From Agromyces aureus (GTDB lineage Bacteria > Actinomycetota > Actinomycetes > Actinomycetales > Microbacteriaceae): DNA of 64,000 bases. The notes below the pieces were generated by a model. The model had not been told where the DNA came from. It worked only from the letters and a program-made list of their open reading frames with translations, and did no database searches. The position numbers and the translations under genes were made by a program. Of the stretch, positions 1 through 64,000 are shown one piece after another. Positions within the stretch are counted from its first letter, which is position 1, and each line of letters begins with the position of its first letter. The DNA lies in the NCBI RefSeq assembly GCF_001660485.1, contig NZ_CP013979.1, positions 3,224,001-3,288,000 of the forward strand. The letters are read 5' to 3'.

Positions 1-3000
1 GTCGATCTCGGTGATCGTCTCGACGTTGGCCGTGGCCGTGATCACCCAGGTCTGCACCGTCGGCTCACCGTCGGCGGCCGGGATCACCCAGTCGTCGGCG
101 AGCACCGTGTCGGGGTCGACGCCGGTCCAGTCGCCGACGGGGTCGCCGTCGGGATCGACCGCCGTCGCCGTGAACGTCGTACCGGCGGGGAACGCCGGGG
201 TGTCGCTCAGGTCGTAGAACAGATCCTTGTCGCTCTCGTTCGTCACCTCGATCTTGTACTTGACCGTGAACGTGCCGTCGCCGTTCAGCGTCGGTTGTGC
301 GCCGTCGAACAGCGACTTGACGGCCGTCGCCTGACCCGGCTCGTCGCAGTCGGTGCGAACCTCGGGCCGCTCGTTGATCGTGATCGTGGCCACGTTGCGG
401 AAGCCGCCGGCCTCGGTCGAACCGGGCAGGGAGCAGACCGTGGTCTCGCCGGTCCACGCCTCTTCGGTCACGGTCGCGGACACGATCACCGTGAAGACGT
501 CCTCGGCGCCCGCCTCGAGCGGCTGGTCCGTGGCCAGCGTCTCCTCGAGCGTGTCGGGCAGATCGCCCCAGTCGCCCGAGTCGCCGTTGGTCGACGACCA
601 GGTCGCCTCGTCGATCGTGATGCCCTCGCCGAACGACGAGAGGTCGTCGATCAGGTCGTAGGTCAGCGGGGAGACCACGCTGGTGTTCTCCACCGTGACC
701 TCGTAGGTGATGAGCCACGAGCCGTCGGCCTGCTGCTCAGCGGACTCGACCGTCTTGTCGACCTCGTACGTGGCGGGGTTCGCCGTGTTCGTGATCGAGC
801 AGGAGACGTCCTGTCCGGGCTGGAGCACCACGGCGTCGTCGTCGAGTTCCACCGGCACCGGCGGCGTCTGGCTGTTGTCGAAGCACACCCACTCGCCGGA
901 CTCGAACTCGTCGGATCCTTCGAAGTCCGCGCTCTCGGCGAGGTCGTAGGAGACGTTCGACTCCACCGGGCCGCTGGCGGCGCCGTCACCCTCGATCACC
1001 GTGGTGCCGTTGTCGCTCGCGGTGAGCGTCCACAGCGACGGCGGGAAGTCCGTCGCCACCGAGTCGGGCTTGACGATCTTCTCGAGCTCGAGCGTCGGTG
1101 CGATGTCGGAGTTGGTGATGGTGCAGTCGACACTCGCGCCGAGCGTGTTCACCGTCAGCGTGGCGTTGACCGAGCCGGGCGTGCTCAGGAGCGTGAAGGC
1201 GTCAGGGCCGCTCTCGGACTCGCAGGTCCAGGTCGCCGTGACCTCGTACTCGACTCCGTTCACCCACTTCGTGGAGACCTCGTTCAGCGTGTAGCCGACG
1301 TTGACGTCGACCGTGCCGGATGCCGTGCCTTCGCCAGTGAACGTGTCACTGTCGTCGCCCACGTTCTCGCCGCTCAGGGTCCAGTCGGCCGCCACGGCGT
1401 CGCCGCCGTTGGGGTTCTGCACGACCTTCGTGAGCGTGACCGTCTGCGTGCAGTCGACGTAGTTGGTCACCAGGAAGGTGTTGAACGTGTTCTCGAGCGT
1501 CTGGTCACCCGTGCCGCTCGAATCCACGAGCTCGCAGTTCTCGGGAACCTGGACGCCGGTCTCACCGACCGTGACCTCGTCGTTCAGTGCGTAGGGACCG
1601 TACTCGGTGTCCCACTCGACGTTCTGACCATCGAGCGTGCCCTGGGCGCTGAAGCCGTCGGGCAGGTCGTCGCTGTCCCAAGCGATCGGAGCACCGCCGT
1701 CGATGACCCACTCCTTGTCGAGCAGGACGACCACGGGGACGTCGAAGCAGGCGTCGTCGGTGTAGGTGTCGCCGGAGGTGACGGTCGCCCCGTTCAGCAG
1801 GCCCTTGCCGTCTTCGCCCTCGCAGAGCAGCTCGTCGCTGCCGTCGACGTCGTCGACGGTGAACGAGACGACCACCGTGAAGGTGTGCGTCGCGCCGCCC
1901 AGGAGCTCCTGGTCCTCGACGACCACATCGTCGGAAGACGATGCCCCGTTCCAGGCCGGGTTCACCGTGACATCCGAACTGGTGACCTCGCGATCGGTGA
2001 TCGAGACGTCGCCCGCGAAGTCAGGCGTGTCGGACAGGTCGTAGACGAGGGCCTGAGTGGCGCTGAGGTTCTGGACCGTGACCGTGTAGGTCGCCTCCCA
2101 GTGGTCGCCGACCTTGGTCACGTCGCCGACGGAGCTCTTCTCGATCTTCGGCTGGGCGGGAAGGCCGCATCCGGTGTCGGAAGAAGAGATGCCGTTCGAC
2201 GTCAGCGTGGCCTCGTTGAGGAACCCGACGTTCGGGTCGACCTCGGTGAACGCGCACGTGTTCGTCGTCGGGTCGGTGAAGGCCGCCTTGTCGACCTTCG
2301 CCGTCACCGTCACGGTGTACTCGTGGACGCCGGCGATGCCGATCACCTTGTCGGTCGGGACCAGCTTCGCGGTCTCGTCGGTCGGCGGGCCGCCCACCGG
2401 GCCGGGCCACTCGCCGCTCGTCTCGCCGGTCCACGTCGCCGACAGCACGTCGACCTCGGGACCGAACCGGAGCGTGTCGTCGAGCGTGTACTTCGAGACG
2501 AAGTCCTCGTTGCCGGTCACGGTGACGTCGTAGACGATCGTCCACACGCCGTCCGCATCCTGCGTGACGGTCGGGTTGCCCTTCTCGACCGTCGGCTCAC
2601 CGCCGCGGTCGATGTTGGTGCAGTCGTCGTCGGTGCGCGTGATCTCACCCGACGTGACGATGGCGTTGTTCAGGAAGCCGACGCCGCCGGGGTTGTTGTC
2701 GGTCTTGCACTCGAGCTCTGCCGGCGGGATCTCGCCCGCGGGTGCATCGACGTTGATCACGACGGTGTAGACATCGACCGCGTCGGCCGCGATGGCCTTG
2801 TTCGACGCGACCGTGAACGGCGAGCCGTCGTACGGGGTGACCGGCGCCTGCGCGTCGATCTGGTAGCTGAGGTAGTCGACACCAGCGGGGAACGCCGGGT
2901 CATCGGTCAGCGTGTAGTACGACGGCTTCGCGCCCGGGTCGGTGTTCGACACCGTGAGCGTGTACGAGACATCCCATGTGCCGTCGTCGAGCCGCTGCAT

Positions 3001-6000
3001 GGACGTCGCGCCCGACTTCACGATCTTCGGAGCGCTCGGGAATCCACAGGCCGAGGCATCGGTCGATGTGCCCGCGACCTTGAGGGTCGAGGTGTTGTTG
3101 AACGCGGCGTTGGCGCTGCCGCCGGTCGGACACGCGGACTGCGCCGGCGTCAGGTCGGGGCCGGTGAGCCCGATGCCTGAGACCGTGATGCGGTACGTGG
3201 TCGTCGTGTTGCCGGCCAGGTAGGCATCGACGGCGATGTTGCCGCTGCCCGCCCATGAGGTCGGGTATGCGACCGAGTCCTTCGTCAGGGCGTACGAGGC
3301 GCCGGTGAGCACGACTCCCGTGCCGAAGTGCAGCGAGTCGGCCAGCGTGTAGAGGCCGCCGACCGCCGTGGTGTTCTTCACCACGAGGTCGTAGGCGATC
3401 GTCCACTTGCCGTCGCTGCCCTGCGAGACCGAACCCGGGACGACCGCCTTGGTGTGGGTGATCGTGGGCGAGTTGACCGTGACGCAGCCGGTGGCGTCGG
3501 TCGTCTGGTTGCCCGAGACGAGGGTCGCCGTGTTGTTCAGGCCGCCCGCACTCGGGCAGGTGTACGCCGGGTCACCGGAGTCGATGCTGACCTGGACGGA
3601 GATCTGGTACACGTGGGCCGCTGCTCCGCCCGCGAGGGCGATGTCGTCGGCCAGCAGGTCGTTCGGTACGGCACCGGTCCACGTCGGGACGGTGGTGACA
3701 CCGCCCGGCTTGGACACGACCACCGGCGGACCGACCTGCGTCACCGAGGCGGGCAGGGCGAGCTTGTCCCTCAGGTCGTAGACGACGCCGGTCGTCGCCG
3801 ACGGGTTCGTGACGGTGATCGTGTACGGGAGGGTCCACGTGCCGTCACCGTTGTCGACGGCGGTGCCGCCGACCTTGGTGATGGTCGGGTTGACCGGGAC
3901 CGCGCAGTCCTGGGCGGGGTACGTCGTGCCCGCGACCGTCATCACGGCCGAGTTGAGGAATCCGACGTTGCCAGGAGTGCCGGTCTTGCACGCGGCGGGA
4001 TCAGTGCTCGGCACCGTGTTCGGGGCGACCGTCGCGTTGACCGTCACGTGCCAGGTCTGCTGCGTCGCCTTGAGGAGCGTCGGAACGCCGGCGAAGGCCT
4101 GCACGTTCGCGAACGGCACGCTCCACGCGGTGACCGCACCGGCGGGCTGCAGCTGGTAGGTCGCACTGTTCACCGTCACGCTCGTGCCGAACTTCAGCTG
4201 GTCGCTCAGCGTGTACGTGAGGTCCTGGAAGTTGCTCGGGTTCTTCACGACGATGTCGTAGCCGATGGTCCAGGTGCCGTTGGCGTTCGCCGTCGGGATG
4301 GCTGCCGTCTTGGTGATGGTCGGCACGATCGGCTTCAGCGTGTTCGTGACCGTGCAGTCCACCTTGTCGCCCGGAGCGAGGGCCGGGACCGAGGGCCCGG
4401 CGACCGGGGCGCCGCCGTTCTTGGAGCACGACCACGTTCCCGGCAGGAACTCGCCCGCGTTCGGCAGTGAGGTCGACTCCGCGAGGGTCAGCGGGACGCC
4501 GGCGGGAACGTCGACGAAGCCGCCGGTTCCACCGTCGCCGCCTACGACCGTGCCGCCTGCCGTTGCGGACAGGTACCACTGGTTCGCCGGGGCGACGTTG
4601 CCGGTGACGACCTTCGTCAGCTTGATCTGCGGGGCGATCGGCTCGTTCGTCACGATGCAGGTGCCGGTGGCGAGGGCCGCCACGGTGACGGTCGACGTCA
4701 CCACGTAGTCACCGCCGGCCGTCGTCTTGCACTGGATGTCGCGCAGCTGGTATCCCGCAGGGCCACCGGACTCGGAGATCGTGTAGCTCGTGCCGGGACG
4801 GACGAGGACGGTGTTGCCCGTCGTCGTCGACGCGGGGTTCAGGCCCGGGATGGCGACGTTCGGAGTCGCGGTGAGCGTCCAGTCGCTGGGGTCGGGGTCG
4901 GTGCCCTCGAGCTCGACCACGTCCTTGATGAGCGTGAGCAGCGCGGTCTGGTTCACCGCGGTGCACTGCACGCGGAAGCCGAGGGGCACGGTGACGCCGC
5001 CGTTGAGGCCGTCGCTGAAGCCGGGGATGACCGTGCCGCCCGCGTTCACCTGCTCGCAGTTCCAGCTGCCCGTGGCGGGCGGAACCGGCACTGCGTTGAG
5101 GCCGAGCGTCTGCACGTAGCGCGGGTCGCCGGTCTCGACGAGCGGATAGGTCGTGTTCGGGGTCACGAGTGCGGTTGCGCCGGGCGTGCCGGTCGCACCG
5201 TTCGGCCCGGGAAGGGATCCGCCGGGAGCGACGGCGTCGAGGTTCCAGACGCTCGGGGCGACTCCGCCGTTCGTCACGGTCTTCTTCAGCGTCAGCTGGC
5301 TGTCGCAGGTGACGGTGTTCGTGATCGTGTAGGTGTTGTCACCGGGTTGCAGCGTGGCACTGTACGGCAGCGCACCGTTGCCGGGGGCAGCGCCGTTCGC
5401 GAGGGTCACCTTGCTGTCGGTGATGCGGCAGAGGTCGCGAGAGCCGACGCCCGTGGTCTCGTTCAGCGAGATGACGGTGTTCGCCGGAACCGGTCCCTGC
5501 ACGGTCACCCAGGGGGTGTTGGTGCCGCCGACGGTCAGCTGCGCGGTGAGGCCGATCGGCTGCTGGCCGTTCTGGTAGGTCACGCCGTTGACGACCCAGA
5601 CCTTGTTCACACTGTAGGTGGCCTGCGGCAACGGTGGCCGGTTCCAGACCGTACAGGTGATCGCCTGCGTCGAGCTCACCGGAACCGAGAAGCCGGTCGC
5701 CAGGTTGCCCACGGTGATCGCCGCGCCCGTCGCGACATCGGTGCAGACCGCGTTCTTGCCGCTCGTCTGCACGATGCTGTGGCCTTGCGGGTCCTCAGTG
5801 ACGTTCACCGTGCCGCTCGTGGTACCGCCCGCGAAGGTCAGGGGCAGGTTCACGGCGCCGGTTCCGGCGGCCGTGGTGCCCTCCTGCGAAGCCGGGGTGA
5901 TGCCACCGGTCGTGGGGGCCGCGGTGAACTTCCAGCCGCCCGCCGGCGTCTGGCCGGTCTTCGACTCACCCGTGCTCGTGCTCGAGACGACCTGCTTGAC

Positions 6001-7821
6001 GACCGAGATCGATCCCTCGCAGGCGCCGAGCGCGAGGTTGCGGAGGATCGTGCCGGCCTCGTCGTAGTCCGCGGACTGGAAGTAGTCGGAGTTCAGCGTG
6101 TTGCCCGAGATGGCGATGAGGTTGTCGGGCGAGCCGCCGACGCCGTCGCCGACACCGAAGCCGATGACGCGCGTGCCGAGCGCCTTGACGGCGTTGGCCG
6201 AGAACACGCCGTTCTCCACCTCGCGGAAGCGCGTGCGGTTACCGGGGCCCTCGTCGTTCGAGTAGACCGTCGGGTTGCCGTCGGTGAGCACGACCGCGAG
6301 GTCGTACTGCGTGCCGCTGGTCGCGACCTGGTAGATGCCGCGGTCCCAGTTCGTCGCCTCGGTCGGCGTCGAGAAACCGTCGATGTGGTTGCGCACGGTG
6401 TTCGCGCCGGCGACGGTCGAGACGGGGGTGATGCCGAGGTTCGCTCCCGAGCTGGCGGGGGCGACGTTGTTGAACGTGAAGATGCCGACCTGCGACGGCG
6501 TACCCTGCAGCGCCGTGACGAAGCCCTTGGCTGCGTTCTTCAGTTCGGTGAAGTTCGGTGCCACCGACCCGGAGAGGTCGATCACGAGCGCGACGCGCAC
6601 GCCGCACTTCTGGGAGGCCGGCGGGTTGGCGAGCGAGTTCTGCCAGATGCCGCCGGACGCGTTGTTCGTGGTGTTGCCCGTGGCGATCATGAAGTCGCTC
6701 GTCGAGCTGTACGTTCCGCCGTTGTTTATGACCGACGTCTGGAACCGGTACGGCGCGGAGGCCGGGGTGGTTCCGGTTGCGAGCGTGCCGTTCTTCGTCC
6801 AGCCTCCGGGGACGCCCGGCGTGGCCTGCGCCACCCAGTAGCGGGCTCCGTTCGGTGCCGGCACGGTGAACGTGCAGACGCCGGAGGCGAGCGAGACGCA
6901 GGTGGCCCACGGCTGGTTGATGATCGAGCCGAACGAACCCGCGTTGTCGGTGTACAGCTGCAGCGTCACGCCGGCGAGGCCAGCGACGGCGGAGATGCCG
7001 GTGCGAACGCCACCGACCTGGACGTTGATGGTGCCCGGGCCGGTGAAGGTCTGCGTGAACGTGCAGTTCGCGAACTTCTGGGTGGGGTTGCCGTTCGAGT
7101 TGCTGAAGGTCACGGTGCGGTTGGCCGCGTTGAAGGTCGGGTCGCCTCCGCCGCTGCCGCCGACCGAACACGTGAAGCCGGTCGTCGTGTAGTTGGCCGG
7201 ACCGTTCTCCGCGTAGAGCGTGTAGGTGTTGTTGCGCGGCACGGACCGTGTCTGGCCCGACGTGAAGTTGTAGTTGTCGCTGTTGCTCAGGCGAACGGCG
7301 TGGATGGTCCACTGGTCCGGCGTCGCCGATCCGCCGGAGACGGTGTTCGTGATCTGGAGGTTGCCGCATTCGGTCGTACAGTTCGCCGTGTCGGCCGGGA
7401 ACACCGAGAACACCCCGACATCGCCGGCGGCGGACTCCTTCGCGGCCTGCTTGGCGGCCGGTGCCTCTTCGGCGGGCGGCTCGGCCGCCTCCTCGGTCGG
7501 GGTCGCCGACTCGGTCGGCGTCGCCTCCTCGGTCGGGGTCGCGGCCTCCGTCGGCGTGGCCTCCTCGGTCGGCGTCGCGGCCTCCGTCGGCGGCGTGGTC
7601 TCCGTCGTCGTGATGGGCTGCTCGGTCGGCGGGTCGGTCGGGGTGACGCCCTCGGCGAAGGCCATCGTCGGCAGGCCGACGACGAGCAGACCGCCGACGG
7701 CGATCGAGGCGATCACGCCTCGCAGGGTTCGCGCTCGCTCGGCTTCACGTCGACGTCGGGACCGACGCGGTCCCTGTGCGTGGTCGTCGTTTCGGGTGCC
7801 GAACCAGTTGAGCTTCATCAT
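1..7821 (-). CDS. Giant vWA/DUF11-repeat surface protein (3' end outside window)
   Basis: A single open frame of 2607 codons runs from an ATG at 7821 to the window edge, so the C-terminus is missing. Tandem ATGs lie at 7821 and 7818, behind GAAGG. Residues about 30-55 form a signal peptide (basic, hydrophobic, ending TMAFAEG). A Thr/Pro/Glu-rich low-complexity linker follows. A von Willebrand A domain begins near residue 405, with MIDAS motif DLSGS at D415. Beyond about residue 600 come several prealbumin/SpaA-like modules of 80-100 residues. At least eight DUF11-like modules follow, each opening with K...DGTWTIxYDVxVxN and carrying paired cysteines. The protein is probably exported and wall- or matrix-associated, acting in adhesion, but the anchoring end is not visible. 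It lies just downstream of a smaller protein with the same architecture at 8130-12440. Expression could be separate, since a 308-bp gap with a hairpin lies between them. Confidence 0.85.
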   Translation of the reverse strand, partial: MMKLNWFGTRNDDHAQGPRRSRRRREAERARTLRGVIASIAVGGLLVVGLPTMAFAEGVTPTDPPTEQPITTTETTPPTEAATPTEEATPTEAATPTEEATPTESATPTEEAAEPPAEEAPAAKQAAKESAAGDVGVFSVFPADTANCTTECGNLQITNTVSGGSATPDQWTIHAVRLSNSDNYNFTSGQTRSVPRNNTYTLYAENGPANYTTTGFTCSVGGSGGGDPTFNAANRTVTFSNSNGNPTQKFANCTFTQTFTGPGTINVQVGGVRTGISAVAGLAGVTLQLYTDNAGSFGSIINQPWATCVSLASGVCTFTVPAPNGARYWVAQATPGVPGGWTKNGTLATGTTPASAPYRFQTSVINNGGTYSSTSDFMIATGNTTNNASGGIWQNSLANPPASQKCGVRVALVIDLSGSVAPNFTELKNAAKGFVTALQGTPSQVGIFTFNNVAPASSGANLGITPVSTVAGANTVRNHIDGFSTPTEATNWDRGIYQVATSGTQYDLAVVLTDGNPTVYSNDEGPGNRTRFREVENGVFSANAVKALGTRVIGFGVGDGVGGSPDNLIAISGNTLNSDYFQSADYDEAGTILRNLALGACEGSISVVKQVVSSTSTGESKTGQTPAGGWKFTAAPTTGGITPASQEGTTAAGTGAVNLPLTFAGGTTSGTVNVTEDPQGHSIVQTSGKNAVCTDVATGAAITVGNLATGFSVPVSSTQAITCTVWNRPPLPQATYSVNKVWVVNGVTYQNGQQPIGLTAQLTVGGTNTPWVTVQGPVPANTVISLNETTGVGSRDLCRITDSKVTLANGAAPGNGALPYSATLQPGDNTYTITNTVTCDSQLTLKKTVTNGGVAPSVWNLDAVAPGGSLPGPNGATGTPGATALVTPNTTYPLVETGDPRYVQTLGLNAVPVPPATGSWNCEQVNAGGTVIPGFSDGLNGGVTVPLGFRVQCTAVNQTALLTLIKDVVELEGTDPDPSDWTLTATPNVAIPGLNPASTTTGNTVLVRPGTSYTISESGGPAGYQLRDIQCKTTAGGDYVVTSTVTVAALATGTCIVTNEPIAPQIKLTKVVTGNVAPANQWYLSATAGGTVVGGDGGTGGFVDVPAGVPLTLAESTSLPNAGEFLPGTWSCSKNGGAPVAGPSVPALAPGDKVDCTVTNTLKPIVPTITKTAAIPTANANGTWTIGYDIVVKNPSNFQDLTYTLSDQLKFGTSVTVNSATYQLQPAGAVTAWSVPFANVQAFAGVPTLLKATQQTWHVTVNATVAPNTVPSTDPAACKTGTPGNVGFLNSAVMTVAGTTYPAQDCAVPVNPTITKVGGTAVDNGDGTWTLPYTITVTNPSATTGVVYDLRDKLALPASVTQVGPPVVVSKPGGVTTVPTWTGAVPNDLLADDIALAGGAAAHVYQISVQVSIDSGDPAYTCPSAGGLNNTATLVSGNQTTDATGCVTVNSPTITHTKAVVPGSVSQGSDGKWTIAYDLVVKNTTAVGGLYTLADSLHFGTGVVLTGASYALTKDSVAYPTSWAGSGNIAVDAYLAGNTTTTYRITVSGIGLTGPDLTPAQSACPTGGSANAAFNNTSTLKVAGTSTDASACGFPSAPKIVKSGATSMQRLDDGTWDVSYTLTVSNTDPGAKPSYYTLTDDPAFPAGVDYLSYQIDAQAPVTPYDGSPFTVASNKAIAADAVDVYTVVINVDAPAGEIPPAELECKTDNNPGGVGFLNNAIVTSGEITRTDDDCTNIDRGGEPTVEKGNPTVTQDADGVWTIVYDVTVTGNEDFVSKYTLDDTLRFGPEVDVLSATWTGETSGEWPGPVGGPPTDETAKLVPTDKVIGIAGVHEYTVTVTAKVDKAAFTDPTTNTCAFTEVDPNVGFLNEATLTSNGISSSDTGCGLPAQPKIEKSSVGDVTKVGDHWEATYTVTVQNLSATQALVYDLSDTPDFAGDVSITDREVTSSDVTVNPAWNGASSSDDVVVEDQELLGGATHTFTVVVSFTVDDVDGSDELLCEGEDGKGLLNGATVTSGDTYTDDACFDVPVVVLLDKEWVIDGGAPIAWDSDDLPDGFSAQGTLDGQNVEWDTEYGPYALNDEVTVGETGVQVPENCELVDSSGTGDQTLENTFNTFLVTNYVDCTQTVTLTKVVQNPNGGDAVAADWTLSGENVGDDSDTFTGEGTASGTVDVNVGYTLNEVSTKWVNGVEYEVTATWTCESESGPDAFTLLSTPGSVNATLTVNTLGASVDCTITNSDIAPTLELEKIVKPDSVATDFPPSLWTLTASDNGTTVIEGDGAASGPVESNVSYDLAESADFEGSDEFESGEWVCFDNSQTPPVPVELDDDAVVLQPGQDVSCSITNTANPATYEVDKTVESAEQQADGSWLITYEVTVENTSVVSPLTYDLIDDLSSFGEGITIDEATWSSTNGDSGDWGDLPDTLEETLATDQPLEAGAEDVFTVIVSATVTEEAWTGETTVCSLPGSTEAGGFRNVATITINERPEVRTDCDEPGQATAVKSLFDGAQPTLNGDGTFTVKYKIEVTNESDKDLFYDLSDTPAFPAGTTFTATAVDPDGDPVGDWTGVDPDTVLADDWVIPAADGEPTVQTWVITATANVETITEID

Positions 7822-8129
7822 CGAACCTTCGCGTCGGGTCAGCCTGCTGAATGTGAGGATTACGCAGGTGAGCCGAGTCAAGCACTGCTGGGGGAGGCAG
7901 CGACAGGGTTCCTGCGTGACCAATACGGGGGGCATCTCGTACCCGATCCGCGGGTTGATCAGGATTTCGGCAGCCCTGTCACCCGAACGCGGGGCATCTG
8001 AGGACCGCTCATTTCCTTGCGTACGAATGGATGTCGCGACTCGCGTCCATACGAACGAATGGATGCCGCGACTCCAGCGAGCCGCGGCATCCGTTCACCG
8101 TCGTCGACCGGTCGGCGATACCCGACCGC
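7822..8129. other. Intergenic region between the two surface-protein genes
   Basis: This 308-bp gap has no convincing gene. On the minus strand it carries a possible -35 (TTGACT, 7881-7876) for the giant gene. Near 8023-8075 it holds two imperfect direct copies of ACGAATGGATGYCGCGACTC, the second forming the left arm of a terminator hairpin at 8057-8096. No well-placed -10 was recognised. Confidence 0.5.
8057..8096 (-). terminator. Hairpin after the 8130-12440 surface-protein gene
   Basis: The arms GGATGCCGCG (8061-8070) and CGCGGCATCC (8083-8092) pair perfectly. Flanking bases extend the stem to about 14 bp including one G-T pair, with a 12-base loop. It lies about 35 bases beyond the minus-strand stop at 8130 and has no U-tract. 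Confidence 0.6.
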
Positions 8130-11100
8130 TCAGGGCCGCTCGCCCTCGGTGCGGCGCCTCCTGATCGCCACGAACGCGACCGCGACCGCACCCATCAGCA
8201 GCAGCCCTCCGGCCACCCAGATCGACGGGCCGCCCGCGAAGCCGGTGCTCGCGATCGAGGACCCCGGATGCGGCACGGTCACCGTGACCGTGGAGTCGTC
8301 GCACAGGATCGCCTCCTCGGGATCGAGCGGGATCGCCCCTTCCGCCACCGGGGCCGTCTCGTCGTCGGGCAGGTCGTTCCAGCAGATCTCACCCGTGTTC
8401 ACGACGCTCGACGCGTTCGTTCCCGGATTCAGCGTGACCGAGAGCACCACGTCGGGTGCGTCCGGTCTCGATCCACCGATCTGCCCGTTCAGGATGCAGT
8501 GCAGCGTGCCGCCGTATCCGGTCGAGGACGTGCCCGTCACCGCGCAGTCGTCCCAGCGCGGGAACGCGGGCGCGGCCGGGGTGGTGATCGAGTTCACCTT
8601 GAGGTCCGACGGGATCTCATCGAAGAGCTCCATCGCCTTGGTGGCGCCGAGGCCCGGGTTCGTGACCGACAGCGTGTAGTCGAACGTGGAGCCGGGCTTG
8701 GCCGAGGTGACGCTCGAGGTCTTCTCGATCAGCGGCCCGGCCGCGCGGGTGACCGCGCAGGCGGGGGTCGCCGACGGGTAGACCGCCAGCACCGACTGGC
8801 TCGGGTTGATCTCGAACGTGATCGTGAGCGGATGCAGCTGGTCGGCGAATGCGTAGCTCGGGAGCGACGAGTCCTTGACCATGTTCTCCCACGAGTCGAC
8901 GATCGTGCCCTCGCCCACCACATCGCCCTCTTCGGCGAGGCGCCAGCCCGGCCAGGCGATCGAGATGCCCTCGGAGTTCACCGCGCCGTACGGCCAGAGC
9001 AGCCGGCCGGTGCGCTCGGCCCACGGGATCGTCTGCACGATCGGCTCCGCGTCGGGGTAGAACACCGGGTCGGGCGTCCACGTCACGGTGATGTCGGCCG
9101 GAGCGACCGGCCCGACGGTCTTGACGTCGTGGTAGAGCCACGGCACGTCGTTGATGCACTGCACGTACGCGTTGGCCTGCATGGCCTTCGTCGGCACGGT
9201 GACCTCGTCGCAGTCGTTGCCGGGGTTGAGGTCGTTCGTCGGCAGGATCGGGACGGCGACCGCCGCCACGGCGGACTCGACCGGCTCCTCGACCTCGGGC
9301 ACGACGATCGAGACGCACGCCTCGTTCACCACGGGCTCGGCCGGGACCGGCTCGGGCGGCGTCTCGGGGTTCTCGGGCAGCGGCCCGAGCGGGTCACCGA
9401 GGAACCGCACCTGGAACCGGAACTCGGTCACCGAGCCCTCGGCGTACACGCCGTTGTACAGCGCCTCGAACGCGTTGCCCGTGAAGGAGGCGCTCCAGTT
9501 CGGGTCGTCGGGGTCGATCGTGATGCCGCTGATCACCTCGAGCGTGTCGGGCAGCGTGTCGGTCACGAGCGCGCCCGGCACGTCGGGTCCGTGGTTCGTC
9601 ACGGTGAGCGTGAACCAGAACTCGGATGCCTCGGGGTCGGTGTCGTCGATCGCCTCGACACCCTCGGGCAGCTCGTACTCCTTCACGATGCCGAGGTCCG
9701 CGGGCTCGGCGGTGTTCACGATCTCGCAGGAGGCCTCACCTCCGACCGGCACGAACACCTCGCCCTCGGGGCCGACGAGCTTCTCGAGGTCGTCGTCGCC
9801 CGTGCACTCCCAGTCGCCCGCGACGTAGGTGCCGTCGGTGACGAGCGGATTGTCGCTGTCGGGGTTCGGCCGCTCGCTCACGGTGTACCAGCCCGACGGC
9901 ACGAGGGCGGTGCGGCCGGGATCGGCGACGCCGGGCTCCTCGATCGTGACGGGACCGTCGGCCTTCAGCAGCCAGTCGCTCGGCACGGCCGGCTCGATGT
10001 CCTCGCCGAGGGCGCCGTTGTCGACGGTCTTGATGAGGGTGAGACGCCCGGGTGCGTCGCATGCGGTGTCCTCCTTCGTACCGGTGCCGACGGTGACGAT
10101 GCCGGTGTTCGTGAATCCGCCGCCCTCCTCCTCGTCGCAGCCGTACGTCGGCTCGCCCTCGTCGTCGATCGTGGCCGTGACCCGCACGAACCAGTGGTCC
10201 GTGATGCCGAGGGGCAGGTGCGCGCCGCTCGCGAGGGCGTACTCGCCGTCGGGCACGACCGGGAGGGAATGTCCGGGATCCGTCGTCGGATCCTCACCCG
10301 GCGACCAGTACGTGAACGAAGCGACCGTCATCCCAGGACCGAAGTCCGTGACATCCGACAGATCGTAGGAGGTGTCGACGTCGCCGGTGTTCGCGACGTC
10401 GAGCGTGTAGTCGAGCGTCCAGATGCCGGTATCGGGGTCCAGCGTCGTCGAGTCGACGTTCTTGTCGATCGTGACATCGGGCGTCGGGTTCTCGGTGACG
10501 CAGTCGTCGACGGGCGTCGCGACGGCGTCGTCCTTCGTGACGTCGTCGAGCACGACGTCGGGGCATCGGCCGTTGTCGCCCGGCGTGATGACGTTGTGGA
10601 GCACCTCGTCGAACGCATTGTCGTCGACCTCGACCGTGAACGACGCCGTGGCCTCGTCACCCGGACCGAGGTCGGGGATCGACCAGGTCAGCGTCGTGCC
10701 GGTCAACGAGAGACCGGCTCCGACCGTCTGGATGGTGGAGTTGTCGAGCACGTCGCTCAGGTCGTCGGTGACGGTCGCGCCGGTCACCTCGATCAGGCCG
10801 TCGTTCTTCGCGTGCAGCGTGTAGGTGACGGTCTGGCCGGGCAGGACGGTCGAGCCGTCCTTCGGATCGACCGTCTTCCATGTGAGCCACTTCGGGGCGA
10901 AGGTGTTGAGCACCCAGCAGTGCGTCGTGGATTCCTTGGCGACGGTCGCCGTGAACGTGCGGGTCGGCGTGTCGAAGGGCACCGCGACCGCGTCGGCGAG
11001 GTTCGACGTGGTGCCGCATCGCGCGCCCGTCATGACGCTGCCGCCGGGATCAGGCGTCTCGCTGAAGACCACCTGCCGTGCCGGCGGGTTCGGCACGACC

Positions 11101-12440
11101 GCGAAGCCGGTGACCGCGTACGGATCGGTCTGGCTGGACCCGTCGGTGGTGTCCGAGGTCGGCGCGACGTCGGACGTCGCGGTCGAGTACTCCCAGCCGG
11201 CTCCCCCTGGCGTGCCCGGGAACGCGATGCCGACCTGCTTGTGGATGATCACGTTGCCGCCGCACAGCGCCTTCGCGACGAGCTTCAGGGAGTCGGCGAG
11301 GCTGGAGTAGTCGGTGGTGGTCATGTAGTCGGCCGTCGTGATGTTGGACCCGGTGAACGCCTCGCTGCCCGAGATCGCCTGGATCGGTCCGAGGTCGATG
11401 TCGCCGACCGCGACGACGAACATGTGCGAGGGCTCGCCCTTGATGGAGTTCGCCTCCAGGATCGCCGGATCCAGCGCGCCGGGTGAACCGTCGGGGAACT
11501 CGCCGCCGTTGTCTGGGTCGACCGTGTTCGGGTTGCCGTCGGTGATGACGATCGTGAGCTCGACGGGCCGGTCGTCGAAACCGCCGAAGGTGCCGTGTCC
11601 GACCTCGAGGCCGCGCTTCCAGTTGGTCCAGCCGTCGGAGGACAGGCCCGAGTACGAGCCCTGGACGGTCCCGAGGTTCGCCGCGGTCAGGTCGGTCGCG
11701 GGGAGCAACTGCGAGGCGTCCTGATCGAACGCGGTCACGGAGACCTGGGACCCCGTGTCCTTCAGCGCGTTCGTGAAGGCGTTGGCCGCGGACTTGAGGT
11801 TCGCCATGCCGCCGTCGCCGATCGAACCCGACTTGTCGAGGATGAGCGCGAAGTCGAGCCCGCAGCTGTTGGGCAGGTCGGGGTTCGGGTCGGGCGCCGG
11901 CGAGTCGGCGGCCACCGCGAAGCTGCGCATGCCCGCCTGCTGTCCGGCCAGGCACGCGTCGCGCGCACTGCGGTCGTCGTTCCCGATCGGGATGGCCTCG
12001 CAGTCGACCGGGGCGGGCTCGGGCACGGCTGCGGTTGCGTCGTCGGCGGGCGGAGCGGACCCCTCGGATGAAGGCGCCGACACATCGGCCGGAGGCGCAG
12101 CCTCGTCCGACGACGGCGCGGCCTCCGCGGCCGACGGCGCCGACACGTCGGCCGGCGGCGCGGACACGTCGGCCGGGGGCGGGGCTTCCTCTGACGAAGG
12201 GGCCGCCTCGCTCGGCGGCGCAGCCTCCTCAGTGGGCGGCGTCGCCCCTTCGGTCGACGTCGCGGTCGTCTCGGTCGCGGTCGGAGTCGATTCCTCGGCG
12301 GCCGCGATGGTCGGGCCGGCGAACAGCACGAGGACGCCGACGGTGATCGCGGACACCACCGCGCGGATCGTCGAGGGTGGCGGCGGTGCCGCCGAGGCGT
12401 CGGAGCGTGCAGCAGAACGGGTGCGCTGATTGCGGTGCAT
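8130..12440 (-). CDS. vWA/DUF11-repeat surface protein with LPXTG-like sorting signal
   Basis: This 1436-residue protein is predicted to be exported and sortase-anchored. I chose the ATG at 12440 because GGAG lies six bases upstream; an in-frame ATG at 12452 has no such site. The N-terminus has a basic stretch and a hydrophobic segment ending ...GPTIAAAEE. About 100 residues of Ala/Pro/Ser/Glu repeats (APPADVSAPSSE-like) follow. A vWA domain has MIDAS motif DKSGS near residue 202. The middle and C-terminal parts hold DUF11-type and prealbumin-like repeats. The tail ends with IASTG, a hydrophobic helix and RRRR, a class-E-like (LAXTG) variant of the sorting signal. The same architecture occurs in the larger protein at 1-7821, suggesting duplication or a paired surface system. 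No sortase gene is present in the window. Confidence 0.88.
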   Translation of the reverse strand: MHRNQRTRSAARSDASAAPPPPSTIRAVVSAITVGVLVLFAGPTIAAAEESTPTATETTATSTEGATPPTEEAAPPSEAAPSSEEAPPPADVSAPPADVSAPSAAEAAPSSDEAAPPADVSAPSSEGSAPPADDATAAVPEPAPVDCEAIPIGNDDRSARDACLAGQQAGMRSFAVAADSPAPDPNPDLPNSCGLDFALILDKSGSIGDGGMANLKSAANAFTNALKDTGSQVSVTAFDQDASQLLPATDLTAANLGTVQGSYSGLSSDGWTNWKRGLEVGHGTFGGFDDRPVELTIVITDGNPNTVDPDNGGEFPDGSPGALDPAILEANSIKGEPSHMFVVAVGDIDLGPIQAISGSEAFTGSNITTADYMTTTDYSSLADSLKLVAKALCGGNVIIHKQVGIAFPGTPGGAGWEYSTATSDVAPTSDTTDGSSQTDPYAVTGFAVVPNPPARQVVFSETPDPGGSVMTGARCGTTSNLADAVAVPFDTPTRTFTATVAKESTTHCWVLNTFAPKWLTWKTVDPKDGSTVLPGQTVTYTLHAKNDGLIEVTGATVTDDLSDVLDNSTIQTVGAGLSLTGTTLTWSIPDLGPGDEATASFTVEVDDNAFDEVLHNVITPGDNGRCPDVVLDDVTKDDAVATPVDDCVTENPTPDVTIDKNVDSTTLDPDTGIWTLDYTLDVANTGDVDTSYDLSDVTDFGPGMTVASFTYWSPGEDPTTDPGHSLPVVPDGEYALASGAHLPLGITDHWFVRVTATIDDEGEPTYGCDEEEGGGFTNTGIVTVGTGTKEDTACDAPGRLTLIKTVDNGALGEDIEPAVPSDWLLKADGPVTIEEPGVADPGRTALVPSGWYTVSERPNPDSDNPLVTDGTYVAGDWECTGDDDLEKLVGPEGEVFVPVGGEASCEIVNTAEPADLGIVKEYELPEGVEAIDDTDPEASEFWFTLTVTNHGPDVPGALVTDTLPDTLEVISGITIDPDDPNWSASFTGNAFEALYNGVYAEGSVTEFRFQVRFLGDPLGPLPENPETPPEPVPAEPVVNEACVSIVVPEVEEPVESAVAAVAVPILPTNDLNPGNDCDEVTVPTKAMQANAYVQCINDVPWLYHDVKTVGPVAPADITVTWTPDPVFYPDAEPIVQTIPWAERTGRLLWPYGAVNSEGISIAWPGWRLAEEGDVVGEGTIVDSWENMVKDSSLPSYAFADQLHPLTITFEINPSQSVLAVYPSATPACAVTRAAGPLIEKTSSVTSAKPGSTFDYTLSVTNPGLGATKAMELFDEIPSDLKVNSITTPAAPAFPRWDDCAVTGTSSTGYGGTLHCILNGQIGGSRPDAPDVVLSVTLNPGTNASSVVNTGEICWNDLPDDETAPVAEGAIPLDPEEAILCDDSTVTVTVPHPGSSIASTGFAGGPSIWVAGGLLLMGAVAVAFVAIRRRRTEGERP

Positions 12441-12452
12441 GACGGACTCCAT

Positions 12453-12677
12453 GTTCGGGTACGGGTTGGCCGGCTCGGAGCAGATCTCGGGTCAGTGGCG
12501 TCAGTCTCCTCGCCGAGCACGCACGAATACAAGAAGTCCTCACCTTTCGTCCTCCCCCATTTCGCGGGGCACCCGGAGGCCGACGCCACCCCCGACGCCG
12601 TCGCCCGATCGCCGCGCCGCGACCCGCCACGAACGCCGACGACGCCCTTCGCCGGCCCTCGTGGCTAGGGTTGAAGC
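12453..12677. other. Divergent intergenic region
   Basis: This 225-bp gap lies between the minus-strand vWA protein gene and the plus-strand YihY gene. Apart from the -10 box next to 12678, no repeat, hairpin or small gene stands out. Confidence 0.4.
12666..12671 (+). promoter_or_regulatory. Leaderless-type -10 box of the YihY gene
   Basis: TAGGGT ends six bases before the GTG at 12678. This spacing places the transcription start at or beside the start codon. No clear -35 is visible. Confidence 0.55.
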
Positions 12678-14015
12678 GTGAACGCGCACCCCACGCCAGA
12701 CCGACCTGCGGGGCGCCGACGGGGTGCGTCGTCACCGCCCGACGCCGCGAACGGCGCATCGGTCGCCACCTCTGCCGCGACATCCGACCCATCGACGGTC
12801 GCCCCGTCCCTCGACGCACCGGTGCCGCTCACCGCGCGCGAGCGCTTCGACGAGCTCAGCAGCCCGCTGCGCGACCGGTTCGAAGAGCCGATCAGCCGGG
12901 TCTCGCGCATCACGAACCGCACCATGGAGCTGTTCCCCGTGCGCGTGTGGCGGTACTTCCTGGCGCAGAACGGGTTCATCCTGTCGTCCGGCATGAGCTA
13001 CCAGGCACTGTTCGGCATCTTCGCCGCGATCTACGTCGTGTTCGCCGTGTTCGGCATCTGGATCACGGGCAACGACGAGACGATGACGGCGTTCGCGAAC
13101 CTGTTGAACACCTACGCGCCCGGCCTCATCGGCGACAGCGACAGCACCGGCATCATCTCGACCGACGAACTCGTCGCCATCACGACGTCGAGCACGAGCG
13201 CCCTCGGCATCACGGGCGGTGTCGCGCTGCTCGGCCTCGCGTGGACGGCGATCGGCTGGGTCACGTACACGCGCATCGGCGTGCGCAGCACCTTCGGGCT
13301 GCCGAAGGACGAGCGCTCGTACCTGCTGCTCAAGGCGCGCGACCTGCTCGCCGGCCTCGCGTTCGGCATCGTGCTCATCGTCGCCGCGGCGCTGTCGGTC
13401 GCGACGACGGGGTTCATGCAGTGGCTCATGGGGCTCATGGGCCTGGACCCGAACTCGAGCTGGACCGCCTTCTTCGTGCAGGTCGGCGCGATCGCGGTGG
13501 TCTTCGTCATCGACACCGTCGCCCTCGCCGTGCTGTTCCGATTCCTGTCGGGCGCGGCCATGCCGTGGCGTCGCATGGTGATCGGCTCGCTGCTCGGGTC
13601 GGCCGCCCTGTCGGTCATGCAGTTGCTCGGCGGCTTCCTCATCACGTTCGCGAGCAGCAACCCGCTGCTCGCGACGTTCGCGGTGTTCATCGCGCTGCTC
13701 TTCTGGTTCCGCATGACAAGCATCGTGATCCTCGTGGCCGCGAGCTGGATCGCGGTCGAGGCCTCCGACGCGAACGAGAGCCTCCGCGAGCTCACGCCGG
13801 CGCAGCTCGCGGCCGAGCGTCGCGCGATCGAAGCCCAGGCCGCGGTGACGGTCGCCCGGGTGCGGCTGCGCGAGGCCGAGGCCGCGGTCGAGTCCGCCAA
13901 CTGGATCGGCGGGTTCAAGGCCCGCCGCGTCGCCGCCCGCGCGCAACTCGACCTCGACGAGGCGCAGGCGAAGGCCGACCAGCTGCCGCGCCCCCGACGA
14001 ACGATCGGTGTCTGA
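12678..14015 (+). CDS. YihY/virulence factor BrkB family membrane protein
   Basis: The 445-residue product is an inner-membrane protein of the YihY/BrkB (formerly ribonuclease BN-like) family. Its function is not settled; transport or envelope roles have been proposed. About 60 hydrophilic Ala/Pro-rich residues precede the family core (RVWRYFLAQNGFILSSGMSYQALFG). Six hydrophobic segments follow between about residues 105 and 355, and the C-terminal cytoplasmic tail is Ala/Arg/Glu-rich and probably helical. The start is GTG, with a -10 box six bases upstream and no Shine-Dalgarno, which suggests a leaderless mRNA. The stop is 22 bases upstream of the exonuclease III start, but that gene has its own -10 box inside this gene's end. 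Confidence 0.85.
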   Translation: MNAHPTPDRPAGRRRGASSPPDAANGASVATSAATSDPSTVAPSLDAPVPLTARERFDELSSPLRDRFEEPISRVSRITNRTMELFPVRVWRYFLAQNGFILSSGMSYQALFGIFAAIYVVFAVFGIWITGNDETMTAFANLLNTYAPGLIGDSDSTGIISTDELVAITTSSTSALGITGGVALLGLAWTAIGWVTYTRIGVRSTFGLPKDERSYLLLKARDLLAGLAFGIVLIVAAALSVATTGFMQWLMGLMGLDPNSSWTAFFVQVGAIAVVFVIDTVALAVLFRFLSGAAMPWRRMVIGSLLGSAALSVMQLLGGFLITFASSNPLLATFAVFIALLFWFRMTSIVILVAASWIAVEASDANESLRELTPAQLAAERRAIEAQAAVTVARVRLREAEAAVESANWIGGFKARRVAARAQLDLDEAQAKADQLPRPRRTIGV

Positions 14016-14024
14016 GGCCTCGAA

Positions 14025-14030
14025 TAGGAT
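14025..14030 (+). promoter_or_regulatory. Leaderless-type -10 box of the exonuclease III gene
   Basis: TAGGAT lies seven bases before the ATG at 14038. It supports that start over the upstream in-frame ATG at 14008, which overlaps the preceding gene. Confidence 0.55.
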
Positions 14031-14037
14031 CGAGGGC

Positions 14038-14865
14038 ATGCCTTCGACCTCCCGTCTCCGTGTCGCCAGCGTCAACGTGAACGGCGTGCGAGCCGCGTAT
14101 CGCCGCGGCATGGCCGAGTGGCTCGATGCCCGCGACGTCGACCTGCTGGCCCTTCAAGAAGTGCGCGCGTCGACCGAAGACCTGCAGAGTCTGCTCGGCG
14201 ACGAGTGGAGCATCCTGCACGACCCCGCGACCGCGAAGGGCCGCGCCGGCGTCGCGATCGCGAGCCGCCGCAGGGCGAGCATCCACCGGGTCGAGCTCGG
14301 CGCGCACGACTTCGATTCGGCCGGCCGCTGGCTCGAGGCCGACTACGAGGTCGGCGGGCGCATCGTCACGCTCGTAAGCGCCTACGTGCACTCCGGCGAG
14401 GTCGACACCCCGAAGCAGGTCGAGAAGTTCAAGTTCCTCGACGCGATGCAGGCCCGCCTGCCCGAGCTCGCCGCGCACTCCGAACTGGCCCTCGTGGTCG
14501 GCGACCTCAATGTCGGTCACCGCACGCTCGACATCAAGAACTGGAAGGGCAACGTCAAGCGCGCCGGGTTCCTCCCCGAGGAGCGCGCCTACTTCGACCG
14601 TTTCGTGGGCGCCGAGGGCTCCGACGACCACGGCCTCGGCTGGGTCGACGTCGGGCGCCGGTTCGCGGGCGACGTCGACGGCCCCTACACGTGGTGGTCG
14701 TGGCGCGGCAAGGCGTTCGACAACGACAGCGGCTGGCGCATCGACTACCAGCTCGCGACGCCCGCGCTCGCCGAACTCGTGACCGACTACACGGTCGATC
14801 GCGCGGCCACGTACGACACGCGCTTCTCCGACCACTCCCCCGTGGTCGTCGACTACGCCATCTGA
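14038..14865 (+). CDS. xth: Exodeoxyribonuclease III (AP endonuclease)
   Basis: The 275-residue protein belongs to the exonuclease III/AP endonuclease family of base excision repair, cleaving 5' of abasic sites and acting as a 3'-5' exonuclease. It has the endonuclease/exonuclease/phosphatase fold signatures: VASVNVNGVRAA at the N-terminus, LALQEVRAS (metal-binding Glu), VVGDLNVGH (Asp/Asn of the active site), and a C-terminal WRIDYQL...SDHSPVVVDY, with the catalytic Asp-His pair. Its length is normal for the family. The ATG at 14038 is preferred because a -10 box sits seven bases upstream. The trpS gene follows after 69 bases. Confidence 0.92.
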   Translation: MPSTSRLRVASVNVNGVRAAYRRGMAEWLDARDVDLLALQEVRASTEDLQSLLGDEWSILHDPATAKGRAGVAIASRRRASIHRVELGAHDFDSAGRWLEADYEVGGRIVTLVSAYVHSGEVDTPKQVEKFKFLDAMQARLPELAAHSELALVVGDLNVGHRTLDIKNWKGNVKRAGFLPEERAYFDRFVGAEGSDDHGLGWVDVGRRFAGDVDGPYTWWSWRGKAFDNDSGWRIDYQLATPALAELVTDYTVDRAATYDTRFSDHSPVVVDYAI

Positions 14866-15945
<1,080 letters not shown>

Positions 15946-15959
15946 TCGGCGTCGATCGC

Positions 15960-16538
15960 ATGCTCCCCGTCGAGATCGGCACCCGACGCCTGCTGCTCGA
16001 CCTGCCGGTGCCGGCCGACGCCGACGCCGTCACCCGGTACTGCCAGGATCCCCTGTTCGAGCGGTACCTCACCACGCCGTGGCCGTACACTTCGTCGGAT
16101 GCCGAGGCATTCCTCTCCGGGTATGTTCCCGCCGGGTGGGCCTCCGAAGCCGAACTCACCTGGGCGATCCGCGCCGAGCGAGGGGGCCTCCTGCTCGGAA
16201 TGATCAGCGTGCGAGAGGCGCAGCACGAGATCGGGTTCTGGATGGGCGACGAACACCGCGGCGCCGGGTACATGAGCGAGGCCGCCGACGCGGTCTGCGC
16301 GTGGGTGCTCGCCGGAGGCGTCCCCGGCGCGACCACCGTGTTCTGGCGCGCGGTCGAGGGCAACCTCGGCTCGGCCAAGGTCGCGAGATCCGCGGGATTC
16401 CGGCGCATCGAGCCCGACGACGCCACGGTTCCCACACGCGACGGCGGCACCCTCCCAGCCTGGTACGGGGTGCGCGAATCCGAGCCCGACCCTCGCGCCG
16501 AGGCGAGCTGGAACGGCATCCTCGGGGCTCGGGCGTGA
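15960..16538 (+). CDS. GNAT family N-acetyltransferase (RimJ/RimL-like)
   Basis: This 192-residue protein has the features of RimJ/RimL-type GNAT acetyltransferases, which transfer acetyl from acetyl-CoA to an amine. It begins RRLLLDLPVPADADAV, includes the strand GLLLGMISV and a hydrophilic EIGFWMGDEHRGAGYMSEA, which matches the acetyl-CoA pyrophosphate-binding turn. It ends with the NLGSAKVARSAGFRRIE helix-strand typical of motif B. The substrate cannot be read from sequence. The ATG at 15960 lies 14 bases after the trpS stop. The stop overlaps the next start as GTGA, implying translational coupling with the HAD phosphatase. Confidence 0.85.
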   Translation: MLPVEIGTRRLLLDLPVPADADAVTRYCQDPLFERYLTTPWPYTSSDAEAFLSGYVPAGWASEAELTWAIRAERGGLLLGMISVREAQHEIGFWMGDEHRGAGYMSEAADAVCAWVLAGGVPGATTVFWRAVEGNLGSAKVARSAGFRRIEPDDATVPTRDGGTLPAWYGVRESEPDPRAEASWNGILGARA

Positions 16539-17296
16539 GTCGCGAACACCGTTCGACGGTCGTGCTGTTCGACCTCGACGACACGCTCATGGCCCATCGA
16601 GAGGCCGTCGCCGACGGCATCCGCCTGCACATGCGCGAGCGCGCATACGACGGCGACTCCGAGGCCGCCCAACGGCTCTGGCATGAACTCGAGGAGCGGC
16701 ATTACCACGCCTATCTCGCCGGGGATCTGAGCTTCGAAGGCCAGCGCCGGGCGCGCGCACGCGACTTCGCGCTCGCGCACGGCGAGACGCTCGACGAGCC
16801 CGGGGCCGGCGCGTGGTTCGACCGGTACTTCGAGCAGTATCGCGCGGGGTGGCGCCTGCACGTCGACGCACTGCCGACGCTCGACGCCCTCGAGGCCGCG
16901 CTGCCCGGGGTGCGGCTCGGCATCATCACGAACGGCGAGCCCGACTTCCAGCGCGCCAAGCTCGAACGCCTCGGCATCCTCGACCGGTTCGAGCATGTGG
17001 TCGCCTCGGGCGCGATCGGGGCGACGAAGCCCGACCCGCGCATCTTCGACGTGGCGATCGAGCGCTTCGCCGCCGACGCCCCGGTCGCGCGGGCCGCCTA
17101 CGTCGGCGACCGCCTGCACACCGACGCCCTCGGCGCGGCAGGCGCCGGGCTGGTCGGCGTGTGGGTCGATCGCCACGGCACCGTGCTCGACAGCCCCGAC
17201 GCAGATGCCGTGCGTGCCGCCGGCGTCATCGTGATCCCCGATCTCGCCGAGCTCACCGCGAAGCTCGTCGAGCGATGGGACGCGACGAGCGGCTGA
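16535..17296 (+). CDS. HAD-superfamily hydrolase
   Basis: The 253-residue protein is a haloacid-dehalogenase-type phosphatase, resembling the YjjG/PynA nucleotidase group. Motif I is FDLDDTLM (nucleophile Asp), motif II IITNGE, motif III the Lys in GATKPDP, and motif IV AYVGDRLHTD. The helical cap lies between motifs I and II. The GTG at 16535 overlaps the upstream GNAT stop (GTGA), which fixes this start despite a weak ribosome site. A physiological substrate cannot be assigned. The gene is convergent with glpK, with hairpins between them. Confidence 0.85.
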   Translation: MSREHRSTVVLFDLDDTLMAHREAVADGIRLHMRERAYDGDSEAAQRLWHELEERHYHAYLAGDLSFEGQRRARARDFALAHGETLDEPGAGAWFDRYFEQYRAGWRLHVDALPTLDALEAALPGVRLGIITNGEPDFQRAKLERLGILDRFEHVVASGAIGATKPDPRIFDVAIERFAADAPVARAAYVGDRLHTDALGAAGAGLVGVWVDRHGTVLDSPDADAVRAAGVIVIPDLAELTAKLVERWDATSG

Positions 17297-17403
17297 CTCG
17301 GTTCGGCGCGGCTCTCGGTACGACCAGGGGCTTCGCAGAAGGGCGAGGCGCGGTATCCGCTCGCCCGGATTCGTTCGGCCGACACCCCCGAACGAGATTG
17401 GGC

Positions 17404-17425
17404 CGGTCGCACCCCCATGCGACCG
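17404..17425. terminator. Hairpin between convergent HAD and glpK genes
   Basis: CGGTCGCA (17404-17411) pairs with TGCGACCG (17418-17425) around a C-rich six-base loop. It may act in both directions. Confidence 0.4.
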
Positions 17426-17431
17426 ACCCGT

Positions 17432-17455
17432 CGCTCAACAGTAGCCTGCTGAGCG
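17432..17455 (-). terminator. Hairpin immediately after glpK
   Basis: CGCTCA (17432-17437) pairs with TGAGCG (17450-17455), with a CAG/CTG extension inside the loop. It lies two bases beyond the glpK stop codon. Confidence 0.4.
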
Positions 17456-17457
17456 GG

Positions 17458-18972
17458 TTATGCGACGTCCTCGTCGACCCAGTCGAGGGTCTTCGAGACG
17501 GCCTTCTTCCAGCTGCGGTCGAGGCGCTCGCGCTCGGCCTCGTCCATCGACGGTTCCCAGCGCTTGTCCTCCTGCCAGTTCTTGGCGAGGTCGTCGAGAC
17601 CCGACCAGAACCCGACCGCGAGCCCGGCCGCGTAGGCCGCACCGAGGGCGGTCGTCTCGGCGACCACCGGCCGCACGACCGGAACACCCAGGATGTCGGC
17701 CTGGAACTGCAGCAGCGTGTCGTTCGACGTGGCGCCGCCGTCGACGCGCAGCTCGGTGAGGTCGATGCCGGCGTCGGCGTTCACCGCCTCGACGACGTCG
17801 CGCGTCTGGAAGGCGATCGCCTCGAGTGCCGCACGCGCGATGTGTCCCTTGTTCACGTAGCGCGTGAGGCCCACGAGGGCGCCTCGGGCGTCCGGACGCC
17901 AGTAGGGCGCGAACAGGCCCGAGAATGCGGGCACGAAGTAGGCGCCGCCGTTGTCGTCGACGCTCTTGGCGAGTTCCTCGACCTCGGAGGCCGACGAGAT
18001 CAGGCCCAGGTTGTCGCGCAGCCACTGGATCAGCGAGCCGGTGACGGCGATCGAACCCTCGAGCGCGTAGTGCACGGGCTGGTCACCGAGCTTGTACCCG
18101 ACGGTGGTGAGCAGGCCGTTCTTCGAGTGGATGATCTCCTCGCCGGTGTTGAAGATCAGGAAGTTGCCCGTGCCGTAGGTGTTCTTGGCCTCGCCGGCCT
18201 CGAACGCGGCCTGCCCGAAGGTGGCGGCCTGCTGGTCGCCGAGGATGCCGGCGATCGGCGTCTCGCGCAGCAGCGAGTGCTCGTTGGCGATGCCGTAGAC
18301 CTCGGACGAGGAGCGGATCTCGGGCAGCATCGACTTCGGAACGCCGAACGCGGCGAGGATCTCGTCGTCCCACTGCAGCGTCTCGAGGTCCATGAACATG
18401 GTGCGGCTGGCGTTGGTGACGTCGGTCGCGTGCACGCCGCCGTCGACGCCGCCCGTGAGGTTCCACAGCACCCAGCTGTCGGTCGTGCCGAAGAGCAGGT
18501 CGCCCGCCTCGGCCTTCTCGCGCGCACCCTCGACGTTCTCGAGGATCCAGACGATCTTCGTGCCCGAGAAGTAGGTCGCGAGCGGCAGGCCGACCTTGGC
18601 CTTGAAGCGCTCGACGCCGCCGTCGGCCGCGAGGCGGTCGACGATCGACTGCGTGCGCGTGTCCTGCCAGACGATCGCGTTGTAGACCGGCTCGCCCGTG
18701 TTCTTGTCCCACACGACGGCGGTCTCGCGCTGGTTCGTGATGCCCACGGCCGCGATGTCGTGACGCGTGAGGTTGACCTTGCCGAGAGCCTGGCCGATCA
18801 CCTCACCGGTGTTGCGCCAGATCTCGGCGGCGTCGTGCTCGACCCAACCCGCCTTCGGGAAGATCTGCTCGTGCTCGAGCTGACCCGTCGAGACGATCGA
18901 TCCCGCCTTGTCGAAGATGATCGCGCGCGACGAGGTCGTGCCCTGGTCGATCGCGAGGATGTAGTCGGCCAT
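17458..18972 (-). CDS. glpK: Glycerol kinase
   Basis: The 504-residue protein phosphorylates glycerol to glycerol 3-phosphate with ATP. FGGY-family features are clear: the N-terminal phosphate loop [13 protein letters not shown], substrate-binding [17 protein letters not shown], and the C-terminal ATPase segment [12 protein letters not shown]. Its length is exactly typical. ATG 18972 has GGAG seven bases upstream. glpF lies upstream on the same strand and glpD further upstream, forming a glycerol-uptake and oxidation module with the SorC-type regulator at 22051. Confidence 0.96.
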
Positions 18973-19135
18973 CTGAGAACTCCGTTGCTGTCAGTGAATG
19001 GGTGTCTGATGTTGCCCGAGTTACCCGAGAGCGAGGTGTGCCGGGCGAATCGGGCGGGTGGTGCCGGGGTGATGCTGCGCGGGATGGTGCTGCGCATGGG
19101 TGATGCGGGGTGATGCTGCGAGGCGGATGCCGCGG
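18973..19135. other. glpF-glpK spacer with short direct repeats
   Basis: About 160 bp between same-strand genes. It contains repeated TGATGCTGCG/TGGTGCTGCG words between 19068 and 19120 and one GGATGCCGCGG motif. No clear terminator or promoter is visible. Confidence 0.4.
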
Positions 19136-19885
19136 TCAGCCGAGGATCGGCAGCAGCGGCGTCGCTGCGAGGCCGGCGAGCACGCCGCCGATGATGGGGC
19201 CGACGACCGGCACCCACGAGTACGACCAGTCGCTGCCGCCCTTGCCCTTGATGGGCAGGACCGCGTGCGCGATGCGGGGCGCGAGGTCGCGGGCCGGGTT
19301 GATCGCGTAGCCGGTCGGGCCGCCGAGGGACGCGCCGATCGCGATGACCAGGAAGGCGACGGGGATCGCGCCGAGCTCGGCGGGCGTTCCGCCGTTCGTG
19401 AAGCCGATGATGACGAACACGAGCACGAACGTGCCGATGATCTCGGTGACGAGGTTCCAGCCGTAGGAGCGGATCGCGGGACCCGTCGAGAAGACGCCGA
19501 GCTTGTTCGCCGCTTCGGGCTCGGCGTCGAAGTGCTGCTTGTAGGCCAGCCAGCAGAAGACGGCGCCGATGAACGCGCCGACCATCTGCGCGGCGATGTA
19601 GGTGAGCACCGAGACGACGTTGACGGGCACGCCCGAGCCGAACTCGGTCGCGCCGTTCGCGACGAGGCCGAGGGTGACGGCCGGGTTGAGGTGCGCGCCC
19701 GACGCGTACGACACGATCACGCCGGCGAAGACCGCGAGGCCCCACCCGATGTTGACCATGAGGAACCCGCCGCCGAAGCCCTTGTTCTTCGCGAGCGCGA
19801 CGTTCGCGACGACGCCGCATCCGAGGAGCACGAGCAGCGCCGTGCCGACCAGTTCCGACAGGAACACGAGACCGAGATTGTCCAC
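19136..19885 (-). CDS. glpF: Glycerol facilitator (aquaglyceroporin)
   Basis: The 249-residue, six-helix MIP-family channel moves glycerol across the cytoplasmic membrane. Both NPA boxes are present: GAHLNPAVTLG and YAINPARDLAPR. The Asp after NPAR is the usual signature of glycerol-conducting members rather than pure water channels. The start is GTG at 19885 with GAAGG upstream. The gene lies between glpD and glpK on the same strand, so its product feeds the kinase. Confidence 0.94.
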   Translation of the reverse strand: MDNLGLVFLSELVGTALLVLLGCGVVANVALAKNKGFGGGFLMVNIGWGLAVFAGVIVSYASGAHLNPAVTLGLVANGATEFGSGVPVNVVSVLTYIAAQMVGAFIGAVFCWLAYKQHFDAEPEAANKLGVFSTGPAIRSYGWNLVTEIIGTFVLVFVIIGFTNGGTPAELGAIPVAFLVIAIGASLGGPTGYAINPARDLAPRIAHAVLPIKGKGGSDWSYSWVPVVGPIIGGVLAGLAATPLLPILG

Positions 19886-20116
19886 GTTGACCTTCTTTCT
19901 AGGAGAGCGAGCCGAACGGCCCCGATGAAACGTAACCGGCGTCCTGCGCGATTCCGGGCGTTTCGGCGTGCACGTCCGTGCAGATTCGGTGCCTCGGCCG
20001 AGGGCGCCGGTCCCGAGACGCTGCGCTCCTCGACCGGCGGGTCGGCCGACCGGCGAGGGCGCTGGTCTCGGGACGCTGCGCTCCTCGACCGGCGGGTCGG
20101 ACCGCCCGCGCGGCCG
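19886..20116. other. glpD-glpF spacer carrying dispersed repeats
   Basis: 231 bp without a gene. Two 47-bp repeat copies occupy 19999-20100. The remaining bases next to glpF hold its ribosome-binding site. Confidence 0.5.
19999..20100. repeat. Two 47-bp direct copies of a dispersed repeat
   Basis: Unit 1 (19999-20045) and unit 2 (20054-20100) share CTGCGCTCCTCGACCGGCGG and differ at only a few positions, with eight bases between them. The GGTCTCGGGACGCTGCG...CTCCTCGACC pattern resembles a repeat I associate with high-GC actinobacterial intergenic DNA; that association was not checked here. The copies separate glpD from glpF and could affect mRNA continuity. Confidence 0.75.
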
Positions 20117-21919
20117 CTAGGCCACCGGCGCGAGCTGCTCGAGCACGACGCCGTGACGTTCGGCGAGGAGGGCGCGCGCAGCCTCGATCTCGGCCTCCCG
20201 ACGATCCGCGTCCCAGCCCAGTTCGGCGCCCGCGAGATCGGCCAGCTCGTCGAGGAGCGGCGCGGTGAGCCTTCCCGTGAACGCAATGCTCGTGCGGCGC
20301 AGCACGAGGTCGGTGAGGTGCACCACGCGCTCGTTCTGCACGAGCCAGGTGATCTCGCCCTGCGTGTAGCCGTCGTGGTGGGCGAGCGCGCGCTCGGTCT
20401 CCCCGTCGACCTCGGCGAGGTACGCCTCGGCGCGGGTTCCGTAGCGCTCGAGGAGGGTCTCGGCGCGGGCACGGCCGACCTCGTCGTCGTGCGACTTGAG
20501 CCACACCAGGCGGGCGTCGGCGGACGTCGGGTAGCCCTTTCCGCCGCCGATCGCGAGTCCTTCGGTCGAGCGCACGCGGTCGCGGCCGAGGAGCTCGAGC
20601 ACCTCGTTCGAGAGGTGCTCGGCGAGGGCGCGGAACGTCGTCCACTTGCCGCCGACGAGGCTCAGCAGGGTCGTGCCTGGGCGAGCCGCGACATCCGCTC
20701 GCTCGATGCGGTAGTCGCGGCTGACGAAGCCGGGCTGCGTGTCGTCGTGACGCGGCAGCGGGCGCACGCCCGAGAAGCGGTAGACGATCTGCGAGCGATC
20801 GACGCCGATGCCTGGGAAAACGTGCGCGATGAGCTCGAAGAAGTAGTCGACCTCGGCCTCGGTGCACACCGCGGGCTCGCGCATGTCGTGCTCGAGGTCG
20901 GTCGTGCCGACCATGACCCGGCCCTTGAGCGGGTAGATGAGCACGATGCGGCCGTCCTCGTGCTCGAAGAAGATCTCGCGTCCACCGGTCGCGGCGAGCA
21001 GTTCGGGGTGGTCGAGCACGATGTGCGATCCCTTGGTGCCGCCCATGAAGCTCGTCTCGCGGCCGAGGTCGGCGTTCGTGAGGTCGGTCCAGGGCCCGGA
21101 GGTGTTCACGACCACGTCGGCCGTGATCGAGAACTCCTGGCCGGTGAGCCCGTCGCGAACGCGGACGCCGTCGGCGTCGAAGGCCACGGCGCCGAGGTGG
21201 TTGACCGCTCGCGCGTGGGGGCCGGCCGCGAGGCCGTCGAAGAGCACGTCGAGGGCGAGCCGCTCGGGGTCGTGCATGCTCGCGTCGTAGTACGTGGCGG
21301 TGTACTTGATGTTCGGGTCGAGCGCCGGCAGTTCCGCGAGCGAGCGGGTGCGGCCGTGGAAGCGGTGACGCGGAACCGAGCCGCCGTCGCGCGAGAACGC
21401 GTCGTAGATCGTGAGGCCGGTCTTGATGAGCGCGGCGCCCCGCTCGGTGGGCTTGCCCTGCTTGTGCGTGAGGAAGCGCATGGGCGCCGAGAGGATGCCG
21501 GAGAACGTCGAGTAGATGGGCACGGTCGTCTCGAGCGGCTTCACGTAGTGGGGCGCGATGCGGATGAGCGCGTTGCGTTCGGTGACCGATTCCTTCACGA
21601 GTCGGAACTCGCCGTTCTCGAGGTACCGGATGCCGCCGTGGATCATGTGCGACGAGGCCGACGAGGCGCCCGACACGAAGTCGTCCCGCTCGACGAGCAC
21701 GACGTCGACGCCCTGCAGCGCGAGGTCGCGGAAGGTGGCGATGCCGTTGATGCCGGCGCCGATGATGACGACCGACGCGTTCGGCCGCGCGCGGAGCGCG
21801 GTGACCTCGGCGCGGGTCGCAGGCAGGTTCGCGGCGCGGGCGCCCAGGGCGCCCCGGGCGCCGTGGGTTTCGGGGGTCGGCTGCGTGGTCGGCGTCGTGA
21901 TCGGCGAGTGCGATGACAT
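20117..21919 (-). CDS. glpD: Aerobic glycerol-3-phosphate dehydrogenase
   Basis: The 600-residue flavoprotein oxidises glycerol 3-phosphate to dihydroxyacetone phosphate, passing electrons to the quinone pool at the membrane. The FAD-binding Rossmann motif is SVVIIGAGINGIATFRDLAL near residues 49-68, followed by GASSASSHMIHGGIRYLE, a hallmark of GlpD. The C-terminal DAO-C region contains LVGGKWTTFRALAEHL. I chose ATG 21919 (MSSHSPIT) because GAGAGG lies upstream; the frame stays open to 22030, but that extension overlaps the divergent promoter region. The N-terminal 45 residues are low-complexity. The gene is divergent from the SorC-type regulator. Confidence 0.94.
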   Translation of the reverse strand: MSSHSPITTPTTQPTPETHGARGALGARAANLPATRAEVTALRARPNASVVIIGAGINGIATFRDLALQGVDVVLVERDDFVSGASSASSHMIHGGIRYLENGEFRLVKESVTERNALIRIAPHYVKPLETTVPIYSTFSGILSAPMRFLTHKQGKPTERGAALIKTGLTIYDAFSRDGGSVPRHRFHGRTRSLAELPALDPNIKYTATYYDASMHDPERLALDVLFDGLAAGPHARAVNHLGAVAFDADGVRVRDGLTGQEFSITADVVVNTSGPWTDLTNADLGRETSFMGGTKGSHIVLDHPELLAATGGREIFFEHEDGRIVLIYPLKGRVMVGTTDLEHDMREPAVCTEAEVDYFFELIAHVFPGIGVDRSQIVYRFSGVRPLPRHDDTQPGFVSRDYRIERADVAARPGTTLLSLVGGKWTTFRALAEHLSNEVLELLGRDRVRSTEGLAIGGGKGYPTSADARLVWLKSHDDEVGRARAETLLERYGTRAEAYLAEVDGETERALAHHDGYTQGEITWLVQNERVVHLTDLVLRRTSIAFTGRLTAPLLDELADLAGAELGWDADRREAEIEAARALLAERHGVVLEQLAPVA

Positions 21920-21975
21920 CGCTGTCCTCTCGTTTCGTGCGAGGGGCGGGCGTGGCGGTTGCGCGACGGCGCCCC

Positions 21976-22039
21976 GATGTGGATGAATACATCGTCGAAC
22001 CAACCGCACGCAGTTGCAAGCCGCGTGCACAAACGTGCA
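21976..22039. promoter_or_regulatory. Candidate operators in the glpD/regulator divergent region
   Basis: Two inverted repeats lie between the divergent genes: GATGT-N8-ACATC (21976-21993) and TGCAC-AAAC-GTGCA (22026-22039). The second abuts the ribosome-binding site of the regulator. Either could bind the SorC-family protein encoded next door. Confidence 0.45.
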
Positions 22040-22050
22040 AGGTAGGACAC

Positions 22051-23043
22051 ATGAACGACAAGCACGGCCCGGACGCGGCCGAGGGGGCTGCGACGGTCTC
22101 GGACAAGACGCGAGAAGCCCTGCGGGCCGCCCACCTCTACTACATGCAGGACCTCACGATGGAGGCGATCGCGCACGAACTGCACACGTCGCGTTCCTCG
22201 GTCTCGCGCCTGTTGAGCCACGCCCGAGCGAGCGGGCTCGTGGAGATCTCGATCCACTCGCCGCACGATCTGCCGAGCCGCATCGAGCAGGAGATCCTCT
22301 CCAGGTTCGGCATCGTCGCGCACGTCGTGCCCGTGCCCGACCACGCGAGCGACGTCGACCGGCTCGACCGCGTCGCGCTCTCGGCTGCACGGATTCTCGG
22401 GCGCTTCGTCGACTCGAACCAGGTGATCGGCGTCGCCTGGGGCTCCACGATGAGCGCCATGAGCCGCCACCTGGTGCCGAAGTCGACGCACAACACCGAG
22501 ATCGTGCAGCTCAACGGCGCGGGCAACGGCCGCACGACGGGCATCGTCTACGCGAGCGAGCTGCTGCGTCGCTTCGGCGACGCGTTCGGCGCACGCGTGC
22601 AGCAGTTCCCGGTGCCCGCGTTCTTCGACGACCCCGCGACGCGACGCGCGTTCTGGCGGGAGCGCAGCACCCAGCGCCTGCTCGACCTGCAGGCCGGCAT
22701 GGATGTCGCGATCTTCGGCCTCGGCTCGCCCTTCGCCGAGGTGCCGAGCCACGTCTACCAGGGCGGGTACCTGGACCCCGCCGACTACGACGGCCTCAGC
22801 CGGGAGGGCGCCGTCGGCGACGTCGCCACCGTGTTCTACCGGGCCGATGGCAGCACCGACGGCATCGCGCTGAACGAACGTGCGACCGGCCCCGACTTCG
22901 CCGTGCTCCGCCGTGCCCCCCGCCGCGTCTGCGTGGTGTCGGGCCGGGCGAAGCTCGCGAGCCTCGCGGGCGCACTCGCGGCCGACCTCATCACCGACCT
23001 CATCGTCGACGAGGGCACGGCGCGCGCGCTCATCGAACGCTGA
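22051..23043 (+). CDS. SorC/DeoR-family sugar-phosphate-responsive regulator
   Basis: The 330-residue protein has an N-terminal sigma-like helix-turn-helix (residues about 25-60: LTMEAIAHELHTSRSSVSRLL) and a C-terminal SorC effector domain with NQVIGVAWGSTMSAM and VAIFGLGSP. Family members bind sugar phosphates and repress or activate adjacent catabolic genes. Divergence from glpD and proximity to glpF/glpK make glycerol 3-phosphate or a related phosphate the natural candidate effector; this is inference. ATG 22051 is used because AGGA lies upstream; the open frame continues back to 21913 but would overlap glpD. Confidence 0.88.
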   Translation: MNDKHGPDAAEGAATVSDKTREALRAAHLYYMQDLTMEAIAHELHTSRSSVSRLLSHARASGLVEISIHSPHDLPSRIEQEILSRFGIVAHVVPVPDHASDVDRLDRVALSAARILGRFVDSNQVIGVAWGSTMSAMSRHLVPKSTHNTEIVQLNGAGNGRTTGIVYASELLRRFGDAFGARVQQFPVPAFFDDPATRRAFWRERSTQRLLDLQAGMDVAIFGLGSPFAEVPSHVYQGGYLDPADYDGLSREGAVGDVATVFYRADGSTDGIALNERATGPDFAVLRRAPRRVCVVSGRAKLASLAGALAADLITDLIVDEGTARALIER

Positions 23044-23092
23044 GCATTGTTGCGCGAAACGACGGGAATAGGGCGGCCCATGCCGCGTTGAG

Positions 23093-23098
23093 TAGAAT
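23093..23098 (+). promoter_or_regulatory. -10 box of the riboflavin operon
   Basis: TAGAAT lies about 12 bases before the first conserved bases of the FMN riboswitch, the expected position for the transcription start of the leader. Confidence 0.5.
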
Positions 23099-23109
23099 CG
23101 ACACGAACA

Positions 23110-23250
23110 ACGTGCTCCGGGGTCGGTGTAATTCCGAGCCGGCGGTGACAGTCCGCGAACTGCGGGCGCGAGATCCTCGATCTCGAGCCCCTGGTTGATC
23201 CGGTGGAATTCCGGAACCGACGGTGAAAGTCCGGATGGGAGGCGGCACGT
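23110..23250 (+). promoter_or_regulatory. FMN riboswitch (RFN element)
   Basis: The conserved aptamer segments appear in order: CTCCGGGGTCGGTGTAATTC, CCGGCGGTGACAGTCCGCGA, a variable hairpin, TGATCCGGTGGAATTCCG, ACCGACGGTGAAAGTCCGGA and the closing GATGGGAGGCGGCACG. It sits in the leader of ribD. FMN binding is expected to reduce expression of the four-gene operon by termination or by masking initiation. The stretch 23251-23323 between aptamer and ribD would hold the expression platform, but no U-rich terminator is visible there, so translational control is plausible. Confidence 0.95.
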
Positions 23251-23323
23251 GTCGGCGGTGCTGTGCACCGTCGGCGTTCTCGGCGTTGCCGAACATCCCC
23301 GGAGCCTGACGACAGGACCACGG

Positions 23324-24424
23324 ATGACGACGGCGGCGCACCACCACGATCGCAGCGCGATCGAGGCTGCGGCCATGCAGCGCGCCCTCGAGATCGCCGC
23401 GAACGGCCCGGCCAAGGGTGTGAACCCGCAGGTCGGATGCGTGCTGCTCACCGCCGACGGCGACGTAGTCGCCGAGGGATGGCACCGCGGCGCCGGCACC
23501 GCGCACGCCGAGGTCGACGCCCTGAACCGGCTCGCCGCCACCGGGTCGAGCGCCGAGGGTGCCACCGCCATCGTCACGCTCGAGCCCTGCAACCACACGG
23601 GCCGCACCGGCCCCTGCGCCGAGGCGCTCATCGCCGCGGGCGTCTCGCGCGTCGTGTACGCGGTGGCCGACCCGGGCGAGCACTCGTCGGGCGGCGCCGA
23701 GCGCCTGCGCTCCGCGGGCGTCGACGTCGAGCGCGCCGGAGGCGGCCTCGTCGAGGCGGCCGAGGCGTTCCTCGGCGACTGGCTCCTCACGGCCCGCACG
23801 CACCGCCCCCGCGTCATCGTGAAGTGGGCGTCGAGCCTCGACGGGCGAGCCGCCGCCGCCGACGGCACGAGCCAGTGGATCACGGGCCCCGAGGCCCGCG
23901 CCGACGTGCACGTTCGTCGTGCGGCCGCCGACGCGATCGCGGTCGGCACGGGCACCGTGATCGCCGACGATCCGTCGTTGACCGCGCGCGGCGTCGACGG
24001 GGAGCTGCTCGACGCGCAGCCGATCCCGGTGGTGTTCGGCCGCCGGCCGGTGCCCACCGGCGCCGCGCTCGAGCGGCATCCGCACGCCGACGCGCTCGTG
24101 AGGCTCGACGGCGCCGACCTGGCCGACGACCTGCACGAACTCGCGCGCCGCGGCATCCGCTCGCTCTTCGTCGAGGGCGGCCCGACCCTCGCGAGCGCCT
24201 TCATCGCGGCCGGCCTCGCCGACGAGGTGCTCGTCTACCTCGCCCCCGCGCTGCTCGGCGGCGGGCGCCTCGCGCTCGGCGACCTCGGCGTGACCACCAT
24301 CGGCGAGGCCCGCCGCTACGACTTCGCCGCCATCGAGCGGCTCGGCGACGACGTGCTGCTCGTCGCGCACCCGATCTCGAGCCGCGCCGCGCGCGACTCG
24401 GCACGCTCCACGGAAGGGAACTGA
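23324..24424 (+). CDS. ribD: Bifunctional pyrimidine deaminase/reductase RibD
   Basis: The 366-residue protein carries out the second and third steps of riboflavin synthesis: deamination of the 2,5-diaminopyrimidine and reduction of the ribosyl side chain with NADPH. The N-terminal deaminase has HAEVDAL (zinc His and catalytic Glu) and EPCNHTGRTGPCAEAL (zinc cysteines). The C-terminal RibD_C reductase starts around residue 160 (RPRVIVKWASSLDGRAA) and includes FVEGGPTLASAF. ATG 23324 follows the riboswitch by about 75 bases. The stop TGA is one base before the ribE ATG. Confidence 0.95.
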   Translation: MTTAAHHHDRSAIEAAAMQRALEIAANGPAKGVNPQVGCVLLTADGDVVAEGWHRGAGTAHAEVDALNRLAATGSSAEGATAIVTLEPCNHTGRTGPCAEALIAAGVSRVVYAVADPGEHSSGGAERLRSAGVDVERAGGGLVEAAEAFLGDWLLTARTHRPRVIVKWASSLDGRAAAADGTSQWITGPEARADVHVRRAAADAIAVGTGTVIADDPSLTARGVDGELLDAQPIPVVFGRRPVPTGAALERHPHADALVRLDGADLADDLHELARRGIRSLFVEGGPTLASAFIAAGLADEVLVYLAPALLGGGRLALGDLGVTTIGEARRYDFAAIERLGDDVLLVAHPISSRAARDSARSTEGN

Positions 24425-24425
24425 C

Positions 24426-25130
24426 ATGTTCACCGGAATCATCGAAGACCTGGGCACCGTCACGGGTGTCGAGCACACCGCCGACGCCGCCCGCCTCACG
24501 GTGCGCGGACCCATCGCGGTCACCGGCGCGAAGCACGGCGACTCGATCTCGGTCTCGGGCGTCTGCCTCACGGTCGTCGCGTTCGACGACGAGTCGTTCA
24601 CGGCCGACGTCATGGCGCAGACGCTCGCGATGTCGACCCTCGACACCGTCGAAGCGGGTCGCCGCGTCAACCTCGAACGCGCCGCCCTCGTCGGCGACCG
24701 CCTCGGCGGGCACATCGTGCAGGGACACATCGACGGCACCGCGCAGGTGCTCGAGGTGCGCCCGGGCGACGCGTGGCGCGTCATCCGCTTCTCGTTGGAT
24801 GCCGCGCACGCGGCGCTCGTCGTCGACAAGGGCTCGATCGCGGTCGACGGGGTCTCGCTCACCGTGAGCGCGCTCGGCGACGAGCCCGGCGGCTCGTGGT
24901 TCGAGGTGTCGCTCATTCCCGAGACGCTCACCGCGACCACGCTCGGCGCGCTCGTGGTCGGCGACCGGGTCAACATCGAGACCGACATCCTCGCCAGGCA
25001 CGTCGAGCGGATGCTGCGCCTCGACGCTCGCCGGTCACTGCCCTCGTCGCTCGCCGAATCGGCAACCCCGTCGCCCGGCGCACCGTCGCCCGCCGAACCG
25101 GCGACCGCCCCGACCGGAGGCACCCGATGA
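24426..25130 (+). CDS. ribE: Riboflavin synthase alpha subunit
   Basis: The 234-residue enzyme dismutates two 6,7-dimethyl-8-ribityllumazine molecules to riboflavin. It has two lumazine-binding barrels: MFTGIIEDLGTV and GDSISVSGVCLTVV in the first, and KGSIAVDGVSLTVSAL in the second. The core ends near residue 200. The last 30 or so residues are an Ala/Pro/Ser-rich tail, which makes the protein longer than the usual 200-215. It starts almost directly after ribD, and its stop overlaps the ribBA ATG (ATGA). Confidence 0.94.
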   Translation: MFTGIIEDLGTVTGVEHTADAARLTVRGPIAVTGAKHGDSISVSGVCLTVVAFDDESFTADVMAQTLAMSTLDTVEAGRRVNLERAALVGDRLGGHIVQGHIDGTAQVLEVRPGDAWRVIRFSLDAAHAALVVDKGSIAVDGVSLTVSALGDEPGGSWFEVSLIPETLTATTLGALVVGDRVNIETDILARHVERMLRLDARRSLPSSLAESATPSPGAPSPAEPATAPTGGTR

Positions 25131-26431
25131 GCCTCGCAACCATCCCCGAGGTGCTCGAGGCGCTGCGCGCCGGCAAGCCCGTGATCGTCGCCGACGACGA
25201 GGGTCGCGAGAACGAGGGCGACGCGATCATGGCCGCCGAGTTCGCCACGCGCGAGTGGATCGCCTGGATGGTGCGCCACACGAGCGGTTACCTCTGCGCG
25301 CCCATGCCGAACGCGTTCGCCGACCGGCTCGCCCTGCCGCTCATGGTCGAGCGCAATGAAGACGTGCGCACCACGGCCTACACGATCTCGGTCGACGCGA
25401 GCGACCGCACCTCCACCGGCATCAGCGCCTCCGACCGCGCGCACACGCTGCGTGTGCTCGCCGACCCCGAGTCGACCCCCGACCGGCTCGTTCGGCCCGG
25501 CCACGTCATTCCGCTGCGCGCGGTCGAGGGTGGCGTGCGCGAGCGTGCAGGCCACACCGAGGCGGCCGTCGACCTCATGCGCCTCGCCGGGCTCTCCCCC
25601 GTCGGCGTCATCGGCGAGATCGTGACCGACGATGGCGACATGATGCGCCTGCCCGGGCTCATCGAGTTCGGCGCCCGAGAGAACCTGCCCGTGACGACGG
25701 TCGCGGCACTCGTCGACTGGCTCGAGACCTGGCACGCCGGGCAGGACCTCTCTGGCGGCCCCGTGCTGACCGCGGTGCCCGAATCCTCGCGCGTGAGCTT
25801 CGAGGTCGAGACGGCCCTGCCGACCACCCACGGCGACTTCCGCGTGCGCGCCTACCGCGACCAGGAGACCGGCGCGGACCACGTCGCCATGATCGCCGGC
25901 GATCCCGCGAGGGATGCCGCGGGTGCCGTCGTTCGCGTGCACTCCGAGTGCCTGACGGGCGAGGCCTTCGGCTCGCTGAAGTGCGAGTGCGGCCCGCAAC
26001 TCGATGCGGCCCTCGAGGAGATCCAGCGCCTCGGCGGCGTCGTCGTGTACCTGCGCGGGCACGAAGGACGCGGCATCGGCCTCATCAACAAGCTGCGGGC
26101 GTACCGCCTGCAGGAGGACGGCCTCGACACGCTCGACGCGAACGTCGCGCTCGGCCTGCCCGCCGACGCCCGCGACTACCGCGCCGCGACCGCGATCCTG
26201 ACCGACCTCGGCATCGAGCGGGTGCGCCTGCTCACCAACAACCCCGAGAAGGTGCGCCAGCTCGAGGCCCACGGCATCGCGGTGGCCGAACGGCTGCCGC
26301 TCGTCGTCGGCGTCGGCGCGACCAACACCGGCTATCTCGACACCAAGCGTCGCCGCATGGGCCACGCGATCGACGACGCCCAGCTCGCGGATGCCGCGGC
26401 CGAGGCACTTCTGGAAGGACACGCATCATGA
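25127..26431 (+). CDS. ribBA: Bifunctional DHBP synthase/GTP cyclohydrolase II
   Basis: The 434-residue protein supplies both riboflavin precursors. The N-terminal half makes 3,4-dihydroxy-2-butanone 4-phosphate ([34 protein letters not shown]). The C-terminal half opens GTP to the diaminopyrimidine: zinc-binding [20 protein letters not shown] and [10 protein letters not shown] are present. Both sets of catalytic motifs look intact. The ATG at 25127 overlaps the ribE stop and the stop overlaps the ribH ATG, so the operon is translationally coupled. Confidence 0.95.
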
Positions 26432-26898
26432 GCGGAGCAGGCTCCCCCACCCTCGGCCTCGACGGCACCGGGCTCGAGGTGGTCATCGTCGCCGGCAGCT
26501 GGCACGACCTGATCACCGATGCGCTCATCGCCGGCGCGGCCCGCACCCTCGAAGAGGCCGGCGCCTCGTTCTCGCTCGTGCGCGTGCCGGGCAGCTTCGA
26601 GCTGCCCGTCGTCTCGAAGGCCGTGCTCGAGGCCGGGGCCGACGCGGTCGTGGCGCTCGGCGTGATCATCCGCGGCGGCACGCCCCACTTCGAGTACGTC
26701 TCGGCGGCGGCGACCGACGGCCTCACCCGCGTCGCCCTCGACACGGGCAAGCCCGTCGGCTTCGGCGTGCTCACCCTCGACGACGAGCAGCAGGGCCTCG
26801 ACCGGGCCGGCCTGCCCGGCTCGAAGGAGGACAAGGGCCGCGAGGCGGCCGAGGCGGCCATCGCCACGGTGCGCGCGCTGCGCGCCGTGCGCAGCTGA
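26428..26898 (+). CDS. ribH: 6,7-dimethyl-8-ribityllumazine synthase
   Basis: The 156-residue protein condenses the ribitylaminopyrimidine with dihydroxybutanone phosphate. Typical segments are [31 protein letters not shown] (active-site His) and [21 protein letters not shown]. Length and motifs match the icosahedral lumazine synthases. It is the last gene of the rib operon. Its ATG is four bases before the end of ribBA, with GGAAGGAC upstream inside ribBA. Confidence 0.96.
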
Positions 26899-26947
26899 GG
26901 CCGGCCCGCTCACTCGTTCGATGGTGACTTCGACGAGCCGTAGAACC

Positions 26948-26953
26948 TAGACT
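26948..26953 (+). promoter_or_regulatory. Leaderless-type -10 box for 26961
   Basis: TAGACT sits seven bases before ATG 26961, indicating separate, leaderless transcription of the small membrane gene after ribH. Confidence 0.5.
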
Positions 26954-26960
26954 CGGCCCC

Positions 26961-27314
26961 ATGGAGACCCTGCGGCACATCGTCCTGTTCGTCCACCTCA
27001 TCGGCTTCGCCGTGCTCTTCGGCGCGTGGGCGGTCGAGGCGGTGAACCGTCGGTACCAGGTGACCCGCCTCATGAACTACGGCCTGCTCGTCGCGGGTGT
27101 CGCCGGTCTCGCGCTCGCCGCTCCGTGGGGCATCGAGTACGACCTGAACTACGTCAAGATCGGCACGAAGCTCCTCGTGCTGATCGCGATCGGCGCACTG
27201 CTCGGCATCGGCTCGGCGCGTCAGCGTCGCAACGGCTCGGTGCCGCCGGCGATCTTCTGGTCGATCGGCGTGCTGACGGCCCTGAACGCGGCCATCGCCG
27301 TCATCTGGCGCTGA
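26961..27314 (+). CDS. Small integral membrane protein, function unknown
   Basis: The 117-residue protein has about four hydrophobic segments (residues 5-27, 41-57, 65-82, 95-115) with short loops, so it is almost entirely membrane-embedded. I do not recognise a characterised family. The pattern (HIVLFVHLIGFAVLFGAWAVE) is reminiscent of small actinobacterial membrane proteins with conserved helices. It has its own -10 box seven bases upstream of ATG and no Shine-Dalgarno, and is followed by a strong hairpin at 27346-27381. It is therefore probably a single-gene transcript rather than part of the rib operon. Confidence 0.75.
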   Translation: METLRHIVLFVHLIGFAVLFGAWAVEAVNRRYQVTRLMNYGLLVAGVAGLALAAPWGIEYDLNYVKIGTKLLVLIAIGALLGIGSARQRRNGSVPPAIFWSIGVLTALNAAIAVIWR

Positions 27315-27345
27315 TCCGCGCGCGCATCGCACCCTGAACGACCAT

Positions 27346-27381
27346 CGGATGCCCCGAGCCGACGCCGGCTCGGGGCATCCG
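27346..27381 (+). terminator. 15-bp perfect terminator hairpin
   Basis: CGGATGCCCCGAGCC (27346-27360) pairs fully with GGCTCGGGGCATCCG (27367-27381) around a six-base loop. There is no U-tract, as is common in this window. Confidence 0.75.
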
Positions 27382-27453
27382 CCGTTCGGCGCAGCATCCG
27401 CACCGCTCGTCGCATCCCTGCCCGGCGACCGGGCGGCTCCGAGGCCGCCGACG

Positions 27454-27459
27454 TAGGCT
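27454..27459 (+). promoter_or_regulatory. -10 box of the MHS transporter gene
   Basis: TAGGCT places transcription at about 27466. It is seven bases from an in-frame TTG (27467) and about 110 bases from the ATG at 27569, so the mRNA is either leaderless from TTG or has a roughly 100-base leader. Confidence 0.5.
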
Positions 27460-27568
27460 TGATCGGTTGCCACAAGCGACGAGTTCCACGTCTGCCTCCG
27501 TTCCCACGCCAGATCGACACGCCTCGGGGCGCAGTGTTCGCACCTCTCCCTTGGAGTCTTCGCCCGCA

Positions 27569-28936
27569 ATGTCAGCATCACCCGCGGCCACGGCCGCATC
27601 CGTACCCACTGCCCCGGCCAATCCGCGCAGCCGCGTCGTGCTCGCGAGCCTCATCGGCACGACGATCGAGTTCTACGACTTCTACGTCTACGCGACGGCC
27701 GCGGTGCTCGTCTTCCCGCACCTGTTCTTCCCGACGGGCGACGCCACCACGGCGCTGCTCGCCTCGTTCGCCGTGTTCGGCGCGGCCATGGTCGCCCGCC
27801 CGCTCGGCGCGATCATCTTCGGCCACCTCGGCGACAAGCACGGCCGCAAGGCCACGCTCGTCGGCGCGCTGCTCACGATGGGCATCGCGACCTTCCTCAT
27901 CGGCGTGCTGCCGACCTACGCGCTCGTCGGGTGGCTCGCACCGCTGCTGCTCGTGATCCTGCGCATCGCCCAGGGCTTCGCGCTCGGCGGCGAGTGGTCT
28001 GGCGCGGCACTCGTCGCGACCGAGAACGCCCCGAAGGGCAAGCGCGCCTGGTACGGCACGTTCCCGCAGCTGGGTGCGCCGATCGGCTTCATCATCGCGA
28101 ACGGCCTGTTCCTCATCATCGCGGCCGTGCTGCCCTCCGACGACCCGTCGATGCCCTCGCAGGCGTTCCTCGACTGGGGTTGGCGCATCCCCTTCCTGTT
28201 CTCGATCGTCATGGTCGCCGTCGGACTCTGGGTGCGGCTGCGCCTCGTCGAGTCGACCGCGTTCTCGAAGGCGTCGGCGCAGGGCAAGCTGCAGCGCCTG
28301 CCGCTCGCGACCGTCTTCAAGGACCACTGGCGCAAGCTCATCCTCGGCACGTTCTTCATGCTGGCGACGTACGTGCTCTTCTACCTGATGACGACGTTCT
28401 CGCTGAGCTACGGTCGCGCGCCGGTCGAGGCCGCCGAGGGCGCGCTGCCCGGGCTCGGCTACTCGTACTCGACGTTCGTGCTCATGCTCATCGGCGGCGT
28501 GCTGTTCTTCGGCGTGTTCACGCTCGTCTCGGGCCCGCTCGCCGACCGTTGGGGCCGCCGCAAGACGCTCATCTGGGTCACGCTCGGCATCATCGCGTTC
28601 GGCCTGCTGTGGGTACCGCTGCTGAACGCCGGGTTCGCGGGCGTCATGATCTGGCTCGTCGTCGGCTTCTCGCTCATGGGCCTCACGTTCGGCCCCATGG
28701 GCGCACTGCTGCCCGAGCTGTTCCCGACCAACGTGCGCTACACGGGCTCCGGCATCTCGTACAACGTGTCGTCGATCCTCGGCGCAGCGGTGGCCCCGTT
28801 CATCGCGGTCGCGCTCTGGCAGGCCGGTGGCGGCAGCCCGTTCTGGGTTGGCGTCTACCTGTCGGCCATGGCCGTGCTGACGCTCATCGCCCTGCTCGTC
28901 TCGAAGGAGACGAAGGACATCGACATCGACGCGTAG
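27569..28936 (+). CDS. MFS transporter, metabolite:H+ symporter (MHS) family
   Basis: The 455-residue permease has twelve predicted membrane helices. It carries MHS signatures: TTIEFYDFYVYATAA in helix 1, the A-motif GHLGDKHGRKATL between helices 2 and 3, and RIAQGFALGGEWSGA in helix 5. The second A-motif appears as GPLADRWGRRK. Family members take up carboxylates, shikimate, betaine or proline with protons; the substrate here is not deducible. I prefer ATG 27569 (GGAG about 12 bases upstream). A TTG at 27467 would add 34 low-complexity residues and fits a leaderless start. Two hairpins follow. Confidence 0.88.
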   Translation: MSASPAATAASVPTAPANPRSRVVLASLIGTTIEFYDFYVYATAAVLVFPHLFFPTGDATTALLASFAVFGAAMVARPLGAIIFGHLGDKHGRKATLVGALLTMGIATFLIGVLPTYALVGWLAPLLLVILRIAQGFALGGEWSGAALVATENAPKGKRAWYGTFPQLGAPIGFIIANGLFLIIAAVLPSDDPSMPSQAFLDWGWRIPFLFSIVMVAVGLWVRLRLVESTAFSKASAQGKLQRLPLATVFKDHWRKLILGTFFMLATYVLFYLMTTFSLSYGRAPVEAAEGALPGLGYSYSTFVLMLIGGVLFFGVFTLVSGPLADRWGRRKTLIWVTLGIIAFGLLWVPLLNAGFAGVMIWLVVGFSLMGLTFGPMGALLPELFPTNVRYTGSGISYNVSSILGAAVAPFIAVALWQAGGGSPFWVGVYLSAMAVLTLIALLVSKETKDIDIDA

Positions 28937-28950
28937 CGGTTCGGTCGAAC

Positions 28951-29008
28951 GGATGCCGCGGCATCCGTCGTGCATGGCGAGGGGCGGATGCTGCGGCATC
29001 CGCCCCTC
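28951..29008 (+). terminator. Tandem palindrome and hairpin after the MHS gene
   Basis: The 16-bp perfect palindrome GGATGCCGCGGCATCC (28951-28966) is followed by a 13-bp hairpin, GAGGGGCGGATGC (28979-28991) with GCATCCGCCCCTC (28996-29008), loop TGCG. Confidence 0.7.
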
Positions 29009-29093
29009 TGCCATTCGACCGGACCGTCGCGGGCACCCGTGAGGAACCGTTCACACGAACGTCACGTGCACCCCTTCACGGTCGAACCGGCCC

Positions 29094-29112
29094 GACGTAA
29101 CATGACGTAACA
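29094..29112 (+). promoter_or_regulatory. Direct repeats upstream of the copper-storage-like gene
   Basis: GACGTAACA occurs twice with a 10-bp period (29094-29102 and 29104-29112), 63 bases before the ATG at 29175. One helical turn of spacing suggests an activator or repressor site, possibly overlapping a TAACAT-type -10. Confidence 0.4.
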
Positions 29113-29174
29113 GGGCAGCCGAGGCATCCGCCGCCACCGCCGGCACTCGAGGGCCCGGAAGCGAGCGTGCAGCG

Positions 29175-29600
29175 ATGAACATGACGATGGACATGATGAA
29201 GGGCGCGATGTCGTCGTCGGAGATGCCGATGCAGGGCATGGATCCGATGATGATGCAGGAGTGTCTCGAGGCCCTCTCGGCGTGCATGCAGGCGTGCGTC
29301 ATGTGCGCCGACGCCGACGCCGCAGAGGGCATGGGGCGCTGCGCCTCGATGTGCTCGAACTGCGCCGACATGTGCGACACCATGATGAAGATGATGCTGC
29401 GGGTGCACGGCTGGGACATGGGCGTGATGATGTCGATGATGCAGTCGACCACGATGATGGCGCGCGCCTGCTCGGCCGAGTGCATGATGCACGCCGACAT
29501 GAGCGAGCACTGCCGCATGTGCGCGATGGCCTGCGATCAGCTCGTCATGGCCATGGAGAAGATGATGGGCATGATGAGCGAGGCCATGCCGATGGCGTGA
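29175..29600 (+). CDS. Met/Cys-rich four-helix copper-storage-like protein (Csp/DUF326 type)
   Basis: The 141-residue protein contains 41 methionines and 13 cysteines. The cysteines fall in CxxxC and CxxC-type pairs along amphipathic helices (ACMQACVMCAD, GRCASMCSNCADMCD, ACSAECMMHAD, HCRMCAMACDQ). This is the pattern of the four-helix-bundle Csp/DUF326 family, which stores Cu(I) through cysteine thiolates lining the core. No signal peptide is visible, so it would be cytosolic, like Csp3. The many methionines, concentrated at both ends (MNMTMDMM, MMGMMSEAMPMA), are beyond what the fold needs and suggest extra metal sites. Family assignment is confident; copper as ligand is inference from the family. 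Confidence 0.85.
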   Translation: MNMTMDMMKGAMSSSEMPMQGMDPMMMQECLEALSACMQACVMCADADAAEGMGRCASMCSNCADMCDTMMKMMLRVHGWDMGVMMSMMQSTTMMARACSAECMMHADMSEHCRMCAMACDQLVMAMEKMMGMMSEAMPMA

Positions 29601-29656
29601 GCCGTCGGTGTCGGTTTCGGCGTGCGGGAGCTTCGCGGTGCACGCCGCCGGGCGCC

Positions 29657-30007
29657 TCAGGCGTCGGCGACGCTGAACTGCTGCGCGCCCGCGGCGAGCA
29701 CGCCGTAGACGCCGTGCAGTGCGACCGGGTCGCCGACCTGCAGCGTGCCCGCGAACGCGTCGTGCTGCCACACGCGGCGGATGCCGCCGTCGAGCGTCGC
29801 GAGCCAGGCGAACCCGTTCGCGTCGACCGACGTGACGATCGCGTCGATCCACTTGCTCGCGGCCACCGTGGCGAGGCGCTGCTGCACGGCGTTCAGCCCG
29901 TGGCCGGCCCGCTCGCTCGTGCACGCCCCCGGGTGCTCGCAGCCGCGCATGCCCATGGCCTCGCCCGTGCGGGGCGTGGTGGCGGCGTGCGGCTCGCGGT
30001 GCGACAT
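29657..30007 (-). CDS. Uncharacterised protein with Cys/His/Met-rich N-terminus
   Basis: The 116-residue protein is convergent with the Csp-like gene. Its first 40 residues contain His, Met and two cysteines (MGMRGCEHPGACTSE). Residues about 45-110 look like a small all-beta domain (IDAIVTSVDANGFAWLATLDG, VGDPVALHGVYGVLAAG), similar in texture to OB-type barrels. I do not recognise the family. ATG 30007 has GAGGAGC five bases upstream. The metal-ligand-like N-terminus and its neighbour suggest a metal-related role, but this is weak inference. Confidence 0.65.
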   Translation of the reverse strand: MSHREPHAATTPRTGEAMGMRGCEHPGACTSERAGHGLNAVQQRLATVAASKWIDAIVTSVDANGFAWLATLDGGIRRVWQHDAFAGTLQVGDPVALHGVYGVLAAGAQQFSVADA

Positions 30008-30140
30008 GAGGGCTCCTCGGGGTTCTCCGGGTTCGATGCGGCCACGTTACGCGCGCGGCGTGCGGATGTCGCCCGCCCCCGTCACACGCGGAAACACGCC
30101 GCACGGCGAACGCTCAGGCGGCCGCGACGCGCGTCGCCCG

Positions 30141-30146
30141 TAGCAT
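30141..30146 (+). promoter_or_regulatory. Leaderless-type -10 box of psuG
   Basis: TAGCAT ends seven bases before ATG 30154 and overlaps an alternative ATG at 30145, which argues for the downstream start. Confidence 0.5.
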
Positions 30147-30153
30147 GGCCGAC

Positions 30154-31095
30154 ATGCCCGACGACGTGCCATCCGCCATCCGCGTCTCCGCCGAGGTGCG
30201 AACCGCCCTCGATGCCGGTCGCCCCGTGCTCGCCCTCGAATCGACGATCCTCACGCACGGGCTGCCGAGTCCGCGCAATCTCGAGGTCGGCCTCTCGTCC
30301 GAGGCGCTCGTGCGCGAGGCGGGCGTCACGCCCGCCACGATCGGCGTCGTCGACGGCACGCCCGTCGTCGGCCTCTCCCCCGCCGAGATCGAACGCCTGT
30401 GCGCGGCATCCGGCGACTCCGGCGGCGACCGCACCGTCGTGAAGGCGAGCCTGCGCGACCTGCCGATCGCGCGCGCCAAGCACCTCGACGCCGGCACGAC
30501 GGTCGCGGCGACGGCCTGGCTCGCGCACCGCGCCGGCATCCGCGTGATGTCGACGGGCGGGCTCGGCGGGGTGCATCGCGGCGCGAGCGAGACCTTCGAC
30601 GAGTCGGCCGACCTCGGCGTGCTCGCGACCACGCCGATCACGCTCGTGAGCGCGGGCGTCAAGTCGATCCTCGACATCGGCGCGACGCTCGAGCGCCTCG
30701 AGACGCTGAACATCCCGGTCGTCGGCTACCGGACCTCGCGGTATCCGGCGTTCTACGTCGCCGACTCCGGCTTCGCGCTCGACTACCGCATCGAGAGCCC
30801 GGCTGATGCCGCAGCGCTGGCGCTCGCGCGCGACGAGCTCGGGTTGCCCCAGGCGGTGCTCGTGGCCAACCCGGTGGACGCGGAGCAGCAGCTGGACCCC
30901 GCGTTCCACGACCGCGTGCTCGCCGAGGCGCTGGCCGCGGCATCCGCTCAGGGGGTGACCGGGCACGACACGACGCCGTTCCTGCTCGACTACGTTCAGC
31001 GCGCGACCGACGGCGCGAGCCTCGAGGTGAATCTCGAGGTGTACCGCGGCAACGTCGCGCTCGGGGCGGAGATCGCGCGTGCCGTCGCGGGGTGA
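30154..31095 (+). CDS. psuG: Pseudouridine-5'-phosphate glycosidase
   Basis: The 313-residue protein cleaves the C-C glycosidic bond of pseudouridine 5'-phosphate to uracil and ribose 5-phosphate. It matches the family throughout: LALESTILTHGLPSPRNLE, VVDGTPVVGL, GTTVAATAWLAHRAGI, MSTGGLGGVHRG, VKSILDIGATLERLET and VANPV near the end. The Glu in LEST and the Lys in VKAS are at the positions expected for catalysis. The ATG at 30154 is chosen from the -10 spacing. The adjacent PfkB kinase at 31106 makes this the usual pseudouridine catabolic pair. Confidence 0.94.
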   Translation: MPDDVPSAIRVSAEVRTALDAGRPVLALESTILTHGLPSPRNLEVGLSSEALVREAGVTPATIGVVDGTPVVGLSPAEIERLCAASGDSGGDRTVVKASLRDLPIARAKHLDAGTTVAATAWLAHRAGIRVMSTGGLGGVHRGASETFDESADLGVLATTPITLVSAGVKSILDIGATLERLETLNIPVVGYRTSRYPAFYVADSGFALDYRIESPADAAALALARDELGLPQAVLVANPVDAEQQLDPAFHDRVLAEALAAASAQGVTGHDTTPFLLDYVQRATDGASLEVNLEVYRGNVALGAEIARAVAG

Positions 31096-31105
31096 GGCGG
31101 GCAGG

Positions 31106-32050
31106 GTGCCGGACGTGCTCGCCGTCGCAGGCGACCTCGTCGAGGACATCGTGGTGTGGGCGAGCGAGCCGGTGCATCACGCGACCGACACCGCGGCGCG
31201 CGTGTTCCGCGCGCGCGGGGGCAGCGCGGCCAACGTCGCAGCCCTCGCGGCCGGGCTCGTGCCGACCCGGTTCATCGGGCGCGTCGGGGCGGATGCCGCG
31301 GGCGACGCGCTCGCGGACGCGCTCACCGCGAACGGGGTCGACGTGCGCGTGCAGCGGGAAGGGCGCACCGGCACGGTCGTGCTGCTCGTCGACGTCGACG
31401 GCGAGCGCACGATGTACCCCGATCGTGGGGCCTCGGCCGACCTCGACGCCGTCGATCCCGCGTGGCTCGACGGAGTCGCCTGGCTGCACCTGCCGGCCTA
31501 CGGGTTCGAGCGCGAGCCGATGCGCGGCGAGCTCGCCCGACTCGTCGGTCTCGCCCGCGACCGCGGCGCCGGTGTGTCGATCGATGCCTCGTCGACCGGC
31601 CTGATCGACGGACTCGGCGTCGCGTTCGCGCTCGACCTCGTGCGCGGGATCCACCCAGACGTGCTCTTCGCGAATGAAGACGAAGCGGCACTGCTCGGAC
31701 TGACGGGTGGCGGCCCGCTCGCGGCATCCGTCGCCCGCACCGTCGTGGTCAAGCACGGCGCACTGCCCACCGACGTGATCGTCGACGGCCGACTCGCGGC
31801 ACGCATCGACGTCGAGCCGGTGACCGGCATCCGCGACCTCACGGGCGCGGGCGACGCGTTCGCGGCCGGGTTCCTCGCGGCGACCCTGCGCGGTGCGGAT
31901 GCCGCGGCGGCGGCCCTGGCAGGTCACCGCGCCGCGGCATCCGTGCTCACGCAGCCGGGCGCGAACGCAGCGCCGACGAGCGATGCGACGCCGGAGCCGT
32001 CGTCGCCACCGACGTCAATTCGAGTTGACGATCCTTCACGCGTCAACTAG
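31106..32050 (+). CDS. PfkB-family carbohydrate kinase, probable pseudouridine kinase
   Basis: The 314-residue protein is a ribokinase/PfkB-family kinase. It has GGSAANVAALAAGL near residue 35 and the catalytic loop DLTGAGDAFAAGFLAA near residue 245. Its position 11 bases after psuG suggests it phosphorylates pseudouridine (psuK role) to supply PsuG. Sequence alone does not exclude another nucleoside or sugar. The start is GTG 31106 with GAGG upstream; an ATG at 31079 would overlap psuG. The last 15 codons overlap the promoter and twin operator of the next gene. Confidence 0.85.
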   Translation: MPDVLAVAGDLVEDIVVWASEPVHHATDTAARVFRARGGSAANVAALAAGLVPTRFIGRVGADAAGDALADALTANGVDVRVQREGRTGTVVLLVDVDGERTMYPDRGASADLDAVDPAWLDGVAWLHLPAYGFEREPMRGELARLVGLARDRGAGVSIDASSTGLIDGLGVAFALDLVRGIHPDVLFANEDEAALLGLTGGGPLAASVARTVVVKHGALPTDVIVDGRLAARIDVEPVTGIRDLTGAGDAFAAGFLAATLRGADAAAAALAGHRAAASVLTQPGANAAPTSDATPEPSSPPTSIRVDDPSRVN

Positions 32051-32057
32051 CGTTGAC
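32014..32057 (+). promoter_or_regulatory. Promoter with twin GTCAA-N6-TTGAC operators
   Basis: The -35 TTGACG (32025-32030) and -10 TAGCGT (32048-32053) are 17 bp apart. The -10 lies seven bases before ATG 32061, so the transcript is leaderless. Two 16-bp inverted repeats overlap these elements: GTCAATTCGAGTTGAC (32014-32029) covers the -35 and GTCAACTAGCGTTGAC (32042-32057) covers the -10. Binding at both would block RNA polymerase. The HTH protein encoded immediately downstream is the obvious candidate repressor. Confidence 0.75.
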
Positions 32058-32060
32058 GCC

Positions 32061-32288
32061 ATGGACGACACGACCCTCCGCACTGCGATCGCCGCGGCCG
32101 ACGGCGACGACCCCTACCGAGCGCTCCGCGACCTGCACCATGCCCGCATCGAGGTCACGCGCGAGCTCGACCGTGCCGAGGCGATCGCCGTGCGCCGGGC
32201 CAGGGCCGCCGGATCGAGTTGGCAGCTCATCGCGCTCGCGCTCGAGGTCTCCAAGCAGGCTGTGCACAAGAAGTACGGGCGCAGCTGA
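32061..32288 (+). CDS. 75-residue helix-turn-helix protein
   Basis: The small protein has an N-terminal helical part (DPYRALRDLHHARIEVTRELDRAEAIAVRRA) and a C-terminal sigma-like HTH (GSSWQLIALALEVSKQAVHKKYG). This type of short HTH protein recurs in actinobacteria but has no settled function that I know. It starts at ATG 32061, directly after a leaderless promoter overlapped by twin inverted repeats, so autoregulation is likely. It precedes an ABC exporter gene by 76 bp; that gene also has its own TAGGCT box. The protein may form dimers through the first helix. Confidence 0.75.
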   Translation: MDDTTLRTAIAAADGDDPYRALRDLHHARIEVTRELDRAEAIAVRRARAAGSSWQLIALALEVSKQAVHKKYGRS

Positions 32289-32294
32289 GCGACG

Positions 32295-32300
32295 TAGGCT
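32295..32300 (+). promoter_or_regulatory. -10 box of the ABC exporter gene
   Basis: TAGGCT lies about 65 bases before ATG 32365, giving a short leader that carries the AGGAAGAG ribosome site. Confidence 0.4.
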
Positions 32301-32364
32301 GTTCGGGGCGAACCGCGCGGAATCCGGTCGATGCGACATCCGCGGACCCGCCCAGGAAGAGACG

Positions 32365-34269
32365 ATGAGCCAGACGCAGAACCGCACCGCGCAGAACCGC
32401 ACCGCCCCCCGCCGCAATCCCTTCGCCCGCCCGACCAAGACCGACGGGCCGCGCGCCTCCTTCACGCAACTGCTGCCCTTCATCTTCGAGCACCGACCCG
32501 TGCTCATCTGGGTCGCCGTGCTCTCGATCATCGGCGCGCTCGCGAGCCTCGCCCAGCCACTGCTCGTCAGCCAGGTGATCACCATCGTCGAGGCCGGCGA
32601 CCCGCTCGGCACCATCGTCTGGGCGCTCATCGCCCTCGTTATCGTGAGCGGCGTGATCTCGGGTTACCAGCACTACCTGCTGCAGCGCACGGGCGAGGGC
32701 ATCGTGCTCTCGAGCCGCAAGCGCCTCGTCGCGAAGCTGCTGAACCTGCCGATCTCCGAGTTCGACACGCGCCGCACGGGCGACCTCGTCTCGCGCGTCG
32801 GCAGCGACACGACCATGCTGCGGGCCGTGCTCACCCAGGGCCTCGTCGAGGCCATCGGCGGCACCGTCACGTTCATCGGCGCGCTCATCGCCATGCTCGT
32901 CATCGACCCCGTGCTGCTCGGCCTGACCCTGCTCGTGATCCTCATCGCGATCACGACCGTCACCCTGCTCTCGCGCAAGGTCCGGGACGCCTCGCACGCC
33001 GCCCAGTCGAAGGTAGGCGACGTCGCGGCATCCGTCGAACGCGCGATCAGTGCTGTGCGCACCATCCGCGCCGCCGGCGCGACCGAGCGCGAGACCCGCA
33101 CCATCGAGGGCGAGGCCGAGGGCGCCTGGCAGATGGGCGTCAACGTCGCGAAGATCTCGGCGCTCATCGTGCCCGTCGCGGGCATCGCCCTGCAGGTGTC
33201 GTTCCTCGTCGTGCTCGGCGTCGGCGGGTACCGCGTGGCGTCGGGCGCGATCACCGTGGCCGACCTCGTCGCGTTCATCCTGTTCCTCTTCATGATGATC
33301 ATGCCGCTCGGGCTGTTCTTCGGCGCGATCACCTCGGTGAACCTCGCGCTCGGTGCGCTCGGCCGCATCCAGGAGATCCTCGACCTGCCCGACGAAGACG
33401 CGCACGACCGCGACCTGGCGCCGCTCGCGCTCATGGTCGGCGAGGCCAACGCGGGCGTGCTCCCCGACGCCTCGGCCATCACCTTCGACGACGTGCACTT
33501 CGCCTACGCCACCACGCGCAGCGACCCCGCCGACCCGGCGAACGACTCGCCCGACTCCGTGGCGGTCGAGCCTTCGGTCACCGACCGGCAGCCCGTGCTG
33601 CGCGGCGTCTCCTTCGACGTGCCCCGCGGCCAGCGCATCGCCCTCGTCGGCCCCTCGGGCGCCGGCAAGTCGACGATCCTCGCGCTCATCGAGCGGTTCT
33701 ACGACCCGTCGGTCGGCACGGTGCGCATGGGCGGCCTCGACCTGCGCTCGCTCGACCGCGCCGAACTGCGCGCGCAGATCGGCTACGTCGAGCAGGACGC
33801 CCCCGTGCTCGCCGGAACCCTGCGCGACAACCTCCTGCTCGGCAGCCCCGACGCGACCGACGAGGAGTGCGAGCACGTGCTGCGCGCCGTCAACCTCGGC
33901 GCCGTGCTCGACCGCGACTCGCGCGGCCTGGCCGCCGCGGTCGGCGAAGACGGCATCATGCTCTCGGGCGGCGAGCGTCAGCGCCTCGCCATCGCCCGGG
34001 CGCTCCTCGCGGCCCCGCCGATCCTGCTGCTCGACGAGTCGACCTCGTCGCTCGACGGCGTCAACGAGCGCATGATGCGCGAGGCCATCGACCAGGTCTC
34101 GGCCGGCCGCACGCTCATCGTCATCGCGCATCGCCTGTCGACCGTCATCGACTCCGACCGCATCGTCGTACTCGACGGCGGCCGGGTCATCGGCGAGGGT
34201 ACGCATGGCGAGCTCGTGCAGTCCGTGCCCCTCTACCGCGAGCTCGCCGAGCACCAGCTGCTCGTCTGA
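32365..34269 (+). CDS. ABC exporter, fused permease and ATPase (half-transporter)
   Basis: The 634-residue protein is a type IV (B-type) exporter subunit that would act as a dimer at the membrane. Residues about 45-340 hold six transmembrane helices (LIWVAVLSIIGALASLAQPLL onward). The ATPase follows with Walker A GPSGAGKST, signature LSGGERQRLAIARALL, Walker B ILLLDEST and the H-loop AHRLST. A roughly 25-residue insertion rich in Asp/Pro/Ser lies at the start of the ATPase (between FAYATTRSD and VLRGVSFDV). The cargo is unknown. The ATG at 32365 has AGGAAGAG upstream. The preceding small HTH gene may regulate it. Confidence 0.92.
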   Translation: MSQTQNRTAQNRTAPRRNPFARPTKTDGPRASFTQLLPFIFEHRPVLIWVAVLSIIGALASLAQPLLVSQVITIVEAGDPLGTIVWALIALVIVSGVISGYQHYLLQRTGEGIVLSSRKRLVAKLLNLPISEFDTRRTGDLVSRVGSDTTMLRAVLTQGLVEAIGGTVTFIGALIAMLVIDPVLLGLTLLVILIAITTVTLLSRKVRDASHAAQSKVGDVAASVERAISAVRTIRAAGATERETRTIEGEAEGAWQMGVNVAKISALIVPVAGIALQVSFLVVLGVGGYRVASGAITVADLVAFILFLFMMIMPLGLFFGAITSVNLALGALGRIQEILDLPDEDAHDRDLAPLALMVGEANAGVLPDASAITFDDVHFAYATTRSDPADPANDSPDSVAVEPSVTDRQPVLRGVSFDVPRGQRIALVGPSGAGKSTILALIERFYDPSVGTVRMGGLDLRSLDRAELRAQIGYVEQDAPVLAGTLRDNLLLGSPDATDEECEHVLRAVNLGAVLDRDSRGLAAAVGEDGIMLSGGERQRLAIARALLAAPPILLLDESTSSLDGVNERMMREAIDQVSAGRTLIVIAHRLSTVIDSDRIVVLDGGRVIGEGTHGELVQSVPLYRELAEHQLLV

Positions 34270-34573
34270 GACACCCACCAGCAAGGCGGATGCCGCGGCG
34301 CGAGTTCTGCGCCGCGGCATCCGTCTTCCTTGGGGATGTTCGCGATCACTGTTCGCGGGATCGGTGTTCGCGCGATTGCTGTACTCGGGATCGGTGGGGT
34401 TCGCGGACTCGATGCGGCCGCGGCACCGGCGGCGATACTCGGCCGAATCTCGGGGTTGACCCGAGGAAACCTCAGTGCTCACTCGGATGGGGGCGCGGCC
34501 GGGCCTTCGTAGCGTGTGGTTCTGCGTCCGAAGTCCGGATGCCTGCGACATCCGCACCGAAGGAATCCCCATC
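34270..34573. other. Intergenic region with terminator and degenerate repeats
   Basis: This 304-bp gap holds the terminator at 34287-34323, then a degenerate 15-bp tandem repeat (about 34333-34400, units built on GTTCGCGNGATCGGT). A small CGGATG/CATCCG hairpin follows at 34535-34555, just before the ribosome site of the next gene. No coding frame is convincing. Confidence 0.5.
34287..34323 (+). terminator. 15-bp perfect terminator hairpin after the ABC exporter
   Basis: CGGATGCCGCGGCGC (34287-34301) pairs with GCGCCGCGGCATCCG (34309-34323), loop GAGTTCT, followed by TCTTCCTT. Confidence 0.78.
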
Positions 34574-35407
34574 ATGAGCATCGCCCCCGTGACCGACCTG
34601 CGCGACGTGCGCGACGCCCGCGCCGCCGCGAGCGTCGACCGTCTCGCCCTCGACCTGCCCGTCGATCTCATCGCGCACCTGCCCGATGCCGACGACGCGA
34701 CGCCCGCCCGACGCGGTCACGGCGACTCGTTCGACCGCGTGCAGTCCACCCTGCAATCGTGGCTGCGCACCTGGCAGCCGCAGCGACTGCCGGCGTTCAC
34801 GCCCGTGCGCGACATCTCGCCCGAGGGCGAGCCGGGAGCCTCCGGCCTCAAGAGCTCGCCCTCGGCACCCGACGGCGCCGTGCGCGTGACGGCCTCGCTC
34901 TACGACCCGCCCACGCGCGGCGAGGGCGTGCTCGCCTGGTCGCGCAACTGGGCGAGCACGATGCTGCTGCCGCCGGCCCGCGAGTCGGGCCGCCTGTTCT
35001 ACCGGTTCCGCGTCTCGAGCCGGCTCGTGCTCGACGGTCAGGCCGACCTCGGCCTCGTCTCGACGAGCGCCAACTTCGGCGTCGTCGCCGATGCGGCGAA
35101 GGCCGACCCCTTCGAGACCCCCGGATTCCAGGCACCCATCGTGCGGCCGCTCGTCGGCGTGCGGTGCACGGCCGACCAGGACGTCTCGGCATCGGAGGTC
35201 TTCGAGGGCTCCATCGCCGTGCGCCAGGGCGAGACCCCGGCGATGGCGTTCGTCGTCGGCACCGAACTGCGCTTCGAGAACGGCTGGGTGCGCGTGCACG
35301 AGGGCACGAGCACGTGGATCGGTCCCGTCGAGCCCGGCGCGACCGGCACCGTCGAGTACCGCTACGCGCCCACGTCGCTGCTGCGCGTGCTCGGCCACCT
35401 CGACTGA
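34574..35407 (+). CDS. Uncharacterised soluble protein
   Basis: The 277-residue protein has no signal peptide or membrane segment. I do not recognise a domain. The first 60 residues are acidic and partly helical. The rest looks beta-rich, with alternating hydrophobic residues (YRFRVSSRLVLDG, MAFVVGTELRFENGWVRVHEG, TGTVEYRYAPTSLLRVLG), suggesting a beta-sandwich or jelly-roll. AAGGAA lies nine bases before ATG 34574. The gene stands alone between a terminator and an 80-bp palindromic repeat. Confidence 0.7.
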   Translation: MSIAPVTDLRDVRDARAAASVDRLALDLPVDLIAHLPDADDATPARRGHGDSFDRVQSTLQSWLRTWQPQRLPAFTPVRDISPEGEPGASGLKSSPSAPDGAVRVTASLYDPPTRGEGVLAWSRNWASTMLLPPARESGRLFYRFRVSSRLVLDGQADLGLVSTSANFGVVADAAKADPFETPGFQAPIVRPLVGVRCTADQDVSASEVFEGSIAVRQGETPAMAFVVGTELRFENGWVRVHEGTSTWIGPVEPGATGTVEYRYAPTSLLRVLGHLD

Positions 35408-35456
35408 GGCGGGCCACGGCGCCGCTCCCCCGGCGACGGCTCGACTGACGCGCCGT

Positions 35457-35538
35457 GCGCAACTCCGGAGCGCCCGCGCGACGCGCGGTCGATCATCAGC
35501 GACTCGCCGCTGAAAGCGCCCGGAGTCCGGAGTTGCGC
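35457..35538. repeat. 80-bp palindromic repeat, copy A
   Basis: The arms GCGCAACTCCGGA (35457-35469) and TCCGGAGTTGCGC (35526-35538) are perfect inverted copies, 82 bp end to end. It lies between convergent genes. See copies B-E at 39797, 39942, 61276 and 62363. Confidence 0.85.
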
Positions 35539-35559
35539 CGTCGGGCGGCGGACGTGGCG

Positions 35560-35979
35560 TCAGGCCGTGGTCGGGCGGACGGCCGGCACCTCGGCGGCGT
35601 CAGGGTCGGCGTCGGCTGCGTCGGCGCCCGCGTCTTCAGGGGCGGCGCGCTTCTGCCAGGGCCAGCGGCCCGAGATCTCGAGCTCGAGCGACCAGCTGAG
35701 GAACGTGCGGATGAGCACGATGATCGCGAGCACTCCGACCGACTCGAGGGTCGGCGTGACCGCGACGGTCTTGATGATGTCGGCCGCGACCAGCAGCTCG
35801 AGGCCGAGCAGGATCGCTCGCCCGAGCACTCGGCGGAACCGCGTGTAGATCGGGCTGCGTCGCCGCAGGCCCCGAAGCGCCGCGTCGACGCTCGCGTAGA
35901 GCACGCCGACGACGATCGCGACGACGCCGAGCGCGTCGATGACCTCGCCGACCGATTCGATGAACTCGCCGAACTGCAT
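35560..35979 (-). CDS. DUF1622 family membrane protein
   Basis: The 139-residue protein has three hydrophobic segments (about residues 12-32, 55-75, 85-102), with a conserved-looking RRVLGRAILLGLELLVAADIIKTV and IIVLIRTFLSWSLELEI. These features match DUF1622 proteins of unknown function. The last 35 residues are an acidic Ala/Pro/Asp tail. I chose ATG 35979 because AAGGAGG lies four bases upstream; an in-frame ATG at 35997 would include that site in the coding region. Confidence 0.82.
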   Translation of the reverse strand: MQFGEFIESVGEVIDALGVVAIVVGVLYASVDAALRGLRRRSPIYTRFRRVLGRAILLGLELLVAADIIKTVAVTPTLESVGVLAIIVLIRTFLSWSLELEISGRWPWQKRAAPEDAGADAADADPDAAEVPAVRPTTA

Positions 35980-36130
35980 GTCGCCTCCTTGCGCCACACG
36001 CTAGCGGCGCGAGCCCGAAGTTCGGGCACGACGTGCCGGGCGGAGCCGTGCGGACGCGGCAGTGTGCCGGCGCACCTTCCCACGCCCACGCCCACGGGCA
36101 CGCGCGTCAGCAGCCCACGACGGAACGAAC

Positions 36131-36180
36131 GGATGCCGCGGGCCGGCGCACCTTCCCGTGCGCGCCGGCCCGCGGCATCC
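36131..36180 (-). terminator. 19-bp perfect hairpin between pckG and the DUF1622 gene
   Basis: GGATGCCGCGGGCCGGCGC (36131-36149) and its exact complement (36162-36180) enclose a 12-base loop. This is the second of two hairpins downstream of pckG. Confidence 0.7.
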
Positions 36181-36208
36181 GCTCTCCGTGTCGTGCTCGC
36201 CGACCGCG

Positions 36209-36246
36209 CGGTGATGCGCCCCGCTTCGCGACGGGGCGCATCACCG
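36209..36246 (-). terminator. Terminator hairpin directly after pckG
   Basis: CGGTGATGCGCCCCG (36209-36223) pairs with CGGGGCGCATCACCG (36232-36246), a 15-bp stem about 20 bases beyond the stop codon. Confidence 0.75.
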
Positions 36247-36267
36247 GCCGGCGAGCAGGTCGAGCCG

Positions 36268-38178
36268 CTACGCCTGCTGGTGCTCCAGGTGGTAGCGGAG
36301 GCTCGCGAGCTCGGCGCGGAGGGCCGCCGGCACACGGTCGCCGAATTGCTCGAAGTACTCCTCGGTCATGGCGCACTCAGCGAGCCACGAGTCGCGGTCG
36401 ACGTCGAACAGGTGCTCGAGCGCCTCGTCGGTGATGTCGAGTCCGTCGAGGTTCAGGGCGCCGGATGCCGGGAGCAGCCCGATGGGCGTCTCCTCGACCT
36501 CTGCGCTGCCCTCGATGCGACCGACGATCCACTCGAGCACGCGCGAGTTCTCGCCGAACCCGGGCCAGAGGAACGAGCCGTCGTCACCCTTGCGGAACCA
36601 GTTCACCTGGAAGATCTTCGGGGCGTTCGTGCCGAGCACGCGGCCCATCTTGACCCAGTGGCTCCAGTAGTCGGCCATGTTGTAGCCGCAGAACGGGAGC
36701 ATGGCGAACGGGTCGCGGCGGAGCTCCCCGACGGTGCCCTCGGCGGCCGCCGTCTGCTCCGACGAGATCGTCGCGCCCATGAAGACGCCGTGCTTCCAGC
36801 TGCGGGCCTCGGCCACGAGCGGCACGTTCGTCGCGCGACGGCCGCCGAACAGGATCGCGTCGATCGGCACGCCGTCGTGCGCGTCCCAGTCGTCGGAGAT
36901 CTGCGGGCACTGGGCTGCGGCGACCGTGAAGCGCGAGTTCGGGTGCGCCGCGGGCCGACCGGAAGCCGGGGTCCACGGGTTGCCCTCCCAGTCGGTGAGC
37001 TCGGCCGGCGCGGTGTCGGTCAGGCCCTCCCACCAGACGTCGCCGTCGGGCCGCAGTGCCACGTTCGTGAAGATCGTGTTGCCCCAGAGCGTGTCGACCG
37101 CGGTCGGGTTGGTCGACTCGCCCGTACCGGGGGCGACGCCGAAGAAGCCGGCCTCGGGGTTGATCGCGTACAGGCGGCCGTCGGCGCCGGGGCGCATCCA
37201 GGCGATGTCGTCGCCGATCGTCTCGACCTTCCAGCCGGGGATCGTCGGCTGCAGCATGGCGAGGTTCGTCTTGCCGCAGGCCGACGGGAACGCCGCCGCC
37301 ACGTGGTAGCTGCGACCCTCGGGCGAGGTGATCTTGATGAGGAGCATGTGCTCGGCGAGCCAGCCCTCGTCGCGGGCCATGACGCTCGCGATGCGGAGCG
37401 CGAAGCACTTCTTCGCGAGCAGGGCGTTGCCGCCGTAGCCCGAGCCGTACGACCAGATCTCGCGCGAGTCGGGGAACTGCACGATGTACTTCGTCTCGTT
37501 GCAGGGCCAGTCGGCCTCGGCGACGCGGTGGCCGACGCCGTCGACGAGCGGGTGTCCGACCGAGTGCACGGTGCGCACCCACGGGTCGCCCGCCTCGATG
37601 AGGCGGTAGACCTGCTCGCCCATGCGCGTCATGATGCCCATCGAGAGCACGACGTACGGGGAGTCGGTGATCTCGACGCCGAGCTGGCTGATCGGTCCGC
37701 CGAGCGGGCCCATCGAGAACGGCACGACGTACATCGTGCGGCCCTTCATCGAGCCGTCGAACACGTCGTCGAGTTCGCCGCGCATGGCCTTCGGGTCGCG
37801 CCAGTTGTTCGTGGGGCCGGCGTCCTCCTCGTAGGTCGAGCAGATGAAGGTGCGGTCCTCGACCCGGGCGACGTCGCGCGGGTCGGTACGTGCGAGATAG
37901 CTGTTCGGGCGCCACTCGGGGTTCAGCTTGATCAGCTTGCCCTCGGCCACGAGTTGCTTGGTGAGCAGGTCGGCCTCGTGCTTCGAGCCGTCGCACCAGA
38001 CGATCTCGTCGGGCTTGGTGAGCGCGGCGACCTCGGCGACCCAGGCGCGCAGATCGGCGTCGGTCGTGCCGTGCGCGGCGGCGCGGCCGGCGCTGGTCGC
38101 GGTCGGTGCGTCTGCGCGGTCGGTGTCGGATGCGTCGACGGATGCCTCGGTGCCGGGCGTGAACTCGGAGATGGTCAT
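36268..38178 (-). CDS. pckG: Phosphoenolpyruvate carboxykinase (GTP)
   Basis: The 636-residue enzyme converts oxaloacetate and GTP to phosphoenolpyruvate, CO2 and GDP, the entry step of gluconeogenesis. GTP-type signatures are present: [20 protein letters not shown], the P-loop-like [16 protein letters not shown] with the active-site Cys, IGDDIAWM (metal Asp), and [25 protein letters not shown]. The first 40 residues are a low-complexity Asp/Ala/Thr extension. ATG 38178 has GAAGGG upstream. It is divergent from a RamB-like regulator, and a gluconeogenic-type GapB lies 8 kb away. Confidence 0.96.
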
Positions 38179-38284
38179 CGTCGTCCCTTCTGTGGTGCCG
38201 GTTTCGCCTCGCGGCGACCCCGGAATCGGTTCGTGTTTCCAGAATGCGGCGGATTGCGACATCCGACCGAGCAATTCAGGTGTT

Positions 38285-38310
38285 AAGAATGTGAGTTCTT
38301 TCGATAGGCT
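38285..38310 (+). promoter_or_regulatory. Leaderless promoter and inverted repeat of the RamB-like gene
   Basis: TAGGCT (38305-38310) ends six bases before ATG 38317. AAGAA-N6-TTCTT (38285-38300) occupies the spacer between -35 and -10 positions, suitable for autoregulation or for control of the divergent pckG. Confidence 0.55.
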
Positions 38311-38316
38311 TAAGGC

Positions 38317-39759
38317 ATGAAGGCCGGAACCACCGATCTCGCGACCCTGGGTCAGCGCATCCGACACTTCCGCGGCGAGCGCGGCATGACCCTCGACCAG
38401 GCGGGCGAGGCCGTCGGGCTCGCGGGGTCGCAGCTCTCGCTCATCGAGAACGGCAAGCGCGAGCCCAAGCTCTCGACGCTCGACGCGCTCGCGTCGGCAT
38501 TCGGCATCGGGCTCGAAGACCTGCTCTCGCGCGAGGCGCCGAGCCCTCGCGCGGCGCTCGAGCTCGAGCTCGGGCGCGCGCAGGCGAGTCCGCTCTACGC
38601 GAGCCTCGGGCTGCCGGCGATCCGCGCGGGCCGGGGCATCGGCGACGAGACCCTCGAGGCGATCGTGGGCCTGCACCGCGAGCTGCAGCGTCGCGCCAGC
38701 CAGGCGATCGCGACGCCCGAAGAGGCACGACGGGCCAACACCGACCTCCGCGAGCGCATGCGCGAGCGCGCGAACCACCTGCCCGACATCGAGCAGCTCG
38801 CCGAGGAGCAGGTGCGGGCCGCCGGCCACCGCACGGGCGCGGTCACGCACCGCGAGGTGAGCGTCATGGCCGAGCGGCTCGGATTCCAGCTCATCTACGT
38901 CAACGACCTGCCCGACTCGACGCGGTCGATCACCGACCTCGACAACGGGCGGATCTACCTGCCGCCCGCGTCGATCCCGGGCGGGCACGGGCTGCGGTCG
39001 ATGGCGCTGCAGGCCATGGCGCACCGCCTGCTCGGCCACCAGCCGCCGGCCAGCTACGACGAGTTCCTCTGGCAGCGGCTCGAGATCAACTACTTCGCCG
39101 CAGCCTGCCTGATGCCGCTCGACGCCTCCGTCGCGTTCCTGCAGCAGGCCAAGAAAGAGAAACGGCTCGCCATCGAGGACTTCCGCGACGCATTCGGCGT
39201 CACGCACGAGGCCGCGGCGCTGCGGTTCACGAACCTCGCCACGACCTCCCTCGACATGACCGTGCACTTCCTGCGCGTGGCAGGCGACGGCGCCCTGCTG
39301 AAGGGCTACGAGAACGACGGGCTGCCGCTGCCGACCGACGTCACGGGCTCGATCGAGGGCCAGTGGGTGTGCAAGAAGTGGAGTGCGCGCACCGCGTTCG
39401 AGCACACCAACCGCACGACCGAGAACTACCAGTACACCGATACGCCCGCCGGCACGTTCTGGTGCGCCACGCAGACCGGCCGAACGGATGCCGCGGAGTT
39501 CTCGATCTCGGTCGGCGTGCCGTTCGCGCAGGCGAAGTGGTTCCGCGGCCGCGAGACGACCCTGCGCGCCGTGTCGACGTGCCCCGACGAGGCGTGCTGC
39601 CGTCGGGCGCCCGACGGGCTCGCCGAGCGCTGGGCCGGGCGCGCCTGGCCGAGTGCGCGCCTGCACGCGCACGTGCTCTCGCCGCTGCCCTCCGGCACGT
39701 TCCCGGGCGTCGACGACGCCGAGGTGTACGCGTTCCTCGAGGCGCACGCCGAGCAGTAA
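38317..39759 (+). CDS. RamB/ScfR-like XRE-family regulator with ImmA/IrrE-like domain
   Basis: The 480-residue protein has an N-terminal XRE helix-turn-helix (residues 8-62: [41 protein letters not shown]). A middle ImmA/IrrE-like domain and a C-terminal DUF2083-type region with cysteines ([11 protein letters not shown]) follow. This is the layout of RamB and the short-chain fatty acyl regulators that control acetate, glyoxylate and propionate metabolism. The peptidase motif is degenerate (MAHRLLGHQ rather than HExxH), so it is probably a ligand-binding rather than a proteolytic domain. Divergence from pckG suggests control of gluconeogenesis. Confidence 0.87.
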
Positions 39760-39796
39760 GAAGGGCTCGCAGCCGCCGAGCATCGGGTGCCACGTC

Positions 39797-39876
39797 GCAA
39801 CTCCGGATGCGGGCGTCGACTCGCCGCAGACGTCGCGCGACACGCCGGACGCGGGGCCGCGACATCCGGAGTTCGG
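39797..39876. repeat. 80-bp palindromic repeat, copy B
   Basis: AACTCCGGATG (39799-39809) and CATCCGGAGTT (39863-39873) are perfect inverted arms. It belongs to the same CTCCGGA subfamily as copy A. Confidence 0.82.
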
Positions 39877-39941
39877 CCGCGCACCCGGCCGCAGAACGCC
39901 CGCCCGCGGCATCCGCCCGACCGCCTGATCCCTCGACCTGT

Positions 39942-40021
39942 GCGCAATTCAGGATGCCTCGGCGACACGCCGCCGTGCGAACCCCGACGCGCCGGAAACC
40001 GCGTGGATCTCCTGAATTCGA
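39942..40021. repeat. 80-bp palindromic repeat, copy C
   Basis: AATTCAGG (39946-39953) pairs with CCTGAATT (40011-40018). The left half (39944-39973) is identical over 30 bases to copy D at 61277-61306. Confidence 0.85.
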
Positions 40022-40075
40022 CACCGCTCGCCGCCCGAACCGGTCGCCGCTGCATCCGTCACGATGAAGTGACTG

Positions 40076-40104
40076 TTGCAATAGTGTGTGCCACACAGTA
40101 TCGT
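40076..40104 (+). promoter_or_regulatory. padR promoter with palindromic operator
   Basis: The -35 TTGCAA (40076-40081) and -10 TATCGT (40099-40104) are 17 bp apart, and the -10 ends seven bases before ATG 40112. A 21-bp near-palindrome (40081-40101), with arms TGTGTG and CACACA flanked by ATA and TAT, fills the spacer. It matches the ATGT/ACAT-like style of PadR operators and implies autorepression. Confidence 0.65.
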
Positions 40105-40111
40105 GTGACGC

Positions 40112-40519
40112 ATGAACCCCGATGAGACGACGACCGCGCACCTGCAGGAGCTGCGCCGCGGCACGGTCGTGCTCGCCTGCCTCGTGCGCCTGCGCACGCC
40201 CGACTACGGGTACGCGCTGCTCGAGTCGCTGAACGGCCTCGGCATCCTCGTCGACGCGAACACGCTGTACCCGCTGCTCCGTCGCCTCGAGAAGCAGGGC
40301 CTGCTCACGAGCGAGTGGAACACCGACGAGGCGAGGCCCCGCAAGTTCTACCGCACGAGCCCCACCGGCGACGCGCTCGCGATCGCCCTCAGGTCCGACT
40401 GGCGCCGCATCGACGACGCCCTCGGCGGACTCACCACCGACCAAGCGGGCGGCAACGGCCCCGCCGACACCACCGGCGCCGACACCACCGGCACCGACAC
40501 CACCGGAGACGCATCATGA
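40112..40519 (+). CDS. PadR-family transcriptional regulator
   Basis: The 135-residue protein has the PadR winged helix: LRRGTVVLACLVRL, YGYALLESLNGLGILVDANT, LYPLLRRLEKQGLLTSEW and PRKFYRTSPTG. A Thr/Asp/Gly tail (TTGADTTGTDTTG) follows. It overlaps the next gene by four bases (ATGA). That gene encodes a membrane protein with a HAAS-like N-terminal region, a pairing common in Firmicutes and Actinobacteria in which the regulator controls itself and its membrane partner. Confidence 0.9.
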   Translation: MNPDETTTAHLQELRRGTVVLACLVRLRTPDYGYALLESLNGLGILVDANTLYPLLRRLEKQGLLTSEWNTDEARPRKFYRTSPTGDALAIALRSDWRRIDDALGGLTTDQAGGNGPADTTGADTTGTDTTGDAS

Positions 40520-41526
40520 CCGACCTCACCGACCGCTACCTCTTCGCGGCCACGCGCAGCCTTCCCGCGGCGCAGCGCGAGGACCTCTCGAGGGACCTCG
40601 CCGAGCGCATCGCCGACACGATCGACGCCCGCATCGAGTCTGGTGCCTCGACCCCCGAGACCGCCGAGCGCGACGCTCTCATCGAGCTCGGCCACCCTGC
40701 ATCGCTCGCGGCGACGTACAGCGACCGACCCCTCGTGCTCATCGGGCCGCGCTACTTCCTGATCTGGAAGCGACTGCTGCTCTTCCTCGAGTCGTTCGTG
40801 CCGGCGACCGTCGCAGGCGTCGCCGCCCTCGGCCTCGTGATCTCGGGCGGCGGCTGGGAGGTCATCGGCGCGGCGATCGGCATCGGCATCAACGTCGCCG
40901 TGCAGCTCGCGTTCTGGACGACCGCCGTGTTCGCCATGATCGAGCGGTTCGGCACGGGCACCGACGCCGAGCTCGGCTGGACGCCCGAGCACCTCCCGCA
41001 ACTGCCGGAGGTGCGGCGCCCGCACCGCCGCGCCGACCTCATCGCGAGCCTGGTCTGGCTCGTGATCGCCGCCGGGTTCGTCGTGTGGCAGCAGTTCGGC
41101 GTCGTCTGGGTCGACGGCGAGCGCATCGCGGTGCCGCTGCTCGCGCCCGATCTGTGGTCGTTCTGGCTGCCGTACCTGTTCGTGCTCATCGCGCTCGAGG
41201 CCGCCTTCGCCGTCTGGATCTACCGCAGCGACTGGAACTGGGTGAACGCGCTCGTGAACGTCGCGCTGAATGCGGCGTTCGCGGTTCCGGCGGTCTGGCT
41301 CTTCGTCGAAGGCCGCCTGCTCAGCCCCGAGTTCCTCGCGGTGATCGAACCGCACCTCGACGCCGATGCGGAGTGGGTGCTGTCGGTGATCTTCGTCGCG
41401 GGCGTCGTCGCCGCCTGCGCCTGGGATGCGATCGACGGCATCGTCAAGGCGGTGCGCGGCGGCGGCCGCGGCACGCTCGACTTCCCGGGCAACCGCAGCC
41501 CGCGTCGCGCAAGCGCCAACCACTGA
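40516..41526 (+). CDS. Membrane protein with HAAS/permease-prefix-type N-terminal domain
   Basis: The 336-residue protein starts with a roughly 70-residue helical domain (RYLFAATRSLPAAQREDLSRDLAERI, AERDALIELGHPASLAATYS), which matches the HAAS or permease-prefix regions that partner with PadR regulators. About seven hydrophobic segments follow (residues 95-130, 155-190, 205-300). The function is unknown; signalling to the adjacent PadR through the prefix domain is the usual proposal. It is translationally coupled to padR by ATGA. A 36-bp perfect palindrome follows the stop. Confidence 0.8.
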   Translation: MTDLTDRYLFAATRSLPAAQREDLSRDLAERIADTIDARIESGASTPETAERDALIELGHPASLAATYSDRPLVLIGPRYFLIWKRLLLFLESFVPATVAGVAALGLVISGGGWEVIGAAIGIGINVAVQLAFWTTAVFAMIERFGTGTDAELGWTPEHLPQLPEVRRPHRRADLIASLVWLVIAAGFVVWQQFGVVWVDGERIAVPLLAPDLWSFWLPYLFVLIALEAAFAVWIYRSDWNWVNALVNVALNAAFAVPAVWLFVEGRLLSPEFLAVIEPHLDADAEWVLSVIFVAGVVAACAWDAIDGIVKAVRGGGRGTLDFPGNRSPRRASANH

Positions 41527-41560
41527 GGTCGGGGTCGGCCCGGCCCGACGACCGGCGCAG

Positions 41561-41596
41561 GACGAGGGGCGGATGCCGCGGCATCCGCCCCTCGTC
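41561..41596. terminator. 36-bp perfect palindrome (bidirectional terminator)
   Basis: The sequence is exactly self-complementary over 36 bases, GACGAGGGGCGGATGCCG and its reverse complement, with no spacer. It lies between convergent genes. Confidence 0.8.
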
Positions 41597-41635
41597 ATGT
41601 TCACCGCCGGGCGCGGCGGGCGCAGGTTCGAGCGG

Positions 41636-42427
41636 TTACTTCGGCCCCATGCGGATCGCCCCGTCGAGGCGGATCGTCTCGCCGTTCAGCAGCGGGTTCT
41701 CGACGATGTGGCGCACGAGCCCGGCGTACTCGGCGGGCGTGCCCATGCGCGAGGGATGCGGGATCTGCTCCTCGAGGGAGGCCTGCACCTCGGGCGGCAT
41801 GCCCGCCATCATGGGCGTCTGCATGATGCCCGGCGCGATCGTGACGACCCTGATGAGCAGCTTCGAGAGGTCGCGCGCGAGCGGCAGGGTCATGGCCGCG
41901 ACGCCGCCCTTCGAGGCCGAGTAGGCGGCCTGCCCGATCTGGCCGTCGAAGGCCGCGACCGAGGCGGTGTTGACGATGACCCCGCGCTCGGCGGTGTCGG
42001 GCACCCCAGGCAGGGTCTGCACGACGACGGGGTCGTTGGCCGACATCGCGGCCGCCGCGAGCCGCGCGACGTTGAACGTTCCGATGAGGTTGATGCGGAT
42101 GGTGCGCTCGAACGCGTCGAGCGCGAGGGGTCCGTCGCGCCCGACCGTGCGGCCGGCCGTCGCGATGCCCGCGCAGCTCACGGCCACGCGGAGCGGCGCA
42201 CGCTGCTGCACGAGGTCGATCGCCGCCTGCACGGAGGCCTCGTCGGTGACGTCGGCCGGTGCGAAGCGCACGCGATCGCCGAGCTCTTGCGCGGTCTGCT
42301 CGCCGGGTGAGCCGGGGAGGTCGAGGATGACCACCTGGGCGCCGGCTGCGGCGAGCACGGCGGCCGTGCCCCGCCCGAGCCCGGAGGCGCCTCCGGTGAC
42401 GATCGCGCCTGCGTCGGTCAGCTGCAT
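41636..42427 (-). CDS. Short-chain dehydrogenase, 3-hydroxyacyl-CoA dehydrogenase-like
   Basis: The 263-residue Rossmann-fold oxidoreductase carries the SDR cofactor motif TGGASGLG near residue 11. It also has the NAD-selective Asp in VVILDLPG, the NTAS of the catalytic tetrad, and YSASKGG (Tyr/Lys). Residues such as SCAGIATAGRT and GPLALDAFERTIRINLIGTF resemble the human HSD17B10 type of 3-hydroxyacyl-CoA dehydrogenase. The upstream thiolase on the same strand supports a role in beta-oxidation-like degradation. ATG 42427 has AAGGA about ten bases upstream. A long hairpin separates it from the thiolase. Confidence 0.88.
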   Translation of the reverse strand: MQLTDAGAIVTGGASGLGRGTAAVLAAAGAQVVILDLPGSPGEQTAQELGDRVRFAPADVTDEASVQAAIDLVQQRAPLRVAVSCAGIATAGRTVGRDGPLALDAFERTIRINLIGTFNVARLAAAAMSANDPVVVQTLPGVPDTAERGVIVNTASVAAFDGQIGQAAYSASKGGVAAMTLPLARDLSKLLIRVVTIAPGIMQTPMMAGMPPEVQASLEEQIPHPSRMGTPAEYAGLVRHIVENPLLNGETIRLDGAIRMGPK

Positions 42428-42454
42428 GGGTTCGGGGTCCTTTCGTTCGTTCGT

Positions 42455-42505
42455 TCGGTCGCATGTGGTCGGAATACGTCCATCATTCCGACCACATGCG
42501 ACCGA
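42455..42505 (-). terminator. 21-bp perfect hairpin between thiolase and SDR genes
   Basis: The arms 42455-42475 and 42485-42505 are exact reverse complements, core GGTCGCATGTGGTCGGAAT, around a nine-base loop. A TTCG tetranucleotide run (42443-42456) abuts it. It may terminate or attenuate read-through from the thiolase. Confidence 0.7.
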
Positions 42506-42545
42506 TCGAGGGGTGGTGCGGGTCTGAGGGGTGGGTCCGCGTTCG

Positions 42546-43730
42546 CTAGACGCGTTCGATGATCGTGGCGTTGGCCATGCCGCCGCCCTCGCACATGGTC
42601 TGCAGCCCGTAGCGCCCGCCGGTGGCCTCGAGCTGGTTCACGAGGGTCGTGAGCAGGCGCGTGCCCGAGGACCCGAGCGCGTGGCCGAGGGCGATGGCGC
42701 CGCCCCGGGGGTTGAGCTTCGCGACCTCCGCCCCGGTCTCGGCGAGCCAGGCGAGCGGAACGGACGCGAACGCCTCGTTCACCTCGTAGGCGTCGATGTC
42801 GTCGTGGCCGAGGCCGGCGCGGGCGAGCACGCGCTCGGTCGCCGGGATCACGCCGGTGAGCATGTACAGCGGATCGCTGCCCACGACGGCGAACGAGCGG
42901 AATCGCGCGCGGGGCGTCAGTCCGAGCTTCTCTGCGGCATCCGCACTCATGATGAGGGCGGCGGATGCGCCGTCGGTGAGCGGCGAGGAGTTGCCGGGCG
43001 TGATGCGCCAGTCGAGCTCGGGGAACCGCTCGGCCAGCGCGTCGGTGCGGAAGGCCGGGTTCAGGCCGGCGAGCCCCTCGGCCGTGGTGCCGGGGCGCAC
43101 GGTCTCGTCGGCGAGCGAGGCGTGCGCGTCGAGGCCTGGCACGGGCACGACCTCGGTCGCGAACGCACCCGACTCCCCCGCGACTGCGGCGAGCGCATGC
43201 GAGCGAGCCGCGTAGGCGTCGAGCTCGGCGCGCGAGAGGCCCCACTTCGCCGCGATGAGCTCGGCCGAGACGCCCTGGTTCACGAGCCCGTCGGGGTAGC
43301 GCGAGCGGATGCGGCTGCCGTACGGGTCGGCGCCGGCCGCGCTCGAGCCGAGCGGCACGCGGCTCATCGACTCGACGCCGCACGCGATGACGATGTCGGC
43401 CTGGCCGGCCAGCACGGCCTGCGCCGCGAACGTCGCCGCCTGCTGGCTCGACCCGCACTGGCGGTCGATCGTGGTGCCCGGCACGTGCTCGGGGAACCCG
43501 GCGGCCAGCACGGCGTTGCGGGTCACGTTGTACGACTGCTCGGCGACCTGGCTGACGCATCCGCCGATCACGTCGTCGACGAGACCGGGGTCGAGGTCGT
43601 TGCGGTTCACGAGCGAGTCGAGCACGCCCGCCAGCAGGTCGACCGGATGCACGCCCGAGAGCAGGCCGCCCGGCTTGCCCCGGCCCGCCGGAGTACGGAT
43701 CACATCGACGATGACGGCTTCGGCGCTCAT
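42546..43730 (-). CDS. Acetyl-CoA C-acyltransferase (thiolase)
   Basis: The 394-residue thiolase has all three family signatures: the acyl-enzyme Cys in TTIDRQCGSSQQA, the NEAFASVPLAW motif, GGAIALGHALGSSG (catalytic His) and CEGGGMANA (second catalytic Cys). Its length and motifs fit acyl-CoA thiolases of steroid or fatty-acid breakdown as well as acetoacetyl-CoA thiolases. The chain-length preference is not readable. ATG 43730 has TAGGCT six bases upstream. It is followed by an SDR resembling 3-hydroxyacyl-CoA dehydrogenase, giving the last two steps of a beta-oxidation round. Confidence 0.93.
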   Translation of the reverse strand: MSAEAVIVDVIRTPAGRGKPGGLLSGVHPVDLLAGVLDSLVNRNDLDPGLVDDVIGGCVSQVAEQSYNVTRNAVLAAGFPEHVPGTTIDRQCGSSQQAATFAAQAVLAGQADIVIACGVESMSRVPLGSSAAGADPYGSRIRSRYPDGLVNQGVSAELIAAKWGLSRAELDAYAARSHALAAVAGESGAFATEVVPVPGLDAHASLADETVRPGTTAEGLAGLNPAFRTDALAERFPELDWRITPGNSSPLTDGASAALIMSADAAEKLGLTPRARFRSFAVVGSDPLYMLTGVIPATERVLARAGLGHDDIDAYEVNEAFASVPLAWLAETGAEVAKLNPRGGAIALGHALGSSGTRLLTTLVNQLEATGGRYGLQTMCEGGGMANATIIERV

Positions 43731-43736
43731 GCGCCA

Positions 43737-43742
43737 AGCCTA
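43737..43742 (-). promoter_or_regulatory. Leaderless-type -10 box of the thiolase gene
   Basis: Read on the minus strand, TAGGCT ends six bases before ATG 43730. Confidence 0.5.
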
Positions 43743-43817
43743 CGGCGGCCCGCGGTGCCCGCGCCGCTCAGGGGTAGTCCGGATGCCGGGGGCGGCCGCA
43801 CGCCGGAGGATCGGCGC

Positions 43818-45860
43818 ATGACGAAGCCCGTGAAACTCGCCATCATCCGAGCCCGGCACGACCCGGCCGCGCCTGCCCTCGGCGACCAGCCCTTCATCGA
43901 CCTCCTCATGGTCGGCTCCTCCTCAGTGCTCCGGTACTGGGAGGACACCACGCGCAAGCACCTCGACTTCATCGACACGGCCCTCATGCCGTGGGTGGAC
44001 ATCACCCTCGGCGACAGCGTGCGGCGAGCGACCCAGGCCGAGCTCGCGATCGACGCGCTGCGGGCGAAGTTCCCGGGGAGCGACCCGCTGGCCGGCTTCC
44101 AGGGCGTGGTCGTGCTCACGTACCCCGGCAACCGCCAGATCCCGAATCCGAAGGCCGGGCTGCCCGGTGAGGCTGCCACGATCACGCAGGGCTTCGACGC
44201 CGGCGCCACGACCGTGCGCGGATTCCCGGTCGCCGTGCTCCCGATCGCGTCGAGCAACCACACCTTCATGGCGCACGAGGTCGGGCACGTGCTCGGCTTC
44301 GAGCACAGCTACGGCCTGCTGAACAACGGGGCCGACTGGGATCCGAACGATGCGACGGTCGTCGAGGACCCGGTCTACGGCTCGCCGTTCGACCTGATGT
44401 CGTCGGCGTCGTTCGGGGAGCGGTGGCTCGGTGCGGGCCCGCGCTGGGACTCGTCGCCGACGCGCAGCCTCACGGCCGTCGCCGGGTGGCCGACGCCCGG
44501 CGCATTCGGCTCCGCCGGTCCGAACGTGTCGCGCGCGCACCTGCATCGACAGCTGCCGGACGCGATGGCCGGTTCGGTCGTCGAGCGCCCGTTCCCGACG
44601 ACGGGCTCGGTCTCGGTTCGACTGCGCAGCGCGTCGGCGGATGTCGCGCGCCAGGGTGCCGGCCGACAGCCGACGCTGCTCGTGCTGCACCCCGCGGGCG
44701 AGCCGGCGAGCGGCGTCGGCCGCATCTACGTCGAGTTCCGCACGGCCACCGGGTGGGACGCCGGCCTCGATCCGGTGGGGCCCGACCTGTCGCGCGAGGG
44801 CGTCGTGGTGCATTCGCTGACGGATGTCCCCGGCACCGGTCCGCGCACCTGGTACCGCGGCGTCGTGCCGCTCAACTCGATCGATACCGACGTGGCGGTC
44901 GACTCGAGCAACCTCACCGTCACGATCGTCGGCGTGGCCGACGACCGAACCTGGGTCGACCTGCGCGTCTCGAACGGGCCGGCGAACCGCACGGTGACCG
45001 TGGCCTCGCGCCTCCGCAACGAAGACACCCTGGGCGTCGTCGGCACCGAGACGACCGAGCAGACGCCCTGCGGCGACACGGTTCGCCGCGGCACGTACGC
45101 GACGTCGACGCTCGAGATCTTCACGGTGTCGACCGTCGGGTTCGGCGGGATCGGGCAGCCGTCCGCGACCGCGCCGACGGCGACCTGGACGGTCGGCGGG
45201 GTGCCCGTCCCGAGCGGGAACGGGGTCGTGCAGGTGCCGTTCGACGGCTCGACGTTCGCGGTCGACACCACGGTCGACCCCGTGACGTTCGAGCTCGGGC
45301 TGACCTCGCCGGGCGGCATCCGCCTGGGCGCCGACGTGGTCTGCACGGTCGCCGACCAGACCGGTGCGGCCATCGGGCAGACGAGGTTCGAGGCCGAGGG
45401 CTGGTTCGAGGGGTACAACGGCGACGATCTCCCGAAGGTCATCGCCTGCTGGACCCGGCGCATCAAGGACCTCGACATCCGCGTGAAGCCCGGGGACTTC
45501 GAGAAGCCGACACCGGATCCGAAGTTCGACTGGCGCGACATCGCGCGCCTGCAGATCGAGTTCGGCGACGCGGTCGTGCTCGAGCGCACCGAGGCACTTC
45601 AGCGGGCCGAGAAGCTCCAGCAGGACGAGACGCTGAGGGTGACCGAGGGCCTGCGGGTCGCCGAGCAGCTCAAGGCGGCCGAGGCGCTGAAGACCGCCGA
45701 AGCCCTCAGGACCGCAGAGACGCTCAGGACCGCAGAGACCCTCAGGGTGCGGGAGGGGCTGCAGGTGGGCGAGACGGTCGCGGCGCAGCCGTTCGACGCG
45801 ACGAAGATCTCGACCGTCGGTCGGCTGCGGTTGCAGAACCTGGGCGTCTTCGACCGCTGA
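43818..45860 (+). CDS. Metzincin-like metalloprotease with hexad-repeat tail
   Basis: The 680-residue protein has a zinc-protease motif, HEVGHVLGFEH, at residues 153-163. About 40 residues downstream, FDLMSSASFG supplies a plausible Met-turn. These fit M6/metzincin-type peptidases. The region from about 230 to 560 is beta-rich and unidentified. Residues 589-654 consist of eleven six-residue units with Leu at position 6 in ten of them and Glu at position 4 in most (ERTEAL, QRAEKL, KAAEAL, RTAETL). No signal peptide or membrane segment is visible, which is odd for a metzincin. GGAGGA precedes ATG 43818. The gene stands alone and is followed by a strong terminator. The protease call rests on the motif only. 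Confidence 0.75.
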   Translation: MTKPVKLAIIRARHDPAAPALGDQPFIDLLMVGSSSVLRYWEDTTRKHLDFIDTALMPWVDITLGDSVRRATQAELAIDALRAKFPGSDPLAGFQGVVVLTYPGNRQIPNPKAGLPGEAATITQGFDAGATTVRGFPVAVLPIASSNHTFMAHEVGHVLGFEHSYGLLNNGADWDPNDATVVEDPVYGSPFDLMSSASFGERWLGAGPRWDSSPTRSLTAVAGWPTPGAFGSAGPNVSRAHLHRQLPDAMAGSVVERPFPTTGSVSVRLRSASADVARQGAGRQPTLLVLHPAGEPASGVGRIYVEFRTATGWDAGLDPVGPDLSREGVVVHSLTDVPGTGPRTWYRGVVPLNSIDTDVAVDSSNLTVTIVGVADDRTWVDLRVSNGPANRTVTVASRLRNEDTLGVVGTETTEQTPCGDTVRRGTYATSTLEIFTVSTVGFGGIGQPSATAPTATWTVGGVPVPSGNGVVQVPFDGSTFAVDTTVDPVTFELGLTSPGGIRLGADVVCTVADQTGAAIGQTRFEAEGWFEGYNGDDLPKVIACWTRRIKDLDIRVKPGDFEKPTPDPKFDWRDIARLQIEFGDAVVLERTEALQRAEKLQQDETLRVTEGLRVAEQLKAAEALKTAEALRTAETLRTAETLRVREGLQVGETVAAQPFDATKISTVGRLRLQNLGVFDR

Positions 45861-45871
45861 GCACGAGATGA

Positions 45872-45910
45872 CGGATGCCGCGGGCCGAACACGTCGGTCC
45901 GCGGCATCCG
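45872..45910 (+). terminator. 17-bp terminator hairpin
   Basis: CGGATGCCGCGGGCCGA (45872-45888) pairs with TCGGTCCGCGGCATCCG (45894-45910) with one G-T pair and a five-base loop, between convergent genes. Confidence 0.75.
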
Positions 45911-45931
45911 CGCATCTCAGGCGGCGTCGCG

Positions 45932-47479
45932 TCAGCCGGCGACGAGCTCCGCCGGGGCATCGACGTCGTCGCGAGCGGACACCGAGGCGAGCACGACGGG
46001 CTCGCGCGCCGGCAGCACCACGGGGTGCGTGCCCGCCATCGCCTCGATGACGCGCACGACCTGGCACGAGTAGCCGTATTCGTTGTCGTACCAGACGTAG
46101 AGCACCGCGTCGGTGCCGTCGGCGATCGTCGCGAGCCCGTCGACGATGCCCGCACGGCTCGAGCCCACGAAGTCGGTCGAGACGACCTCGGCCGACTCGA
46201 TGTAGTCGACCTGCTGGCGCAGCGGCGAGGTGAGCGAGACCTGCCGCAGGTAGCGGTTGAGCTCGTCCTTCGCGGCCGGGCGCTCGAGCTGCAGGTTGAG
46301 GATCGCGAGCGACACGTCGGGCGTGGGCACGCGGATCGCACTGCCCGTGAGCTTGCCGGCGAACGACGGCAGCGCCTTCGCGACGGCCTTGGCCGCACCG
46401 GTCTCGGTGATGACCATGTTCAGGGCCGCCGAGCGCCCGCGCCGGTCGCCCGCGTGGAAGTTGTCGATGAGGTTCTGGTCATTCGTGAACGAGTGCACGG
46501 TCTCGACGTGCCCGCGCACGACGCCGTACGCGTCTTCGACGGCCTTCAGCACGGGCGTGATCGCGTTCGTCGTGCACGACGCGGCCGAGAGGATGCGGTC
46601 GGATGCCGCGATGTCGCCGTCGTTGATGCCGTGCACGATGTTCTTGATCGCGCCCTTGCCCGGCGCCGTGAGCAGCACGCGCGCGACGCCCGTGGAGCGG
46701 AGGTGCTGCGAGAGCCCCTCCTCGTCGCGCCAGCGTCCGGTGTTGTCGACGACGATCGCGTCGTGGATGCCGTAGGCCGTGTAGTCGATCGCGGCGGGGT
46801 CGTTCGCGTGGATCACCTGGATCAGCGTGCCGTTCGCGAGGATCGTGTTGGCCTCCTCGTCGACCTCGATGGTGCCCGCGAACGGGCCGTGCACCGAGTC
46901 GCGGCGCAGCAGGCTCGCGCGCTTCACGAGGTCGTTCGCCGAGCCCTTTCGCACGACGATCGCGCGCAGCCGCAGGCCGGTGGCGTCGCCCGCGTGGGCG
47001 ATGAGGATCCGCGCGAGCAGGCGTCCGATGCGGCCGAAGCCGTAGAGCACGACGTCGGTGCCCTCGCGCACGGGGCGGGCCGCGCCGTCGGCGGCCTCGG
47101 GCGCGAGCACGGGCGCGAGTTCGGTGCGCAGGAAGTCGGCCAGCGGCATCCGCTCGCCCTGCCCCTCGCCCGCACCGGCCGCCGCGTATCGCGAAACGAG
47201 CCGTGCGATGTCGATCGACGCCGGGTCGGGTGCGATCTCGTGCAGCGCCTCGAGCACGCGCATCGTGTCGGCGGGGTCGAGCTCGACCTCGCCGGCCTGG
47301 CGCGCGAAGCGGTGCGCCTTCAGCAGTTCGATCGGCGAGCGGTTGATGAGGCGGCGGCCGTGGATCGAGGTGACCACTCCGTGCTCGCGGTAGAGGCCGC
47401 CGATGAGCGGGATCATCCGCTCGGCGAGCTCCTCTCGGGCGATCCATCGGGCACGGCTGGCGTCGAATTCGTGGCTCAC
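45932..47479 (-). CDS. gapB: Glyceraldehyde-3-phosphate dehydrogenase, long GapB type
   Basis: The 515-residue protein interconverts glyceraldehyde 3-phosphate and 1,3-bisphosphoglycerate. The NAD(P)-binding motif is YGFGRIGRLLARIL near residue 145 and the active-site Cys is in LSAASCTTNAITPVLKAVED. The C-terminal WYDNEYGYSCQVVRV is standard. About 140 residues precede the Rossmann domain (TSIHGRRLINRSPIELLKAH), a feature of the actinobacterial GapB branch, which works in gluconeogenesis in Corynebacterium. That matches the nearby pckG and RamB-like regulator. The start is GTG 47479; a longer ATG frame from 47569 is less likely. Confidence 0.88.
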   Translation of the reverse strand: MSHEFDASRARWIAREELAERMIPLIGGLYREHGVVTSIHGRRLINRSPIELLKAHRFARQAGEVELDPADTMRVLEALHEIAPDPASIDIARLVSRYAAAGAGEGQGERMPLADFLRTELAPVLAPEAADGAARPVREGTDVVLYGFGRIGRLLARILIAHAGDATGLRLRAIVVRKGSANDLVKRASLLRRDSVHGPFAGTIEVDEEANTILANGTLIQVIHANDPAAIDYTAYGIHDAIVVDNTGRWRDEEGLSQHLRSTGVARVLLTAPGKGAIKNIVHGINDGDIAASDRILSAASCTTNAITPVLKAVEDAYGVVRGHVETVHSFTNDQNLIDNFHAGDRRGRSAALNMVITETGAAKAVAKALPSFAGKLTGSAIRVPTPDVSLAILNLQLERPAAKDELNRYLRQVSLTSPLRQQVDYIESAEVVSTDFVGSSRAGIVDGLATIADGTDAVLYVWYDNEYGYSCQVVRVIEAMAGTHPVVLPAREPVVLASVSARDDVDAPAELVAG

Positions 47480-47732
47480 GATCTTCTCTCTCGGTCGCGA
47501 GGCACAGGCGGTGGGCGTCGTCGACCAGTCTCCGCGGACGCGCATGCCGGTGGGCAGCGTCGGCCGCATTCACTTCCGGGGGATGCCTCGATCGTACGAT
47601 GCCGGAGCCTGGACGCGTGCTGTACACCGCGTTGATCGCTGCGCTCGCGCCACGACCCGACGTACAGTGAGGCCGGATGCGTGATCGGATGCCGCGGTCG
47701 ACTCGGGGGTCGGATGCCGCGGCGAGCCGGGG
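47480..47732. other. Intergenic region
   Basis: This 253-bp gap lies between two minus-strand genes. It has two GGATGCCGCGG motifs (near 47688 and 47712) inside a loop closed by GCGTGA/TCACGC, possibly a terminator of the PadR gene. No gene is supported. Confidence 0.4.
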
Positions 47733-48359
47733 TCACGCATGCGGCGGTTCGGCTCCGAGGCGTGCCGCGACCGCGGCGATCCACTCGCGGTCCCAGGCCA
47801 GTTCGCCGGACCGGAGCCGCGGAACCAGTTGCTCGAGGTGCGCGAGGTCGGCGTCGAGCAGCGCGATGCGGTACCGCTCGTCGAGCTGGAAGAGCTCGGG
47901 CAGACCGAGTTCATCTCCCGCCGCGAGCCCGTCGCGGAGCGACGCACGTTCGGCCGCGAGCTTCGCCAGCCGCCGGTCGAGCGCATCGGCGACCTCGGCG
48001 GGCGGGAGGAGCATGGCGAACGAGAGCGCGGCGGTGAACCCGGCCCGCTCGGTGGACTCGCTGGAGAGGTAGTGCCGAAGCCACTCGGCGACCGTCGACT
48101 CGCCGAGTTCGGTCACGCGGTAGACCGTGCGTTCGGGGCGGCCCGGCTCGCGCTCGACGCGGTCGACGGCGATCAGGCCGCTGCGCTGGAGCCGGTCGAG
48201 CACCGGGTAGAGCGACGCTCGCGTGGGGATCGCGACGACCTCGGTCTTGCCGCGTTCCTGCAGCAGCCGGTGCAGGGCGTACGTGTGCAACGGGCGCTCG
48301 GCGAGCGTCGCGAGCACGACGAGGGCGGTCGGCGACCGGCGATTCGCAGCGGGCGGCAT
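47733..48359 (-). CDS. PadR-family regulator with C-terminal VirR-like helical domain
   Basis: The 208-residue protein contains a PadR winged helix (TALVVLATLAERPLHTYALH, RASLYPVLDRLQRSGLIAVD, ERTVYRVTELG) and a C-terminal helical dimerisation domain (residues 100-205, LDRRLAKLAAERASLRDGLA), as in the longer PadR subfamily. It is divergent from an FAD monooxygenase. The intervening 105 bp holds three 16-bp direct repeats that overlap its leaderless -10 (TATGCT, six bases before ATG). It probably represses itself and the monooxygenase; the inducer is unknown. Confidence 0.88.
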   Translation of the reverse strand: MPPAANRRSPTALVVLATLAERPLHTYALHRLLQERGKTEVVAIPTRASLYPVLDRLQRSGLIAVDRVEREPGRPERTVYRVTELGESTVAEWLRHYLSSESTERAGFTAALSFAMLLPPAEVADALDRRLAKLAAERASLRDGLAAGDELGLPELFQLDERYRIALLDADLAHLEQLVPRLRSGELAWDREWIAAVAARLGAEPPHA

Positions 48360-48365
48360 GCGCTC

Positions 48366-48416
48366 AGCATAGTTGCGTGACCGAATAGTTGCATACCCGA
48401 TTAGTTAATGATTGAC
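48366..48416. promoter_or_regulatory. Three 16-bp tandem direct repeats in a divergent promoter
   Basis: The units ATAGTTGCGTGACCGA (48369-48384), ATAGTTGCATACCCGA (48385-48400) and TTAGTTAATGATTGAC (48401-48416) follow one another exactly. The first overlaps the minus-strand -10 TATGCT (48371-48366) of the PadR gene. The AT-rich TAGTT words stand out from the surrounding GC-rich DNA. Confidence 0.65.
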
Positions 48417-48464
48417 TATGGCAGCGAGCTCGACCGGCAAAGGTCGGCGGGGAGGGAACGAGAC

Positions 48465-49652
48465 ATGAACGCGATCATCATCGGCGGCGGCGTCGCGGGC
48501 GCCGCCGCCGCACTGGCACTCCACCGCGCAGGCATCGAGAGCGCGGTCTACGAAGCCCGACCGACGCCCTCCGACGGTGTCGGCGCCTGGCTCACCCTCG
48601 CGGTCAACGGCGTCGCCGTGCTGCGCGAACTGGGCGTTCGGCCGCTCGCCGGCATCCCCACTTCGCGCATGCAGCTCGGCCTCGGGGACGGCACCGCGCT
48701 CACCTCATTCCCGATGGGCGAGGGCACGATGTCGGTGCGTCGCACCGAGCTGTACGGCGCGCTCCTCGACGCCGTGCGAAAAGCCGGGATCCCGATCCAC
48801 CACGGCCGACGCATCGTCGGGCTCGAGACGACCGACGCCTCGGCGACCGCCCGATTCGCCGACGGCACGAGCGCCTCCGGGTCGCTGCTGGTCGGCGCCG
48901 ACGGCATCGGCTCCACCGTGCGATCACTCCTCGATCCGCGCGCCCCGAAGGCCAGGTACCTCGGGCTGCTCAACACGGGCGGCTTCGCCTCGGGCGTCGA
49001 GGTGCCGACCGAGCCCGGGCTCATGCACATGATGTTCGGCCGCGACACGTTCTTCTCGTGGCTCGCCTCCGGCGACGGCGACGTGTGGTGGTTCGCGAAC
49101 CCCGCCGAGCGCCGCGAGCCCGATCGGGCGCAGCTCGCCGGCATCTCGGGCGAGACCTGGCGCAGCAGGCTGCTCGACCTCGTGCGACGCGACGACCCCG
49201 TCGCGACCCGGGTCCTCGAGGCCAGCGACCCGATCCACCCGGCGTGGCCGATGTACGACTTCCCGCGCGTTCCAGTCTGGCACCGTGGGGCCGCGGTGCT
49301 CATCGGCGACGCCGCGCACGCCGCTTCGCCTTCGTCAGGACAGGGCGCGTCGATGGCGCTCGAAGACGGTCTCGCCCTCGGGCTGCTGCTGGCCGACCGC
49401 GGCCCGACCGGCTCCACGACCGGCGTGACGGCGGCGCTCGATCGATACGAGGCGTTGCGCAGACCGCGCGTCGAGCGGGTCATCGCGCAGGGCAAGGCCA
49501 GCAGCTCGGGCAAGGCGCCCGGAGCGTTCCGCCCGGTTCGCGACGCGTTCCTGCGGGCCTACTTCGGCAAGCCGCGCGCGACCACCGACACGGCCTGGTT
49601 GTGGGAGTACCGCATCGCCGACGCGGTGAACGCGGGTCGCGCCGGCGCCTGA
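48465..49652 (+). CDS. FAD-dependent monooxygenase (PheA/TetX/salicylate hydroxylase class)
   Basis: The 395-residue protein is a group A flavin monooxygenase-like enzyme. It has the N-terminal dinucleotide motif IIIGGGVAGAAAALALHRAG, an internal LLVGADGIGSTVR (DG motif that contacts FAD and NADPH) and the GD motif VLIGDAAHAASPSSGQGASMALEDGLAL. Enzymes of this class hydroxylate aromatics or inactivate antibiotics; the substrate cannot be assigned. GGGAGG lies upstream of ATG 48465. Control by the divergent PadR gene through the tandem repeats is likely. Confidence 0.88.
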   Translation: MNAIIIGGGVAGAAAALALHRAGIESAVYEARPTPSDGVGAWLTLAVNGVAVLRELGVRPLAGIPTSRMQLGLGDGTALTSFPMGEGTMSVRRTELYGALLDAVRKAGIPIHHGRRIVGLETTDASATARFADGTSASGSLLVGADGIGSTVRSLLDPRAPKARYLGLLNTGGFASGVEVPTEPGLMHMMFGRDTFFSWLASGDGDVWWFANPAERREPDRAQLAGISGETWRSRLLDLVRRDDPVATRVLEASDPIHPAWPMYDFPRVPVWHRGAAVLIGDAAHAASPSSGQGASMALEDGLALGLLLADRGPTGSTTGVTAALDRYEALRRPRVERVIAQGKASSSGKAPGAFRPVRDAFLRAYFGKPRATTDTAWLWEYRIADAVNAGRAGA

Positions 49653-49739
49653 TCGTCAGCGCGCGGACGGCGCGACGCGACATCCGATCAGGTGGGTCGG
49701 CTGATCAGCCGCTTCGCTCGGTCGGCCAGGTCGGCCCGG

Positions 49740-50045
49740 TCAGGCGGGCGACACGTCTTCGGCGAAGCGGATGTCGTAGGCGGCGACGCGCTGCGGCACG
49801 CCCTCGAACGCCGCGGCGCGCGCATCGGAGGCCAGGTAGGTCGCCTCGAGCTCGAGGAAGGCGTCGCGGTCGCCCTCGGCGCTCACGGCCCACACGAACT
49901 CGTTCGACTCGCGGATGCCGTAGGCGAACTCGATCGCGAACCCGGCGGCGGGACGGACCCTCGGCATGGTGGACTCCCACCATGCGACGAAGGCGTCGTA
50001 CTCTCCATCGACGAGGACATAGCGGCGCAGCTGAATCGTCTTCAC
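49740..50045 (-). CDS. NIPSNAP-family-like small protein
   Basis: The 101-residue protein (MKTIQLRRYVLVDGEYDAFV, RVRPAAGFAIEFAYGI, FVWAVSAEGDRDAFLELEATYLASD) has the ferredoxin-like alpha-beta pattern and length of NIPSNAP or related dimeric alpha-beta barrel proteins. The function is unknown. The start is GTG 50045. It stands alone, with two tandem 23-bp repeats directly upstream. Confidence 0.7.
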   Translation of the reverse strand: MKTIQLRRYVLVDGEYDAFVAWWESTMPRVRPAAGFAIEFAYGIRESNEFVWAVSAEGDRDAFLELEATYLASDARAAAFEGVPQRVAAYDIRFAEDVSPA

Positions 50046-50070
50046 GCGTCCATCCTGCCGCACACGGGGC

Positions 50071-50116
50071 GCGGTCGTTCGCGATCGGATGCCGCGGTCG
50101 TCCGCGATCGAATGCC
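50071..50116. repeat. Two tandem 23-bp repeats
   Basis: The units 50071-50093 and 50094-50116 differ at two positions and share GCGGTCGT and CGCGATCG. They fill the gap between the NIPSNAP-like gene and the next minus-strand gene and contain the GGATGCC motif. Confidence 0.7.
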
Positions 50117-50145
50117 GGGCTCGGACGCCGCGGTCGAACCGCCGT

Positions 50146-50463
50146 TCACGGCGTCTCGTCGTCGCGCCCCACGCCCCCGGCGATGACCCGCAACGCCCGC
50201 ACATGCCGATCGAACGCCGAAGCGCCCGCCCTGGTCGTCGCGACCCAGGTTCGCGGGCGGTTGCCCGCGTACCCCTTCGTCACCCGGACGTAGCCGAGCC
50301 CGTCGAGATGCGAGATCGCCTTGCTCAGCACCGAGTCGGAGACCTCGAGCAGGTCGCGCAGGGCCGCGAAGTCCATCTCGGTGTCGCGTCCGAGCGCGGC
50401 CACGAGCGAGAACCGCACCGGGGTGAGGAACGCGTCGTCGAGCTGGTGCCGCGCGTGCGCCAC
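50146..50463 (-). CDS. Winged-helix regulator (HTH_34/MarR-like, small)
   Basis: The 105-residue protein is one winged helix: LTPVRFSLVAALGRDTEMDFAALRDLLEVSDSVLSKAISHLDGLGYV, then a basic wing KGYAGNRPRTWVATTRAG. It starts at GTG 50463, seven bases after the membrane-protein stop, so the two form an operon. The operator-like nested palindrome at 51331-51372 in front of the operon is its probable target. Confidence 0.83.
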   Translation of the reverse strand: MAHARHQLDDAFLTPVRFSLVAALGRDTEMDFAALRDLLEVSDSVLSKAISHLDGLGYVRVTKGYAGNRPRTWVATTRAGASAFDRHVRALRVIAGGVGRDDETP

Positions 50464-50469
50464 GGCCCG

Positions 50470-51342
50470 CTACCGCTCGCGACCGGCGCGGCGCGTGCGC
50501 GGCAGCAGCGCGGCGATGAGCATGACGAGGAAGACGAACGCGCCCGCCACGCACGCGACCGGCACCGTAACGGGCGCCGCAGCGAGTTGCACGGCGATGC
50601 CGAACATGACGCAGGAGACGAGGCCGAACGCGATCCAGTGCAGCGGGCCCCAGGCGTGGCCGACCGCGAGGAAGCCCCACTCGGTCGTGCGGGCGGCCAT
50701 GGTCATGAGGATGAGCACCATCGCCCCCAGCGTCACGAACGTGAAGCCCGGCAGCGCGCTGGTCGCGGTGAGCAGCCCGAACAGGAGACCGAGGAGGGCT
50801 GTCATGACGCGCGCCGGCGCGCGCATCGGCAGGTTCGTCCAGCGTTCGGCGGGTTGTGCTCCGTTGGGCCGCAGCAGCTGGCGGAGGGGCCTGGCGGCCA
50901 TCGTCACGAAGAGCAGCGCGGGCAACAGCACGAGCGACCAGGCCGGAAGGTCGACGCCGAAGATCATGACGGCCGCCGCCGCCACGAACGCTGCGAGCAG
51001 GATCACGTAGGCGACGATCGCGCGGCGCGGCGTGCGGCTGCGCACACCGAAACGCGCCCGAGCACCCTCGACGAGCCCGGAGAAGCACAGGTTCGGAATG
51101 AGCAGGAGGAAGACCGCCGAGCTCGACCCACCGGCATCCGTGGGATTCTGCCCCGCGACGAGGATCAGGAACGCGCCGACGTACCCCGAGACGAACAGGG
51201 CGCTCGCGACGAGCAGCACCAGGTACCCGCGCGACGGCCCCCGCTGCTCGGCCGACTCGCGCACGGTCGCAGCCTGCGCCAATGCTGCGGCAGCAGACAT
51301 CGCGCCGGGCGGTGAGGGTACGGCCGAAGATTCGCTTTCCAT
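50470..51342 (-). CDS. Multi-pass membrane protein paired with a winged-helix regulator
   Basis: The 290-residue protein has about eight hydrophobic segments after a 37-residue soluble N-terminus, with long ones such as GYLVLLVASALFVSGYVGAF and VMTALLGLLFGLLTATSALP. The family is unclear. ATG 51342 is chosen because TATAGT lies six bases upstream on the minus strand and an inverted repeat surrounds it; the frame stays open to 51444. The regulator gene follows directly, suggesting joint autoregulation. Confidence 0.78.
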   Translation of the reverse strand: MESESSAVPSPPGAMSAAAALAQAATVRESAEQRGPSRGYLVLLVASALFVSGYVGAFLILVAGQNPTDAGGSSSAVFLLLIPNLCFSGLVEGARARFGVRSRTPRRAIVAYVILLAAFVAAAAVMIFGVDLPAWSLVLLPALLFVTMAARPLRQLLRPNGAQPAERWTNLPMRAPARVMTALLGLLFGLLTATSALPGFTFVTLGAMVLILMTMAARTTEWGFLAVGHAWGPLHWIAFGLVSCVMFGIAVQLAAAPVTVPVACVAGAFVFLVMLIAALLPRTRRAGRER

Positions 51343-51372
51343 CTGGAAACTATAGGCACGACGGAAAGCGAA
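51331..51372 (-). promoter_or_regulatory. Nested palindromes around a leaderless promoter
   Basis: The outer arms TTCGCTTTCC (51331-51340) and GGAAAGCGAA (51363-51372) are perfect. An inner TTTCC-N4-GGAAA repeat (51335-51348) covers the start codon, and the -10 TATAGT (51354-51349) lies between. This is a good operator for the winged-helix protein at 50146-50463. Confidence 0.65.
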
Positions 51373-51446
51373 CCGCAAGGCGTTCGCCCGCAGCGGCGAC
51401 GGTCGGCGCCGCTGCCGTCGGCCGCGGAGTCGGCTGCCGATCACGG

Positions 51447-51457
51447 TCGTATACTCG
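51447..51457. promoter_or_regulatory. GTATAC-core site upstream of the ThDP enzyme
   Basis: GTCGTATACTC shares the TCGTATA core with sites at 54525 and 56194. It lies about 130 bases before ATG 51584. Confidence 0.4.
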
Positions 51458-51583
51458 TCACGTTCAGGCGCAACAGTGCGCCGGTGCTCGCAAAAGGGGC
51501 ACGAAGCCCGGTCGACACGTCGCCGGCCGCGCGAGACACATACGGAATCAGCATCCGTTCACCGTCTCTCGAAGGACTTCGCC

Positions 51584-53320
51584 ATGCCCACGACCACCAC
51601 CGTCTCCGCCCACGTCGCCGCCGCGCTCTCAGCCCACCTCGACCACGTCTTCGGGGTCATGGGCAACGGCAACGCGTACTTCCTCGACGCCCTCGAGCGT
51701 GCGACCGAGGTGCGCTTCACGGCCGTGCGGCACGAGGCCGGCGGCGTGGTCGCGGCCGATGCGCACTTCCGCGCCTCCGGCCGGATCGCGGCGGCGACCG
51801 CGACGTACGGCGCCGGGTTCACGAACACGCTCACCGCGCTCGCCGAGGCCGCGCAGGCCCACGTGCCGCTCGTGCTCGTGGTCGGCGACGAGCCGACCTC
51901 GGGCCCGCGACCGTGGGACGTCGACCAGATCGCACTCGCCTCCGCCGTGGGCGCGCGCACGTACACGGTCGGGCGAACGGATGCCGCGGCCACGACGATC
52001 CTGGCCATCGAGCACGCGCTCTCGTACCGCGTGCCCGTCGTGCTCGCGATCCCCTACGACCTCGCGGCGCTCGACGCGGGCGCCGTGCAGCCGGCCCCCG
52101 ACCTGCGCCTGCCGACGCCGCTCGCACCGCGCGGGCCGTTCGCGGGCGGGGTCGTCACCGAGATCGCGGCGGCGTTGGCCGGTGCGAGTCGGCCGTTCCT
52201 GCTGGCCGGTCGCGGGGCCTGGCTCGCGGGCGCCGACGCGGTTGCCGCCCTCGGCGAGCTCGCCGAGGCGACGGGCGCGGTGACCGCGTCGACGGCGCTC
52301 GGCCGGGGCGTGTTCCCCGACGAGCGCTTCGATCTCGGCGTCACGGGCGGCTTCGGCGCCGAGGGCGCCATGGAGCTCGTGCGCGAGGCCGACGTCGCGG
52401 TCGTGTTCGGCGCCTCGCTCAACCAGTTCACGATGCGGTTCGGCGACCTCTTCGCGCCGGGCACGCGGGTGTTCCAGGTCGACATCCTGCCGGCCTCGAC
52501 GCATCCGCACGTCGGTGGATTCGTGCGCGGCGACGCGGGGCTCGTCGCGCGCGCGATCGTCGAGGAGCTCGAGGAGCTCGACGCGCTCGACGCGCTCGGC
52601 GCGCTCGGCGCGCTCGGCGCGGAGGCAACCCTTCGACAGGCTCGGGGCGGCGCCGGATGGCGCGAATCGGTCGAGATCGCGGCGCTCCGCGAACAGCCGA
52701 TCGCACCGAGCCCCGACGGCCTCGCCGACGACGGGCGTCTCGACCCGCGGGCGGTCGCCAGGCGCATCGGCGAACTGCTGCCCGAGGATCGCGTCGTCGT
52801 CTCCGACGGCGGGCACTTCATCGGCTGGGCGAACATGTACTGGCCGGTCGCCTCGCCCGACCGCATGATCATGGTCGGCACGGCGTTCCAGTCGATCGGA
52901 CTCGGCTTCGCGAGCGTGCCGGGTGCTGCGGCGGCGAAGCCCGACTCGGCCATCGTGCTCACGACGGGCGACGGCGGGGGGCTCATGGCGCTCGCCGACC
53001 TCGAGTCCGCGGTGCGCACCGCGGGCGGCCGGGGCGTCGCCGTCGTCTGGAACGACGCCGCGTACGGCGCCGAGATCAACCTCTACGGACTCAAGGGCCT
53101 CGCTCGCGAACCGATGCTGATCCCCGAGGTGGACTTCGCCGGACTCGCGGCGGCCGTCGGGGCCGAGGGCGTCGTCGTGCGCGAGCTCGCCGACCTCGAG
53201 GCGCTCGCGACGTGGGCGTCGCGTCCGGTCGCCGAACGCCAGTTCCTCCTGCTCGACTGCCGCATCTCGGGCACGGTCGTCGCGCCGTACCAGGAGGAGA
53301 TCATCCGCGTGAACAGCTGA
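51584..53320 (+). CDS. Thiamine diphosphate-dependent decarboxylase-like enzyme
   Basis: The 578-residue protein has the three-domain acetolactate synthase/benzoylformate decarboxylase fold. The ThDP-activating Glu is E51 in VRHEAGGVVAAD. The C-terminal ThDP/Mg motif is LTTGDGGGLMALADLES followed by VVWNDAAYG. Its place at the head of the homoprotocatechuate cluster suggests a keto-acid decarboxylase feeding aromatic aldehydes, but acetolactate-synthase-like activity is not excluded. Between the middle and C-terminal domains the coding region contains a 9-bp tandem repeat (52560-52622, EEL/DAL/GAL units) and then an in-frame copy of CCCTTCGACAGGCTCGGGG (52629-52647). GAAGGA precedes ATG 51584. 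Confidence 0.82.
   Translation: MPTTTTVSAHVAAALSAHLDHVFGVMGNGNAYFLDALERATEVRFTAVRHEAGGVVAADAHFRASGRIAAATATYGAGFTNTLTALAEAAQAHVPLVLVVGDEPTSGPRPWDVDQIALASAVGARTYTVGRTDAAATTILAIEHALSYRVPVVLAIPYDLAALDAGAVQPAPDLRLPTPLAPRGPFAGGVVTEIAAALAGASRPFLLAGRGAWLAGADAVAALGELAEATGAVTASTALGRGVFPDERFDLGVTGGFGAEGAMELVREADVAVVFGASLNQFTMRFGDLFAPGTRVFQVDILPASTHPHVGGFVRGDAGLVARAIVEELEELDALDALGALGALGAEATLRQARGGAGWRESVEIAALREQPIAPSPDGLADDGRLDPRAVARRIGELLPEDRVVVSDGGHFIGWANMYWPVASPDRMIMVGTAFQSIGLGFASVPGAAAAKPDSAIVLTTGDGGGLMALADLESAVRTAGGRGVAVVWNDAAYGAEINLYGLKGLAREPMLIPEVDFAGLAAAVGAEGVVVRELADLEALATWASRPVAERQFLLLDCRISGTVVAPYQEEIIRVNS
52560..52647 (+). repeat. 9-bp tandem repeat plus dispersed repeat inside a coding region
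   Basis: Nonanucleotides of the type GAGGAGCTC, GACGCGCTC and GGCGCGCTC follow one another in frame. Directly after come 19 bases, CCCTTCGACAGGCTCGGGG, an imperfect palindrome that I associate with dispersed intergenic repeats in actinobacteria. The insertion stays in frame. Confidence 0.7.
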
Positions 53321-53326
53321 GCGGAT

Positions 53327-53349
53327 GCCGCGGCGACCCGCCCCGCGGC
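53327..53349. terminator. Hairpin between convergent ThDP-enzyme and glycosyltransferase genes
   Basis: GCCGCGG (53327-53333) pairs with CCGCGGC (53343-53349), loop of nine bases. Confidence 0.45.
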
Positions 53350-53425
53350 ACGCTCGACGGCGAGGGCCTCGGCGAGTCGTTCGGGTCGACCGGCCGTGAC
53401 GTCGGCAGGTTATGGCGGCGGCAGG

Positions 53426-54439
53426 CTATGGCGGCGGCGGTCCCGGCGTGGAATCGACCCGGGTCAACCGATGCTCGGGATCCCAGGTGCGCCACGTGCC
53501 GGGATCATCGACGACGACGCGGTTCCCCGGCTCCGGTTGGAGCAGGCCCGCGTGTCCGTCGAGGTACGAGCGCCACGCCTGCTCACGTTCCTGCGGGGTC
53601 AGCACAGCCCACTGCCGCCAGTGATACCCGATCACCTGACTCATGCCGGCGCGCTCGAGCGCCGCCACGCCCTCTTCCGTCTTGCGTGCGTACTGACCCA
53701 GCGAACGTGCCGAATAGTGCAGCATCTGCAGCCCGCGGCCCGGTGCTTCGGCGTCGTCGAGGAGCCGGTGGTTGCCTTCGTCTATCCAGACCCAGCGGCG
53801 AGCGCGGAACGCGACCTTCGACCAGCCGGTGGGCTCGCATTCGACCTGCACCGACGAGCCGCCCCCGGGCACGAGCAACTCCTCGCCGGGAAGCGGATAG
53901 ACATGGCGATACTCGCACGAAACGGAGTCGACGGTCAGGGTCGCGAGGTAGGGGGCCAACTTGAGCCCTGGAGCGAACCACTGCTCATCGGCATCGAACG
54001 GTATGACCCAATCCGCGCCGGCACGCCAAGCCAGGTGCGCGAGGTAGGACATCTTGCGCCCCTGGAAGAACCGCTCCTCCCGGTCGACGCCCACGTGCAC
54101 CCGCCGATCCTGGCGCGCGAGACGGTCGAGGATGACGCCGGTCCGATCCGACGAGCCGTTGTCGACGACGATGACGCCGGCCACGCCCTGAGCGAGCATG
54201 TGCCGGACGGTGAACTCGATGACGTCCTCCTCGTTCTTGACGAGGCAGATCGCCCAGCTGGAGCCTTCTCGACGTCGACCACGGGGAAGGCCGGGAACGT
54301 CGATGCCGCGATTGATCCGTCGCTGGAAGCCGGTGAACGGCTCGATCTGGAACCGTTGGGAACGAGCCAGACTCGATCGCATCTTCGCGAACGACTTCGC
54401 GAGCGACCCCGGCCCGGTGATCGTACGTCTCACGCCCAC
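53426..54439 (-). CDS. Glycosyltransferase family 2-type protein
   Basis: The 337-residue protein resembles GT2-like enzymes with nucleotide-sugar-binding folds: AICLVKNEEDVIEFTVRHML, VVDNGSSDRTGVIL, and the metal-binding IPFDADEQWF (DxD-like DAD). The C-terminal half contains LLVPGGGSSVQVECEPTGWSKVAFR and ends in poly-Pro. Acceptor and sugar are unknown. The start is taken as GTG 54439, where a TACGGT box lies six bases upstream on the minus strand. It sits on the opposite strand inside an aromatic catabolic cluster and has no functional link to it, so it may be an insertion. Confidence 0.78.
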   Translation of the reverse strand: MGVRRTITGPGSLAKSFAKMRSSLARSQRFQIEPFTGFQRRINRGIDVPGLPRGRRREGSSWAICLVKNEEDVIEFTVRHMLAQGVAGVIVVDNGSSDRTGVILDRLARQDRRVHVGVDREERFFQGRKMSYLAHLAWRAGADWVIPFDADEQWFAPGLKLAPYLATLTVDSVSCEYRHVYPLPGEELLVPGGGSSVQVECEPTGWSKVAFRARRWVWIDEGNHRLLDDAEAPGRGLQMLHYSARSLGQYARKTEEGVAALERAGMSQVIGYHWRQWAVLTPQEREQAWRSYLDGHAGLLQPEPGNRVVVDDPGTWRTWDPEHRLTRVDSTPGPPPP

Positions 54440-54524
54440 ACCGAAACCGTAGTGCCGACGAGGGCGTCGCGCGAGGTCCCCCGCTGTCGGCGTGACGTGA
54501 TGCATCGGGTGCGCGTCGACGACA

Positions 54525-54538
54525 GATCGTATACGATC
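54525..54538. promoter_or_regulatory. GATCGTATACGATC palindrome, probable GntR operator
   Basis: This perfect 14-bp palindrome centred on GTATAC lies 31 bases before the hpaH start and overlaps its likely -10 (TACGAT). VanR-type GntR regulators bind GTATAC-core palindromes. The GntR gene at 57715 is in the same cluster. Confidence 0.65.
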
Positions 54539-54569
54539 GCAGCAGGCCCCGACGAAGTGGAGTTCCCCC

Positions 54570-55355
54570 GTGCTCGAACCCAGCCGCATCGAGGCGATCG
54601 CCGACGAACTGCTCGTCGCCGATCGCGAGCGATCCGTCGTGCCGCTGCTGACGGCCCGCAACCCGGGCATGTCCGTCGACGACGCGTACGCCGTGCAGAA
54701 GCTCTGGGCCGATCGGCGCGAGGCGACCGGCGCCCGCCGGGTCGGCCGCAAGATCGGACTCACCTCGAAGGTCATGCAGGTCGCGACGGGCATCACCGAG
54801 CCCGACTACGGCGTGATCTTCGACGACATGGTCATCGAGTCGGGCGCGTCCGTCGAATTCGACCGGTTCTCGAACGTGCGCATCGAGGTCGAGCTCGCGT
54901 TCGTGCTCGCCAAGCCGCTCGCCGGCCCGAACGTCACGATCTTCGACGTGCTCGACGCCACGGCGCACGTCGTGCCGGCGCTCGAGATCCTGAACTCGCA
55001 CGTCGAGATGCCGGGGCGCACGATCGTCGACACCATCAGCGACAACGCGGCGATGGGCGCCATGGTCATCGGCGGCCGGCCCGTGAAGGTCGACCAAGTC
55101 GACCTCCGGTGGGTCTCGGCGCTGCTCTTCCGCAACCAGACCATCGAGGAGTCGGGCGTCGCTGCGGCGGTGCTCGGACACCCGGCCATGGGCGTCGCGT
55201 GGCTCGCGAACAAGCTCGCCCAGCACGACCAGTCGCTGGAGGCCGGCGAGATCATCCTCGCCGGGTCGTTCACGCGGCCCATGTGGGTCGAGCGCGGCGA
55301 CACAGTGCACGCCGACTACCGGGAGTTGGGAACCGTCTCATGCCGATTCGAATGA
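54570..55355 (+). CDS. hpaH: 2-oxohept-4-ene-1,7-dioate hydratase-like protein
   Basis: The 261-residue protein belongs to the FAH/4-oxalocrotonate decarboxylase-hydratase family. Features are KIGLTSKVMQVATGITEPDYGVIFDDM, VEVELAFVLAKPL (metal ligands Glu), ILNSHVEM and NTISDN-like DTISDNAAMGAMVIG. In the homoprotocatechuate pathway HpaH hydrates 2-oxohept-4-enedioate. The HpaI aldolase gene follows with a short overlap. The start is GTG 54570, with GGAG eight bases upstream. Confidence 0.9.
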   Translation: MLEPSRIEAIADELLVADRERSVVPLLTARNPGMSVDDAYAVQKLWADRREATGARRVGRKIGLTSKVMQVATGITEPDYGVIFDDMVIESGASVEFDRFSNVRIEVELAFVLAKPLAGPNVTIFDVLDATAHVVPALEILNSHVEMPGRTIVDTISDNAAMGAMVIGGRPVKVDQVDLRWVSALLFRNQTIEESGVAAAVLGHPAMGVAWLANKLAQHDQSLEAGEIILAGSFTRPMWVERGDTVHADYRELGTVSCRFE

Positions 55356-56161
55356 CCCTCCCGCCGACGCTCGGCGCCCGCATCGCGGCATCCGATCGCC
55401 CGCTCGTCGGCGGCTGGTCGTGCGCCGGAAGCGCGACCAACGCCGAGATCGTCGCCGGCTCGGGCCTCGACGTCGTGCTCATCGACGCCGAGCACTCCCC
55501 CGCAGACCTCGAGTCGGTGCTCGCACAGCTGCACGCGGTCGCCGCCTATCCGGTCGCGCCGCTCGTGCGACCGCCGTTCGGCGACGCGGTCACGCTCAAG
55601 CGCTACCTCGACATCGGCGCGCAGAACCTGCTCGTCCCAATGGTCGACACGGCCGATCAGGCGGCCGAGATCGTTCGCGCGGTGCGCTATCCGATGCTCG
55701 GCATTCGCGGCGTCGGCAGCGCCCTCGCCAGGTCGTCTCGCTGGAACCGGGTCGAGGGCTACCTCGACGACGCGTCGTCGACCATCACGCTGTTCGTGCA
55801 GGTCGAATCGGCGACCGCCGCGGCGAATGTCGACGAGATCCTCGCGGTCGACGGCGTCGACGGCGTCTTCTTCGGCCCGTCCGACCTCGCCGCATCGATG
55901 GGGCTGCTCGGGCAGCAGGAGCACCCCGAGGTCGTCGCGTCGGTGCTCGCGGGCATCGCGGCCGCGCAGGCCGCGGGCAAGCCGTCGGCCGTCAACGCGT
56001 TCGCACCCGCGGCAGCAGACCGCTATCTCGCCGCGGGCGCCTCGCTCGTGTTCGTCGGCGCCGATGTCGCGCTGCTGGCCCGCGCCACCGAGGCCCTCGC
56101 CGACCGGTTCATCCCGCAGCCGGAGACGGATGCCTCGGGCGAACCGCGCGCCTCCTACTGA
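55340..56161 (+). CDS. hpaI: 4-hydroxy-2-oxoheptanedioate aldolase-like protein
   Basis: The 273-residue class II aldolase of the HpaI/citrate-lyase-like family splits 4-hydroxy-2-oxoheptanedioate to pyruvate and succinate semialdehyde. Signatures: GLDVVLIDAEHSPADLES, the catalytic Arg in APLVRPP, FVQVESATAAANVDEI (metal Glu) and VFFGPSDLAASMG (metal Asp). Two starts are possible. ATG 55340 has GGGA nine bases upstream and overlaps hpaH by 16 bases. ATG 55352 makes an ATGA overlap and would give 269 residues. Confidence 0.92.
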   Translation: MPIRMTLPPTLGARIAASDRPLVGGWSCAGSATNAEIVAGSGLDVVLIDAEHSPADLESVLAQLHAVAAYPVAPLVRPPFGDAVTLKRYLDIGAQNLLVPMVDTADQAAEIVRAVRYPMLGIRGVGSALARSSRWNRVEGYLDDASSTITLFVQVESATAAANVDEILAVDGVDGVFFGPSDLAASMGLLGQQEHPEVVASVLAGIAAAQAAGKPSAVNAFAPAAADRYLAAGASLVFVGADVALLARATEALADRFIPQPETDASGEPRASY

Positions 56162-56193
56162 CCGGCCGCCCTCAGGGCTTGCCGATCTCCCCA

Positions 56194-56206
56194 GATCGTA
56201 TATCAT
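56194..56206. promoter_or_regulatory. GATCGTATATCAT site upstream of the FAH-RraA gene
   Basis: It shares eight bases (GATCGTAT) with the palindrome at 54525 and lies 28 bases before ATG 56234. A second half-site-like GATATCA follows at 56211. Confidence 0.55.
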
Positions 56207-56233
56207 TTCAGATATCACCAGACGAGGATGTCC

Positions 56234-57718
56234 ATGACCGCCATCGCAACGCCGGGCAAGATCATCGCCGTGCACCTCAACTACCCGTCGAGGGCCGCGC
56301 AACGCGGACGCACGCCCGCCCAGCCCAGCTACTTCCTGAAGCCCGCGTCGTCGGTCTCCGGCACCGGCGGCACGATCGAACGCCCCGCGGGCACCGAGCT
56401 GCTCGCGTTCGAGGGTGAGATCGCCATCGTCATCGGCGAGCGCGCCCGCCACGTCTCCCCCGCCGACGGCTGGCGGCACGTGGCCGCCGTCACCGCGGCG
56501 AACGACTTCGGCGTCTACGACCTGCGCGCCGCCGACAAGGGATCGAACGTGCGCAACAAGGGCGGAGACGGCTTCACGCCGCTCGGCCCGGTGCTGATCC
56601 CCGCGAGCGTCGCCGACGAGGGCGGCTGGCGCGTGCGCACCTGGGTCAACGGCGCGCTCGTGCAGGAGGACACCTCCGACACCCTGCTCTTCCCGTTCGG
56701 CCGACTCGTCGCCGACCTCTCGCAGCACCTCACCCTCGAACCGGGCGACGTGATCCTCACGGGCACGCCCGCGGGTTCCTCGGTCGTCCTGCCCGGTGAC
56801 GTCGTCGAGGTCGAGGTCGATGCTCCGGATGCCGCGGGCTCGCCGTCGACCGGCCGCCTCGTCACGACCGTGACGCAGGGCGACGTGCCGTTCGGCGACT
56901 TCGGCTCGAAGCCCGCGATCGACGACGACCAGCGCATCGAGGCCTGGGGCTCGGAGGCCGAGCTCGCAGCGGCCGTGGCCGCCGGCCGGGCGACGGCACC
57001 CGCGGCATCCGCCCCGTCCGTGCTCACCGACGAGCTCCGCGCCGCGATCGGCGGCGTCGCCGTCGCGACCCTCTCGGTCGCGCTGCGCAAGCGCGGCTAC
57101 CACGACGTGTTCATCGAGGGCGTGCGCGCGAACCACCCGGGCGACCGCCTGGTCGGCCTTGCGAAGACGCTCCGGTTCATCCCGTTCCGGCCCGACCTGT
57201 TCGCGAGCCACGGCGGTGGGTTCAACGCGCAGAAGCTCGCGTTCGACACCGTCGAGCCGGGCGAGGTACTCGTGGTCGAGGCCCGCGGCGAGCGCGGCAC
57301 CGGAACCGTCGGCGACGTGCTCGCCCTCCGGGCCCAGGTGCGCGGCGCGGCCGGCATCGTGACCGACGGCGGCGTCCGCGACTTCGACGCCGTCGCGGGC
57401 TTCGAGATCCCCGTGTTCTCGCAGGGCCCGCACCCGAGCGTGCTCGGCCGTCGGCACGTGCCGTGGGAGGTCGACGTCACGATCGCCTGCGGCGGCGCGG
57501 CCGTGCAGCCCGGCGACGTCATCGTGGGCGACGGCGACGGGGTGATCGTGATCCCGCCGCAGCTCCTGGCCGAGGTCGTGGCCGAGGCGGTCGTGCAGGA
57601 GGCCGAGGAGGCGTGGGTCGCCGAACAGGTCGCGGGCGGGGCATCCGTCGACGGGCTGTTCCCGATGAACGCGGAGTGGCGGGCACGCTACGAAGCCGAG
57701 CGGCAGGACACCCCGTGA
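56234..57718 (+). CDS. Fumarylacetoacetate hydrolase-RraA fusion protein
   Basis: The 494-residue protein joins two catalytic-type domains. Residues 1-235 are a fumarylacetoacetate hydrolase domain (LAFEGEIAIVIGE, VTAANDFGVYDLR, KGGDGFTPLGPVLIP, ILTGTPAG). After an Ala-rich linker, residues 260-490 form an RraA/HMG-aldolase-like domain (LRFIPFRPD, DVLALRAQVRGAAGIVTDGGVRD, GDVIVGDGDGVIVIP). In classical HpaG both halves are FAH domains acting as decarboxylase and isomerase. Here RraA replaces one, so it could supply an oxo-acid decarboxylase step. I chose ATG 56234, with GAGG six bases upstream, over ATG 56228. Confidence 0.85.
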   Translation: MTAIATPGKIIAVHLNYPSRAAQRGRTPAQPSYFLKPASSVSGTGGTIERPAGTELLAFEGEIAIVIGERARHVSPADGWRHVAAVTAANDFGVYDLRAADKGSNVRNKGGDGFTPLGPVLIPASVADEGGWRVRTWVNGALVQEDTSDTLLFPFGRLVADLSQHLTLEPGDVILTGTPAGSSVVLPGDVVEVEVDAPDAAGSPSTGRLVTTVTQGDVPFGDFGSKPAIDDDQRIEAWGSEAELAAAVAAGRATAPAASAPSVLTDELRAAIGGVAVATLSVALRKRGYHDVFIEGVRANHPGDRLVGLAKTLRFIPFRPDLFASHGGGFNAQKLAFDTVEPGEVLVVEARGERGTGTVGDVLALRAQVRGAAGIVTDGGVRDFDAVAGFEIPVFSQGPHPSVLGRRHVPWEVDVTIACGGAAVQPGDVIVGDGDGVIVIPPQLLAEVVAEAVVQEAEEAWVAEQVAGGASVDGLFPMNAEWRARYEAERQDTP

Positions 57719-58383
57719 CGCCCGAGAGCAAGTCGCAGCGCGCCTACCGCTTCATCCGCGAGCGCATCGACGACGGGCGCTACGTGCCCGGGTACCGGCT
57801 CGTGCTCGGCACGATCGCGGGCGAGCTCGACGTGAGCGTCGTGCCCGTGCGCGAGGCGATCCGCCGCCTCGAGGCCGAGGGGCTCGTCACGTTCGAGCGC
57901 AACATCGGTGCGCAGGTCGCCCTCATCGAGGAGACCGAGTACCTGCACACCATGCAGACCCTCGCGCTCGTCGAGGGCGCCGCGACCGCCCTGTCGGCTC
58001 CGGCGCTCACGACGGAGCACCTGCACCGCGCCCGCGAGGTCAACGAGCGGATGCGCCGCACCCTCGACGACTTCGAACCGCACCGCTTCACCGAACTCAA
58101 CCTCGAGTTCCACGCGGTGCTGTTCGAGGAGTGCCCGAACCCGCACATCCTCGACCTCGTCCACCGCGGATGGAACCGCATGAAGGTGCTTCGCGACTCG
58201 TCGTTCAGCTTCGTGCCGGGCCGCGCCCACGAGTCCGTCGCCGAGCACGACCGCATCCTCGACCTCATCGAGTCGAACGCCGACCCGCTCGACGTCGAGC
58301 TCGCCGCCCGGGCCCACCGCACCGCCACGCTCGACGCGGTGCTCGCCTACCAGGCCGACCACAAGCATCCGCCCGCCGCCTGA
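57715..58383 (+). CDS. GntR-family regulator (FCD subfamily)
   Basis: The 222-residue protein has an N-terminal GntR winged helix (AYRFIRERIDDGRYVPGYRL, LDVSVVPVREAIRRLEAEGLV) and an FCD effector domain (ALVEGAATALSAPALT, LNLEFHAVLFEECPNPHIL, SVAEHDRILDLIES). The FCD metal ligands (Asp/His, His, His) appear to be present. The start is GTG 57715, overlapping the FAH-RraA stop (GTGA). It is the probable repressor of the homoprotocatechuate genes through GTATA-core sites at 54525 and 56194, and perhaps 51447. Confidence 0.9.
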   Translation: MTPESKSQRAYRFIRERIDDGRYVPGYRLVLGTIAGELDVSVVPVREAIRRLEAEGLVTFERNIGAQVALIEETEYLHTMQTLALVEGAATALSAPALTTEHLHRAREVNERMRRTLDDFEPHRFTELNLEFHAVLFEECPNPHILDLVHRGWNRMKVLRDSSFSFVPGRAHESVAEHDRILDLIESNADPLDVELAARAHRTATLDAVLAYQADHKHPPAA

Positions 58384-58429
58384 CCTGTACCTGTACGTCG
58401 CACTCGCGCATCGCAGAACGGAAGAACCC

Positions 58430-59938
58430 ATGACCGATCACACCCCCGAGGGCCTGCCCGACCGCATCCGTCACTACATCGACGGCGAGTTCGTCGACTC
58501 GATCGACGGCGACACGTTCGAGGTGCTGAACCCCGTCACGAACGAGACCTACGTGCTCGCCGCCGCCGGCAAGAAGGCCGATGTCGATCGTGCGGTCGCC
58601 GCCGCACGCCGGGCGTTCACCGAGGGCCCGTGGCCGAAGATGCTCCCCCGCGAGCGCTCGCGGGTGCTGCACCGCATCGCCGACCTCGTCGAGTCCCGCG
58701 ACGCCCGCCTCGCCGAGCTCGAGAGCTTCGACTCGGGCCTGCCGATCACGCAGGCGCTCGGCCAGGCCCGTCGCGCGGCCGAGAACTTCCGCTTCTTCGC
58801 CGACCTCATCGTCGCCCAGTCCGATGACGCGTTCAAGGTGCCGGGCAAGCAGATGAACTACGTGAACCGCAAGCCGATCGGCGTCGCGGGCCTCATCACG
58901 CCGTGGAACACGCCGTTCATGCTCGAGTCGTGGAAGCTCGGCCCCGCCCTCGCGACCGGCAACACCGTCGTGCTGAAGCCCGCCGAGTTCACCCCGCTCT
59001 CGGCCTCGCTCTGGGCCGGCATCTTCGAGGAGGCCGGCCTGCCGAAGGGCGTCTTCAACCTCGTCAACGGCCTCGGCGAAGACGCCGGCGACGCACTCGT
59101 CAAGCACCCCGACGTGCCCCTCATCTCGTTCACCGGCGAGAGCTCGACCGGGCAGCTGATCTTCGCCAACGCCGCGCCGTACCTCAAGGGGCTCTCGATG
59201 GAGCTCGGCGGCAAGAGCCCGGCCATCGTCTTCGCCGACGCCGACCTCGGCACGGCGATCGACGCGACGATCTTCGGCGTGTTCTCGCTGAACGGCGAGC
59301 GCTGCACCGCCGGCAGCCGCATCTTGGTGCAGCGCGAGGTCTACGACGAGTTCGTCGAGCGCTACGCCGCGCAGGCCGCACGCGTCGTCGTGGGCCACCC
59401 GCACGACCCGAAGACCGAGGTCGGCGCCCTCGTGCACCCCGAGCACTACGACAAGGTCATGAGCTACATCGAGCTCGGCAAGGCCGAGGGCCGTCTCGTC
59501 GCCGGCGGCGGGCGTCCGGAGGGTTTCCCGACGGGCAACTACGTGGCCCCCACGGTGTTCGCGGATGTCGCGCCCGATGCCCGCATCTTCCAGGAGGAGA
59601 TCTTCGGCCCGGTCGTCGCGATCACCCCCTTCGACACCGACGACGAGGCGCTCGCGCTCGCGAACGACACGAAGTACGGCCTCGCAGCCTACGTCTGGAC
59701 CAACGACCTCACGCGCGCCCACACCTTCGCGCAGTCCGTCGAAGCGGGCATGGTGTGGCTCAACTCGAACAACGTGCGCGACCTCCGAACCCCCTTCGGC
59801 GGGGTCAAGGCCTCCGGGCTGGGGCACGAGGGCGGCTACCGCTCGATCGACTTCTACACCGACCAGCAGAGCGTGCACATCACGCTCGGGGCCCCGCACA
59901 ACCCGACCTTCGGCCGCCGGGTTGAGGAGGCGCCCTAG
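58430..59938 (+). CDS. hpaE: 5-carboxymethyl-2-hydroxymuconate semialdehyde dehydrogenase
   Basis: The 502-residue NAD-dependent aldehyde dehydrogenase has the catalytic Glu in MELGGKSPAIV and the nucleophile Cys in LNGERCTAGSRI, plus the NAD-binding FTGESSTGQ. Its close placement with HpaD, HpaH and HpaI supports oxidation of the ring-cleavage aldehyde. The HpaE name rests on context as much as on sequence. ATG 58430 is preceded by GGAAGAA. Confidence 0.9.
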   Translation: MTDHTPEGLPDRIRHYIDGEFVDSIDGDTFEVLNPVTNETYVLAAAGKKADVDRAVAAARRAFTEGPWPKMLPRERSRVLHRIADLVESRDARLAELESFDSGLPITQALGQARRAAENFRFFADLIVAQSDDAFKVPGKQMNYVNRKPIGVAGLITPWNTPFMLESWKLGPALATGNTVVLKPAEFTPLSASLWAGIFEEAGLPKGVFNLVNGLGEDAGDALVKHPDVPLISFTGESSTGQLIFANAAPYLKGLSMELGGKSPAIVFADADLGTAIDATIFGVFSLNGERCTAGSRILVQREVYDEFVERYAAQAARVVVGHPHDPKTEVGALVHPEHYDKVMSYIELGKAEGRLVAGGGRPEGFPTGNYVAPTVFADVAPDARIFQEEIFGPVVAITPFDTDDEALALANDTKYGLAAYVWTNDLTRAHTFAQSVEAGMVWLNSNNVRDLRTPFGGVKASGLGHEGGYRSIDFYTDQQSVHITLGAPHNPTFGRRVEEAP

Positions 59939-60022
59939 CGCCGTCTCGAAACCAAGGCCTGAGCCGCGGCATCCGCCCGCTCGAATGTTTCCGAGACAAC
60001 GACCGACAGCAAGGACGCTGAC

Positions 60023-61183
60023 ATGACCCACCGCACAGGACCATCGCACCGAGATGGCATGACCCTCACCTCGTCGGGCTTCTACGTCTCCCAGGAGGCC
60101 CCGATCCGCTCGAGCAACCCGGTGCCGACGCCCTCGGCGCCCGCCCCCGACATCCTGCGCTGCGCGTACATGGAGCTCGTGGTGACCGACCTGGCCGCGT
60201 CGCGCGTGTTCTACGTCGACGTGCTCGGCCTCTACGTCACCGAGGAGGACGACGAGGCGATCTACCTGCGCTCGACCGAGGAGTTCATCCACCACAACCT
60301 CGTGCTGCGGCAGGGACCCGTCGCGGCCGTCGCGGCGTTCTCGTACCGCGTGCGCTCGAACGACGACCTCGAAAAGGCGGTCGCGTTCTACTCGGAACTC
60401 GGATGCCGCGTCGAACGTCGTGCCGACGGCTTCACCAAGGGCATCGGCGACTCCGTCCGCGTCGAGGACCCCCTCGGGTTCCCCTACGAGTTCTTCTTCG
60501 AGACCACGCACGTCGAGCGCCTGTCGTGGCGCTACGACCTGCACACGCCGGGCGAGCTCGTGCGCCTCGACCACTTCAACCAGGTGACGCCCGACGTGCC
60601 GCGCGCCGTGAACTTCATGCAGTCCCTCGGGTTCCGCGTCACGGAGGACATCCAAGACGAGGAGGGCGTCGTCTACGCGGCGTGGATGCGCCGCAAGCCC
60701 ACCGTGCACGACACCGCCATGACCGGTGGCGATGGCCCGCGCATGCACCACGTCGCGTTCGCGACGCACGAGAAGCACAACATCCTCGCGATCTGCGACA
60801 AGCTCGGCGCCCTGCGCCGATCGGATGCGATCGAGCGCGGACCCGGCCGCCACGGCGTCTCGAACGCGTTCTACCTCTACCTCCGCGACCCCGACGGCCA
60901 CCGCGTCGAGATCTACACGCAGGACTACTACACGGGCGACCCCGACAACCCCGTCGTCACGTGGGACGTGCACGACAACCAGCGCCGCGACTGGTGGGGC
61001 AACCCCGTCGTGCCCTCCTGGTACACCGAGGCGTCGCTCGTGCTCGACCTCGACGGCAACCCCAAGCCCGTCGTCACCCGCACCGACTCGTCGGAGATGG
61101 CCGTCACGATCGGCGCCGACGGCTTCTCGTACACGCGCTCGGGCGACGAGGAACGCGGCTTCAAGCTCGGCAACACCCTGTAA
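60023..61183 (+). CDS. hpaD: 3,4-dihydroxyphenylacetate (homoprotocatechuate) 2,3-dioxygenase
   Basis: The 386-residue extradiol ring-cleavage dioxygenase of the vicinal oxygen chelate superfamily contains two metal-binding His and one Glu: RLDHFNQVTPD, MHHVAFATH and HRVEIYTQDY. It resembles the well-studied Brevibacterium/Arthrobacter homoprotocatechuate dioxygenases in length and in its long C-terminal extension (GDPDNPVVTWDVHDNQRRDWWG). It opens the ring of homoprotocatechuate; HpaE then oxidises the product. AAGGA precedes ATG 60023. A hexanucleotide microsatellite begins 24 bases after the stop. Confidence 0.93.
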   Translation: MTHRTGPSHRDGMTLTSSGFYVSQEAPIRSSNPVPTPSAPAPDILRCAYMELVVTDLAASRVFYVDVLGLYVTEEDDEAIYLRSTEEFIHHNLVLRQGPVAAVAAFSYRVRSNDDLEKAVAFYSELGCRVERRADGFTKGIGDSVRVEDPLGFPYEFFFETTHVERLSWRYDLHTPGELVRLDHFNQVTPDVPRAVNFMQSLGFRVTEDIQDEEGVVYAAWMRRKPTVHDTAMTGGDGPRMHHVAFATHEKHNILAICDKLGALRRSDAIERGPGRHGVSNAFYLYLRDPDGHRVEIYTQDYYTGDPDNPVVTWDVHDNQRRDWWGNPVVPSWYTEASLVLDLDGNPKPVVTRTDSSEMAVTIGADGFSYTRSGDEERGFKLGNTL

Positions 61184-61206
61184 CTCGGGTCTCGCCCGCG
61201 CCCGCG

Positions 61207-61272
61207 CCCTCTCCCTCTCCCTCTCCCTCTCCCTCTCCCTCTCCCTCTCCCACTCCCACTCCCACTCCCTCT
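61207..61272. repeat. Hexanucleotide microsatellite, eleven units
   Basis: Seven CCCTCT units, three CCCACT units and a final CCCTCT follow without interruption, directly between the hpaD stop and palindromic repeat D. Simple hexamer arrays of this purity are unusual in a bacterial chromosome. Confidence 0.9.
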
Positions 61273-61275
61273 GCA

Positions 61276-61354
61276 GGCAATTCAGGATGCCTCGGCGACA
61301 CGCCGCACCGCGCCGCGGGTTCCCCGGCGCGCCGTCGCGACATCCTGAGTTGCC
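61276..61354. repeat. 80-bp palindromic repeat, copy D
   Basis: GGCAATTCAGGATG (61276-61289) pairs with CATCCTGAGTTGCC (61341-61354), one G-T pair. It overlaps the 3' end of the AbiEi/DUF559 gene and supplies its TGA stop. Confidence 0.88.
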
Positions 61355-62265
61355 CACGGCGGCGGGTTGGCCGTCGACCAGAGGTGGTCGCCGCGCCGCA
61401 GGTGCATGCGGACCGCATCGAACACCTCATCCCACCGCTCGATCACCTGCCGATGACTGAACGAGAGGTGGGCGTAGCCGACTGCCTTCAGCCAGGCCCA
61501 GCGCGCGCGATCGCGGTCGAATGCGCCCGGCTCGGTGTGTGGTCCTTCCCCGTCGACCTCGAACACGAGGCGGTCGCCGATGAGGATGTCCGCGAAATGG
61601 CCGCCGATCAGCGGCATCTGGGCGCGTACCGGAACTCCGGCAGCGGTGAGACGCTCGCGCGCGACCGTCTCACCGACGGATTGGCTGCCGGTGATCGATC
61701 GCTCCGCAACCCGGCGCGCGGAGACGCTCAGGCGAGCGAGCAACGCCTGGAAGGCCGTCTCCTCGAGCAGTTGGGGGCGTTCGGGTCGCCACGGCACGCG
61801 CTCGCGCGCGGAGTCGAGGACGCACAGCGCTTCCACCGGAGGAAGGCAGCCCATCACGTGCTCGAGGCAGCGCGAGAGCGAGACCATGGCGCCCTCCGCC
61901 TGCGCGTCGGGTTCCCAGTGAACGCGAACATCCGGACTCGGCAGGGTGAGTGGCCGAGCTGTGCCGGGGTGCCTCAGTCTCGCCGCGTTCGACGCCACCT
62001 CGACGTGCAGCTTCGGTGGTGTGCCGAGCACGCGGAGGCCATGCAGGTGAGCCGCGGACACGCACGTCAGCCGACCGCCCACGCGCGCGGCCTGTTTGAG
62101 TTCGGTTGCGATGCGCGGGTCGCAGTACACGCCACGGTGGAGTCGCTCGATCTCCCCGCGGTTGACGGCGACGGCGATTCCTCGCTCGGTGAAGCCCGCC
62201 TGCGCGAGGTCGGCTGTGGAGCAGATGCCGCCGGTGGATCCGATCAGCCTGCGCAATTCGCTCAT
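61282..62265 (-). CDS. AbiEi-type N-terminal domain plus DUF559 endonuclease-fold protein
   Basis: The 327-residue protein begins with a winged-helix domain like those of AbiEi antitoxin-type proteins (GSTGGICSTADLAQAGFTERGI, NRGEIERLHRGVYCD). The middle is less conserved, and residues about 215-300 match DUF559, a Vsr-like PD-(D/E)XK fold (HFADILIGDRLVFEVDGEGPH, FDRDRARWAWLKAVGYAHLSFSHRQV). Such proteins are numerous in actinobacteria, with unknown function. I chose ATG 62265; the frame is open to 62523, but that stretch includes repeat E. The last 23 or so residues and the stop are encoded by repeat D, so the C-terminus is repeat-derived. Confidence 0.8.
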   Translation of the reverse strand: MSELRRLIGSTGGICSTADLAQAGFTERGIAVAVNRGEIERLHRGVYCDPRIATELKQAARVGGRLTCVSAAHLHGLRVLGTPPKLHVEVASNAARLRHPGTARPLTLPSPDVRVHWEPDAQAEGAMVSLSRCLEHVMGCLPPVEALCVLDSARERVPWRPERPQLLEETAFQALLARLSVSARRVAERSITGSQSVGETVARERLTAAGVPVRAQMPLIGGHFADILIGDRLVFEVDGEGPHTEPGAFDRDRARWAWLKAVGYAHLSFSHRQVIERWDEVFDAVRMHLRRGDHLWSTANPPPWATQDVATARRGTRGAVRRVAEAS

Positions 62266-62362
62266 CGGCACAGCTTGGTCGTCTGCCAATGGTGGCGGCT
62301 CGAAATCTCGGGGCCGTGTGGGTTCCTCAGCCCCGTGCGCGGGTGGTGAGGCCGAGTCGGGT

Positions 62363-62447
62363 GTCGGCAACTCAGGATGTCTCGGCGACGCGCCGAGCCA
62401 TTCGCCGGAACGCCCCGCGTGTCGTCGGCGCGTCCTGAGTTGCCGAC
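62363..62447. repeat. 80-bp palindromic repeat, copy E
   Basis: Its 17-base arms (62363-62379 and 62431-62447, GTCGGCAACTCAGGATG) pair with one mismatch. It has the TCGGCGACGCGCCG core of copies C and D. Confidence 0.88.
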
Positions 62448-62530
62448 GCGTTGAGCGGACGGGCGGATGTCGCGTGCAGGCGGATGTCGCGCGCAGGCGC
62501 CTGCGCGTGCACGCGCGCGTCATGCGCGCG

Positions 62531-62586
62531 GGGTTAAGCGCGCAGGGTCAAGCGCGCAGGGTCAAGCGCGCAGGGTCAAGCGCGCG
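62531..62586. repeat. Four 14-bp tandem repeats
   Basis: GGGTTAAGCGCGCA is followed by two identical GGGTCAAGCGCGCA units and a GGGTCAAGCGCGCG unit. The array ends 70 bases before the aldehyde dehydrogenase ATG and could be an operator array or a slippage locus. Confidence 0.85.
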
Positions 62587-62655
62587 GCACGCACGGACAA
62601 GGCCCAGCGCGCCTGCCCTGCCTACCGTGGAACCCCGACTCAACGTGGAGGAACC

Positions 62656-64000
62656 ATGGACAGCCCGACCCCCGTGCTCGAACCGACGCACGACGACCTG
62701 CTCGCCGAGATCCAGTCGTTCGACGGCGAGCGACGCGAGATCCTCGACCCGGCGACCGGCGAGGTCATCGGTCACGCGCCCGTGCACTCGGTCGACGATC
62801 TCGAGGCCGCGGTCAGCCGGGCGAAGGCGGCCCAGCCGGCGTGGGCCGCACTCGGTCACGAGCGCCGCAGCGAGCTGCTCATGCAGGCCGCCGATGCGAT
62901 CGACGCCGAGGGCGAGGCGCTCGCGCGCATCCTCTCGCGCGAGCAGGGCAAGCCGCTCAACGGCCCCAACGCCCGGTTCGAGGTGGGCGGGGCATCCGGA
63001 TGGCTGCGCGCCGCCGCCGCGACCCGGCTCGAGACCGAGGTGGTCTTCGACGACGGCCAGGTGCACGCAGAGATGACCTACCGCCCGATCGGCGTGGTCG
63101 GTGCGATCGGCCCGTGGAACTGGCCGCAGATGATCACGGTCTGGCAGGTCGGACCGGCTCTGCGGATGGGCAACACGGTGGTCGTGAAGCCCTCGGAGTA
63201 CACGCCGCTCAGCGTGCTCGCACTCGTCGCGGTGATCAACCGCGTGCTGCCGGAGGGCGTCGTCGAGATCGTCTCGGGCGGGCGCGAGATCGGCGCCGCG
63301 CTCTCGTCGCACCCCGCGGTGGGCAAGGTCATGTTCACGGGGTCGACGGCGACGGGCAAGGCGATCATCCGCAGCTCGGCCGATACCGTCAAGCGGCTCA
63401 CGCTCGAGCTCGGCGGCAACGACGCGGGCATCGTGTTGCCCGACGTCGACCCGAAGGCGATCGCCGAAGGGCTGTTCTGGGGCGCGTTCATCAACACGGG
63501 CCAGACCTGCGCCGCACTGAAGCGCCTGTACGTGCACGACAGCGTCTACGACGCCGTGTGCGAGGCGCTGGTCGACGTCGCCGCGGCCATGCCCATGGGC
63601 GTCGGGCTCGACGAGGGCAACGTGCTCGGCCCGCTGCAGAACCGCCAGCAGTTCGACATCGTCGACCGGCTCGTGGAGTCGGCGAAGGCGTCGGGCGCGC
63701 GCGTGCTGCTCGGCGGCGAACCCGACCGCGAGCAGCCGGGCCACTTCTACCCGACGACGCTCGTCGCCGACATCGACGACGCGAATCCGCTCGTGCAGGA
63801 GGAGCAGTTCGGCCCGGCCCTGCCGATCGTCCGCTACCACGACGTCGACGAGGCCATCGCCCTCGCGAACGACGTCGAGGTCGGGCTGGGCGCCTCGGTG
63901 TGGGGCGCCGATCGCGACGAGGCGCGACGCGTCGCCGCGCGCATCGAGGCCGGCACGGTGTGGATCAACTCGCACGGCACGATCCACCCGATGGTGCCGT
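62656..64000 (+). CDS. Aldehyde dehydrogenase (3' end outside window)
   Basis: The visible 448 codons encode an NAD(P)-dependent aldehyde dehydrogenase. The Rossmann and catalytic segments are GAIGPWNWPQMITVWQVGPAL, VVVKPSEYTPLSV, FTGSTATGKAI, the base Glu in LTLELGGNDAGIVL and the nucleophile Cys in FINTGQTCAALKRLYV. Only the last 20-30 residues should be missing. GGAGGAACC precedes ATG 62656. The substrate is uncertain; position beyond the aromatic cluster would fit succinate semialdehyde or an aromatic aldehyde, but repeats separate it from hpaD, so it is probably a separate transcript. Confidence 0.92.
   Translation, partial: MDSPTPVLEPTHDDLLAEIQSFDGERREILDPATGEVIGHAPVHSVDDLEAAVSRAKAAQPAWAALGHERRSELLMQAADAIDAEGEALARILSREQGKPLNGPNARFEVGGASGWLRAAAATRLETEVVFDDGQVHAEMTYRPIGVVGAIGPWNWPQMITVWQVGPALRMGNTVVVKPSEYTPLSVLALVAVINRVLPEGVVEIVSGGREIGAALSSHPAVGKVMFTGSTATGKAIIRSSADTVKRLTLELGGNDAGIVLPDVDPKAIAEGLFWGAFINTGQTCAALKRLYVHDSVYDAVCEALVDVAAAMPMGVGLDEGNVLGPLQNRQQFDIVDRLVESAKASGARVLLGGEPDREQPGHFYPTTLVADIDDANPLVQEEQFGPALPIVRYHDVDEAIALANDVEVGLGASVWGADRDEARRVAARIEAGTVWINSHGTIHPMVP

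What the first reader, a model, noticed from the sequence alone, without database searches (positions are those of the whole stretch)
35457..62447. Five copies of an 80-bp palindromic repeat family
Elements at 35457-35538, 39797-39876, 39942-40021, 61276-61354 and 62363-62447 share size, inverted arms of the type GCAAYTCMGGATG...CATCCKGARTTGC, and in three copies the core TCGGCGACRCGCCG. Copies C and D are identical over 30 bases. A and B form a CTCCGGA subfamily, C-E a TTCAGGA/CTCAGGA subfamily. This looks like a REP/MITE-like or structured-RNA family that I cannot name.
Basis: seen in the sequence. Interest (0 to 1): 0.8.

Follow-up and report, generated by a model that had tools for sequence, protein, structure and literature searches.

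The report
Palindromes paired with a nuclease gene
The five palindromes belong to a scattered repeat family that brackets its own nuclease-like gene, and many related genes in this bacterial group are bracketed in the same way by palindromes of their own, which looks like an unrecognised kind of small mobile DNA.

Summary
In detail: five ~80-bp palindromes, in an Agromyces genome with at least 18 copies. Copies D and E bracket a gene, 61282-62265(-), whose product joins an AbiEi-like DNA-binding half to a DUF559 (Vsr-like) nuclease half. This is general: 42 of 62 Agromyces DUF559 loci have, outside both gene ends, palindromes of equal span and the same arms, against 1 of 287 other genes; so do 12 of 29 loci from other genera of the family and 7 of 29 from the class. 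Arms differ between genes, and their similarity follows protein similarity. Copies are scattered: one 13-base arm has 12, 9 and 8 matches in the three genomes where it flanks a DUF559 hit, and 0-2 in 38 others. Relatives lack copies at orthologous sites, and one site holds different families in different species. Best reading: a REPIN/RAYT-like system built on an unrelated, homing-type nuclease. Shown: bracketing, pairing, dispersal, insertion polymorphism. Inferred: arm binding, cutting, copying. My literature searches found no such description (open-access papers only).

The parts
35457..35538 (+). Element A, CTCCGGA subfamily, solitary copy between convergent genes
39797..39876 (+). Element B, CTCCGGA subfamily; the intergenic region that holds B and C is 276 bases here and 9 bases in G008
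39942..40021 (+). Element C, TTCAGGA left arm with core; its right arm (GAATTCAGGAGATC) contains the 13-base arm of the genome's second DUF559 gene
61276..61354 (+). Element D, downstream bracket of the DUF559 gene; the gene's last codons and stop lie in it
61282..62265 (-). DUF559 gene (327 aa from MSELRR; start inferred): AbiEi-like N-terminal part, Vsr-like nuclease C-terminal part
62363..62447 (+). Element E, upstream bracket of the DUF559 gene

Best explanation
The palindromes are small non-autonomous mobile repeats that belong to a cognate DUF559 gene. The gene, bracketed by two copies (D, E), is the full unit; A, B, C and the other scattered copies are palindrome-only units. The protein's AbiEi-like winged-helix half most likely reads the ~11-bp arm, one monomer on each half of the palindrome, and so places two Vsr-like nuclease domains on it. 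Cutting at or near a palindrome, followed by repair copying, would spread palindromes into intergenic sites and now and then carry the gene along. Because each protein reads its own arm, a genome collects the families of the DUF559 genes that it has or recently had. Shown: bracketing, gene-specific arms, dispersal, insertion polymorphism; predicted: the folds. Inferred: arm binding, cleavage, the copying step and its direction.
Against: 20 of 62 Agromyces loci, 17 of 29 loci of other genera and 22 of 29 across the class show no such bracket with my test. G024 has 25 matches of the G006 arm and 4 DUF559 hits, but no listed match lies beside any of them; G061 has 10 matches of the G022 arm and I did not test whether its one DUF559 hit carries it. 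D and E carry the CTCAGGA arm, whereas A and B have the CTCCGGA arm, which in my sample brackets a DUF559 gene of another species (G008), not one here. The genome's second DUF559 gene (L060) and the G031 gene (L055) have their two halves in different frames, so some of these enzymes look broken. No target-site duplication could be read. Palindromes can also stand on both sides of other genes (a moeA-like gene in G006). No experiment shows binding, cutting or movement.
Confidence: 0.68

Rival explanations
1. Homing parasite: the palindromes are older intergenic repeats spread by something else, and the DUF559 gene is a homing gene that settles in them, with the palindrome doubled at its ends.
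For: The nuclease half is closest in fold to a homing endonuclease; the gene lies between two copies; in this genome at least 18 palindromes of the family stand against 2 DUF559 hits.
Against: The arm is gene-specific and follows the protein's relatedness, and one family's matches are abundant only in genomes where they flank a DUF559 hit, which fits the gene driving the repeat better than the reverse. G024 is an exception that favours this rival or a lost gene.
Confidence: 0.18
2. Regulon: the protein is a DNA-binding autoregulator and the palindromes are its operators, at its own gene and at other genes.
For: AbiEi represses its own promoter and binds inverted repeats there (PMC3985639, passages); the N-terminal half resembles AbiEi.
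Against: A palindrome lies downstream of the gene as well as upstream; 16 of the 18 own copies, D and E included, were computed to lie downstream of at least one gene (11 tandem, 5 convergent, 2 divergent, B probably miscalled); sites differ between related species and can hold different families; catalytic-type residues are conserved.
Confidence: 0.08
3. Ordinary bidirectional terminators or REP-like hairpins with no tie to DUF559.
For: Long GC-rich hairpins, mostly at gene 3' ends.
Against: Same-arm palindromes on both sides of DUF559 genes, upstream included, in 42 of 62 loci against 1 of 287 other genes.
Confidence: 0.03
4. Defence or addiction: the nuclease is a restriction-like or toxic protein and the palindromes mark or sequester it.
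For: AbiEi-type N-terminus (PADLOC AbiEi models only); many gene-specific recognition sequences are typical of conflict systems (recalled).
Against: Scatter and turnover of palindromes are not predicted by it. A partner toxin or methylase was not looked for.
Confidence: 0.03

Closest known systems
REPINs and RAYTs (REP-associated tyrosine transposases)
   Same: Scattered intergenic palindromic repeats made of inverted half-units with a variable middle, and an enzyme gene bracketed by two copies; several families in one genome, each near its own enzyme (PMC2817692 and PMC3116915, passages).
   Different: The enzyme is AbiEi-like plus Vsr-like nuclease, not a Y1 (HUH) transposase; no PF01797 match in this genome; no GTAG-like head seen in the elements (by eye).
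MITEs / non-autonomous insertion-sequence remnants
   Same: Short, with inverted ends, intergenic, present or absent between relatives.
   Different: No target duplication was read, and the whole palindrome, not one half of it, stands at each end of the gene. I did not search systematically for an insertion sequence with these ends.
I-Bth0305I / Vsr-type endonucleases
   Different: Fused to an AbiEi-like half; linked to multi-copy palindromes, whereas homing enzymes are tied to an intron or single site (recalled).
AbiEi antitoxins
   Different: C-terminal nuclease domain; palindromes on both sides of the gene and scattered in the genome.

Membership tests
REP/RAYT system | Enzyme gene bracketed by two copies of the repeat | tested here: met
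   D and E around 61282-62265; 42 of 62 Agromyces loci
REP/RAYT system | Y1 (HUH) transposase of Pfam PF01797 | tested here: not met
   0 matches in the genome; the bracketed gene is AbiEi_4 + DUF559
REP/RAYT system | Repeat scattered in intergenic DNA in many copies | tested here: met
   at least 18 copies, fewer than the >100 given as usual for REPs in the abstract of PMC2817692 (seen in the listing)
REP/RAYT system | GTAG/GTGG-like head before the hairpin | tested here: not met
   elements begin GCAAYTCMGGA; judged by eye
DUF559 (PF04480) / Vsr-like nuclease | Profile match over cut-off and nuclease fold | tested here: met
MITE | Target-site duplication | tested here: inconclusive
   sites show no clear duplication, but flanks have diverged
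Structured RNA family | Match to a known family, or covarying stems beyond the arms | tested here: inconclusive
   no Rfam match at the elements at gathering score; inside the arms only weak agreement at +17/+18 (p 0.03-0.04)
Type IV toxin-antitoxin (AbiE) | Paired AbiEii toxin gene | not tested
   neighbouring genes were not scanned for AbiEii

The most novel reading that the evidence does not exclude
AbiEi-DUF559 proteins are the enzymes of a large, unnamed class of actinobacterial mobile palindromes: each protein recognises its own inverted arm, brackets itself with two copies and seeds solitary copies across the genome, by a homing-type cut-and-repair route of a Vsr-like nuclease, unrelated to the HUH chemistry of REP/RAYT.
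Probability: 0.6. Interest if true: 0.92.

Novelty: categorically new. Interest (0 to 1): 0.87.

Why it matters
DUF559 genes are common in actinobacteria (matches in 37 of 60 genomes of the family, each of another genus, own included, and in 81 of 118 of the class), and Pfam names the domain 'Protein of unknown function'. This ties them to palindromic repeats of their own and makes a recognition code testable: tens of natural protein/arm pairs can be read from genomes. It would also be a second, independent origin of the REPIN/RAYT way of life, and could explain part of the palindromic intergenic DNA of these bacteria.

Tried and rejected
RAYT as the mobiliser: no PF01797 match in the genome. 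Known RNA family: only an FMN riboswitch elsewhere in the window. DUF559 bracketing as an accident of one locus: first suspected, because the window, A. italicus and a G031 locus have it downstream of the same dioxygenase gene; rejected when other loci showed the same anatomy with other arms. Earlier, looser controls gave more background: random positions 20 of 468 and, in the window, 25 of 400; Agromyces loci 56 of 360 (true cases included); shifted windows 6 of 114; other gene stops 7 of 57, against 41 of 60 DUF559 loci under the same rule. I therefore moved to a stricter score. The one control hit of 287 is a moeA-like gene (by eye) between two copies of another family. Three of six large indels between G033 and G021 held no DUF559-like protein by eye; two pairs of palindromes about 1 kb apart in G006 and one in G024 held no DUF559-like motif; in G011 one pair surrounds a FolD-like gene (by eye) and the other was not resolved. 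Target-site duplication: not found. Rows dropped: L152, L154, L156 (plain Vsr by eye) and L186 (wrong frame); L171 (contig end) also; L082 (A. terreus) added. Only 65 of the 131 DUF559 matches counted were examined, 60 of them fetched mainly from the weaker half of the list. The samples are one locus each from 29 genomes, not all hits; there the geometry rule differs (pair 900-1450 bases apart around the domain, spans within 4). PADLOC gave only AbiEi models; NCBIfam gave nothing for the window protein.

Full report
The window lies at 3224001-3288000 of a 4.37-Mb one-contig genome. A contig of the same-genus genome G028 has the same length as an Agromyces italicus contig (176591), so the genus is Agromyces (inference); its family is Microbacteriaceae (recalled).

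Observation. The arm motif occurs 23 times in the genome against 2 for the reversed pattern. A covariance model from 12 copies finds matches in 30 of 37 same-genus genomes (own included) and one weak match (E 0.0056) among 23 genomes of other genera. In 18 own copies the arm-to-arm distance is 73-76 bases, the A/C position agrees between the arms in 18 of 18, and positions -3 and -6 also covary. Inside the arms only a GCGACRCGCCG block near the left arm is well kept.

The gene between D and E. It matches AbiEi_4 (3.8e-8) and DUF559 (5.1e-6). A scan without a model of 65 DUF559 loci showed same-arm inverted repeats on both sides in 30, against 4 of 65 shuffled loci, with different arms at different genes.

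Strict test. The score is the sum of six 12-base arm identities for a pair of palindromes, one in a zone around the gene's start and one around its stop, spans within 6 bases. At 60 or more of 72: 42 of 62 Agromyces loci, with spans that in fact differ by 0 or 1 base and range from 42 to 91, against 6 of 246 swapped pairings and 1 of 287 other genes, chosen by codon composition in stretches of four Agromyces genomes; Fisher p 1e-37, which ignores the relatedness of loci. In loci of 29 other genera of the family 12 of 29 against 0 of 113 swapped. Across the class 7 of 29 against 0 of 112; one of the seven (L283) is Agromyces.

Specificity. The mean best arm match rises from 6.2 bases for pairs below 25% protein identity to 12.6 for pairs at 60% or more; Spearman 0.309, permutation p 0.001, 835 pairs of 42 loci. 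A. terreus has a DUF559 gene at the same place as the window's, downstream of the dioxygenase gene, bracketed by different arms (GCCGGATTCGG). The CTCCGGA arm of A and B is the arm that brackets a DUF559 gene in G008, so the two subfamilies may reflect two related enzymes (inference).

Dispersal. The arm at the genome's second DUF559 gene, AATTCAGGAGATC, has 12 matches here (8 places, one of them the right arm of element C), 9 in G015 and 8 in G060; in each, two matches about 1.1 kb apart lie on either side of a DUF559 hit (262150, C20:634072, C1:273323). The G015 and G060 brackets rest on these coordinates, since I did not fetch those loci. The other 38 genomes have 0-2. CGAACGGTCGCA, arm of the G022 gene, has 14 matches (8 places) in G022, 0-3 in 34 of 40 others and 4-10 in six. 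CCGAGTACGCA, arm of the G006 gene, has 27 matches in G006, 25 in G024, 9 in G001 and 0-7 elsewhere; in G024 no listed match lies beside a DUF559 hit, which is an exception.

Movement. The intergenic stretch with B and C is 276 bases here and 9 in G008, the top-scoring relative, with flanks 93-94% identical. Of 40 other genomes, 15 were read: 9 have 58 bases or fewer (some with a short terminator-like hairpin), one has 88, and five have 139-228 bases with a larger palindrome, judged by eye. Of these, G015 has arms of this family, G033 arms like those of its own DUF559 gene, G021 and G018 share another palindrome and G032 has a fourth. G022 has its own family there too. In G006 against G024, two tandem palindromes (165 bases) stand where G024 has 17 bases, and at another site the two species carry different palindromes. 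Between G033 and G021 (94.8% identical over one 6.4-kb stretch), about 197 kb hold 19 indels of 35 bases or more, of which at least three involve palindromes by eye.

Comparison. [quoted passage not shown] The anatomy is alike and the enzyme unrelated, so this is not a member of that family but works like it. I call it categorically new because the enzyme class, and so the chemistry, differs; a reader who defines the kind by anatomy alone would call it a new variant. Searches combining DUF559 with palindromic, repeat, transposition and endonuclease terms, and related ones, found no paper on this pairing. The library is open-access PMC without preprints, so absence there is weak evidence.

Limits. 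Binding, cutting and copying are inferred. A third of the Agromyces loci and most of the distant ones lack a detected bracket. The second DUF559 gene of this genome and the G031 gene appear to be broken by frame. The start of the window gene is inferred. Gene directions around the 18 copies come from a composition method, and one (B) is probably wrong.

Noticed in passing
window 23108-23252: FMN riboswitch aptamer (88.8 bits, gathering 66.2).
   Followed up: no
window 61195-61270: CTCTCC-type short tandem repeat directly beside element D.
   Followed up: no
window 62525-62590: About four tandem copies of a GGGTCAAGCGCGCA-like unit upstream of the next gene. The sequence after it is recognisable in A. 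allii (L071), which shows neither a DUF559 gene nor palindromes in the short stretch downstream of its dioxygenase gene.
   Followed up: partly
window 40006-40018: Right arm of element C equals the arm of the second family (AATTCAGGAGATC), while its left arm is of the first family: possibly a hybrid element.
   Followed up: partly
L060 (G000:C1:260500-264000): The second DUF559 gene of this genome appears broken by frame, yet its palindromes are intact and scattered.
   Followed up: partly
L102, L119, L134, L113, L117 and other loci: Further palindromes with other arms, some repeated within one 13-kb locus, e.g. AGAACAGGNGATG (328 inverted repeats in 80 loci against 130 in shuffled sequence).
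   Followed up: no
G024: 25 matches of the CCGAGTACGCA arm with none beside a DUF559 hit: possibly a family whose enzyme was lost.
   Followed up: partly
window 35457-62447: Five of the 18 listed genome copies lie within 27 kb, far denser than the genome average.
   Followed up: no
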